Shown here: one piece after another, positions 1 to 37,267 of the stretch
Layout: each line of letters starts with the position of its first letter
Numbering within the stretch: position 1 is the stretch's first letter
Assembly: GCA_024276495.1 (NCBI GenBank)
Contig: JAJRXC010000018.1
Location: 1 to 37,267 of the forward strand
DNA: 37,267 nucleotides
Direction: 5' to 3'
Origin: Actinomycetes bacterium
GTDB taxonomy: Bacteria; Actinomycetota; Acidimicrobiia; Acidimicrobiales; Aldehydirespiratoraceae
Position numbers and translations under genes: made by a program
Notes under the pieces: generated by a model
The model's input: only the letters and a program-made list of their open reading frames with translations
The model's database searches: none
Told to the model about the DNA's origin: nothing

Positions 1-519
1 ATCCCAGGCGAACGAGTAGTTGACCGCGTGGAGCTCGCCGGTGCCCGGATGTCGTTTCGGGTGGGCGGTGAACGTGCCGTCGAGCGTGCCGTCGAAGTCG
101 CTGCTCTCGACCGTCTCCAGCTCATCGTCGAGCAGGACCGGGTAGCTGCTGCCCTCGACGATCGCGTAGGTCTTCCCCGCGTGCTCGATGACGTTCGTGT
201 TCGCGTTGCCGTCACCGATCTCACCGCGGGGACCCGGCATGCGGGGGCGCCCGAACGCGTCGGCGACGGCATCGGAGTTGATGTAGCGGTTTCGGTACCA
301 CTCGGCGCCGCCGTCGCGCAGCCGCAGGCCGTGGACCATTCCGGTCCCGGTGAACCAGTGGTCGGTCGGGTCGGGGTCGTTCACCGGGTTCGGTCCGATT
401 CGGAGAAGTCGACCGTCGAGCTCGGTGGGGATCGACCCGGTGACGGGGAGATCGAAGGCCGTCACCTCCTCGCGCACCGGTGCGTAGTTGCCCTTGAGAT
501 ACTGATCCGTCGTTGCCAT
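1..519 (-). CDS. Carotenoid oxygenase (RPE65/CCO family), C-terminus cut off by the window edge
   Basis: The minus-strand frame opens with ATG at 519-517 and stays open for 173 codons to the window edge, so the C-terminal part is missing. The N-terminus has hallmarks of the family of Fe(II)-dependent enzymes that cleave carotenoids, apocarotenoids or stilbenes: GRLLRIGPNP near residue 38, FTGTGMVHGLRLRDG near 57, a WYRNRYI strand, and TAHPKRHPGTGELHAVNY near 152, whose first His is normally one of the four iron ligands. The other three ligands lie outside the window. The LOG-family gene lies upstream on the same strand with a 78-base gap, so co-transcription is possible. Neither a TANNNT box nor a strong ribosome binding site precedes this start. 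The substrate cannot be inferred. Confidence 0.88.
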   Translation of the reverse strand, partial: MATTDQYLKGNYAPVREEVTAFDLPVTGSIPTELDGRLLRIGPNPVNDPDPTDHWFTGTGMVHGLRLRDGGAEWYRNRYINSDAVADAFGRPRMPGPRGEIGDGNANTNVIEHAGKTYAIVEGSSYPVLLDDELETVESSDFDGTLDGTFTAHPKRHPGTGELHAVNYSFAWD

Positions 520-597
520 GTCGCCATCTTGACGTCCGGCTGCGGTCTCGGCATCCCCCTCCAGTCGGATCTTCGGACCCGATGCCCGATCAGCCGG
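520..597. other. Short intergenic gap
   Basis: This gap separates two same-strand genes. I see no hairpin, TANNNT promoter or repeat in it. Confidence 0.5.
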
Positions 598-1200
598 TCA
601 GATGTCGGAATCGCCGATCCATTTGGGCACATACGTCAGGTCCTGCGCGACGAGGGCGTCGAGCAGGGCCGACGGCGACTCGTCCGCGAGGAGGACCTCA
701 CGATTGGCCGGTTTCAGGATCGTCTTGTCGACCATCGTGTCGAGCAGGGCGAGCAGTGGTTGCCAGAACCCGCCGACATCGAGCACCCCGACGGGTTTTC
801 TCAGGATCCCGATCTGGTTCCAGGTCAACGTCTCGGCCAACTCCTCAAGCGTGCCGAACCCCCCGGGCAGGGCGATGAACGCGTCGGCGAGGTCGTACAT
901 CCGTGCTTTGCGCACGTGCATCGAGTCGACCTCCTCGAGCGTGGTCAAGGAGGTGTGGCCGACCTCCCGGGCGAAGAGGTTGCGGGGAATCACGCCGGTG
1001 ACCCGGCCGCCGCCCTCGAGCACGGTGTCGGCGATCAGCCCCATGAGCCCGACCGCGCCGCCGCCGAACACGAGCTCGAGATCCCGATCGACGAGTTGTC
1101 GTCCGAGCTCGACGGTTGCCTCGGTGATGGCGGGGTCGGTGCCCGGCGACGATGCGCAGAACACACAGACCCGGCGGAAGTCGGGTGCGGTGATGGTCAC
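598..1200 (-). CDS. LOG-family protein (TIGR00730, Rossman fold nucleotide 5'-monophosphate phosphoribohydrolase)
   Basis: This 200-residue protein begins with GTG at 1200. It shows the family signature PGGFGTLEE near residue 112, a nucleotide-binding FGGGAVGLMG near 45, and VCVFCASSPG near the N-terminus. LOG proteins hydrolyse the N-glycosidic bond of nucleoside monophosphates; in plants and some bacteria this releases active cytokinins, and in many bacteria it is a general AMP/nucleotide hydrolase. Length is normal for the family. The GTG was chosen because a TATCGT hexamer ends 7 bases upstream, the leaderless arrangement common in this window. The flavin oxidoreductase diverges from the other side of a 94-base gap. 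The physiological substrate is not inferable. Confidence 0.88.
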   Translation of the reverse strand: MTITAPDFRRVCVFCASSPGTDPAITEATVELGRQLVDRDLELVFGGGAVGLMGLIADTVLEGGGRVTGVIPRNLFAREVGHTSLTTLEEVDSMHVRKARMYDLADAFIALPGGFGTLEELAETLTWNQIGILRKPVGVLDVGGFWQPLLALLDTMVDKTILKPANREVLLADESPSALLDALVAQDLTYVPKWIGDSDI

Positions 1201-1207
1201 GGCGGTG

Positions 1208-1213
1208 ACGATA
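1208..1213 (-). promoter_or_regulatory. -10 element TATCGT, probable leaderless promoter of the LOG gene
   Basis: TATCGT on the minus strand is followed by 7 bases and the GTG start at 1200. No ribosome binding site fits between them. Confidence 0.6.
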
Positions 1214-1282
1214 ACCCGCCCCTGCGGTTCGACAGTGGTGGCCCGGCGCCCCGGGGAGTGGGCGCGGGGCGAGGAGGAGATC

Positions 1283-1288
1283 TAGGGT
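1283..1288 (+). promoter_or_regulatory. -10 element TAGGGT, probable leaderless promoter of the flavin oxidoreductase
   Basis: TAGGGT is followed by 6 bases and the GTG start at 1295. The divergent LOG promoter lies 70 bases away in the same intergenic region. Confidence 0.6.
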
Positions 1289-1294
1289 CGTGGT

Positions 1295-2086
1295 GTGCGC
1301 CACGGGATCTTCGTCGCTCCCTTCGGGCCGCTTGCCGATCCGCACAAGCTCATCGATCTCGGAGCGACCGCGGAGGAGTCCGGCTGGGATGGTCTGTTCC
1401 TGTGGGACCACGTGCTGCGGCCGGAGAGCAACGAGATCCTCGACACGTGGGTGTCACTCGGCGCGATCGCGGCGGCGACGGTGAAGATCCGGCTCGGGCC
1501 GATGGTCACCCCGATTCCGAGACGGCGACCGATCAAGTTGGCTCGTGAGGCGATCACGGTCGACCTCCTGAGCGACGGGCGGCTGACCATCGGCGTCGGG
1601 TCCGGGGTCGACACCGGTGGGGAGCTGTCGCGCTTCGCAGAGACCGTCGACCCCCGCGAGCGGGGGGCCCTGCTCGACGAGGGCCTCGACCTGCTCGCCC
1701 GGTTGCTCGATGGTGACACGGTTGCCCATGTCGGCGACCACTTCCGGGTGGAGGGCGTGCTTCTCGAGCCCCGGCCGGTGCAGCGTCCTCGTCCGCCGAT
1801 CTGGTGTGCGGCCCGGGGAACGGCGATGCGACCGGTGCGTCGGGCCGCTCGCTACGACGGCATGTTCCCGATCGAAGTCGACGCCGACAGCTTCCGTCGG
1901 GCGCTCGACGAGGTCGTCGCCACCCGTGGTGACCTCGACGGGTTCGATGTGTGCCTTCGGACCGAGCACGACGGCGAGCCCCCGGCGTTCGCGGATCTCG
2001 GCGCGACCTGGCTGCTTCGTGCGTTCCCGCCGGTGGTCGATCTCGACGAGTTGTTCGACGCGGTGATGCACGGGCCGCCCCGCTGA
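1295..2086 (+). CDS. LLM-class (luciferase-like) flavin-dependent oxidoreductase
   Basis: The 263-residue product opens with RHGIFVAPFG, the first beta strand of the luciferase-like TIM barrel. It continues with AEESGWDGLFLWDHV near residue 27, LGPMVTPIPRRRP near 67, and SDGRLTIGVGSG near 92, all typical of F420- or FMN-dependent bacterial luciferase-like monooxygenases and reductases. Such enzymes oxidise or reduce diverse small molecules with a bound deazaflavin or flavin. It is at the short end for the family, mainly in the C-terminal half, but has no internal break. The GTG at 1295 is the start consistent with the reading frame and with the TAGGGT box. Whether it uses F420 or FMN, and on what substrate, cannot be told from the sequence alone. 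Confidence 0.87.
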   Translation: MRHGIFVAPFGPLADPHKLIDLGATAEESGWDGLFLWDHVLRPESNEILDTWVSLGAIAAATVKIRLGPMVTPIPRRRPIKLAREAITVDLLSDGRLTIGVGSGVDTGGELSRFAETVDPRERGALLDEGLDLLARLLDGDTVAHVGDHFRVEGVLLEPRPVQRPRPPIWCAARGTAMRPVRRAARYDGMFPIEVDADSFRRALDEVVATRGDLDGFDVCLRTEHDGEPPAFADLGATWLLRAFPPVVDLDELFDAVMHGPPR

Positions 2087-2135
2087 ACGCGGGCACCCCG
2101 GGGCGCCGGTTTCGGGCGCGGCCGCGGGTGGCGGG

Positions 2136-2141
2136 TAGATT
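2136..2141 (+). promoter_or_regulatory. -10 element TAGATT, probable leaderless promoter of the carboxylase genes
   Basis: TAGATT is followed by 7 bases, six of them C, and then GTG at 2149. Confidence 0.6.
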
Positions 2142-2148
2142 GCCCCCC

Positions 2149-3705
2149 GTGGTTGATCAATCCATGAAGGCCAAGCTCGAGGTTCTGCGTGAACGCAGGG
2201 AACAGGCGATCCACGCCGGGACCGAACGTTCGGTGCAGCGTCAACACGACAAGGGCAAGATGCTGGCCCGCGAACGCATCGACTACCTGCTCGACCCGGG
2301 GTCGTTCAACGAGCTCGACATGCTGGCCCGCCATCGGGCCCACGAAGCCGGGCTCGAGGAGCGTCCCTACACCGACGGTGTCATCACCGGCTGGGGCACC
2401 GTCGACGGTCGCAAGGTCTTCGTGTTCTCCCAGGACTTCACGGTCATGGGTGGTGCCCTCGGTGAGGTGTTCGCAGAGAAGCTCCACAAGGTGATGGACC
2501 TCGCCCTCGCGACCGGCGCGCCGATGATCGGGCTCAACGACGGCGCCGGGGCCCGCATCCAGGAGGGCGTCGTGTCGCTCGACGGCTACGGCGGGATCTT
2601 CCGACGCAACGTGCAGTCGTCGGGGGTGATCCCCCAGATCTCCGTGATCCTGGGCCCATGTGCCGGTGGCGCGGTGTACAGCCCGGCGATGACCGATTTC
2701 ATCTTCATGGTCCGCGAGCGTTCCCACATGTTCATCACCGGTCCCGACGTGGTGAAGACGGTGACCGGCGAAGAGGTCACGCTCGAAGAGCTCGGCGGGG
2801 CCGCGAGCCACAGCACGAAATCGGGTGTTGCGACGTTCGTGGCCGAATCCGAGGAGGAGGTGCTCGACGAGGTCAAGTACCTGTTGAGCTTCCTTCCCTC
2901 GAACAATCTCGAGCACACCCCGATGCTCGACACCGGTGACGACCCGGAGCGGCTCTGCCCGGAGCTCGACGAGATGTTGCCGGAGAGTCCCAACGTGCCC
3001 TACGACATGACCCAGGTCATCCGCACGGTGGTCGACGACGGCGACTACATGGAGTACCAGTCGGCGTGGGGCAAGAGCATCACGTGTGGTTTCGCCCGGG
3101 TCGACGGTCGGGCCGTCGGGGTCGTCGGGAACCAGCCGATGATGCTCGCCGGAGTGCTCGACATCGACTCGTCGGAGAAGGCCGCCCGTTTCGTGCGGAC
3201 CTGCGATGCCTTCAACGTGCCGCTGCTGACGTTCGTCGACGTACCCGGATTCCTTCCCGGCGTCGATCAGGAGTACGGCGGCATCATCCGTCACGGCGCC
3301 AAGCTCCTCTACGCCTTCTGTGAGGCGACGGTGCCGCGCATCCAGATCATCACCCGCAAGGCCTACGGCGGGGCGTATGTCGTGATGAACTCGAAATCCG
3401 TGGGCTGTGACCTCGCGTTCGCCTGGCCCACCGCGGAGCTCGCGGTGATGGGGCCGCAGGGTGCCGTCGAGATCATCCATCGGCGTGAGCTCGCCGACGC
3501 CGCCGATCCCGATGCCCGCCGGGCCGAGCTGATCGACGACTACACCGAGCGCCTCGCCAATCCCTACATCGCGGCCGAACGGGGCTACATCGACGACGTG
3601 ATCGAACCGTCGGAGACTCGCCGCAAGATCGTGGCCGGGCTCCGGCTGCTCGAGTCGAAGCGGGAAGAGCCACCGCAGCGCAAGCACGGCAACGTGCCAT
3701 TGTGA
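2149..3705 (+). CDS. pccB: Acyl-CoA carboxylase beta (carboxyltransferase) subunit, propionyl-CoA carboxylase type
   Basis: This 518-residue carboxyltransferase transfers CO2 from carboxybiotin to an acyl-CoA, usually propionyl- or acetyl-CoA, in a complex with a biotinylated alpha subunit that is not in this window. The crotonase-fold halves show the expected landmarks: HDKGKMLARERI near the N-terminus, DFTVMGGALGE, MIGLNDGAGARIQEG, the first oxyanion-hole region GPCAGGAVYSPA, and the second GAYVVMNSKS followed by WPTAELAVMGPQGAVEI. Length matches PccB/AccD proteins. GTG at 2149 was preferred to ATG at 2164 because of the TAGATT box. The stop overlaps the start of the epsilon subunit (TGATG). 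The exact acyl-CoA preference is not decided by sequence inspection. Confidence 0.95.
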   Translation: MVDQSMKAKLEVLRERREQAIHAGTERSVQRQHDKGKMLARERIDYLLDPGSFNELDMLARHRAHEAGLEERPYTDGVITGWGTVDGRKVFVFSQDFTVMGGALGEVFAEKLHKVMDLALATGAPMIGLNDGAGARIQEGVVSLDGYGGIFRRNVQSSGVIPQISVILGPCAGGAVYSPAMTDFIFMVRERSHMFITGPDVVKTVTGEEVTLEELGGAASHSTKSGVATFVAESEEEVLDEVKYLLSFLPSNNLEHTPMLDTGDDPERLCPELDEMLPESPNVPYDMTQVIRTVVDDGDYMEYQSAWGKSITCGFARVDGRAVGVVGNQPMMLAGVLDIDSSEKAARFVRTCDAFNVPLLTFVDVPGFLPGVDQEYGGIIRHGAKLLYAFCEATVPRIQIITRKAYGGAYVVMNSKSVGCDLAFAWPTAELAVMGPQGAVEIIHRRELADAADPDARRAELIDDYTERLANPYIAAERGYIDDVIEPSETRRKIVAGLRLLESKREEPPQRKHGNVPL

Positions 3706-3893
3706 TGGCGATCGATCCCGACTCGATCGTCGTCACGCCGGACCCGTCCGACGAGGAGTTGGCGGCGATCCTCGCGGCCTACGAGGTGTTGTGGCCGCGA
3801 GCCGAATCGGTGTCGGTCCCCGACGACCTGCCCCGCTGGCGCTTCGCCGGTCGGTGGTGGTCGCCGCGCCCGCGCTACGGCGGCTGGCGGTGA
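3705..3893 (+). CDS. accE: Acyl-CoA carboxylase epsilon subunit (small)
   Basis: This 62-residue protein starts at the ATG inside the TGATG that ends the beta subunit; a GTG at 3702 is an alternative. It carries DPSDEELAAILAAYEVLW, matching the EELAAL-type helix of the actinobacterial AccE/PccE family, and a Trp/Arg-rich C-terminus ending GGWR. Epsilon subunits are found in actinobacterial acyl-CoA carboxylases, where they bind the beta subunit and raise activity of the holoenzyme. The one-base overlap argues for translational coupling and equal dosage. The family is poorly conserved outside the helix, so the call rests on position, size and that motif together. Confidence 0.8.
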   Translation: MAIDPDSIVVTPDPSDEELAAILAAYEVLWPRAESVSVPDDLPRWRFAGRWWSPRPRYGGWR

Positions 3894-3899
3894 GCGCGG

Positions 3900-3924
3900 C
3901 GGACCCGGGCATGGCCCGGGTCCG
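3900..3924. terminator. Perfect hairpin between convergent genes, probable bidirectional terminator
   Basis: An 11-bp perfect inverted repeat (CGGACCCGGGC and its complement) with a 3-base loop ATG sits between the stops of accE (3893) and pheA (3931). There is no T tract, so it would be a non-canonical actinobacterial-type intrinsic terminator acting on both strands. Confidence 0.7.
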
Positions 3925-3930
3925 GTTCGT

Positions 3931-4869
3931 TCAGCGGATCCTCGCCCGCAGGTCGGCGAGCCATGCGTCGCCTTCGGCCGGGCCGGCCCGGTTGGAGCTC
4001 TGGACCTCCGCGCTGCCGTAGGCGGACGGATACGAGCCCAGGAACTTCACCCGGCCGTGTTTCGTGTGGATGTTGCGCAGGGCATCGCCGACCAGCCCGT
4101 CGGAGATGTGGCCCTCGCAGTCGATGAGGAAGCAGTAGTCGCCGAGCCCCTTGCGGGTGGGTCGGCTCTCGAGCTTGGTCAGGTTGATGTTGCGAGCGGC
4201 GAACTCGGAGAGGATCGCCACCAGGGAGCCGGGTTCGTCGGTGCGTTGGTAGATGACGATCGAGCTCTTGTCGTGTCCGGTGGCCGGCGGGATGCCGTCG
4301 CGGCCGACCAGCACGAAGCGGGTCTGGTTCTCGGGATGATCCTCGATGTCGGCCGCGAGGGTCTCCAGCTCGTAGACCTCGCCGGCCCGCTGGGGCGCGA
4401 TCGCGGCGGTGTCGCGACGACCCGACTCGGCGAGCTCACGGGCCGCGTCGGCCGTGGAGTTGGTGGCCTCGATCGTCGCGTGGGGGAGCTGGTCGGTGAG
4501 GAACCTCCGACACTGGGCGTAGGCGACGGGAATCGAGCGGACGTGGGCGATGTCGGCGAGGGTGACGCCCGGGTGCACGAGCAGGTTCATGCTGATGTTC
4601 ATGACGACTTCGCGTTGGATCAGCAGTTCGGCATCGAACGCGAGGGTGTCGATGGTCGCGTTGACCGCGCCCTCGATCATGTTCTCGATCGCGGCGAACC
4701 CTCGGTCGATCGTCCCGGCTTCGACGGCGCGGAGAACCTCGACGATCGTGTCGAACCGTCGGTGGTTCATCTCGGCGAGGTCGGGTTGGGTGAACACCGC
4801 CTGTTCGGTGAACGTCCCGACCGGCCCGAGATATCCGAGGGTGGACGGGGCAGCAGCGGGATCAGTCAC
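3931..4869 (-). CDS. pheA: Prephenate dehydratase with C-terminal ACT domain
   Basis: Prephenate dehydratase converts prephenate to phenylpyruvate in phenylalanine synthesis. The 312-residue protein begins TLGYLGPVGTFTEQA, the signature of the catalytic domain, followed by AIENMIEGAVNATID, the TNSTADAA catalytic segment near residue 135, and an IAPQRAGEVY region. The C-terminal ACT domain carries the ESRPTRKG motif of phenylalanine-binding regulatory sites, so feedback inhibition by Phe is likely. The frame remains open to an ATG at 4926, but GTG at 4869 fits the TATCCT-N8 leaderless arrangement and places the conserved domain close to the N-terminus. The C-terminal tail after the ACT domain is poorly conserved. 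The gene is convergent with accE. Confidence 0.93.
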   Translation of the reverse strand: MTDPAAAPSTLGYLGPVGTFTEQAVFTQPDLAEMNHRRFDTIVEVLRAVEAGTIDRGFAAIENMIEGAVNATIDTLAFDAELLIQREVVMNISMNLLVHPGVTLADIAHVRSIPVAYAQCRRFLTDQLPHATIEATNSTADAARELAESGRRDTAAIAPQRAGEVYELETLAADIEDHPENQTRFVLVGRDGIPPATGHDKSSIVIYQRTDEPGSLVAILSEFAARNINLTKLESRPTRKGLGDYCFLIDCEGHISDGLVGDALRNIHTKHGRVKFLGSYPSAYGSAEVQSSNRAGPAEGDAWLADLRARIR

Positions 4870-4877
4870 GAACACGG

Positions 4878-4883
4878 AGGATA
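4878..4883 (-). promoter_or_regulatory. -10 element TATCCT, probable leaderless promoter of pheA
   Basis: TATCCT on the minus strand is followed by 8 bases and GTG at 4869. This decides against the ATG at 4926, which would lie upstream of the transcription start. Confidence 0.55.
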
Positions 4884-4956
4884 GGGCCGTCGATCGGGTC
4901 CCACGGAACCTTTCGGCGTCGACCATGACGGTCCGGCTCCGACGGCGGCTCGGCTC

Positions 4957-5765
4957 GTGCGCAACTATCAGCTGCCGGCCGGCCTCTACACCCTCGCGGC
5001 CTCGCTGATCTGGGCGGTGAACACACTGTTCCCGCTCGCCGCCGGTCTTTCGATCGCGGTGCTCGCAGCGACGACGGTGCTGTATCTCCTCGCGGCCCGA
5101 GCCGAGGCCGGGGTGGTCGTGTTCGCGATCGTGTCGCCGTTCATGGGTCTCGGGTTCACGTTCTACTCCAGGCGCGCCAGATCACGGGCCTGGCGATGCT
5201 CGTGGGCACCACGAACGCCGCATCGGTGCGGAGCTCCGCGAGCAGACGAGAGTCGGGATCACCTACGGCTGGAACCGGCAGGGGCTGCGGCTCCCGATGT
5301 TGTCGGGCGTCGTCCGGGGAACGTTCGTCGCCTGGGCGTTCCATTCGGCCCAGCCGTACCTCCTGGCGCTGTTGGACGACGACAAGATCTGGGTGGTCGG
5401 GGCGATCACGGCGCTGATGTCGTTGTCGACGATCCTCGGCAACCAGGTGGTAGAGGTGTTCACCCGCCATTGCGGTCGGCGCAGCACGATCATCCTGGGT
5501 GGCTCGGTGGTGGCGACGGTCGCGTCGGTGACGATGGGGCTCAACGGGTCGTTTTGGGTCGCGACCGTCGCCTTCTTGGCGGTGACGGGATCGTTGGGGG
5601 TGATCTCGCCCGTGCGGCATGCCTATGTCCACCATGTGGCGCCGAGTGCGCATCGGCCGGCGTCGTGCCCGGGCCGGGACCTGTGCGGCGCAGGGGCTTC
5701 CCCGCGACGCCCATGTCGAGTCGTTCCCCCAGATGGTGGTCGTGGCCGGGGGTCGACCGGAGTGA
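4957..5765 (+). pseudogene. Decayed MFS transporter, several internal deletions and frameshifts
   Basis: Remnants of one major facilitator transporter lie in order but in different frames. 4957 to about 5172 encodes the N-terminus (NYQLPAGLYTLAASLIWAVN, then AEAGVVVFAIVSPFMGLGF), with an apparent in-frame loss of helices between them. About 5172-5218 encodes ARQITGLAMLVGTT in a second frame. About 5219-5665 encodes VGITYGWNRQGLRLPMLSG, FHSAQPYLLALL and VRHAYVHHVAPSAHR in a third frame. About 5665-5765 returns to the second frame with GTCAAQGLPRDAHVESF and a TGA at 5763. Intact relatives have roughly 400 residues or more in one frame, whereas these pieces sum to about 265. The pieces are in the right order, so this is decay in place rather than recombination. 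No promoter of the leaderless type precedes it. Confidence 0.8.
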
Positions 5766-5803
5766 GTTACATCCCCTAGAACAGTTGTCGCCGATTGTGT
5801 AAC
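5766..5803. promoter_or_regulatory. Inverted repeat GTTACA-N26-TGTAAC at the desaturase promoter, possible operator
   Basis: The half-sites are at 5766-5771 and 5798-5803. The right one overlaps the -10 hexamer TAACAT of the desaturase gene, so a bound repressor would block the promoter. The gene two positions downstream encodes a PaaX-like regulator, which is a candidate binder; known PaaX sites are also two short boxes separated by a little under 30 bases. That link is inference. Confidence 0.4.
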
Positions 5804-5805
5804 AT
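5800..5805 (+). promoter_or_regulatory. -10 element TAACAT, probable leaderless promoter of the desaturase operon
   Basis: TAACAT is followed by 7 bases and ATG at 5813. It overlaps the right half-site of the inverted repeat at 5766-5803. Confidence 0.6.
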
Positions 5806-5812
5806 GTCGGGC

Positions 5813-6820
5813 ATGACACCCCGCTCTCCGGTCGACGCGATGACCCACGACCAACTCGTCGAAGCACTCACGGGTGGACTCGCCCCCGCTCCCGACGCGC
5901 TGCCTCCCTTCGAAGGTTCCGATCGTCTTCGCCCGGACGGCCGGCCCCGCCCCGAGTTCCGGGCGGAGCTGCGTCGGATCCCCGACGTCCGCAACGCGGG
6001 ACTGGTCGCGATCGTGGTGGCCTACCCGTTCGTGGTCATCGGGGCCGCGGTCGTGCTCGACCATCCGCTCATGTGGGTCGCCGCGTTCTTCTTGATGGGC
6101 GGCTTCTTCCAGCGGGCCCTCACCCTCTTCCACGAGGGTTCGCATCGACTGTTGTTCTCCAACCGCACCATCAACGATCTGATCGGTGAGAAGTTCATCG
6201 GCTGGCTCGCCTTCGGTACCGGCGACAACTCCTACCGCCTGGCCCACGCCCAACACCATCGCGAGGAGTTCGGGGAGAAGGAACCCGACTTCGCGCTCTA
6301 CGCCCGCTACCCGATCTCCCGGGCCTCGATGCGGCGCAAGCTCCTTCGCGACGCCTTCGGGATCTCCGGATGGAAGAACATGAAACCGGCGCTGGTGGGT
6401 CTCTTCGTGAAGGGACGGCGGATCCGGGCCCTGCGCTTCCTGGGAGGCCAGGTGCTCGTCTTCGCCGTCTTCGCCCTCCTCGGACATCCCTGGCTCTACC
6501 TGCTGCTCTGGCTGCTCCCGTGGATGACGTATTGGCGGGTCGCCAACCGCCTGCGGGCGTTGGCCGAGCATGCCGGGATGACCCGTTCCCCGGACCGCAG
6601 AAGGTCGAGCCACCACATCCGCCAGGGATTCCTGTCGAGCCACGTCTTCTTGTCGCAGTCGATCGGCCTGCACCTCGCCCACCATGTCGACTCCGGCATC
6701 CCGATGTCTCGGCTCCCCGCCCTCCAGCGCGCGCTCGAAGAGGACGGCTACGTCACCGACGCGATCACCCACCCCGGCTACTGGGCGTTCTGGCGCACCC
6801 TGGTCCGCCCCGACGACTGA
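5813..6820 (+). CDS. Membrane fatty acid desaturase family protein
   Basis: This 335-residue integral membrane di-iron protein carries three histidine boxes: HEGSH (HxxxH) near residue 110, HAQHH near 145, and HLAHH near 287. It also has the supporting RALAEHAG motif near 251. Hydrophobic stretches near residues 62-84 and 215-235 are the likely membrane hairpins. Such proteins insert double bonds or hydroxyl groups into acyl chains, carotenoids or related lipids using O2 and electrons from ferredoxin or a reductase. ATG at 5813 was chosen over upstream in-frame starts because of the TAACAT box. The PaaX-like gene follows after one base, so the two are surely co-transcribed. Substrate and regiospecificity are unknown. 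Confidence 0.88.
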   Translation: MTPRSPVDAMTHDQLVEALTGGLAPAPDALPPFEGSDRLRPDGRPRPEFRAELRRIPDVRNAGLVAIVVAYPFVVIGAAVVLDHPLMWVAAFFLMGGFFQRALTLFHEGSHRLLFSNRTINDLIGEKFIGWLAFGTGDNSYRLAHAQHHREEFGEKEPDFALYARYPISRASMRRKLLRDAFGISGWKNMKPALVGLFVKGRRIRALRFLGGQVLVFAVFALLGHPWLYLLLWLLPWMTYWRVANRLRALAEHAGMTRSPDRRRSSHHIRQGFLSSHVFLSQSIGLHLAHHVDSGIPMSRLPALQRALEEDGYVTDAITHPGYWAFWRTLVRPDD

Positions 6821-6821
6821 G

Positions 6822-7604
6822 GTGCGGCCGCTCTCGGCCCGAAGTGTCGTCGCCTCCACGCTCCTCGGGACGCTTCCACCCCGACTTCCCGGGCACCTGC
6901 TCGTGGCGTTCGCGCACGAGTTCGGCATCGCGGCGGGAACAACACGCGTCGCCCTGAGCCGGATGGTGGAACGAGGGGAACTGGCCCGTGACGACGACGG
7001 CACCTACGAGCTCCGGGGCCCGTTGCTCGAGCGCCAGCGTCGACAGGAGGCGGGCCTCGCCCCGATCACCCGACCATGGAACGGCGACTGGGAGATCCAC
7101 GTCGTGCGGACCGGCCGGCGGGGGTCGGGGGATCGTGCCGCCCTGCGACGGGCCGCTCGGCGGCTCGGACTGCGTGAACGTCGCGACGGAGTCTGGCTCC
7201 GGCCCGACAATCTGGACCCCGCTCGGCTCCCGAACGAGCGGGCGACCCTCGCTCGGCAGGCCGACCGTTTCTTCGGCGCCCCGGCGGAGGGCATCGATCC
7301 TCGCGGACTTGCCGCCGAGATCTTCGACCTCGATGCCTGGGCCTCGGCCGCCGACGAGCTCGGCGCCGCGATCGACGAGATGATCGTGGCGTTCGACGAC
7401 GACCCGGATGCGCCGCTGGCCGCCGGATTCGTCCTCGCCGCGGAAGTGCTGCGCCATCTCGTCGCCGATCCGCTGCTGCCGCCCCGCCTCTGCCCGGCCG
7501 GATGGCCGGCACCCCGGTTGCGTGCCGCCTACCGCGACTACGACGCCGCCTACCGGCAGCGGTTGTCGGCCTTCTTCCGGTCGCGATCTAGATTGACGCG
7601 ATGA
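6822..7604 (+). CDS. PaaX-like transcriptional regulator
   Basis: The 260-residue protein starts at GTG 6822, one base after the desaturase stop. Its N-terminus, LSARSVVASTLLG, then AGTTRVALSRMVERGEL and a wing GTYELRG, matches the winged-helix domain of the PaaX family. The middle carries the PaaX core (PWNGDWEIHVVRTG, then LGLRERRDGVWLRPDNL), and the C-terminal helical domain resembles the family's ligand or CoA-thioester sensing part. PaaX of E. coli represses phenylacetate degradation and responds to phenylacetyl-CoA. No paa genes are present here, so this paralogue more likely controls the adjacent desaturase, possibly sensing an acyl-CoA. The stop overlaps the hydrolase start by four bases (ATGA). 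Confidence 0.82.
   Translation: MRPLSARSVVASTLLGTLPPRLPGHLLVAFAHEFGIAAGTTRVALSRMVERGELARDDDGTYELRGPLLERQRRQEAGLAPITRPWNGDWEIHVVRTGRRGSGDRAALRRAARRLGLRERRDGVWLRPDNLDPARLPNERATLARQADRFFGAPAEGIDPRGLAAEIFDLDAWASAADELGAAIDEMIVAFDDDPDAPLAAGFVLAAEVLRHLVADPLLPPRLCPAGWPAPRLRAAYRDYDAAYRQRLSAFFRSRSRLTR
7589..7594 (+). promoter_or_regulatory. -10 element TAGATT inside the paaX-like gene, probable promoter of the hydrolase
   Basis: TAGATT is followed by 6 bases and ATG at 7601. It lies within the last codons of the upstream gene, so the hydrolase may be expressed both from the operon and independently. Confidence 0.55.
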
Positions 7605-8314
7605 GCGATCGCTTCTACTTCCGCCAACTCCTCTCGGGACGAGACTTCGCCACCGACGACCAGATGGCCCAACAGATGGTCAACTTCGTCTACGCCATCG
7701 GTGATCGTGACACCGGAGAGGCCGTGCTGGTCGACCCGGCCTACGACGTCAACGGCATTCTCGACCGGTTGGCGCACGACGGCATGCGGTGTGTCGGCGT
7801 GCTGGCGACCCACTACCACCCCGACCATGTCGGTGGTTCCATGATGGGGATGACGCTCGAAGGGGTGGCCGACGTGTTGGAACGGGTGGAGGTCCCCGTT
7901 CACGTCCAAGCCGACGAAGCCGAGTTCGTGTCCACCGTCACCGGTCTCGGCGACGACTCGTTGGTGCGCCATGCCAGCGGCGACACGGTGTCGGTCGGAG
8001 CGGTCGACATCGAACTGATCCACACGCCGGGCCACACCCCGGGAAGTCAGTGCTTTCTCGTCGACGGCCGCCTCGTGGCCGGCGACACGTTGTTCCTCGA
8101 CGGCTGTGGCCGCACTGATCTTCCCGGTGCCGATCCGGCCGAGATGTACGAGTCGCTCACCCAGCGCCTCGCGAGGATTCCCGACGAAACGGTGCTGTAC
8201 CCCGGGCACCGCTACTCCCTGGAGTCATCGGCGACGATGGGCATCACCCGCGAACGCAACGTCGTGTTTCGCCCGCAGAGCCGCGAACAGTGGCTGGCGG
8301 TGTTCGGAGGCTGA
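7601..8314 (+). CDS. MBL-fold hydrolase, glyoxalase II / persulfide dioxygenase-like
   Basis: The 237-residue metallo-beta-lactamase-fold protein has the metal site THYHPDHVGG (HxHxDH) near residue 70, a downstream His in HTPGHTPGSQCF near 147, the bridging Asp in AGDTLFLDGCGRTDLPG near 166, and a final PGHRYS near 207. GRTDLPG after the bridging Asp is characteristic of the glyoxalase II and ETHE1-like persulfide dioxygenase branch. Hydrolysis of a glutathione or mycothiol thioester, or oxidation of a thiol persulfide, are the main alternatives. It overlaps the PaaX-like gene by four bases and also has its own TAGATT box. The MGMTLEG insertion after the HxHxDH motif may shape substrate access. 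Confidence 0.88.
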   Translation: MSDRFYFRQLLSGRDFATDDQMAQQMVNFVYAIGDRDTGEAVLVDPAYDVNGILDRLAHDGMRCVGVLATHYHPDHVGGSMMGMTLEGVADVLERVEVPVHVQADEAEFVSTVTGLGDDSLVRHASGDTVSVGAVDIELIHTPGHTPGSQCFLVDGRLVAGDTLFLDGCGRTDLPGADPAEMYESLTQRLARIPDETVLYPGHRYSLESSATMGITRERNVVFRPQSREQWLAVFGG

Positions 8315-8316
8315 GG

Positions 8317-8835
8317 TCAGCGGTGATCCTGCTGCCACATGTGGGTGCACACGTCGCAGCTGAAGAAGTCGACCTGGCTGAAGCGATCGTGGAGATCGCG
8401 CTGTCCGCGCCCTCCACACCGGGGACAGTCCGCGGTCGGACGTTCGTCGTCGCGTAGGTCGAGGTCCGGCTCGGTCGTCTCGTCCACCGGGTCGGGCCCG
8501 GGAGGGGTCGTGGCGCGCGCGGCCGGCGGCGGTTCGGTGGTGGTGCGGCGGCCTCGGCCTCGGAATCTCCACCGAGGTTGCTCGGGTTCGGATTCGTCGT
8601 AGAGATCGGAGACCTCGGCGGCGTCACCGAGTTGTCCTCGAATCGTCGCGAGCGCGGCCGCGGGCGAGGCGATCGACACGTCGCTGTCGACCCGGTCGAA
8701 CTCGCGCAGGTCGATGACACCGTCGGCGTCGAGGATGTAGTCGTCGACGCGTTCGCTGCCGTCGCGGCCCCGGTCGAGGGCCGCGTATCGGAGTCGCCGT
8801 GAGAGTGGTTCGCTGGACTTCCTCATGCCCTCCAT
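8317..8835 (-). CDS. Hypothetical protein with C-terminal zinc ribbon
   Basis: This 172-residue protein has no recognised family. The N-terminal half is Arg/Asp-rich (SRRLRYAALDRG; FDRVDSDVSIASPAAA). The middle is a low-complexity Pro/Thr/Asp linker. The C-terminus is a two-CxxC zinc ribbon, CPRCGG near residue 138 and CDVC near 160, ending THMWQQDHR. Ribbons of this kind bind nucleic acid or protein partners. The start at ATG 8835 has a GAGG ribosome binding site 8 bases upstream; ATG at 8826 is possible but would place GGAGG only two bases away. A TACGTT hexamer at 8882-8877 could be its promoter with a short leader. It is convergent with the MBL hydrolase, only two bases apart. Confidence 0.65.
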   Translation of the reverse strand: MEGMRKSSEPLSRRLRYAALDRGRDGSERVDDYILDADGVIDLREFDRVDSDVSIASPAAALATIRGQLGDAAEVSDLYDESEPEQPRWRFRGRGRRTTTEPPPAARATTPPGPDPVDETTEPDLDLRDDERPTADCPRCGGRGQRDLHDRFSQVDFFSCDVCTHMWQQDHR

Positions 8836-8876
8836 CGCTTTCGCCTCGTCGTCGGGCGCCGGGCCTCGACATGACC

Positions 8877-8882
8877 AACGTA
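8877..8882 (-). promoter_or_regulatory. Possible -10 element TACGTT for the zinc-ribbon gene
   Basis: TACGTT on the minus strand lies about 40 bases before ATG 8835, which itself has a GAGG ribosome binding site. This is therefore the leadered type, if real. Confidence 0.3.
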
Positions 8883-8918
8883 GGGATGTGGCTCCTGGCC
8901 GGGCATGAGCCGGACGGC

Positions 8919-9548
8919 CTATTTCTCGACGAGCGCGAGGATCTGCGATCGGGTCCAGCCGGCGGCAACACCGGGACTGGCCAGGAGCTGCGAGGCCAGC
9001 TCGGTGGCGGGCATCGTGTGGACCTCGAGCAGACCGCGAAGAATCGTACCGAGATAGGCGGCCGAGGGGACCGTCGGCGCGCGGTCGTCGGGCGGTGTGG
9101 GCGAGGTGAAGGTGACGGCGGGGATCCCGTCGACCGGTTCGAAGGCGATGAGCGCGTCGTACCAGTGAGGGCCGACGACTCGGATCTCGCCCGGGACGAG
9201 CTCGTCGTAGGGAAGCGCGGTTGGCCCGCGTCGGCTCTCCTGGGCGGCGAGGTCGTCGAACTGGCCCCGGGTGATGAGGTAGCGCCGGCCGGGCGCGGGG
9301 CGCCGGCGGCGGTGTTCGAGGAACGCGACGCCTCCTCCTCCCCATTTCCGGCTGTCACCCAGGAAACGCACGCCGTTGGGGAGCCAATGCGCTGCGGAGG
9401 CCGCCGGCAGGCGAGCATCGCGGGCCCCTCGTTCGGGACGGGTCGCCCCGGCGGCGCGGCCGCCGGTGAGGTAGGCCTCGAAGCGGGACGCGAGGCAGTT
9501 CGACCCGTAGGCGACGTACCAGATGGGTTCGGCGTCGGACACGGCCAC
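8919..9548 (-). CDS. Gamma-glutamylcyclotransferase-like protein
   Basis: The 209-residue protein opens with IWYVAYGSNCLASRFEAYL; YGSN is the substrate-binding loop of the gamma-glutamylcyclotransferase-like (AIG2/BtrG) fold. Members release 5-oxoproline from gamma-glutamyl amines or cyclise related amides. A later ALPYDELVPGEIRVVG segment would be part of the barrel. I cannot place the catalytic glutamate with certainty: GQFDDLAAQES near residue 96 contains the best candidate. GTG at 9548 was chosen because TATCCT ends 8 bases upstream; the frame stays open to 9641. The zinc-ribbon gene lies downstream on the same strand. The biological substrate is not evident. Confidence 0.75.
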   Translation of the reverse strand: MAVSDAEPIWYVAYGSNCLASRFEAYLTGGRAAGATRPERGARDARLPAASAAHWLPNGVRFLGDSRKWGGGGVAFLEHRRRRPAPGRRYLITRGQFDDLAAQESRRGPTALPYDELVPGEIRVVGPHWYDALIAFEPVDGIPAVTFTSPTPPDDRAPTVPSAAYLGTILRGLLEVHTMPATELASQLLASPGVAAGWTRSQILALVEK

Positions 9549-9556
9549 GAGCTCCG

Positions 9557-9562
9557 AGGATA
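9557..9562 (-). promoter_or_regulatory. -10 element TATCCT, probable leaderless promoter of the cyclotransferase-like gene
   Basis: TATCCT on the minus strand is followed by 8 bases and GTG at 9548. The same hexamer and spacing precede pheA. Confidence 0.55.
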
Positions 9563-9661
9563 GACACCGCCGTGGGTGCCCGGCCGCGGGCTCACATCGG
9601 CCGCGTCGGCGCCGATTGAGCAACGAGACCGTGATCGGCACGGTTTCGAGAGGACCATGCC

Positions 9662-10849
9662 ATGACTGAGCACCACGACGCGACCGCCCCGACCACCCCC
9701 CGGGAGCGGGAGCTGGAACTCGAGGTCGCCCGTCTGAAGGCGGAGCTCGAGACCCTGCGCGGTGAGGATCCGGCAGCCGCGACGTCGCGCTTCCTCGAGA
9801 TGGCCGCGGCCACCGTCGACCTCGCGGTCGCCGATGCCCGCCGCGAGGCCGACGAGATCGTCGAGGAGGTCAGCGCGCAGGCCGAAGCCCGTCGGGACGA
9901 GGCGACCCGGGTCGCCGCCGAAGCCGAGGCGCTCGCGGAGAAGATGCTGGCGGAGGCCGATCGCTACCAGATCGTGATCGACGAGGCAGCCGAGGAAGCG
10001 AACTCGATTCGGGCCGCGGCCGAGACCGAGGCGGCCAACCTGATCGCGACCGAGCGGGTGAAGGTCGCCGAGGAGGTCGCGGCGCTGGCCGAGGTCCGCG
10101 AGGCCCTCGAGACGGAGCGGGGTGCGCTGGAGTCGTATCACGAGACGCTGCGTCGTCGGGTACAAGAGCTCGCCGAGTCGATGGTGTCGTTCATGACGAC
10201 GGAAGCTCCGCTCGGTGTCGGCGTCGAGATCTCCGCCGTCGTGCCGCCTCAACTGGAGGCCGTGCTGGCCGAGAACCTCGAGGTCGATGCGTCGGCGCCG
10301 ACGAGCGATGATGCCGCGCCGCCGGCGGAATCGGTCGACGTGCCCACCGATGTCGACGCGGCCGGGTTCCCCGAGTCGACGGTCCCGACCGCCGAGCAGA
10401 TCGTCGACGTCCCCGACGCCGCGATCGACGAGATCCCCGCCGGCCCGGCGATGACGTTCGGTGGGGTGCCGGTGATCGACGACATCGACGACATCGACGA
10501 CATCGACGAGATCGACGAGGCCGATGAAGCCGTCGACGTCGGACAAGTCCACGGGGACGACGAGGACGAGACGTCGGCGAAGCCGTCGAGCTCGGGTCTG
10601 TTCTCCCGTGCCCGACCCGACGAGCCGGGATTCGAGGACCTCGACGCGGCGATCGATGAGCGGACCGGTGAGGAATCCGTGCTCTTCGGCAGCCTGGGCC
10701 CACGTCTGGTCGAGCAGACCTCTCCGGCGGAGCTCTCCGATGCGCTCGACCGCGACGATTCACAAGATGAGGCGTTTCGCCAGTTCATCGACGGTGACGG
10801 CGAGCCCGATCCGAGTCGAGACTGGTTGCTGCGTCCCGATCAGAGCTGA
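9662..10849 (+). CDS. DivIVA-like coiled-coil protein with acidic repeat tail
   Basis: The 395-residue cytoplasmic protein has a long N-terminal coiled coil (about residues 10-180), rich in heptads of Ala, Glu and Arg, beginning RERELELEVARLKAELETL. This resembles the DivIVA/Wag31/SepIVA group, although the conserved DivIVA N-terminal membrane-binding tip is not recognisable. The remainder is acidic and disordered, with the run DDIDDIDDIDEIDEADE near residues 273-290 and a C-terminal GLFSRARPDEPGF segment. A good ribosome binding site, GAGAGGA at 9648-9654, lies 7 bases before ATG 9662, unlike most genes here. The GGDEF-EAL gene follows after 8 bases, so the two are probably co-transcribed. 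A role in cell-pole or envelope organisation is inferred. Confidence 0.7.
   Translation: MTEHHDATAPTTPRERELELEVARLKAELETLRGEDPAAATSRFLEMAAATVDLAVADARREADEIVEEVSAQAEARRDEATRVAAEAEALAEKMLAEADRYQIVIDEAAEEANSIRAAAETEAANLIATERVKVAEEVAALAEVREALETERGALESYHETLRRRVQELAESMVSFMTTEAPLGVGVEISAVVPPQLEAVLAENLEVDASAPTSDDAAPPAESVDVPTDVDAAGFPESTVPTAEQIVDVPDAAIDEIPAGPAMTFGGVPVIDDIDDIDDIDEIDEADEAVDVGQVHGDDEDETSAKPSSSGLFSRARPDEPGFEDLDAAIDERTGEESVLFGSLGPRLVEQTSPAELSDALDRDDSQDEAFRQFIDGDGEPDPSRDWLLRPDQS
10475..10519 (+). repeat. Five tandem copies of a 9-bp unit ATCGACGAC/G
   Basis: Units start at 10475, 10484, 10493, 10502 and 10511; the last two end in G instead of C. They encode a repeating Ile-Asp-Asp/Glu in the DivIVA-like protein and keep frame whatever the copy number, so length variation between strains is expected. 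Confidence 0.9.
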
Positions 10850-10857
10850 CCCGCCTC

Positions 10858-13437
10858 ATGCCCGTGGCCGCGCGGCGAGCGCCGTCCCTGGAGGAGCCCA
10901 CGGAGGTCGACGCGCTCATCGACCAGTGGACCCATGATCGCACCGCGGTCCGCGATCGCACCCTCGAGCTGGTCCGGGCTGCCCATCTGGTGACGGCCCC
11001 GCTGGTCGTGACCGGCCTGGTGCTCACCGTTCCGAGCTTCGGCGTGATCATCGCCGGGCTCTTCTATCTCGCCGGGATGGTGGTGGTCCTGATCGTCTTG
11101 CCGCGGCGCTATCAGGCCGTGGCCCTCGCGGTGTTCGACCTGATCCTCATCAGCTACGTGAGCTCGGCCGATTCCGGGATCTGGACGGCGCTGCTGATCC
11201 CGTCGGTCTCGGCGATGACGATCGGCTGGCTGGTGTCGCCCCGCGCGACCTGGGTGTTGTGGTTCGTGGGGTGCAGCGGGATGGCGATCGCCGGCCTCAG
11301 CGCGAACCCTCCGGGTGGGGCGTACGTGATCGTGGTGCTCTTCGGATCGACTGCGGCACTCAACTTCAACAACCTGAAGATCCTCGGGGAGGGCCGAGAC
11401 AGCGTGCTGCGGGTCGCGGACCTCGTCGACTCGCTTCCCGTGATCGTCTGGGAGGCAGATGTCGAGCGGTTCGAGCTGACCCGGGCGGTGGGGCGGGTCG
11501 AGGAGCTCCTCGGCTACACCGTGACTGAGTGGCGGGCGTTGCCGTTGAGCCGACGGGTCCATCCCGATGATCTCCTGCGCTACCGGCTGGACCCGAACGA
11601 GATGGGCGAATCGGAGGTTCGTGAGGCGCGACTGCGATGTGCGGACGGTTCCTCCCTGCGGGTACGGGAGGTGGTGCGCAGCGTCGTGGTCGCGGATCGC
11701 CACTACTTCCGGGGGGTCATTCTCGACATCGCCGAAGAAGCCGCGGCCCGAGAGGCCGTCGATCGGCTCGCCGCGGTCGTGGCCAACCAGGCCGAACCGC
11801 TCCTCGTCGTCGCCGGGCGGGAGTCCGTCGACGACCATCCGGTGGTGCTCCAGGTGAACCCGGCGTTCGCGGAGTTGGCGGGAATCGAGGCCTCGGAGGC
11901 CGGTGGTCGGGTTCTTCGGGAGATCGCGCCGTGGCTTCCCGAGACCCTGCGGGCCGACCTCGACGATCTCTTGACCTCCGGCCGGATCGGCGATCGCGAC
12001 GATGTCGAGATCACGACCCCCTCCGGTTTGCGGAGCTTCGACTACGACATGGTGTCGCTTCCCGACGGGGCCGTCGGCGTGCAGTTCACCGATGTCACCG
12101 ACCGCAAGAACGCAACCGAGCTGATTCGTCATCAGGCGTTCCACGATCCGCTCACCGGGCTTCCCAACCGCACCCTCCTGTTCGACCGGCTCAGCCAGTC
12201 GCTCGCCGCGATCCCCCGCGACGACGTGACGGTCGGCCTCCTGCTCCTCGACCTGAATCAGTTCAAGGAGATCAACGACACGCTCGGTCACGGCTACGGC
12301 GACGAGCTGCTGACCACGGTCGGGGAGCGACTCGGGCAGATGATGCGCGAGGTCGACACCGTCGCCCGCCTGGGCGGCGACGAGTTCGCCGTGGTCATCG
12401 GTGGTGCGTCGGAAGGCGACCTCCTGGAGATCGCCCAACGGGTGGCCGACGCGATCAAGCAGCCGGTCCGGCTGGGCGGCATCGAAGTCGAGATCACCGC
12501 GTCGATCGGCGGGGCGGTCGCGCCGACCCACGGCGCCGATGCCCACGTCCTCCTCCAGCGGGCCGACATCGCGATGTACGACGCCAAACGCTCCGGCGTG
12601 CCCTACCGGCTCTATGTGCGAGACGACGACCGTCATTCGCTCGATCGTCTCACGCTCATGGGCGAGCTGCGCCACCTCCTCGATGACGGCCTACGGGTCT
12701 GGTACCAGCCGAAGGTCGATCTCCGCAGCGGACGGGTCCACGAGATCGAGGCGCTCGCCCGTTGGCAGCATCACCGGCTCGGTCTTCTCGGCCCGGCCCG
12801 GTTCATCGAGCTGTGTGAGGTGTCGGGGCTCATCGCCGATCTGACCCACGCGGTGCTGGATCAGGCCCTCGCGGCCATCGCCGACTGGCCCGGCGTGAGC
12901 GTCGCGGTCAACGTCCCGGTCCGCAACCTGTACGACCGCAACCTGCCCGACGCGGTCGCGGCGCGCCTCGCCGAGCTCGGCGTGGCCGCCGACCGGCTGA
13001 TCCTCGAGATCACCGAACGGGAGATCATGGAGGACCATCGGGCGATCTTCGATGTGCTCGAAGCGTTCCACGGCCAGGGGGTGCGGATATCGATCGACGA
13101 CTTCGGCACCGGGTTCTCGTCGTTGACCCACCTCCGGCGGTTGCCGATCCACGAGATCAAGATCGACCGCTCGTTCATCTCCGGGATGCTGGACCGGGAG
13201 AACGACTACATCATCGCCCGTTCGATCATCGACCTGGCCCACAACCTCGGACACCGGGTCGTGGCCGAAGGGGTCGAGGACACCGCGACGCTCGAGTTGC
13301 TCCGAGGCCTCGGTTGCGATGTCGCCCAGGGATTCCTTTTCGCCCGGCCGGGTCCGGCGGATCGGATTCGGCGGCTGATCGCGACCGGCCCGGCGATCGA
13401 TTCACACGGGGTCCTCTCGTGGAACGGTCGCGACTGA
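10858..13437 (+). CDS. Membrane PAS-GGDEF-EAL cyclic-di-GMP protein, both active sites apparently intact
   Basis: The 859-residue protein has about five to six N-terminal membrane segments (residues 35-175), two PAS-like domains (about 185-300 and 300-420), a GGDEF domain (about 425-585) and an EAL domain (about 595-850). The GGDEF motif is canonical (RLGGDEFAVV near residue 504), with the inhibitory I-site RxxD as REVD five residues before it. The EAL domain keeps EALARW near 630, the Asn in VNVPVRNL, the Glu pair in LEITERE, DDFGTGFSSL, KIDRSF, AEGVE and QGFLF. It could therefore both make and degrade cyclic di-GMP, with direction set by PAS or membrane input. It follows the DivIVA-like gene by 8 bases without an evident ribosome binding site, suggesting coupled translation. 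Confidence 0.95.
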   Translation: MPVAARRAPSLEEPTEVDALIDQWTHDRTAVRDRTLELVRAAHLVTAPLVVTGLVLTVPSFGVIIAGLFYLAGMVVVLIVLPRRYQAVALAVFDLILISYVSSADSGIWTALLIPSVSAMTIGWLVSPRATWVLWFVGCSGMAIAGLSANPPGGAYVIVVLFGSTAALNFNNLKILGEGRDSVLRVADLVDSLPVIVWEADVERFELTRAVGRVEELLGYTVTEWRALPLSRRVHPDDLLRYRLDPNEMGESEVREARLRCADGSSLRVREVVRSVVVADRHYFRGVILDIAEEAAAREAVDRLAAVVANQAEPLLVVAGRESVDDHPVVLQVNPAFAELAGIEASEAGGRVLREIAPWLPETLRADLDDLLTSGRIGDRDDVEITTPSGLRSFDYDMVSLPDGAVGVQFTDVTDRKNATELIRHQAFHDPLTGLPNRTLLFDRLSQSLAAIPRDDVTVGLLLLDLNQFKEINDTLGHGYGDELLTTVGERLGQMMREVDTVARLGGDEFAVVIGGASEGDLLEIAQRVADAIKQPVRLGGIEVEITASIGGAVAPTHGADAHVLLQRADIAMYDAKRSGVPYRLYVRDDDRHSLDRLTLMGELRHLLDDGLRVWYQPKVDLRSGRVHEIEALARWQHHRLGLLGPARFIELCEVSGLIADLTHAVLDQALAAIADWPGVSVAVNVPVRNLYDRNLPDAVAARLAELGVAADRLILEITEREIMEDHRAIFDVLEAFHGQGVRISIDDFGTGFSSLTHLRRLPIHEIKIDRSFISGMLDRENDYIIARSIIDLAHNLGHRVVAEGVEDTATLELLRGLGCDVAQGFLFARPGPADRIRRLIATGPAIDSHGVLSWNGRD

Positions 13438-13459
13438 AGGTCCGCCATCTCGGGACTCC

Positions 13460-13465
13460 TAGAAT
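13460..13465 (+). promoter_or_regulatory. -10 element TAGAAT, probable leaderless promoter of the acyltransferase-glycosyltransferase fusion
   Basis: TAGAAT is followed by 9 bases and ATG at 13475, the longest spacing seen here. Confidence 0.55.
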
Positions 13466-13474
13466 CGTCGCCTG

Positions 13475-16123
13475 ATGGGCGCCGCTGCAATCCCGACCGC
13501 AGGACGGGACACCGATCGTGTGCTCGGCCTCGACGGTCTGCGGGCGATCGCGGCGATCGCGATCGTCTTCCATCACGTCGGGTTCCAGTCGACGGCCACG
13601 TTCAACGGGGCCTGGGGCCGCTATCTCGGTCGCCTCGACATCGGCGTTCCGGTCTTCTTCACCCTGTCCGGGTTCTTGCTGTTCGGTCCGATCGCTCGTG
13701 CCGTGCTCGAAGATCGGCCGCTGCGCCCGTTGACGGTGCATCTCTGGCGGCGAGCGCTGCGCATCTACCCGGCGTTCTGGGTCGCCCTCCTCCTGATCGT
13801 GGTGTTCACCAGCGAAGCGTTCGCCGACGTCGGCGGCGCGGTCACGACGTTTCTGCTGATACACATCCATTGGCCGACCTACTCGATCGGTCCGATGCCG
13901 CAGGCGTGGAGCCTGGCGACCGAGGTCAGCTTCTACGCCGCGCTGCCGCTCATGGCGCGGGTGCTGCGTCCGTGGCTGCGCTCGCGTGACCACGCCGGGC
14001 GCCGCAACGGCCTCCTCGTGTTCACCGCGGGCTGCTACCTGCTGTCGGTGTTCTTCCGGGTCTGGGTGCTCGGCCTCGACAATCGGTGGACGAGCTCGGC
14101 CGTGCTGTGGCTGCCGGGAACCCTCGACTACTTCGCGATCGGCATGGCGCTGGCGGTGGCCCGCGCCGGATTCCGACCCGGTGACCGGGTCCGTGAGCGG
14201 TTGGAGCGGGTCGCCGCTCCGGCCGGATGGTGGTGGCTGGGGGCGGCGGTGCTGTTCCATGTCGTGTCCCAGTCGATGGGTCTCGCCCTCGGCGTCGATC
14301 GGGCCTCGTGGCCTCGGGAGATGGCCCGCCAGGTCGTCTACGGGGCGATCGGCTTCGCCTTGCTCTTTCCCCTGGTCTTCGGCGACCGGAGACGGTCGGT
14401 GGTGCGTCGTTTCGTGCGAAGTCGGCCGATGGAGTGGCTCGGGACGATCTCCTACTCGATCTATCTGTGGCACATGGTGTTCATCGTCCACCCGTGGCGG
14501 CCGCTGGCCGATCGGCTCGGGGCGGTTCGCGACGCGGGACCGTTGCTTTGGGACTACGCGGGGACCGGCTTTTGGACCTATCTCGTCCTCGCGAGCGTGC
14601 CGACCTTCTTCGTGTCGGTGATCAGCTACTACGTCGTGGAGCGAGCCGGGCTGAACCTCCAGCGGGTCCTCCGTCGACCGGTCGTCGACGTCACCCCGAC
14701 CGAATCGATGGTCACCCGGGTTCGACGACGCTGGTCGGCGGCGGCGTTTCGGATGCAGCTCCTGGTGATCGCGGCCGGTGGTCTCGTCCTTCGGATCGTG
14801 TACATCGTGGTCGCCAAGCGCGATCAGGGCCTCGACACCACCGACGTGTTCCCCGGCGACCAGTTCTACTACTCGCTCGCGGCCGACGCGCTCGCCAAGG
14901 GTGAGGGCTTCGTGACCCCCTGGCAGCACATCTCGGTCCGGCTCGGCCTGGCCGACCCGACCGACGTCGCGGCCCACGCCGCCGACCACCCGCCGCTGAC
15001 CGCGCTCGTCGCCGCTCCCGCATCCCTTCTCCCCGGCGGCCGCGGTGAGCACCTCTTCGAACAACGCCTCGTCATGAGCCTGGTCGGCGCCGCGGTCATC
15101 GTCGTCGTCGGCCTGCTCGCCCGCGAGCTGGCGGGGCGCGCCGTCGGGATCACGGCCGCGCTGATCGCCGCCGTCTATCCGGCGTTTTGGATCAACGACG
15201 GTCTGGTGATGGCCGAGTCGCTCGCCACCTTGATGGTCGGTGGGGCGCTGCTGGCCGCGGTTCGCCACCACAAGACGCCCACCGGCCGGCTGGCTGCGGG
15301 CCTCGGCGTCGCGATCGGTTTGGCCGCGCTCGCCCGGGCCGAGTCGCTCCTGTTGCTCCCGCTCGTGGTCGTCCCGCTCATGTGGACCAGTCATCCACGA
15401 TGGAGAGACCGTCTCCGGGGCGCGGCCGTGTCGGGCGCCATGGCCGGGCTCGTGCTGGCCCCCTGGGTGATCCCGAACCTGGTGCGGTTCGATGAGCCCG
15501 TGGTGATGTCGACCAACGACGGGCTCACCTTGATCGGCGCGAACTCGCCCCAGACCTATGGCGGCGACGCGATCGGATTCTGGTCACTCGAATACGCCCG
15601 CCAGTTGGAGGAGGATCTCCCCGAGCTCGTCGACGCCGACCCGAGTGTCGTCTCACGGATCTGGAGAGATGAGGCCCTCGCGTTCGTGGGCGACAACCTC
15701 GACGACGTGCCGAAGGTGGTCGCGGCGCGACTCGGTCGCCTCTGGTCGATCTACCGACCGCTTCAGATGGCCGAGTTCAACACCGGCGAGGGCCGTGAGC
15801 TCTGGGCGTCGTATCTCGCCCTCGTCGGATTCTTCGTCGTCGTCCCCTTCGCGTTGATCGGCTGGTGGCGCCTTCGCCGCGACGGGATCTACCGCTGGCC
15901 CCTGGTCGCCATGATCGTGCACGTCTCGATCGTCGGCGCCGTGTTCTACGGCATCCCCCGATTCCGGGTTCCCGCCGACGTCGCGATCGTCGTCGCGGCG
16001 GCGATCGGGATCCACTGGTTGGCTAGCCTCGGAACATGTCCACCACCGCGCACCTCGTCTTCGCCGGCGTCATCATCACCACCGTCGTCTTCATCTACTC
16101 CCTCGTCCGTCAGGGAGTCCTGA
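13475..16123 (+). CDS. Fusion of acyltransferase-3 and GT-C (GT39/83-like) glycosyltransferase
   Basis: The 882-residue protein has two multi-spanning halves. Residues about 16-390 form an acyltransferase-3 domain (LDGLRAIAAIAIVFHHVGF with the catalytic-type His; VPVFFTLSGFLLFGP; SYSIYLWHMVF), which O-acylates glycans. Residues about 418-850 form a GT-C glycosyltransferase that uses a polyprenyl-phosphate sugar (GDQFYYSLAADALAKGEGF with the loop-1 Asp; HPPLTALV; YPAFWINDGLVMAES; RFRVPADVAIV). This half is paralogous to the two transferases at 17940-20656. No stop separates the halves; Met 412 in the linker lacks promoter or ribosome binding signals. The last 29 residues (from about 853) are low-complexity Ser/Pro produced where the frame runs 88 bases into the DUF2304 gene. 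That tail may be recent read-through after loss of an earlier stop. Confidence 0.88.
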   Translation: MGAAAIPTAGRDTDRVLGLDGLRAIAAIAIVFHHVGFQSTATFNGAWGRYLGRLDIGVPVFFTLSGFLLFGPIARAVLEDRPLRPLTVHLWRRALRIYPAFWVALLLIVVFTSEAFADVGGAVTTFLLIHIHWPTYSIGPMPQAWSLATEVSFYAALPLMARVLRPWLRSRDHAGRRNGLLVFTAGCYLLSVFFRVWVLGLDNRWTSSAVLWLPGTLDYFAIGMALAVARAGFRPGDRVRERLERVAAPAGWWWLGAAVLFHVVSQSMGLALGVDRASWPREMARQVVYGAIGFALLFPLVFGDRRRSVVRRFVRSRPMEWLGTISYSIYLWHMVFIVHPWRPLADRLGAVRDAGPLLWDYAGTGFWTYLVLASVPTFFVSVISYYVVERAGLNLQRVLRRPVVDVTPTESMVTRVRRRWSAAAFRMQLLVIAAGGLVLRIVYIVVAKRDQGLDTTDVFPGDQFYYSLAADALAKGEGFVTPWQHISVRLGLADPTDVAAHAADHPPLTALVAAPASLLPGGRGEHLFEQRLVMSLVGAAVIVVVGLLARELAGRAVGITAALIAAVYPAFWINDGLVMAESLATLMVGGALLAAVRHHKTPTGRLAAGLGVAIGLAALARAESLLLLPLVVVPLMWTSHPRWRDRLRGAAVSGAMAGLVLAPWVIPNLVRFDEPVVMSTNDGLTLIGANSPQTYGGDAIGFWSLEYARQLEEDLPELVDADPSVVSRIWRDEALAFVGDNLDDVPKVVAARLGRLWSIYRPLQMAEFNTGEGRELWASYLALVGFFVVVPFALIGWWRLRRDGIYRWPLVAMIVHVSIVGAVFYGIPRFRVPADVAIVVAAAIGIHWLASLGTCPPPRTSSSPASSSPPSSSSTPSSVRES
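16024..16029 (+). promoter_or_regulatory. -10 element TAGCCT inside the fusion gene, probable promoter of the DUF2304 gene
   Basis: TAGCCT is followed by 6 bases and ATG at 16036. Its TAG is out of frame in the fusion gene. Confidence 0.55.
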
Positions 16124-16398
16124 AGAGCAAGTACGCGCTCTTGTGGTCGGTTGTCGCGGTCGCCTTGTTGCCGATCGCCGTCGTGCCGAGCATCGTCGTG
16201 TCGATCTCCGACCTCCTGGGCATCGAGACGCCGTCGAACACGATCCTGCTGGCATCCGTGTCGCTGCTGTTCGCCACGACCGTGCATCTGACCTACGAGC
16301 TCTCACGGGTCGAGGCCCGAACCCAGGACCTGGCCGAGGAGCTCGCCCTGCTGCGGGCCCGGCTCGACATGGCCGCACCGGCCGGGACGACCGACTGA
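16036..16398 (+). CDS. DUF2304 family membrane protein
   Basis: The 120-residue protein has two or three membrane helices (about residues 5-22, 33-55 and 65-85) and a C-terminal amphipathic coiled coil (SRVEARTQDLAEELALLRARL). The KYALLWSVVAVALLPIA segment and the position of the coiled coil match DUF2304 proteins. These are commonly encoded beside polyprenyl-phosphate sugar synthases and GT-C transferases, where they are thought to help lipid-linked sugar handling. No such synthase is in this window. The gene overlaps the fusion gene by 88 bases in another frame and has its own leaderless-type promoter. Its stop is within a small palindrome shared with the convergent methyltransferase. Confidence 0.82.
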   Translation: MSTTAHLVFAGVIITTVVFIYSLVRQGVLKSKYALLWSVVAVALLPIAVVPSIVVSISDLLGIETPSNTILLASVSLLFATTVHLTYELSRVEARTQDLAEELALLRARLDMAAPAGTTD

Positions 16399-16406
16399 AT
16401 CAGTCG
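16392..16406. terminator. Small palindrome containing both stop codons of convergent genes
   Basis: CGACTG-AAT-CAGTCG is a 6-bp perfect stem with a 3-base loop. The plus-strand TGA (16396-16398) and the minus-strand stop (16400-16402) both fall inside it. It may act as a weak two-way terminator, or may simply follow from both proteins ending in Asp. Confidence 0.3.
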
Positions 16407-17128
16407 CGGCGGGCGGTGACGATCAGCCCGTCGGCGCTGTAGGGACGACCGAGCCGACCGAGGAGACGTTCGAGGCCGAGAACGGCCCGCACGGCGAAGG
16501 ATTCGAGACGGCTGCGGTCGCCGCGCTCGCGAACGGTCGGGACGTAGGTGACCGTGTCCTGGACGACCCAACCGGTCCGGGCCATCAGCTGGGTGAGGGT
16601 TCGCCAGGTGAACATGACGACATGATCGGGGTGGTTCACCTCGACCCGGCGGGTGATGCTGGCCACGACGTTGACGAGTCCGTACGCGTTCGGCGTCGTC
16701 ACGATCAGGGTTCCGTCGGGGGCGCACAGTGTCGCCATCGCATCGAGGAACGGACCCGGCGCGCCCAGGTGCTCGATGATCTCGCCGGCGAGCACCACGT
16801 CGGCCGGCGCGAGATCCAGGGCGGCCACCGCGGCGGGGTCGGTGCAGTCGACGAGGCGCACGTCGTAGCCGGCCTCGCGGGCGGCGGTCACACCCGGTTC
16901 GTCGGCGTCGAGCCCGACGAGCTCGTCGGCGACCTCGTCGAGATGGCCGTGCAACCACCGACCGGCCCGGCCCTGCTCCGCCCGGAATCCGGCGTCGGCG
17001 AAGCCGACATGGATGACCCGCCGACCCCGGCACTGCTCGACGAGCCAGGGAAGGCGGTCGACGATCGAGGTGCGCGGCAGCGGGTGGGCCATCTCGTCTT
17101 GCCCGTACTCCGGGGTGGCCGATGTCAT
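16400..17128 (-). CDS. Class I SAM-dependent methyltransferase
   Basis: The 242-residue protein has a Rossmann-type methyltransferase core: RVIHVGFADAGF is motif I in a divergent form, VGLDADEPGV gives the acidic ribose-binding residue, DVVLAGEIIEHLGAPG is motif IV with the EHL typical of the Methyltransf_11/23 groups, and PDGTLIVTTPNAYG is the motif VI strand. It resembles methyltransferases that modify surface glycans or lipid-linked sugars. The ATG at 17128 overlaps the stop of the deacetylase (ATGA), making it the last gene of a four-gene operon beginning at 20656. Acceptor and methylated atom are unknown. Confidence 0.85.
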   Translation of the reverse strand: MTSATPEYGQDEMAHPLPRTSIVDRLPWLVEQCRGRRVIHVGFADAGFRAEQGRAGRWLHGHLDEVADELVGLDADEPGVTAAREAGYDVRLVDCTDPAAVAALDLAPADVVLAGEIIEHLGAPGPFLDAMATLCAPDGTLIVTTPNAYGLVNVVASITRRVEVNHPDHVVMFTWRTLTQLMARTGWVVQDTVTYVPTVRERGDRSRLESFAVRAVLGLERLLGRLGRPYSADGLIVTARRD

Positions 17129-17943
17129 GGGACCACCGCCGGATCGAACACGGGAAGCGGCTCCGCCGACTCGACCACGTCGATCATCCGACGTTCCGAG
17201 CCGGCGACGATCGTGCCGACCCGGTCGGCCATGCCGGATCGTCTCCACCACATCACCCGGCTGCCGAGCCGGCCGACCTCGGGAAGACGCCAGCGCGGCT
17301 CTCCGGGATCGAAGTCGTAGGGGTGGGCATAGAGCCATGCGTGGTCGGGTGCGGTGCGCACCGCCCAGCGGATGAGCGGGCCGGGCGCGACCCGGAGATA
17401 CACCCCGCCGAGGAGGGGCACGGCGAGCGGGCCGACCCCGAACACCGGTGACGGAATCTCGACGAGCCCGCACGGCCAACGGAAGGGCCGATTCGGCGCG
17501 GCGGCCCAGCCGAAAAGCGGGTTGCGGGTCGGGAGGACACTGGAGCTGTAGGTGAACCCCAGCTCGCCGAGGATCTCCGGCGCCCATGCCGAGCCGGGGA
17601 CCAGCGAGAAGATCGGCGCCCGGAATCCCTGCACCGGGCTCTGGACCGTCTGGGCCAGACGATCCATCGCTTCGGCAGTCGCCTCGCGAAACGTCGCCGG
17701 TGCCACATCGGGGAGCGGGGTGTGGGTGGCCCCGTGCAACCCGAGCTCGTGGCCCCGGGCCGCGACCCGCGCGACCAGATCGGGTTGATCCTTCACGACG
17801 TCGCCGACCACGAAGACGGTGCCGATGACACCGCGCGCCTCGAGATCGTCGAGTAGCGCATCGGTGATCGCGGGGAAACGGAGCTCGGCGTCGTCGTTCG
17901 GACGATGGTCCTCGAGATCGAGCGTGAAGACGATCGCACTCAC
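17125..17943 (-). CDS. Polysaccharide deacetylase (NodB-like, XrtA-associated subtype)
   Basis: The 272-residue protein starts at GTG 17943. It carries the metal-binding motif-1 equivalent FTLDLEDHRP at the N-terminus and motif 2 ELGLHGATHTPL (HxxxH) near residue 70. GFRAPIFSLVPG near 116 and a TYSSSVLP segment are features of the deacetylase subtype that accompanies exopolysaccharide loci. These enzymes remove N- or O-acetyl groups from surface sugars using Zn2+ or Co2+. There is no signal peptide, so action on a cytoplasmic, lipid-linked intermediate is likely. The gene is joined to the upstream transferase by GTGA and to the methyltransferase by ATGA. The sugar acted on is unknown. Confidence 0.87.
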   Translation of the reverse strand: MSAIVFTLDLEDHRPNDDAELRFPAITDALLDDLEARGVIGTVFVVGDVVKDQPDLVARVAARGHELGLHGATHTPLPDVAPATFREATAEAMDRLAQTVQSPVQGFRAPIFSLVPGSAWAPEILGELGFTYSSSVLPTRNPLFGWAAAPNRPFRWPCGLVEIPSPVFGVGPLAVPLLGGVYLRVAPGPLIRWAVRTAPDHAWLYAHPYDFDPGEPRWRLPEVGRLGSRVMWWRRSGMADRVGTIVAGSERRMIDVVESAEPLPVFDPAVVP

Positions 17944-19334
17944 GCCGGTTCCTTCGTGGCCGCCCGGAGTTGGCCGTGGAGCCAGCTGATCGCGACCGCC
18001 GCCATGGCGATCATCGCGATGTCGATGGGAACGCGATAGCGGGTGAGTCCGAATGTGGTCGCCGAGGCGAACATGATCATCGGCCACATCGCGAGGAGGG
18101 GCGTCAACCGGACACGTCGGCGGCGAAGCACGACACCTCCGACGATCGTGAGTGGGAGCAGGGCGTAGTAGAGGCCGAGCCCGATCGTGGACGGCTCCTC
18201 CCACCGACCCTCGACCAGATAGTTCATCCGCAACGTGTGTCCCACCCGGAAGAACTCGAGGGATCGACCGATGCGGGCGAGGGCGACCAGTGGGTAGCGG
18301 TCGAGGTTGTCGAGCGTGTACTCGATCGCCTTGCGGCGGTTGAACTCGTCGCGCACCGACGCGTCGTAGGCGACACGGTCCTCACCGGTGAGAGTCGACC
18401 CGGGAAGCTCGGCCTCCATCTCGTCCCAGAGGTCGCGCGCGCCGAAGCAGTTCGCCCAGAACCCCATCGATTCCCCGCTCCAGGCCTCGTCGCACGAGCC
18501 CGCCATCATCACCGTTCCCGGACCGGTGGTGAGGGTGACCGTGCGTTCGAACCGGAGGTTGTTGTACACGAGCCACGGGGAGAGCACGAGGAGACCGGCA
18601 ACCCCGCAGAGCACGATCTGACGCACCTTCTCGCGACGATCGAAGGTCCGGGTCCACCACACGAGGGGCACGACGAGAAACGCGAAGAGGGTGACGGCCT
18701 CGGCCCGCACGAGCGCGGTCAACGCGATCGCGACGCCGAGCGCGATGACGTTGCGCCGGGTCGGATCCTTCAGCCAGGCGTAGGACGCCCACAACACGAG
18801 CACGATGAAGGGCTGATAGAGCCCCTCCGACAGCAACATGATGTCGTTGATCCACATCAGGGGATGGACCGCGGCGATCACGGCGGCGACGACCCCGGCG
18901 ACGTCGCCGGCCAACCGGCGAACGAAGAATCCGAGACCGACCACCAAGGCGAGACCGGCGAACGTCGAGGCGATGCGGTGATCGGTGATGCCGTCGAACC
19001 CCAGCCGGGAGAACGCCGCGAGATAGGTGGCGTAGAGCGGCGGATCGCCGGCGGAATCGATGACGAGACCGTCGTTGAAGTTGTACTCGAGCGGGTTGAT
19101 GAAGCCGAAGCCCTCGTTGAGGAGGTTGGCCTGGAAGTGCCCGTAGAAGGCGTCGCCGGCCAGGGTGTAGCAATCGGCGGCGCCGGTGTCGCAGGTCGGC
19201 CGGTAGACGAGCACCGCCCACATCCGCAGCAGCCAGCCGGCCACGCCGACCCCGATGATCAGCCAGGTGCTCGGCGGTTGGGTGCGGATCCGGGCTCGGA
19301 GCCCGTGTCGGTCCGGCGTGAGGATGTCGCTCAT
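17940..19334 (-). CDS. GT-C glycosyltransferase (GT39/83-like), second gene of operon
   Basis: The 464-residue multi-spanning membrane protein starts at ATG 19334, overlapping the stop of the preceding paralogue (ATGA). It has the first-loop GDAFYGHFQANLLNEGFGF typical of the family, DPPLYATYL, HPLMWINDIMLLSEG, and a C-terminal RYRVPIDIAMIAM helix. The pattern matches the second half of the 13475-16123 fusion and the neighbouring gene at 19331-20656. Such enzymes transfer a sugar from polyprenyl-phosphate to a glycan, lipid or protein on the outer face of the membrane. The extracellular CDEAWSGESMGFW region and two nearby cysteines are shared with the neighbour and could form a disulfide. Sugar donor and acceptor are unknown. 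Confidence 0.85.
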   Translation of the reverse strand: MSDILTPDRHGLRARIRTQPPSTWLIIGVGVAGWLLRMWAVLVYRPTCDTGAADCYTLAGDAFYGHFQANLLNEGFGFINPLEYNFNDGLVIDSAGDPPLYATYLAAFSRLGFDGITDHRIASTFAGLALVVGLGFFVRRLAGDVAGVVAAVIAAVHPLMWINDIMLLSEGLYQPFIVLVLWASYAWLKDPTRRNVIALGVAIALTALVRAEAVTLFAFLVVPLVWWTRTFDRREKVRQIVLCGVAGLLVLSPWLVYNNLRFERTVTLTTGPGTVMMAGSCDEAWSGESMGFWANCFGARDLWDEMEAELPGSTLTGEDRVAYDASVRDEFNRRKAIEYTLDNLDRYPLVALARIGRSLEFFRVGHTLRMNYLVEGRWEEPSTIGLGLYYALLPLTIVGGVVLRRRRVRLTPLLAMWPMIMFASATTFGLTRYRVPIDIAMIAMAAVAISWLHGQLRAATKEPA

Positions 19335-20656
19335 ACGCCGGCCTCCTCGAGTTCGTCGACCCCGATGTCGGGCGTGGCTGCGGCGGCCACCGGGGGACCG
19401 TAGCGGTCGATCAGGTGATCGAGGGCGACGGCGGCGAGAACGAGGAAGACGAGGTCGGCCCCGACCCGGTAGCGGGTGATGCCGAAGGTGATCGCCGCGG
19501 TCGCGAGTGAAGTGGCGGCCACCGCGGCCAGCGGCAGCAGCGTCGTGTGCCGGCGCCAGACGAAGGCGCCGACCACGGCCGCGCTCATGACCGCGTAGTG
19601 GGCGAGGAGGCCCACCTGGACATGGCGCCGGATCCGTCGTTCGAAGAACGTGTCGAAGTCGATCCCCTGGAGCGGCCGGTAGAGCCCGAGGATTCGGCCG
19701 ACCCGGGCGGCCATGACCTTGGGAACCTCGTCGAGGTGGTCGCCGATGTAGTCCGTGGCCTTCGCGTACTTGGCCGCGCCGATGCCCGACTCGTCGGCCC
19801 CGTCCGGCCAGGTGCTGCCGTCGTCGCACGCGGCGCTCCAGTAGCCCAGCAGCTCACCGGAGTAGGTCTCGTCACAGTTCCCCAACTCGAGCACGTAGCC
19901 GGGTCCGACGGCGAGATAGGTCGGTTCCTCGAAGGTCGCCAGGTTGCGGGCCACCCAGGGAGCGAGGATCACCATCGCCAGCCCGGCGGCGAGCGTGGTG
20001 AGGGCGATCCGCCGGCGCCACGAGAGCGCGGGGTGTGTCATGAGCAGCGGCGTCAACAACAAGAAGAACATGAGGAAGGGCTCGCTGCGGGTCAGCGCGC
20101 CGAGCGACAGCACGATCGTCAGCTCGACGACCCGACGAACCGACGGATCGTCGTGGGCGCGATGGGCGAACACCAACGCCCATCCGGCCAGCGGGATGTA
20201 CATCGACTCCGACAAGATGAGCGCGTCGTTCAACCAGAGCGGCGGGTAGAGGGCGGCGCCGACCATCGCGATCCCCGCGGTGCGCACGGTGAAGTACCGG
20301 CGCAGGAGAAGTCCGATCGGGAACACGACCGACGCGGAGACGAGTCCGCCGGCCAGACGGTGCCAGGTCACCGTGTCGAGGCCGAGGAACGACCAGATGG
20401 AGAGATAGACCGTGAACCCGGGCGGGTGCGCGGCCGTCGGTTCGATCGTGCCCTCGAGGAAGCTGAACGGGTTGACGAACCCCCGACCGTCGGCGAGGAG
20501 GTTGGCCGACAGGTGGTAGTAGAGGTTGTCGTTGATCGTGCCGGGCTCGACGAGGGGAATGTCGCGGTAGCCGCGAAGGGCGACGATCCAGCGCACCGCG
20601 ACGGCGAGCACGAACGCGAACACCATCACTCGCTGAAATGTCGTTCCCCGGCGCAC
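19331..20656 (-). CDS. GT-C glycosyltransferase (GT39/83-like), first gene of operon
   Basis: The 441-residue protein starts at GTG 20656. About ten hydrophobic segments are visible. Family marks are NDNLYYHLSANLLADGRGF in the first outer loop, HPPGFTVYLSIW, YPPLWLNDALILSESMY, and a C-terminal RYRVGADLVFLV. It shares RILGLYRPLQ with the fusion protein (RLWSIYRPLQM). It heads a minus-strand operon of four genes with 4-base overlaps. Its leaderless-type promoter lies in a 35-base region shared with the divergent metallo-hydrolase. Function is probably sugar transfer from a polyprenyl-phosphate carrier to a surface glycan. Confidence 0.85.
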   Translation of the reverse strand: MRRGTTFQRVMVFAFVLAVAVRWIVALRGYRDIPLVEPGTINDNLYYHLSANLLADGRGFVNPFSFLEGTIEPTAAHPPGFTVYLSIWSFLGLDTVTWHRLAGGLVSASVVFPIGLLLRRYFTVRTAGIAMVGAALYPPLWLNDALILSESMYIPLAGWALVFAHRAHDDPSVRRVVELTIVLSLGALTRSEPFLMFFLLLTPLLMTHPALSWRRRIALTTLAAGLAMVILAPWVARNLATFEEPTYLAVGPGYVLELGNCDETYSGELLGYWSAACDDGSTWPDGADESGIGAAKYAKATDYIGDHLDEVPKVMAARVGRILGLYRPLQGIDFDTFFERRIRRHVQVGLLAHYAVMSAAVVGAFVWRRHTTLLPLAAVAATSLATAAITFGITRYRVGADLVFLVLAAVALDHLIDRYGPPVAAAATPDIGVDELEEAGV

Positions 20657-20662
20657 TGGGTG

Positions 20663-20668
20663 ATGGTA
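20663..20668 (-). promoter_or_regulatory. -10 element TACCAT, probable leaderless promoter of the glycan operon
   Basis: TACCAT on the minus strand is followed by 6 bases and GTG at 20656. It is 9 bases from the divergent -10 at 20678-20683. Confidence 0.55.
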
Positions 20669-20677
20669 CTTGTGTCC

Positions 20678-20683
20678 TAACGT
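20678..20683 (+). promoter_or_regulatory. -10 element TAACGT, probable leaderless promoter of the CMAH/UlaG-like gene
   Basis: TAACGT is followed by 8 bases and ATG at 20692. The whole divergent intergenic region is only 35 bases, so the two polymerase footprints must overlap. Confidence 0.55.
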
Positions 20684-20691
20684 TCCGAACC

Positions 20692-22098
20692 ATGCGTGTG
20701 ACGGTGATCGGCCATTCGTGCCTCCGAGTCCGGACCCGGGCGGGAACGATCCTGGTCGACCCGTGGCTCTTCGGCTCGTGCTACTGGCGATCGTGGTGGC
20801 ATTTCCCTCCGAGTCAGGAACCCGACGAGGAGATGTTGCGCCCGGACTGGCTGTATCTGACCCATCACCACTTCGATCACTTCCACTATCCGTCGATGCG
20901 GCGCATCGACCGGTCGGCCAAGGTGCTGATACCCCGATTCGGCGTCGACGTGATGGCCGGTGAGGTCACCGGTCTCGGTTTCGACGCGCCGACCGAGCTC
21001 GTCCACGGCCGGGTCCTCGACCTCGGCGACGGGGTCCGGGTCGCGTCCTATCAGTACGGGTTCGACGACACCGCGTTCGTGATCGCCGAGGACGACACCG
21101 TCATCGTCGACGTGAACGACTGCAAGATCCGGGGGCGGGCCCTCGCCCAGCTCGTCGGCGACTTCCCCGCGCCACAGCTCGCGTTCAAGAGCCACTCGTT
21201 CGCCCAGTCGTATCCGGTCCTCTACGACGCTGCCGATCCGGCCCAGCTGTCGCTCGTCACCGCCCAGACCTACATCGACGACTTCCACGAGGTGATGGCG
21301 CAGCTCGGTCCGCGCCACGCGATTCCCTTCGGATCGATGGTCGGATTCCTGCATCCCGACAGTCGGGCGCTCAACGCCCACCACGTGACCCCGGCGGCGC
21401 TGGTCGACGGCGTCGCTGAGCGGGGTGGGATTCCCGGTACGGAGGTCGTCCCCATGGCCCCCGGTGACGTCTGGGACTCGTCGACCGGTTTCGAACGCAG
21501 CGACTTCGACTGGTATGCCGACCGCGACCGTCATCTCGCCGAGCTGACGGAGAAGGCCGCGCCGAAGATCGCCGCCCGGACGGCGAAAGAGGAGGGGGTC
21601 ACGGTCGAGTGGGCGGCGTTCGACCAGTACTTCGGTCGTCTCGTTCGTGAGGTGCCCCGGCTCCTCGCCCGTCGTCTCGCGCCGCGCCCGTTCGTGTTCC
21701 ATGTCCCCTCCGACACCGAACGGCCCTACTGGTGGGTGTCGTTTCGTTCCCGCTCCGTCGGCCGTTCGGCGCACCTGCCCGACGAAGCGTCGGGGCTCAC
21801 CACGATCCCCGAGGCGGTGCTGGCCGACGCGATCCGCGACCGCATCGTGCACATGCTCCACGGCGGAATGCGGATCCACACGTCGCTCGAACCCGACGGC
21901 GTGCACAGCGACCTGGGGTTCTGGGGGGTCGTGATGATCTGGGAGATCGGCTATCTGCCGCTGCACCGCAGCGGCCGCCGTCCCCGGCTGTGGTTCTCGA
22001 TGGCCCGCCGTTGGCGGGAGTTCGTCCAACAGGCCCCGAGCATCGTCAGCCGCAACCCCGTCGACCACCTCGCCGAGCGCTTCGGTGCCGACACCTGA
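20692..22098 (+). CDS. MBL-fold metallo-hydrolase, UlaG / CMP-NeuAc hydroxylase-like
   Basis: The 468-residue protein begins MRVTVIGHSCLRVRT and has LVDPWLFGSCYWRSWW near residue 20. The metal motif is THHHFDHFH (HxHxDH) near 59, followed by VIVDVNDCKIRG near 138 as the bridging-Asp region and LAFKSHSFAQSYP near 165. This combination resembles UlaG lactonase-like and CMP-N-acetylneuraminate hydroxylase-like proteins, but no Rieske centre is present. The C-terminal 200 residues form an extra domain (RPYWWVSFRSRSVG; SLEPDGVHSDLGFWG) typical of long bacterial homologues. It is divergent from the glycan operon, which suggests a substrate related to surface sugars or lipids; this is inference. Confidence 0.8.
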   Translation: MRVTVIGHSCLRVRTRAGTILVDPWLFGSCYWRSWWHFPPSQEPDEEMLRPDWLYLTHHHFDHFHYPSMRRIDRSAKVLIPRFGVDVMAGEVTGLGFDAPTELVHGRVLDLGDGVRVASYQYGFDDTAFVIAEDDTVIVDVNDCKIRGRALAQLVGDFPAPQLAFKSHSFAQSYPVLYDAADPAQLSLVTAQTYIDDFHEVMAQLGPRHAIPFGSMVGFLHPDSRALNAHHVTPAALVDGVAERGGIPGTEVVPMAPGDVWDSSTGFERSDFDWYADRDRHLAELTEKAAPKIAARTAKEEGVTVEWAAFDQYFGRLVREVPRLLARRLAPRPFVFHVPSDTERPYWWVSFRSRSVGRSAHLPDEASGLTTIPEAVLADAIRDRIVHMLHGGMRIHTSLEPDGVHSDLGFWGVVMIWEIGYLPLHRSGRRPRLWFSMARRWREFVQQAPSIVSRNPVDHLAERFGADT

Positions 22099-22110
22099 CG
22101 CCGACCGGGA

Positions 22111-23121
22111 TCAGTAGGCGTCCATGTCGAGGAACTCGAAGGTGTCGAGGGTGATCGAATCCTGGTCCAGGGCCGGGTCGAGCCGGCGGATGATCAGGTT
22201 GAGCGGCGACGGCTGGAGCCGTCGTGGCGGGCGGATGCCGCGCACGGTGACGGCGCCGTTGAACCCGGCGTAGACGGCGAAGGCCGCGCGATGGGCGCGC
22301 GTCGCCGAGCGGATCGCCTTCGTCGCGTCGATCGTGGCGGTCCCCGAGGTCAGGGGGAACATCTTCAGCACCACGCAGGCCGGCACCGGTCCGAGCCGGC
22401 TTCGAGTTGTGACGACGGCGAGGTCGTCGCTGCGGTGGATCCAATAGGTGGTCTGTGGACAGGCCAGCCGCCAGCGCAGGACATCGGCGCGATAGTCGGT
22501 CGACCAGCCGGCCACCGGGTGCCGATCGACGGTGGCCGCCAGGTCGGCGAAGTCCGACGAGTCGAGCCAGTCGGCGTCGACCTCGGTATGGGTCGTGCGG
22601 CAGCCCCGGCCGAGCGGGGGCACGACTCGCACCGGCAACGGACCGACCAGTCGCCACCCCATGTACTTGACGACCGCGCCGGTGGACTTCTCGTTGGTGA
22701 CACCGACGACGAAGGAACGACCCAGCGTGGCGGCCTCCTCGTAGATCTCGAGCCCGATGCGGGTGAAGTGACGGGCTCGCTGGTAGCCGGAACGAACGAC
22801 CGCGTTCAACGACCACGCGCCGTCGGATCGGGCACCCCCCGGTCCACGAAAGCGGCGGGGCATGAGCGCGTAGTGGGCCACGAGTCGGGTGTCGTCCCCG
22901 GCCGGAAGCTGCTGATGGCGCTCCCACGCCCGTCCGAGCGGGTTCTCGCGGTACGCCCATCGGAGATACTCGGTGGAGACGAAGCGGGGGTCGGGGAGCT
23001 CGGCGTCGAGCAGCGCGGTGGCCTCGGCGAGGATGTCGGGATCGTCGGACGATCCGTCGATGGTCCAGCCGTCGACGCCGTCGTGGACGATCGCCCCCTG
23101 CGGGGCCTCGGGCGTGGTCAT
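22111..23121 (-). CDS. GNAT-like acyltransferase domain protein
   Basis: The 336-residue protein has a GNAT-like region: FVSTEYLRWAYRENPLG near residue 47, WSLNAVVRSGYQRARHFTRIG near 102 (the acetyl-CoA-binding loop and helix of the fold), and GVTNEKSTGAVVKYMGWRLVG near 139. The NEKS...GW element is common in GNAT proteins encoded near exopolysaccharide genes. A second, less similar half (DYRADVLRWRL near 218) may be a degenerate repeat of the domain. The start is ATG 23121, preceded by TACCGT and 7 bases. It is convergent with the metallo-hydrolase. The acyl donor and acceptor cannot be assigned. Confidence 0.65.
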   Translation of the reverse strand: MTTPEAPQGAIVHDGVDGWTIDGSSDDPDILAEATALLDAELPDPRFVSTEYLRWAYRENPLGRAWERHQQLPAGDDTRLVAHYALMPRRFRGPGGARSDGAWSLNAVVRSGYQRARHFTRIGLEIYEEAATLGRSFVVGVTNEKSTGAVVKYMGWRLVGPLPVRVVPPLGRGCRTTHTEVDADWLDSSDFADLAATVDRHPVAGWSTDYRADVLRWRLACPQTTYWIHRSDDLAVVTTRSRLGPVPACVVLKMFPLTSGTATIDATKAIRSATRAHRAAFAVYAGFNGAVTVRGIRPPRRLQPSPLNLIIRRLDPALDQDSITLDTFEFLDMDAY

Positions 23122-23128
23122 GACCGGG

Positions 23129-23134
23129 ACGGTA
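23129..23134 (-). promoter_or_regulatory. -10 element TACCGT, probable leaderless promoter of the GNAT-like gene
   Basis: TACCGT on the minus strand is followed by 7 bases and ATG at 23121. Confidence 0.55.
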
Positions 23135-23181
23135 CCGCGACGCCGCGGGCCGCCGCGGTCGGCGCCCCCGGACGGGGCGGC

Positions 23182-23703
23182 TCAGCGGCGCAGAGAGGCG
23201 ACGGGATCGTGACTGGGGCGAAAGTCGTCGCCGGCGATGGTGGTCGGCGAGCGGAGCTCGGCGACCTCTCCGGAGCTCAACAGCGCATGGATGCGACCGC
23301 CGCCGTCCTGGCCGATCTGCTCGACTCGCTGCCACGCGCCGTCGCGATGGATCCAGTTGCCGACCCGTACGAGCTCGGGAGGCAACACGGCGGCGGGCCG
23401 GACCTTCACCGGTCGGCCGACCGGTGTCGTCCGAAGGAGCCGGATCCCGGGGACGAGGATGGCCAAGGCACCGAGGATCGACATGATCGCGACGAGGGTG
23501 ATGGTGCGGCTGCCCTCGCCGAGGGCTCCGGTGATCGCGAGGCTCAATCCGCCGCCGAGCACCGCCGCGGCGACGACGACGAGTGCGATGGCGCGGCGCT
23601 GCTCGTCGCGATCGACCCGGGGACCGTCGACGAGACGTCCGCTCTCCGCGTATTCGAGGATCTGTGCAGTGACGTCCGGTGGCCGGCGTTCAATCCATCC
23701 CAT
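23182..23703 (-). CDS. Hypothetical membrane protein
   Basis: I do not recognise a family for this 173-residue protein. A cytoplasmic N-terminus (RRPPDVTAQILEYAESGRL) is followed by two membrane helices (about residues 37-59 and 67-90), then a soluble C-terminal domain with RVGNWIHRDGAWQRVEQI and IHALLSSGEVAELRSP. The C-terminal part looks like a small beta-rich fold with alternating hydrophobics. The ATG at 23703 has only a weak GGAAA upstream and no TANNNT box, so transcription may come from the esterase side, where the gap is 86 bases. Codon use looks like the neighbours. Confidence 0.6.
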   Translation of the reverse strand: MGWIERRPPDVTAQILEYAESGRLVDGPRVDRDEQRRAIALVVVAAAVLGGGLSLAITGALGEGSRTITLVAIMSILGALAILVPGIRLLRTTPVGRPVKVRPAAVLPPELVRVGNWIHRDGAWQRVEQIGQDGGGRIHALLSSGEVAELRSPTTIAGDDFRPSHDPVASLRR

Positions 23704-23789
23704 GCGACATTTCCGTTTTTCGTGACCGCCTCGCGCCCTTCATCAGGCTGACACAAGTTCGGACCGCGCGCCAGGCATCGTCGCTACTT

Positions 23790-25004
23790 TCACGACGTCG
23801 GGGTGGCCGGTCGATCGATCCGCTCGGGTGTGCGGGCCCGTACGGCGTCGAGCCAGGCGATGATGCCGTCGACCATGGCGGCGCTGCGCATCGAATGGAA
23901 GAGGTCGAACGCGTGTTGTCCCCCCGGGACCTCGACGTGGGTCACGAGCGGGGCGCCGGCCGCGCGGAGGGCATCGACGAAGGCCGAGGTCTCCTCTCGC
24001 CACAACAACACGTCGTGGGTGCCGTGGACGACGAGAAACGGCGGCGCCGAGGATGAGACGAGATGGATCGGCGACGCGGCCCGCCAACCGGCGGAATCGT
24101 CGGCCCGCTTCGTCGGCATCACCGCTCGCTCGAGGAAGCGTCGCATCGAGGCGTAGCCGCGGATGTTCCCCTCGTCGGTGAAGTCGAAGGCGCCATAGAT
24201 CGGAACGCAGGCGGCGAGGCGGTCGCCGACCGCCGAGCCGAGCGCCGCGAGCGCCGCGAGGTGGCCGCCGGCCGAACCTCCGGAGATCGCGACGAAGTCT
24301 CGGTCGGCGCCGAGCTCGTCCGCCTGATCGAGGATCCATTCGACGGCGCGTTCGACGTCGGCGCGGGCGGTCGGAAAACGGTGACGAGGAGCGAGCCCGT
24401 AGCGAACCGACACGACGAGCCACCCCTGCCGGGCGAGATCGTGGATCATCGGCAGGCCCTGCTGCTCCTTCTTCCCGATGATCCAGGCGCCGCCGTGGAC
24501 ATAGATCATGACCGGTCGGGGGGCTGCGGGCCGGTCGGTGGGTCGGTAGAGGTCGAGCCGGTGGCGGGTGTCGGGTCCGTACTCGACGTCGCGGATGATC
24601 TCGAGGCCGGTCCGATCGTGATGGAAGGGGCGAAGGAGTCGCGAGACGGGGACGGGTCGACGCGCCAGCTCGGCCGCGGCGGTGTCGCCGATCACCGGGC
24701 GGAGCTCGTCGGCGATCGAGGCCCGGGCCGAGGCGGCGACGACCTGGGCCCGGATCAGGCCGATCCACGAGAGGGCGAGCGCGACGAGCCCGACCCAGCC
24801 GCGGGGCTGATCGAGCGCACCGGCAGCGACCAGGACGACGGCCACGACGGCCTGGGCGACGAGATGGAAGATCGCGAGCTCACCGACGAGCCAACCGGTC
24901 ATCATCACGATGAAGGAGATCCAGGCGGGGTGGCGCACCCTGACGAGCGCGACGACCGTGCCGAACAACGAGGAGAGGCCGACGAGCATCAACGCGAGCG
25001 CCAT
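23790..25004 (-). CDS. Membrane-anchored alpha/beta hydrolase (HSL/BD-FAE-like esterase)
   Basis: The 404-residue protein has three or four N-terminal membrane helices (residues 1-95) and then an esterase domain. YVHGGAWIIG near residue 169 is the oxyanion-hole HGG motif of the hormone-sensitive lipase group, SGGSAGGHLAALAAL near 244 is the nucleophile elbow (GxSxG), HGTHDVLLW near 327 supplies the Asp, and GGQHAF near 361 the His. It would hydrolyse carboxylic esters at the membrane surface. A GATACT hexamer ends 7 bases before ATG 25004, a one-base variant of the TANNNT pattern. The nucleotide cyclase-like gene is divergent. Natural substrate is unknown. Confidence 0.87.
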   Translation of the reverse strand: MALALMLVGLSSLFGTVVALVRVRHPAWISFIVMMTGWLVGELAIFHLVAQAVVAVVLVAAGALDQPRGWVGLVALALSWIGLIRAQVVAASARASIADELRPVIGDTAAAELARRPVPVSRLLRPFHHDRTGLEIIRDVEYGPDTRHRLDLYRPTDRPAAPRPVMIYVHGGAWIIGKKEQQGLPMIHDLARQGWLVVSVRYGLAPRHRFPTARADVERAVEWILDQADELGADRDFVAISGGSAGGHLAALAALGSAVGDRLAACVPIYGAFDFTDEGNIRGYASMRRFLERAVMPTKRADDSAGWRAASPIHLVSSSAPPFLVVHGTHDVLLWREETSAFVDALRAAGAPLVTHVEVPGGQHAFDLFHSMRSAAMVDGIIAWLDAVRARTPERIDRPATPTS

Positions 25005-25011
25005 GTCGTCG

Positions 25012-25017
25012 AGTATC
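25012..25017 (-). promoter_or_regulatory. Variant -10 element GATACT before the esterase gene
   Basis: GATACT on the minus strand is followed by 7 bases and ATG 25004. It deviates from TANNNT at the first base. Confidence 0.35.
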
Positions 25018-25100
25018 GCGCCGGCGGCGAGACACGCCCACCCCGGCCGGGGTCGGCCCTCTCGTGTCGTGGCGCGACGACCCGCGGGAGTGACCCGCCC

Positions 25101-25106
25101 TAGGCT
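25101..25106 (+). promoter_or_regulatory. -10 element TAGGCT, probable leaderless promoter of the cyclase-like gene
   Basis: TAGGCT is followed by 8 bases and ATG at 25115. Confidence 0.55.
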
Positions 25107-25114
25107 CGCGGACG

Positions 25115-25849
25115 ATGGAGCAGGGCACCCTTCTCGTCGCCGCGGTCGGCGCGCTGGTCCTCGTCATCACCGCGTGGGCCGTCCGCGAGGTCATCGGCGT
25201 CATCCGGTCCCGCCGGGGCAGCCCCGACGTGAGCGCCCTCGTCGCCGATGCCGCCGGCGACCTGGTCCCGTTGCTGTTGCAGCCGATCACCTCGCTGGTG
25301 AGATCGATAGGCCGGCACCGCTCCTCGATCGATTCGCTGCTCGACGCCGACGGCCGCGTCTCGCTGCTGTTCTCCGACATCGAAGGCTCGACCGCGCTGA
25401 ATCGCCGGCTCGGAGATGAGGAGTGGGTCCGGGTCCTGCGGGCCCACGACGAGATCGCGGCGCGCACGGTCCGCCACAACGGCGGTCGGATCGTCAAGAC
25501 GCAAGGTGACGGGTTCATGGCCGCCTTCCGGACAGCGAACGGCGCGGTGGCGGCGGCCGTGGCGCTGGGACCCGCGCTTCGAGATGCCGACAACGTGCCC
25601 GTCCCGCTCAAGCTCCGCATCGGTGTGCACACGGGCAAGGTGGTGAGCGAGAACAACGATCTGTTCGGGACGAACGTGGTGATGGCGGCCCGAATCGCCG
25701 ACGCGGCCCGGGGCAACGAGGTGCTGGTGAGCGACGCCGTCCATGACGAGATCGCCGGCACCGAAGGACTGGAGCTTCATCGTCGGCGCCGGGTGAGGCT
25801 GAAGGGGCTGGCGGGTCGTCACCGCACGTACCTCGCGACCGCCGGCTGA
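25115..25849 (+). CDS. Class III adenylate/guanylate cyclase domain protein with one membrane helix
   Basis: The 244-residue protein has an N-terminal membrane helix (about residues 5-24) and a cytoplasmic class III cyclase domain from about residue 80. The first metal Asp is in LLFSDIEGST, and the second in KTQGDGFMAAF, whose Lys is the usual adenine-selecting position. GVHTGKVV follows. At the transition-state site the canonical VNxAAR is replaced by VVMAAR in FGTNVVMAARIA: Arg is kept but Asn is Val. Many actinobacterial cyclase-domain proteins show similar changes, so activity may be low, altered or absent. No sensor domain is seen. The tRNA-Leu gene lies 22 bases downstream on the other strand. 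Confidence 0.87.
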   Translation: MEQGTLLVAAVGALVLVITAWAVREVIGVIRSRRGSPDVSALVADAAGDLVPLLLQPITSLVRSIGRHRSSIDSLLDADGRVSLLFSDIEGSTALNRRLGDEEWVRVLRAHDEIAARTVRHNGGRIVKTQGDGFMAAFRTANGAVAAAVALGPALRDADNVPVPLKLRIGVHTGKVVSENNDLFGTNVVMAARIADAARGNEVLVSDAVHDEIAGTEGLELHRRRRVRLKGLAGRHRTYLATAG

Positions 25850-25871
25850 GCGGCGCAGGAGGAAACGATTG

Positions 25872-25955
25872 TGCGCGAGGGGGGACTTGAACCCCCACAC
25901 CCTTTCGGGCACAGGCACCTGAAGCCTGCGCGTCTGCCAATTCCGCCACTCGCGC
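25872..25955 (-). tRNA. tRNA-Leu (anticodon CAG)
   Basis: An 84-base tRNA on the minus strand. The acceptor stem GCGCGAG pairs with CTCGCGC at 25879-25873, with A as discriminator. The anticodon stem GGC/GCC encloses the loop TTCAGGT, giving CAG, which reads CTG. A long variable arm (stem CCC/GGG around GAAA) marks a class II tRNA such as Leu, and the T arm is GGGGG-TTCAAGT-CCCCC. CCA is not encoded. The gene is divergent from fhaA; a tRNA-Leu next to fhaA is, as far as I recall, also the arrangement in Mycobacterium. Confidence 0.95.
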
Positions 25956-25986
25956 GTGGCCGATCACCGAGATGACCGTGCCCACG

Positions 25987-25992
25987 AGGGTA
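25987..25992 (-). promoter_or_regulatory. Possible -10 element TACCCT for tRNA-Leu
   Basis: TACCCT on the minus strand lies 31 bases before the mature 5' end, which would give a short 5' leader for RNase P. No -35 match is clear. Confidence 0.35.
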
Positions 25993-26057
25993 GCGCGACG
26001 CGGCCGGTTTGGACCCCTTCGTCCCCGATCCGGACCGAGACGCCGGCATGGCCCCGC

Positions 26058-26063
26058 TAGCCT
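26058..26063 (+). promoter_or_regulatory. -10 element TAGCCT, probable leaderless promoter of fhaA
   Basis: TAGCCT is followed by 7 bases and GTG at 26071. It excludes the longer open frame starting at 25972. Confidence 0.6.
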
Positions 26064-26070
26064 CGTCGCC

Positions 26071-26724
26071 GTGGGCCTACGATCGGTGGAACGCCGTCTC
26101 GAACGCTTCGTGGAAGGCGCGGTCGGACGCTTCTTTCGTGGCGGGGTTCGTCCGGTCGAGATCGGCCACCGCATCGCCCGCGAGATGGCCGACTCCCGCA
26201 GTGTCGGCGTGAAGGGACAACCGGTGGTCGCCAACCACTTCTCGGTACGGCTCGCCCCCGCCGACCTGGAACGGTTCGCCGAGGTCAAGGACTCCCTCGT
26301 TCGCGAGCTGTGCGACGCCACCCGTGATCATGCCCGCGAAGAGGGCTGGACGTTCATGGGCCCGGTACAGGTCGTCATCGACACCGACGAGTCGTTGCGC
26401 GCCGGGACGATCGAAGTCGATGCCCGGATGAAGGAGGCCGACGGCGGTGTGGGCGTGCTGCATCTCCCCACCGGGCAACAGGTCGTGCTCGGCGAGTTCG
26501 TCGTCACCATGGGGCGACTCCCCGAGTGCACGATCTCGTTCGATGATCCCAACATCAGTCGTGAGCACGCGTCGATCCGACCCGACGGCGACGGGTTCAT
26601 CCTGACCGACAACGGGTCCACCAACGGAACCCTCGTCAACGGCACGCCGATCACCGCCCATCGCCTCGCCGACGGTGACCGGATCGACCTCGGTGCCACG
26701 ATCATCGAGTTCCGGGCCGGCTGA
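26071..26724 (+). CDS. fhaA: FhaA: DUF3662 N-terminal plus FHA domain, cell-wall regulator
   Basis: The 217-residue protein starts at GTG 26071 with VGLRSVERRLERFVEGAVG, matching the FhaA N-terminal DUF3662 domain (about residues 1-115). A forkhead-associated domain spans about residues 140-215, with GRLPECTISF, the phosphothreonine-binding Ser/His pair in ISREHASI, and NGSTNGTLVNG. In Mycobacterium FhaA binds phosphorylated MviN/MurJ and PbpA and regulates peptidoglycan synthesis. Mycobacterial FhaA has a long low-complexity linker between the domains; here the linker is only about 20 residues. It is the first gene of the kinase cluster, with its own leaderless-type promoter, and is followed by fhaB after 60 bases. 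Confidence 0.93.
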   Translation: MGLRSVERRLERFVEGAVGRFFRGGVRPVEIGHRIAREMADSRSVGVKGQPVVANHFSVRLAPADLERFAEVKDSLVRELCDATRDHAREEGWTFMGPVQVVIDTDESLRAGTIEVDARMKEADGGVGVLHLPTGQQVVLGEFVVTMGRLPECTISFDDPNISREHASIRPDGDGFILTDNGSTNGTLVNGTPITAHRLADGDRIDLGATIIEFRAG

Positions 26725-26771
26725 GATCGACCGACGTCTCCCCGCGGCACTCCTGTGCGTGGACTCGGCGT

Positions 26772-26777
26772 TAGTCT
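26772..26777 (+). promoter_or_regulatory. -10 element TAGTCT, probable leaderless promoter of fhaB-pstP-rodA-pbpA
   Basis: TAGTCT is followed by 7 bases and GTG at 26785. The next three genes are joined by 4-base overlaps, so this promoter may drive all four. Confidence 0.6.
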
Positions 26778-26784
26778 CGGCCCC

Positions 26785-27309
26785 GTGTCGGACCAGCTCC
26801 TCATCGTGCTCCGGGTGTGCCTGTTGGCCCTCGTCTATCTGGTGTTCTTCCGGGTCCTGCGCGCGGTCTGGGTCGAGCTGCGGGACGAGGGTGCGTCCGC
26901 CGGTGCCGCGATGACGCCGACCATGGCGGCGCGGCGAGTGTCGCGCCCTGCCCCGGTGCCCGCACCGGCCGCGGTCGGCGGTGGCGGACCGGCCCCGGTC
27001 GACCCCGCCTCGTCGTCCCCGGCGGCGGCCCGCCTCGTCGTCGTCGCGCCGCCCTCGCTCGCCGGCCACGCCTTCGCGCTCGACGGGGAGACCACCATCG
27101 GGCGGGGCGCCGGATGCGGGGTGGCCATCAACGACGCCCACGTGTCGAAGCTCCATGCCCGCGTCTACCCCCACGAGGGCACGTGGTTCGTCGAGGATCT
27201 CGGCTCCACCAACGGCACCTCGGTCGACGGCGCGCCGATCTCGGCGCCGACCCCGATCGGCGCCGGTGGCCGGATCTCGATCGGCGAGATCGTGATGGAG
27301 TTGGCATGA
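26785..27309 (+). CDS. fhaB: FhaB/FipA: membrane-anchored FHA domain protein
   Basis: The 174-residue protein begins with a membrane helix (about residues 5-23, LLIVLRVCLLALVYLVFF), then an Ala/Pro-rich linker. An FHA domain from about residue 80 carries TIGRGAGCGVAI, the Ser/His pair in VSKLHARV, and LGSTNGTSVDG. In mycobacteria FhaB (FipA) binds phosphorylated FtsZ and FtsQ and supports division under stress. The GTG at 26785 was chosen from the TAGTCT box. The stop overlaps the phosphatase start (ATGA). Confidence 0.92.
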   Translation: MSDQLLIVLRVCLLALVYLVFFRVLRAVWVELRDEGASAGAAMTPTMAARRVSRPAPVPAPAAVGGGGPAPVDPASSSPAAARLVVVAPPSLAGHAFALDGETTIGRGAGCGVAINDAHVSKLHARVYPHEGTWFVEDLGSTNGTSVDGAPISAPTPIGAGGRISIGEIVMELA

Positions 27310-28493
27310 TCGAGTTCCGCTGGGGCACCGCCACCGACACCGGTCGAGTCCGTCAGGCCAACCAGGATCAGCTGCTCACCGCGGCGCCGGTGTTCGTCGT
27401 CGCCGATGGCATGGGCGGCCACAACGGAGGCGAAGTCGCCTCGGCGATCGCGGTCGACGAGATGGCCAAGGCCGTCGATGTGGCATCGGTCGACGACCTG
27501 ATCGACGCGGTGCAGCGCGCGAATCGGGAGATCGTTGATCGCTCCAAGCTCGACCCGGAGCTGCGGGGCATGGGAACAACCCTGGTCGCCCTGGTCGGCA
27601 TGATCGTGGACGGCGAGCCCCGCCTCGGTGTGGCCAACGTCGGCGACAGTCGGCTCTACCGCGACGCGGCCGATGAGCTGGCCCAGATCACCGAGGATCA
27701 CACACTGGTCGAAGCGCTCGTGCGTGACGGGCGGCTGACCGCCGAGGAAGCGGTCAACCACCCACAACGAAACATCGTCACGCGGGCGCTCGGCATCGAC
27801 GACAAGGTGCTGGTCGACACGTGGCAGCTCACGCCGGTCGAGGGCGACCGCTACCTGCTCTGCAGCGACGGTCTCTTCAACGAGTTGACCCCGACCGAGA
27901 TCCTCGAGGTCCTGCACCGGGTCGACGACCCGGACGCGGCCGCGCACGAACTGGTCGAGGCCGCCTGCGACGCGGGCGGGCGCGACAACGTCACCGTCGT
28001 GATCGTCGACGTGGTGGCGGTCGAGACCGGCACCGACCCGCTCGCCGACGACCGGGTCATCTCGGTGCACAAGGCCGTGCCCGACCGGGTGCTGCAGATC
28101 GATCCACCGGACCGGACCGGGCCGTCCGATCCGCATCCCGACGAGATCGTCGTCGACCGTGCGCCGGCGAAACCGCCGTTCGTCACGTGGCGGCTCGGCG
28201 TGTTCGTCGCCGCGGTGATGGTCGTGCTCGCGGTGCTGCTCTCGGTGCTCGTCGCCTACGCCCGGTCGTCCTACTTCGTCGGGATCGACGGAGAGGACGT
28301 CGTCATCTTCCGCGGCCGGCCCGACGGCGTCTTGTGGTTCGATCCGACAGTCGAGGAACCGGTCGTGCTGACGGTGGCCGAGCTCGATCCCGCCGACCTC
28401 GAGGAGGTCAAGGACGGGGTCGAGTTCGACGATCTCGACGATGCGCGCGGCTACGCCGACGCCATCACCCAGCGAGCCGTCACCGACCGGTGA
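27306..28493 (+). CDS. pstP: PstP: membrane PP2C-family Ser/Thr phosphatase
   Basis: This 395-residue PPM/PP2C phosphatase opposes the PknB kinase. The catalytic domain (about residues 1-240) holds the metal-binding motifs DQ in RQANQDQL, VADGMGGHNGGE, NVGDSRLYR, SDGLFNELT and GGRDNVTVV. A single membrane helix lies at about residues 298-322 (FVAAVMVVLAVLLSVLVAYA). The external part (SSYFVGIDGEDVVIFRG) resembles the extracellular segment of mycobacterial PstP, with YVG-like and IFRG strands. It overlaps fhaB upstream (ATGA) and the SEDS gene downstream (GTGA), so the three proteins are translated in a coupled way. Confidence 0.95.
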   Translation: MIEFRWGTATDTGRVRQANQDQLLTAAPVFVVADGMGGHNGGEVASAIAVDEMAKAVDVASVDDLIDAVQRANREIVDRSKLDPELRGMGTTLVALVGMIVDGEPRLGVANVGDSRLYRDAADELAQITEDHTLVEALVRDGRLTAEEAVNHPQRNIVTRALGIDDKVLVDTWQLTPVEGDRYLLCSDGLFNELTPTEILEVLHRVDDPDAAAHELVEAACDAGGRDNVTVVIVDVVAVETGTDPLADDRVISVHKAVPDRVLQIDPPDRTGPSDPHPDEIVVDRAPAKPPFVTWRLGVFVAAVMVVLAVLLSVLVAYARSSYFVGIDGEDVVIFRGRPDGVLWFDPTVEEPVVLTVAELDPADLEEVKDGVEFDDLDDARGYADAITQRAVTDR

Positions 28494-29815
28494 CCGCCGT
28501 CGGCGCGCGGCGTGGAGGGGTCCGCCCCGAGATCGCCGCGCGTCGCCCCCGCCGGGTCGAGCTCGGCCTGATCGTGCTCATCGCCATCATCGTGATGGCC
28601 GCCTACGGGCTGGCCAGCCTCGGCACGTCGGCCTCGGTTCCGGGCAACCTCGGCCCGTTTCTCGCCTGGATGTTGGGTTTGTTCTTCTTCGTGCACGTCG
28701 CCGTGCGCCGTCTCGCTCCCGCGGCCGATCCGGTCCTGTTGCCGATGGCGCTGTTGTTGAACGGCATCGGCTACGTGATGATCGCCCGGCTCGGCGGCGA
28801 CGTCGCCGGCGGCAGCGACCTCGCCGGGCTCCAGTCGGTGTGGACGGCGGTCGGCATCGGCGGGTTCGTCTCCACCCTCTTGCTGGTCCCCCGGGTCCGG
28901 TCCCTGGCCCAGTACCAGTATCTGCTCGGTCTCGGCGGCATCGGTCTGCTCGCGCTCCCGCTCCTGCCCGTCGGCGTCGAGATCAACGGCGCCCGGATCT
29001 GGGTGAGCATCGGGCCGGTCAACTTCCAACCCGGTGAGTTCGCGAAGATCGCCCTCGCGCTCTTCTTCGCCGCGTACCTGGTCGATGCGGGGGAGCTGAT
29101 CAAGAACCGGCTCGAGCTTCGTGATCTCGTCCCCATCGCCGCGGCGTGGGGGGCATCGGTGGGCGTCATGGTCCTCGAACGCGACCTCGGATCGTCGATG
29201 CTCGTCTTCGCGATGTTCGTCGTCTTGATGTGGGTGGCGACGGCGCGAACGATGTTCCTCGGGCTCGGCGCCGCCCTGTTCGCCGCCGGGGGCTTCGTCG
29301 CGTTCCGGCTCTTCGCCCACGTCGAGCGGCGCATCGACAGCTGGCTCGACCCGTGGGCCGACCCCCGGGACAGCGGCTTCCAGATCATCCAGGCGACGTT
29401 CTCGATGGCAGAGGGTGGCCTCGCCGGCACCGGTCTCGGACGAGGAGACCCCGACCGGGTCCCGTTCGCGGAGACCGACTTCATCTTCGCGGCGATCGGG
29501 GAGGAGCTCGGCCTCGCCGGCACCACCGCGATCCTGATGGCGTTCCTGATCCTCATCGGCTCGGGCCTTCGCATCGCGCTGCGAGCGACGCGACCATTCG
29601 AGAAGCTCCTGGCCGTCGGGCTCACGACGCTGCTCGGGATCCAGGCGTTCATCATCATGGCCGGTGTCGTGCGGCTCATTCCCCTGACCGGCATCACCTT
29701 GCCGTTCGTGAGCTATGGCGGTTCGGCCCTGGTCTCGAACTATGTCGTCCTCGCCCTGTTGATGCGGATGTCGCACGAGCAACGAACGACCGGCGACGCG
29801 GAAGCCCCGCGATGA
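28490..29815 (+). CDS. rodA: SEDS-family peptidoglycan glycosyltransferase (RodA/FtsW)
   Basis: The 441-residue protein with about ten to twelve membrane helices belongs to the SEDS family, which polymerises glycan strands from lipid II. Marks include NGARIWVSIGPVNFQPGEFAKI, the catalytic-type Asp in LERDLGSS (about residue 231), FIFAAIGEELG, and LTGITLPFVSYGGSAL near the C-terminus. In the equivalent actinobacterial cluster this gene is RodA (FtsW-like) and works with the adjacent class B PBP. The start GTG at 28490 overlaps the phosphatase stop, and the stop overlaps pbpA (ATGA). RodA is preferred over FtsW from synteny, not from a sequence feature. Confidence 0.93.
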   Translation: MTAVGARRGGVRPEIAARRPRRVELGLIVLIAIIVMAAYGLASLGTSASVPGNLGPFLAWMLGLFFFVHVAVRRLAPAADPVLLPMALLLNGIGYVMIARLGGDVAGGSDLAGLQSVWTAVGIGGFVSTLLLVPRVRSLAQYQYLLGLGGIGLLALPLLPVGVEINGARIWVSIGPVNFQPGEFAKIALALFFAAYLVDAGELIKNRLELRDLVPIAAAWGASVGVMVLERDLGSSMLVFAMFVVLMWVATARTMFLGLGAALFAAGGFVAFRLFAHVERRIDSWLDPWADPRDSGFQIIQATFSMAEGGLAGTGLGRGDPDRVPFAETDFIFAAIGEELGLAGTTAILMAFLILIGSGLRIALRATRPFEKLLAVGLTTLLGIQAFIIMAGVVRLIPLTGITLPFVSYGGSALVSNYVVLALLMRMSHEQRTTGDAEAPR

Positions 29816-31389
29816 ACCGGCGGATCCGCTCCCTCGGCATCGCGTTCATCGTGTTGTACACGGTGTTGTTCGCCCAGCTCAACCGGGTGCAGTTCGTGCA
29901 GGCCGAGGCCTACCGCACGAATGCCGCCAACATCCGGCCGCTCCTACGCGAGTTCGGCCAGGAGCGGGGTGACATCCTCACCGCCGACGGTGTGGTCGTG
30001 GCCTCCTCCGTGCCGGTCGACGACGGGCAGGTCGACTTCCGCCGGGTGTATCCCACCGGTGACCGCTACGCCCACGTGGTCGGATTCCAGTCGTTCAACC
30101 AGGGCGCGTTCGGTCTCGAACGGGAGTTCAACGACCGTCTCGCCGGCGCCGCTTTCGAGCAACAGTTCGAGTCGGTGAAGGATCTGTTTCGCGACCGGGA
30201 CACGACCGGCACGATCGTCATGACGTTGCGCGACGACATCCAGCAGGCTGCGGTGGCCGCCCTGGGAGAACGCAACGGGTCGGTCGTCGCGCTCGATCCG
30301 CGAACCGGCGAGGTCCTCGCGATGTGGACGTATCCGAGCTTCGATCCGAACCGGTTGTCGGGGCTCGACGGTGCGGCGGTCAACGAGGCCTACCGGAGCC
30401 TCCTCGACGACCCCGACGATCCGTTGTTGGCCAAGTCCTTTCGTGAGGTGTTCTTCCCGGGTTCGACGTTCAAGCTGGTGACCGCGGCGGCCGCGCTCGA
30501 CACCACCTCCATCGGTCCCGAGAGCCCCGTGTTCCCGACCACCGACGTCTACGAACCGCTGCCGTCGGGATCGCCGATCCGCAACTTCGGCAACAGCACC
30601 TGCGGGGGGGATCTTCGAGAGGTGCTGCGGGTGTCGTGCAACACGGCGTTCGCCGAGATCGGGGCGGAATGGGTCGGCCCCGACGCGATGGTCCGGACCG
30701 CCGAGAACTTCGGTTTCAACTCGACCCCCCCGCTCGACATCCCCAACGCCGTCGCCTCTCGCTTCCCGACCGACTACGGCGCCTATCTCGCCGACCTCGA
30801 CGTCTACCGGGGAGATCACGACGCCGATCCCGAGGCACCGTCGATCCTGCCCAACGGCGGCACCCCGATCCACGAGAACTCGGCGATCCTCGCCCAGGCG
30901 TCGATCGGGCAAAACGATGTGAAGGCGACACCGCTGCAGATGGCGCTCGTCGCCGCGGCCATCGCCAACGAGGGGCTGATCATGGCCCCGCATGTCGTGT
31001 CGGAGGTTCGCGCCGCGGACGGCAGCAGCTATGAGGAGTTCGGTCCGAGCCTCTGGAGGGTCGCGATCTCGCCGACGTCGGCCGATGTGCTCCGTGAGGC
31101 GATGATCAATGTCGCGGAGAACGGCACCGCCCGGCGAATGCAGGTTGACGGTCTCGTCGTCGGCGGCAAGACCGGAACCGCTCAGCTCGGCTCCGACCCC
31201 CCCAACTCGCACGCGTGGGTCGTGGGATTCGCCGGGCCCCCCGACGGTCCTCCCGAGATCGCGGTCGCCGTGATCGTCGAGGCGCAGCCCGGCGCGAGCG
31301 AGCAGACCGGCGGCTCGGTCGCGGCGCCCATCGCCCAAGCGGTGATTCGCGCCGCGTTCGGGATCGACGCGCCGGCCGAGCCCGGCTGA
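29812..31389 (+). CDS. pbpA: PbpA: class B penicillin-binding protein (transpeptidase)
   Basis: The 525-residue protein has an N-terminal membrane helix (about residues 6-22), a dimerisation/pedestal region (YRTNAANIRPLLREFGQERGD) and a transpeptidase domain from about 155. The three active-site motifs are intact: the Ser nucleophile in PGSTFKLV (SxxK, about residue 218), SCN in RVSCNTAF (about 276), and KTG in VGGKTGTAQ (about 452). It lacks the glycosyltransferase domain of class A enzymes and cross-links peptidoglycan made by the adjacent SEDS protein. In mycobacteria PbpA is a PknB substrate. It is the last gene of the overlap-coupled block; pknB follows after 68 bases with its own promoter. 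Confidence 0.96.
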   Translation: MNRRIRSLGIAFIVLYTVLFAQLNRVQFVQAEAYRTNAANIRPLLREFGQERGDILTADGVVVASSVPVDDGQVDFRRVYPTGDRYAHVVGFQSFNQGAFGLEREFNDRLAGAAFEQQFESVKDLFRDRDTTGTIVMTLRDDIQQAAVAALGERNGSVVALDPRTGEVLAMWTYPSFDPNRLSGLDGAAVNEAYRSLLDDPDDPLLAKSFREVFFPGSTFKLVTAAAALDTTSIGPESPVFPTTDVYEPLPSGSPIRNFGNSTCGGDLREVLRVSCNTAFAEIGAEWVGPDAMVRTAENFGFNSTPPLDIPNAVASRFPTDYGAYLADLDVYRGDHDADPEAPSILPNGGTPIHENSAILAQASIGQNDVKATPLQMALVAAAIANEGLIMAPHVVSEVRAADGSSYEEFGPSLWRVAISPTSADVLREAMINVAENGTARRMQVDGLVVGGKTGTAQLGSDPPNSHAWVVGFAGPPDGPPEIAVAVIVEAQPGASEQTGGSVAAPIAQAVIRAAFGIDAPAEPG

Positions 31390-31443
31390 CCTGCCCTGAC
31401 AGGCTTCTCGCCACCCTGCGACGGTCCGCCGCCGACACACCGT

Positions 31444-31449
31444 TAGAAT
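31444..31449 (+). promoter_or_regulatory. -10 element TAGAAT, probable leaderless promoter of pknB
   Basis: TAGAAT is followed by 8 bases and ATG at 31458, giving pknB a promoter independent of the upstream operon. Confidence 0.6.
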
Positions 31450-31457
31450 CTGCGGCC

Positions 31458-33560
31458 ATGTCCGATCAGGGCCCGACCGTCTTCAACGGACGCTACGAAC
31501 TGCTGCGCCACATCGCCCGTGGCGGGATGGCCGACGTCTATCTCGCCCGAGACGAGCTGCTCGATCGCGAGGTCGCGCTCAAGGTGCTGTTCCCCGAGTT
31601 CGCGAACGATCCGAACTTCGTCGAACGGTTCCGTCGTGAGGCCCAGGCCGCCGCGAACCTCAATCACGCCAACATCGTCGGCATCTACGACTGGGGCCAG
31701 GAGCGGGGCACCTACTACATCGTGATGGAGCATGTCTCCGGACGCAGCATGTCGGATGTGCTTCGCTCGACCGGCCCGCTGCAGCCGGACCGGGCAGCCG
31801 AGATCGCCTCCGACGTGGCCGCCGCGCTCTCCACGGCGCATCAGGCCGGGTTGGTTCACCGCGACATCAAGCCGGGCAACATCCTCATCTCCGACGGGGG
31901 CGACGTGAAGGTCGCCGACTTCGGGATCGCCACGGCTCTCGCCGGCGGCACCGACGCCGGGCTCACCCAACACGGCTCCGTCATGGGGACCGCCACCTAC
32001 TTCTCGCCCGAACAGGCCCAGGGCAAGCAGGTCGACGGGCGCAGCGACCTCTACTCGTTGGGCGTCGTGCTCTACGAGATGCTGACCGGCGTGCCACCGT
32101 TCCAGGCCGACACGCCGGTCGCGGTCGCGTACAAGCACGTCCAGGAACGTCCCGAGTCGTTGAGTGATCGTGGCCTCAACGTCGCCCGGTCGCTCAACGC
32201 GATCACGATGAAGCTCCTGGCCAAGAACCCGGCCAACCGCTATCCGACCGCCGAGGACCTCCGGTCGGATCTCGGCCGGTATCTCGCCGGCGCCCATCAG
32301 GTTCCCGGCGCCGCCGCGGGGGCGGCGGCGGCCGCCAAGGGTTCGGTGGAGGCCAAACCGTCGTCCGCAGAGCTCGTCGATCCGACCACCGTGCAGCCGG
32401 CCACCCCCGCGGCGGCGGTCCCCGCGGTGGTTCCCGCCACCGCACCGGCCCCGGTCGCCCCGGTGGGCCCGGTTCTCGATCCCAACGCCCTCGCCGCCCA
32501 CTACGCCGGCGGCTACTACTACGACGACGAGCCACCCCGCCGCGACGACTGGAAACGCACCGTCGCCCTGCTCGTCGGGCTCGGCGTGTTGATCTTCATC
32601 CTCGGGTTCCTGACGATCGCCTTCGGTCGCCAGCTCGGCGTCTTCGGCAGCGACGACGACGCCCCCGCGGAGCTGACGATCGACAAGATCGACGTCCCCC
32701 GCCTCATCGGGATGCAGGTCGACGAAGCCGAGGCCGAGTTGCGGGCGCTCGGTCTCGTCCCGGTCCGGACGCTTCGCCAGAACGCCAACGTCGCGGTCAA
32801 CGAGGTGTTCGACCAGACACCGCCGTCGGGCCAACGTCTCGATCCCGGCGCCGAGGTCGAGCTCTTCGTCAGCACCGGGGAGGCGCTCACCGTGCCGACG
32901 GTGCTGGCCCTCAGCCAGGAGGAGGCCATCGCGGCGCTGGCCGAGGCGGGCTACGAATGGGACGTCGAGTCCCAGGCCGACATCGCCGAGCTCGGCTTGG
33001 TGATCGCCCAGAGTCCGGCTCCCGGCACCGAGTTGGCGCCCGGCGAGTCTGTCACCATCACGGTGTCGACCGGCCCCGAGCAGGTGCTGGTCCCCGACCT
33101 GGAGGGGCGCACGCTCACCGAGGCGTTCAACCTCTTGTCATCCGCCGGTTTCCGGGTCGATGGCGAACCGATCGAGGAGCCGTCCGAGGAGATCGAGGAG
33201 GGGCTGGTGATCCGCACCGAACCGGCTGCCAACAGCCTGCTCTCCGCGGGGGCACCGATCCGGATCGTCATCTCGACCGGCATCCCCCAAGTCGTCGTCC
33301 CGACGGTCGTCGGGCTCTTCGCCGACACCGCGCTCGCCACGTTGCGCAACGTCGGCCTCGAACCCGTCACCCAGTTCCAGACGGTGCCGTTCGGCGATCC
33401 GCAGGTCGGCCTCGTGATCGACCAGACGCCACCGAACTTCGAAGAGGTGCCGCTGGGTTCCGAGGTGGTCATCACGGTCGGCGAAGCGGGTCCCGAACCC
33501 ACGACCACGACGACCACCACCACGACCACGACGACGACCACGACGACCGCCGCCCCGTGA
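31458..33560 (+). CDS. pknB: PknB: transmembrane Ser/Thr kinase with four PASTA domains and poly-Thr tail
   Basis: The 700-residue receptor kinase senses muropeptides or lipid II and controls cell-wall synthesis and division. The kinase domain (about residues 12-275) has the glycine loop IARGGMADVYLA, Lys in VALKVL, HRDIKPGN near 134, DFG near 154, an activation loop with several Thr, and SDLYSLGV. An Ala/Pro linker precedes the membrane helix (about 367-390). Four PASTA repeats start near residues 408, 476, 541 and 611 (VPRLIGM, VPTVLAL, VPDLEGR, VPTVVGL). After the fourth, the extracellular end is 16 consecutive Thr then AAP. No second kinase (PknA) is next to it, unlike in Mycobacterium. 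It is convergent with the amidotransferase gene, 9 bases apart. Confidence 0.97.
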   Translation: MSDQGPTVFNGRYELLRHIARGGMADVYLARDELLDREVALKVLFPEFANDPNFVERFRREAQAAANLNHANIVGIYDWGQERGTYYIVMEHVSGRSMSDVLRSTGPLQPDRAAEIASDVAAALSTAHQAGLVHRDIKPGNILISDGGDVKVADFGIATALAGGTDAGLTQHGSVMGTATYFSPEQAQGKQVDGRSDLYSLGVVLYEMLTGVPPFQADTPVAVAYKHVQERPESLSDRGLNVARSLNAITMKLLAKNPANRYPTAEDLRSDLGRYLAGAHQVPGAAAGAAAAAKGSVEAKPSSAELVDPTTVQPATPAAAVPAVVPATAPAPVAPVGPVLDPNALAAHYAGGYYYDDEPPRRDDWKRTVALLVGLGVLIFILGFLTIAFGRQLGVFGSDDDAPAELTIDKIDVPRLIGMQVDEAEAELRALGLVPVRTLRQNANVAVNEVFDQTPPSGQRLDPGAEVELFVSTGEALTVPTVLALSQEEAIAALAEAGYEWDVESQADIAELGLVIAQSPAPGTELAPGESVTITVSTGPEQVLVPDLEGRTLTEAFNLLSSAGFRVDGEPIEEPSEEIEEGLVIRTEPAANSLLSAGAPIRIVISTGIPQVVVPTVVGLFADTALATLRNVGLEPVTQFQTVPFGDPQVGLVIDQTPPNFEEVPLGSEVVITVGEAGPEPTTTTTTTTTTTTTTTTAAP
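33501..33548 (+). repeat. ACG/ACC triplet repeat encoding 16 threonines
   Basis: Sixteen ACG or ACC codons in a row form the C-terminal tail of PknB. Because the unit is three bases, slippage would change the tail length without frameshift. Confidence 0.9.
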
Positions 33561-33569
33561 CCCGCCCGG

Positions 33570-34169
33570 TCAGGCGGAGGTGCGTGTGTCGCAGCGGTCG
33601 AGGAAGTTCTTCAGCAGGTCGTGGCCGGCGTTGGTGAGAACCGACTCGGGATGGAACTGCACACCTTCGATGTCGAGCTCGCGGTGACGAAGGCCCATGA
33701 CGAGCCCGTCGTCGGTCTCGGCGGTGATCTCCAGCCCATCGGGAACCGAGGCCCGTTCGACGATCAGCGAGTGATACCGGGTCGCCTCGAGCGGGTTCGG
33801 CAGACCGGCGAACACACCGATGTCACGGTGACGGACAAACGACGTCTTGCCGTGCATGACGGCCGGGGCCCGCACCACCGACGCCCCGAAGGCCTGCCCG
33901 AGGCACTGCATGCCGAGACACACCCCGAAGATCGGCACCGTGGCCCCGAGCTGCGCGAGCACGGCCATCGACACGCCCGAATCATCGGGTGTCCCCGGTC
34001 CGGGTGAGATGAGGATCCCGTCGGGGGCGAGTGCCCCGATCCCGGCGATGTCGATCTCGTCGTGGCGGTGCACGACCGGCGCCGCGCCCAGCTCCCCGAG
34101 ATACTGCACGAGGATGTAGACGAACGAGTCGTAGTTGTCGATGACGAGGATCGTCGGCCCTTCGCTCAC
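33570..34169 (-). CDS. Class I glutamine amidotransferase, anthranilate / aminodeoxychorismate synthase component II
   Basis: The 199-residue protein supplies ammonia from glutamine to a chorismate-using partner for tryptophan or folate synthesis. The Cys nucleophile is in FGVCLGMQCLGQAFG (about residue 83), and the His and Glu of the triad are in GVQFHPES near 170. The oxyanion strand ISPGPGTPDDSG is near 54, and the N-terminus ILVIDNYDSFVY is diagnostic for the TrpG/PabA family. The synthase component I is not in this window, so trpG and pabA cannot be separated; in Mycobacterium the orthologous position, convergent with pknB, is called trpG. It begins at GTG 34169, 19 bases after the etfD stop, and is likely in its transcript. 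Confidence 0.93.
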   Translation of the reverse strand: MSEGPTILVIDNYDSFVYILVQYLGELGAAPVVHRHDEIDIAGIGALAPDGILISPGPGTPDDSGVSMAVLAQLGATVPIFGVCLGMQCLGQAFGASVVRAPAVMHGKTSFVRHRDIGVFAGLPNPLEATRYHSLIVERASVPDGLEITAETDDGLVMGLRHRELDIEGVQFHPESVLTNAGHDLLKNFLDRCDTRTSA

Positions 34170-34188
34170 GGCCGCGACGCGATCTCTC

Positions 34189-36453
34189 TCATCTCCGTCG
34201 TTCGTCCCCGACGATGCCGGCGCTGGCGCGGGCCAACTCGATCTGTTGCGCCCGCTCCTCGTCGTGACGCCGGGCCTCGCCGGCCTCGACGGCTTCGAGC
34301 ACGTGTATGGCGATGTCGGCGACGCGGACCTCGTCCTCCTCCTTGCCGGCGGCCTTCACCCCGTCGTCCATCATCACGTAGCAAAACGGGCAGGCCGTGG
34401 CGACGCGATCGGCGCCCGTGGCGATCAGCTCCCGGGCCCGGACGTCGTTGACCTTCTCGCCGACGTTCTCCTCCATCCACATGCGGGCGCCGCCGGCCCC
34501 ACAACACATGCCCTTGGTGCCGTTGCGTTCGGCCTCGACGATCTCGATGCCACCGAGCCGGCCGAGCACCTTGCGGGGCGCCATGTAGACGTCGTTGTGG
34601 CGGCCGAGATAGCAGCTGTCGTGGTAGACGACCCGCTCCTCGAGCTCGGCCCCGGCGAGGTCGAGATGGCCCTGCTCGACCAACCACTCGAGGAACTGGG
34701 AGTGGTGCACGACCTCGTAGTGGCCGCCCAGCTGGGGATACTCGTTGGCGAGCGTGTTGAAGCAGTGGGGGCACTGGGTGACGATCTTCTTCACGCCCAT
34801 CGCGTTGAGGGTCTCGATCGTCTGCGAGGCGAGCATCTGGAAGAGGTACTCGTTGCCGGAACGGCGGGCAGAGTCGCCCGTGCAGCTCTCGGCCGGGCCG
34901 AGGATGGCGAAGTCGACGCCGGCGCGCTGCATGAGCTTCGCCATCGCCTGGGTGACCTTCTTGTTCTTGTCGTCGAACGCGCCGGCACAGCCCACCCAGT
35001 AGAGGTACTCGGCCTCCATCGGATCGGTGCCGTCGATGATGCGGATGCCGTCGATCCCGTTGGTCCAATCGGCTCGTTCGCTCTGGCTCATTCCCCACGG
35101 ATTCGACGAGTTCTCCATCGAACGGAACGCCTGGCCGAGCTCGGACGGGAAGTCGGATTCCATCAGGGTGAGGTAGCGGCGCATGTCGAGGATCTTGTCG
35201 AGGATCTCGATGTTGACCGGGCAGATCTCGTCGCAGGCCCGACACGTGGTGCAGGCCCACAGCTCGGCTTGGGTGATGCGGTCGAACATCCAGTTGGCCG
35301 GGACGGTGATCTCGTCGTCGACCCCGATCGGGGGGGACACGGCCGGGTCGCCGGTGCGGGCCATGATCTCCCCGGTCTTGAGCACGATCTCGCGGGGATC
35401 GAGCGGCTTGCCGGTCGCGTGGGCCGGGCACACCGACGTGCAGCGGCCACACATCGTGCAGGCATCGGTGTCGAGGAGCTGCTTCCAGGTGAAGTCCTCG
35501 ATGACCGACGCGCCGAACGTCTCCAGCTCGGTCTCGCCGGAGACGAGATCGGGCATCGGCTTCATCGCCCCTTTCGGACGGTCCTTGTCGGACAGGTACA
35601 TGTTGAGCGGCGACGTGAACATGTGGCGCAACATCGTCGTCGGCAAGATGACCAGGAACGCCATGAAGCTGATCACGTGGGCGATCCACCAGGCCTGGTG
35701 CCAGCCGGCGAGGTTGCTCCATTCGTCGACGGTGGTGGCCAGCGGATACCCGATGAAGCTCCAGCTCTCGAAGTCGGGGCTGCCGTCCTTGGCGATGCGG
35801 AACATCTCGGCGCCGAAGCCGGTGAGGCCGATCGCGAAGAACACGCCGAGGATCACCATGTGTTCGGGCTTGCTCTTGATGCGGATGCGGTAGGGGCGCC
35901 AGTTCCACGGGCCGTAACGGCGCACGATCGCCCACACGATGCCGACCATGAACATCAGGCCGGCCCCGTCGCCGACGGCCGCGTAGGCCTGGTAGACGGT
36001 GCCGTGGAGGAACTTCGCCCCATCGGGCAGTTGATGGTTGACCTCGAGCGTGGTGGTGACCCCGAGCAGGATCAGGAACCCGAAGTAGATCATGGAGTGC
36101 ATGATCCCGGCGCCGGGTTCACGCAGCAGGGTCTGCATGTAGACTCCGGACCGGAAGCTCTTGGCCCGTCGCGGCGCGTTCTTGAGGGTGGTCCGGCGAT
36201 TGTCGGGCCGGCCCCGTTCCCAGTTCTTCACCCGGTTGGCGAACATGACCGCGCCGTACACGAGCAGCATCGGGATGACGGCGTAGAAGGTGAGCTTGAG
36301 GCCGGTCGGGACGCCCCCGAACACCTCACGCTGCACTTCGCTGTCGTCCTCGAAACCGGTGAGGGTGGGAGCGATGCCGGACGCGACGGTGAACAGGGCG
36401 ATTCCGACGCCGAGACCGATGACGAGGTGGTGGGGCAACAGACGCGATTTCAT
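34189..36453 (-). CDS. etfD: EtfD-like membrane iron-sulfur oxidoreductase (Rv0338c type)
   Basis: The 754-residue protein has six or so membrane helices in the first 270 residues, resembling a NarI-type cytochrome b domain. Two [4Fe-4S] motifs follow, CTMCGRCTSVCP near residue 333 and CTTCRACDEICP near 402. Two cysteine-rich CCG domains of the heterodisulfide reductase type come last: first GCAGAFDD and CPHCFNTLANEYP; second DSCYLGRHND and CCGAGGARMW. The architecture and length match mycobacterial Rv0338c, proposed to be EtfD, which passes electrons from ETF and acyl-CoA dehydrogenases in beta-oxidation to menaquinone. The TATCTT box lies 9 bases before ATG 36453. The amidotransferase gene follows after 19 bases. 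The winged-helix gene is divergent. Confidence 0.92.
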   Translation of the reverse strand: MKSRLLPHHLVIGLGVGIALFTVASGIAPTLTGFEDDSEVQREVFGGVPTGLKLTFYAVIPMLLVYGAVMFANRVKNWERGRPDNRRTTLKNAPRRAKSFRSGVYMQTLLREPGAGIMHSMIYFGFLILLGVTTTLEVNHQLPDGAKFLHGTVYQAYAAVGDGAGLMFMVGIVWAIVRRYGPWNWRPYRIRIKSKPEHMVILGVFFAIGLTGFGAEMFRIAKDGSPDFESWSFIGYPLATTVDEWSNLAGWHQAWWIAHVISFMAFLVILPTTMLRHMFTSPLNMYLSDKDRPKGAMKPMPDLVSGETELETFGASVIEDFTWKQLLDTDACTMCGRCTSVCPAHATGKPLDPREIVLKTGEIMARTGDPAVSPPIGVDDEITVPANWMFDRITQAELWACTTCRACDEICPVNIEILDKILDMRRYLTLMESDFPSELGQAFRSMENSSNPWGMSQSERADWTNGIDGIRIIDGTDPMEAEYLYWVGCAGAFDDKNKKVTQAMAKLMQRAGVDFAILGPAESCTGDSARRSGNEYLFQMLASQTIETLNAMGVKKIVTQCPHCFNTLANEYPQLGGHYEVVHHSQFLEWLVEQGHLDLAGAELEERVVYHDSCYLGRHNDVYMAPRKVLGRLGGIEIVEAERNGTKGMCCGAGGARMWMEENVGEKVNDVRARELIATGADRVATACPFCYVMMDDGVKAAGKEEDEVRVADIAIHVLEAVEAGEARRHDEERAQQIELARASAGIVGDERRR

Positions 36454-36462
36454 GGCGCCGCA

Positions 36463-36468
36463 AAGATA
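36463..36468 (-). promoter_or_regulatory. -10 element TATCTT, probable leaderless promoter of etfD
   Basis: TATCTT on the minus strand is followed by 9 bases and ATG at 36453. Confidence 0.55.
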
Positions 36469-36532
36469 CCTCTCCGGTCCGGGCGGCGGCGTATTCAGCG
36501 GTCGCCGGGTCGGCCGACGGGTTCATGTGCAC

Positions 36533-36548
36533 GAAACAGTGGTGAAAC
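36533..36548 (+). promoter_or_regulatory. Direct repeat GAAAC-N6-GAAAC upstream of the winged-helix gene
   Basis: Two GAAAC copies start at 36533 and 36544, an 11-bp period as used by OmpR-family dimers. They lie 24-39 bases before ATG 36572 and match the GAAAC half-site of the array at 37134-37182, which suggests autoregulation. Confidence 0.4.
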
Positions 36549-36571
36549 CGTCGCCTGTCAGCGTCGACACG

Positions 36572-37060
36572 ATGAACATCGCCCTCATCCGCTGGCCGGC
36601 CGAGGCCGAACGGCTTCTGCGGCTCCGCGAGGACCGGGTGCCGCGCCTGCTGTTGGTCGACGAGGCCGCGCCCCCGCCGGTCGTCGACGACGAGTTCGAG
36701 GACTGGGTTCGGCTCCCGGCCCCGAGGCAGGACCTCCGCGCCCGGGTCGAGGGGCTGTCGCGGCGGGCCGCGGCAGCCGGTCGACGTCGCCCGAAGATCG
36801 ACGAGCACGGTGTCGTGCGGTTCAACGGTGCCCACACCGCGGTCCCGCCGGTCGAGGCCCGGCTCGCCGAGAAGCTGATCGCGTCGTTCGGTACGGTCGT
36901 CGGGCGAGACCGGCTCTCCGAGGCGGGCTGGCCGGGCGGACACGCCAACCGCAACGCCCTCGACGTGCACGTGTTGCGGCTGCGCCGTCGCCTGGCGGAG
37001 GTGGGTCTGTCGATCCGAACCGTGCGCTCTCGGGGCTACCTCCTCGAACCCTCGGTCTGA
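36572..37060 (+). CDS. OmpR-type winged-helix regulator with degenerate, shortened receiver-like N-terminus
   Basis: The 162-residue protein ends in an OmpR/PhoB-type DNA-binding domain (about residues 75-160): PVEARLAEKLIASFG, VVGRDRLSEAGWPG as the transactivation-loop region, NRNALDVHVLRLRRRL as the recognition helix, and IRTVRSRGYLLEP as the wing. The first 70 residues (NIALIRWPAEAERLLRL, PRLLLVDEAA) look like scattered strands of a response-regulator receiver but are too short and have no phosphoacceptor pattern. This is therefore probably an orphan regulator not controlled by a kinase, in the manner of GlnR-like proteins. ATG 36572 lacks an obvious ribosome binding site or TANNNT box; an in-frame GTG at 36539 is the alternative, but would put the second GAAAC site inside the gene. 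Confidence 0.78.
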   Translation: MNIALIRWPAEAERLLRLREDRVPRLLLVDEAAPPPVVDDEFEDWVRLPAPRQDLRARVEGLSRRAAAAGRRRPKIDEHGVVRFNGAHTAVPPVEARLAEKLIASFGTVVGRDRLSEAGWPGGHANRNALDVHVLRLRRRLAEVGLSIRTVRSRGYLLEPSV

Positions 37061-37133
37061 TCCGTGGGTCCGCGGCTCGGCGACGGGCCCGGGAGGCGAC
37101 GACAGATTCACGTCAGGAGATCGACCCGCGGCG

Positions 37134-37182
37134 GTAACGAAGCCGTGGGCAAGCGGTAACACCGAGCGAACAGCGCCGAAAC
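37134..37182 (+). promoter_or_regulatory. 11-bp-phased half-site array resembling GlnR/MtrA-type operators
   Basis: Pentamers occur at exact 11-base steps: GTAAC (37134), GTGGG (37145, poor), GTAAC (37156), CGAAC (37167) and GAAAC (37178). The actinobacterial GlnR site is described as GTnAC and GAAAC boxes separated by 6 bases, and MtrA sites are GTAAC repeats with the same phase. The array ends 10 bases before the -10 element and would cover the -35 position, as activator sites of OmpR-family proteins do. No -35 consensus is present. Confidence 0.55.
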
Positions 37183-37192
37183 GGGCCGGTCC

Positions 37193-37198
37193 TATGTT
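37193..37198 (+). promoter_or_regulatory. -10 element TATGTT of the gene at 37231
   Basis: TATGTT lies 32 bases before the ATG, with a ribosome binding site between them, so this promoter gives a short conventional leader rather than a leaderless mRNA. Confidence 0.5.
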
Positions 37199-37230
37199 CC
37201 CTTCATCGCCGCCAGGAAGGGACTGTGATC

Positions 37231-37267
37231 ATGCGGACGAAGCTCGACAAGAGGATGCTGCCGGGAC
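37231..37267 (+). CDS. Start of an unidentified gene, cut off by the window edge
   Basis: ATG at 37231 is preceded by a strong Shine-Dalgarno sequence (AGGAAGG, 10 bases upstream) and the promoter at 37193. Only 12 codons are visible (MRTKLDKRMLPG), with a basic N-terminus that could begin a signal peptide or membrane protein. No family can be assigned. Confidence 0.6.
   Translation, partial: MRTKLDKRMLPG

Follow-up and report, generated by a model that had tools for sequence, protein, structure and literature searches.

Leaderless genes preceded by a TANNNT box have been described in several bacterial lineages. For Actinobacteria, Zheng et al. 2011 placed TANNNT some 12 bp ahead of the start codon and counted more than 20% of genes as leaderless; these TA-led genes were tested against shuffled sequences, and the middle positions of the box were little informative in high-GC genomes (PMC3160421). 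About a quarter of the Mycobacterium tuberculosis genes with a primary transcription start site (TSS) are reported to be leaderless (PMC3898074), and in Deinococcus-Thermus an ORF-adjacent -10 element, tested by mutation, was described for about 30% of ORFs (PMC12340547). Within the coding genome of M. tuberculosis, TANNNT was reported to be rare in all three frames, while recoding creates intragenic starts (PMC10653884). Leaderless TANNNT genes are not new for the phylum, as the first-pass annotation of the DNA studied here had noted and as published in PMC3160421. Our search of the open PMC literature, judged by title and the start of the abstract, found no TSS map of a member of the Acidimicrobiia.

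The window studied here is a stretch of 37,267 nt from the genome of an uncultured member of the Acidimicrobiia (the host). It contains 27 TANNNT hexamers on both strands, 17 of which had been proposed as boxes in front of start codons. All 17 (11 on the plus and 6 on the minus strand) were found at the coordinates claimed for them and match TANNNT. An ATG or GTG follows 6 to 9 bases past each hexamer on both strands (11/11 and 6/6), so that its first base lies 12 to 15 bases upstream of the start codon; all 17 starts open frames without internal stops. A Pfam scan of 16 of these frames, leaving out that of the start at 9548, gave matches at E <= 0.001 for 15, and 14 of these scored above the curated cut-off; the frame starting at 23121 had no match at E <= 0.001.

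On the plus strand, TAGGGT at 1283..1288 (offset -12) precedes the GTG at 1295 of a luciferase-like monooxygenase (aligned ortholog starts boxed: 5/5), and TAGATT at 2136..2141 (-13) the GTG at 2149 of a carboxyl transferase (8/8). TAACAT at 5800..5805 (-13) belongs to the ATG at 5813 of a fatty acid desaturase, which had no eligible ortholog in the ortholog comparison, and TAGATT at 7589..7594 (-12) to the ATG at 7601 of a protein with a metallo-beta-lactamase fold (5/6). Further along, TAGAAT at 13460..13465 (-15) stands before the ATG at 13475 of an acyltransferase with a PMT-type domain (3/3), TAGCCT at 16024..16029 (-12) before the ATG at 16036 of a DUF2304 protein (15/15), and TAACGT at 20678..20683 (-14) before the ATG at 20692 (8/8). 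TAGGCT at 25101..25106 (-14) leads to the ATG at 25115 of a protein with a nucleotide cyclase domain, for which no ortholog was found in the loci searched; it is followed by TAGCCT at 26058..26063 (-13; GTG 26071, FhaA; 3/3), TAGTCT at 26772..26777 (-13; GTG 26785, FHA domain; 1/1), and TAGAAT at 31444..31449 (-14; ATG 31458, a Ser/Thr kinase with PASTA repeats; 2/2). The boxes at 7589..7594 and 16024..16029 each sit within the 3' end of the gene upstream. The minus-strand boxes are TATCGT at 1208..1213 (-13; GTG 1200, possible lysine decarboxylase family), TATCCT at 4878..4883 (-14; GTG 4869, prephenate dehydratase; 3/3), TATCCT at 9557..9562 (-14; GTG 9548; 1/1), TACCAT at 20663..20668 (-12; GTG 20656, weak PMT-type match; 3/3), TACCGT at 23129..23134 (-13; ATG 23121; 5/5), and TATCTT at 36463..36468 (-15; ATG 36453, a cysteine-rich/4Fe-4S protein; 1/1). 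The starts at 20656 (minus) and 20692 (plus) form a divergent pair, 36 bp apart and both boxed.

As noted in the first pass, plus-strand boxes are mostly TAGNNT (TAG in 9 of 11), while the 6 minus-strand boxes are all TAT or TAC. Since TAG is frequent on both strands in a larger sample of the genome (39/66 plus and 24/52 minus boxes), this contrast within the window is probably due to chance. A role of TAG as an in-frame stop before the start was rejected, as a G at the third position was equally common at offsets -13 (20/33) and -12 (27/47).

The alignment of these boxes with start codons had been called far beyond chance. Within the window, dinucleotide shuffling points to a moderate excess: 60 shuffles gave 9.8 +/- 3.2 hexamers with a start at 6 to 9 bases (maximum 16), against 18 observed. 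The claim is decided by controls across the genome and among orthologs. For the former, we used 684 kb of the host genome and chose starts blindly with respect to the upstream sequence ("signal-blind" starts). An initial gene finder, with the longest ORFs as its training set, was dropped after comparison with Pfam because it called antisense ORFs as genes (for example, 5156-6859 on the minus strand, where the desaturase frame lies on the plus strand), and its replacement was retrained on ORFs with GC3 > GC1 > GC2. It called 540 genes, 55 of which were dropped for an open 5' end or a score under 20, leaving 485; for the peak count, 3 more were dropped for missing upstream sequence. TANNNT showed a sharp peak at 12 to 15 bases upstream of the signal-blind starts, occurring there in 66 of 482 genes against a background of 1.44 per position. 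When all candidate starts were considered, 116 of 485 genes had a boxed in-frame start, against 8 and 3 for out-of-frame pseudo-starts. Overall, 118 of 485 genes were boxed, at offsets -12 (47), -13 (33), -15 (16), -14 (14), -16 (5), and -11 (3). An in-frame excess was also present in 12 further genomes. Among orthologs, the box was retained at 63 of 64 aligned starts, while each of 8 control windows gave 0 or 1 of 64; this comparison left out 5 of 69 orthologs, along with all alignments that fell below 55% identity or began later than residue 3, a filter (alignment within 3 residues of the boxed start) that favors conserved starts. One might object that the boxes arose by chance or that starts were chosen to fit them, given the modest shuffle result, the choice of starts by eye in the first pass, and a window that is an outlier in its genome. 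Against the frame control, the ortholog conservation, and the excess in the 12 further genomes, the probability of this explanation is close to nil.

The same data bear on where translation begins. The boxes could be true -10 elements with the real start codons further downstream, giving longer leaders, and some signal-blind starts are indeed located 3' of the boxed one (5840 versus 5813, and 13520 versus 13475). This is unlikely, as the peak is also seen at signal-blind starts, and as the aligned orthologs, selected by a filter in favor of conserved starts, retain the start codon together with the box. With the boxed starts preferred, the proposed rule for start-codon annotation proves useful: seven of the signal-blind starts inside the window shift, over distances of 2 to 15 codons.

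The distribution of boxes over gene order speaks to their function. Boxes were found at 56 of 130 divergent genes, at 27 of 70 genes following a same-strand gap of 41-100 bp, and at 2 of 82 overlapping genes (divergent versus overlapping, p = 2.7e-12). They thus mark the first genes of units, as derived from gene order alone, and are rare at internal operon genes. Being frequent at divergent and nearly absent at overlapping genes, the box is best read as a promoter rather than a ribosome signal. A translation signal within a 5' leader, such as an unusual ribosome-binding motif, would be consistent with a box that is linked to the start codon and sits roughly at the Shine-Dalgarno (SD) position. 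Overlapping genes would need such a signal equally, however, and the 16S rRNA has an ordinary anti-SD tail; moreover, the antisense strand of coding DNA in the host genome also avoids the word (63 occurrences against 215). We therefore consider a translation signal very improbable. In line with leaderless transcription, strong SD sequences (at least 5 letters) preceded 6 of 118 boxed and 73 of 365 unboxed starts, in a scan in which the box occupies part of the scanned region. TTG was the start codon at 1 of 118 boxed starts versus 13 of 365 unboxed ones. At boxed starts, the first base was A in 74% and G in 25% of cases, with no other consensus upstream. The first pass had seen no -35 consensus, and the profile upstream of the 118 boxed genes is indeed flat, and 5 of the 118 have TTG in the -35 zone (-25 to -21 relative to the box), where about 3 would be expected; an element that is weak or varies in spacing may exist. 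Mycobacterial promoters have a reported -35 signal (PMC4128351), so a weak one may escape detection in this host.

The first-pass annotation further held that every transcription unit start it could test carries a box, with few exceptions. This is fair inside the window, where a box precedes 13 of the 17 likely first genes (the exceptions start at 519 and 25004 on the minus and at 9662 and 36572 on the plus strand), and fails in the rest of the sample, with 85 of 286 (Fisher p = 1.6e-4). The dominance of the box is local to the window. At 74 of the 130 divergent genes there was no box at the standard position, and strong SD sequences were uncommon too (19% versus 9% in the control). Two contigs, C1 and C2, were box-poor: none of the 13 genes on C1 and none of the 15 on C2 had a box. 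Contamination is not supported as the cause, as both keep the avoidance of TANNNT described below (6 versus 27.5 in C1 and 11 versus 22.5 in C2) and nearly keep the tetranucleotide profile.

In coding DNA, the word is strongly avoided. Its occurrence (TA-N3-T) was counted in coding sequences that scored at least 30, after trimming both ends, and compared with spacings of equal codon phase (6, 9, 12, 15, and 18). A synonymous shuffle was rejected as a reference because it overstates the depletion: other spacings come out depleted as well (in the host genome, 6 and 9 reach about 0.37). In the coding DNA of three congeners, spacing 3 occurred 238 times, versus 825, 824, 797, 802, and 785 times at the reference spacings. 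Among 64 gapped words it had the lowest ratio, 0.29, with the next at 0.79, and was the only one strongly avoided. In the genus, depletion in coding DNA amounted to about 3- to 6-fold on both strands. TAGNNT, corresponding to the commonest box type, was avoided most (0.23, versus 0.30-0.32 for the others). Nine Acidimicrobiia samples gave ratios of 0.17-0.39, with an interval below 1 in eight, G026 resting on counts of 4 versus 12; 50 kb of Escherichia coli gave 0.86 (0.81-0.93). Avoidance and leaderless use are not strictly coupled, as one genome (G090) shows no overall avoidance (ratio 0.98) although 26 of 83 genes there are boxed. Words preceding an ATG or GTG, where leaderless translation would be a hazard, were not significantly more avoided in the genus (0.24 versus 0.29, p = 0.47); in G042 the extra avoidance was weak (0.22 versus 0.33, p = 0.033).

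Position, dependence on frame, confinement to first genes, scarcity of strong SD sequences, lack of a visible -35 element, and conservation make it very likely that the boxed genes have leaderless mRNAs. The leaderless reading of the first pass thus came through the tests possible on sequence, with the qualification that its dominance is local and the phenomenon already published. We hold it highly probable that the boxes are -10 promoter elements that need no -35 element and give leaderless mRNA, with stray copies purged from coding DNA. Points against this reading are the divergent genes that lack a box, the loose coupling of avoidance and leaderless use, and the ordinary anti-SD of the 16S rRNA. 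The housekeeping sigma factor would probably recognize these elements. RNA synthesis would set in at the start codon, with its A or G as the first nucleotide, or a few bases before it, and for many genes the message is predicted to begin with the start codon itself; if spacing is strict, the genes with offsets of -14 to -16 (35/118) would have short leaders that place the codon 2 to 4 bases in. The ribosome, with initiator tRNA, would then take the 5'-terminal AUG or GUG. If TA-N3-T alone is nearly sufficient for a transcription start, stray copies would be harmful and be removed by selection from both strands of coding DNA.

A broader reading, which we favor by a narrow margin over its negation, is that TA-N3-T is a reserved word throughout the Acidimicrobiia. 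Because it would start transcription by itself, it would be purged about 2.5- to 6-fold from both coding strands, shaping the codon after tyrosine; copies in non-coding DNA would amount to a near-ready promoter map, and in uncultured lineages the avoided word would tell, from sequence and without RNA, which -10 element the main sigma factor prefers. Regardless of this, the analysis extends a known actinobacterial mode of expression to an uncultured class, using annotation-free controls, and offers a practical rule for correcting start-codon calls in genomes of this kind. Of possibly greater use is the avoidance, as a simple count in coding DNA picks out a single gapped word, which is the promoter box; promoter specificity of uncultured bacteria might therefore be readable from their genomes. 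Expression constructs for such hosts should exclude TA-N3-T.

The boxes resemble those of the TA-led genes of Actinobacteria and Deinococcus-Thermus, in which TANNNT also lies some 12 bp before the start (PMC3160421). The string "acidimicrob" is absent from the main text of that report, whereas here an uncultured genome of this class was analyzed with start-blind, frame, gene-order, and ortholog controls. With M. tuberculosis they share a TANNNT -10 element, the lack of a -35 consensus, and a purine start, as described by Cortes et al. 2013 (PMC3898074); 5' ends were measured there, whereas those proposed here are predicted. In Deinococcus-Thermus, a different phylum, TANNNT directly before ORFs was likewise reported as the -10 element of leaderless genes (Life Sci Alliance 2025, PMC12340547). 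That genes avoid the -10 word irrespective of frame likewise has its counterpart in M. tuberculosis (PMC10653884). Compared with that report, our counts additionally cover the antisense strand and use equal-phase spacings; as they span Acidimicrobiia and E. coli, they do not rank the strength of avoidance against M. tuberculosis. What is added here is the strong exclusion of TA-N3-T from coding DNA, for which mycobacteria provide the precedent (PMC10653884).

All 17 TANNNT hexamers listed in the first-pass annotation were found at the positions claimed, each with ATG or GTG 6 to 9 bases past its end, and all 17 boxed starts begin a frame without internal stops. When 16 of these frames were scanned with Pfam (that of 9548, named like other genes by its start-codon position, lay outside the scan), 15 gave matches at E <= 0.001, 14 of them above the curated cut-off, and frame 23121 had no match.

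The assembly containing the window, as its contig C5, comprises 4.33 Mb in 111 contigs. Our sample consisted of the window and 39 further stretches, totalling 684 kb (about 16% of the genome; 4.5 kb apparently masked), in which a custom-built coding model, setting starts by coding signal alone, called 540 genes, of which 485 were retained. Transcription units, the basis of the first-gene classes, were inferred rather than mapped. By these gene calls, 17 genes of the window are likely to be first in their units, and 13 of them have a box; elsewhere in the sample the figure is 85 of 286, so that the claimed dominance of the box holds within the window and not outside it. The window is atypical of its genome in box frequency, and its excess is partly selection, because the reader singled it out. 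The window's unboxed first genes start at 519 (minus strand), 9662 (plus), 25004 (minus), and 36572 (plus). The gene counts omit two of the 17 boxes, at 9548 (score below the limit) and 16036 (too much overlap with another gene); 7601 and 26785 are boxed, yet stand outside the first-gene count.

The enrichment that a genome count had been expected to reveal was found at the expected offset: at the signal-blind starts of 482 sample genes, TANNNT peaked at -12 (31), -13 (18), -14 (11), and -15 (6), over a background of 1.44 per position further upstream. With all plausible starts considered, 116 of 485 genes had a boxed in-frame start (2032 candidates), and pseudo-starts shifted out of frame by one base (957 candidates) or by two (403 candidates) were boxed in 8 and 3 genes, respectively. 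Some of the 116 may be chance boxes, about 16 if the out-of-frame rate of about 0.8% per candidate held for every in-frame candidate. A slightly wider offset tolerance gave 118 boxed genes of 485.

Boxes occurred before 56 of 130 divergent genes and 2 of 82 genes overlapping the preceding one; for same-strand gaps of 1–20, 21–40, 41–100, and over 100 bp, the counts were 5/45, 11/37, 27/70, and 15/103. This gene-order pattern is as expected of a promoter. The 16S rRNA anti-Shine-Dalgarno sequence is ordinary, and a strong Shine-Dalgarno motif was present at 6 of 118 boxed versus 73 of 365 unboxed starts. The first base of boxed start codons is A in 74% of cases and G in most of the others (25%), with a single TTG among the 118; the third base of the box is G in 53%, and the base following it C or G in 86%. 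No further element stood out in the box-aligned upstream DNA of these 118 starts, and TTG occurred in 5 of their -35 zones (about 3 expected), in agreement with the earlier remark that no -35 consensus is visible.

Conservation was assessed in orthologs of window genes with at least 55% identity and alignments reaching within three residues of the start. Of these, 64 were kept and 5 dropped (start codon absent or contig edge); genes 1200, 5813, and 25115 had none eligible. A box lay at -16 to -11 in 63 of the 64, and in 0 or 1 for each of eight control windows farther upstream; the exception was the ortholog of 7601 in comparison genome G009. This count leaves out alignments below 55% identity or short of the start, some of them unboxed (the 23121 ortholog in G009; 5813 relatives in stretches L024, L025, and L031). 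Fifteen of the orthologs belong to the DUF2304 gene (with its box, 16024–16123), which begins 88 bases within the preceding gene, placing the box in the coding sequence of the latter. Although the box is present in 15 of 15 aligned relatives, its conservation could be due to the overlapped upstream protein rather than to a promoter. It reads TAGCCT or TAACCT in the relatives, with T, A, and T constant, and by our own reading of the frame this change alters the upstream protein. Without these orthologs, 48 of 49 were boxed.

At the divergent boxed pair 20656–20692, the start codons are 36 bp apart, and therefore each promoter's upstream side falls in that of the other; both boxes are present in stretches L085, L023, L030, and L025. 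Nine divergent pairs in the sample, 25–95 bp apart, are boxed on both sides. The cell-division and signalling cluster (26058–33560) encodes FhaA, an FHA protein, PP2C, FtsW/RodA, PBP, and a PASTA kinase, a layout familiar from other actinobacteria; FhaA, the FHA protein, and the kinase have boxed starts.

An in-frame excess was seen in two congeners (48/158 and 45/158 genes), one family member (21/94), three genomes of the order (26/113, 20/80, 9/62), two of the class (14/69, 29/109), and four others of the phylum (26/83, 12/78, 8/77, 13/70), with out-of-frame controls, both frames summed, of 0–6 genes each. Its presence in all twelve indicates that boxed starts are spread across the phylum, in line with the report of Zheng et al. 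2011 (PMC3160421).

Unexpectedly, the same word is scarce within genes. On the two strands of the window together, TANNNT occurs 27 times, and 17 of these copies are the boxes. The sample has 608 copies, made up of 118 boxes, 276 further ones in its 112 kb of non-coding DNA, and 214 in its 567 kb of coding sequence. When the trimmed coding sequence of three congeners was counted, TA-N3-T occurred 238 times, and TA-Nk-T with k = 6, 9, 12, 15, and 18, spacings chosen to keep the T at the same codon position, 825, 824, 797, 802, and 785 times. It was the sole outlier among 64 XY-N3-Z words (ratio 0.29, next 0.79), TAGNNT being most avoided (0.23; other third bases 0.30–0.32), and fell below reference in each frame, on both strands, in all three genomes; in G026 and G030 some frames were reversed, on too few counts. 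Among pyrimidine-ending codons, 83 of 3060 ended in T after tyrosine versus 2955 of 24854 after Phe, His, Asn, or Asp (p = 1.3e-70). Ratios in nine Acidimicrobiia samples were 0.35 (own genome), 0.17, 0.22, 0.39, 0.33, 0.34, 0.39, 0.32, and 0.28, the 0.33 of G026 being based on 4 versus 12 counts (interval 0.00–1.20). Avoidance was plainest in G042 (55% GC), with 389 copies at k = 3 versus 1133–1490 at each of the other k from 0 to 18. Four other genomes of the phylum gave 0.98, 0.54, 0.30, and 0.46, and 50 kb of E. coli 0.86 (0.81–0.93).

The value of 0.98 belongs to the actinomycetotal genome G090 (L144–L148), which has boxed starts, yet no overall coding-DNA avoidance, and in which strong Shine-Dalgarno motifs are common (0.44, control 0.14); it cautions against tying boxed starts to avoidance. 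In stretches L004 and L005 (own contigs C1 and C2), 0 of 13 and 0 of 15 genes are boxed, with avoidance still present. The TA-rich stretch L008 (own contig C6, 6.6 kb), perhaps a mobile or foreign element, has 3.2 TANNNT per kb versus a sample average of 0.9.

A -10 box working alone would need to be placed at wanted sites and removed from others, and, judged from sequence, placement and removal are apparently both seen, in the same letters. M. tuberculosis offers the direct precedent for avoidance of the box word in genes: among the results reported there, TANNNT is scarce whichever of the three frames is read, and transcription begins within genes where recoding introduces the word (PMC10653884). 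Selection against accidental promoters is likewise among the findings reported for E. coli (PMC5906472).
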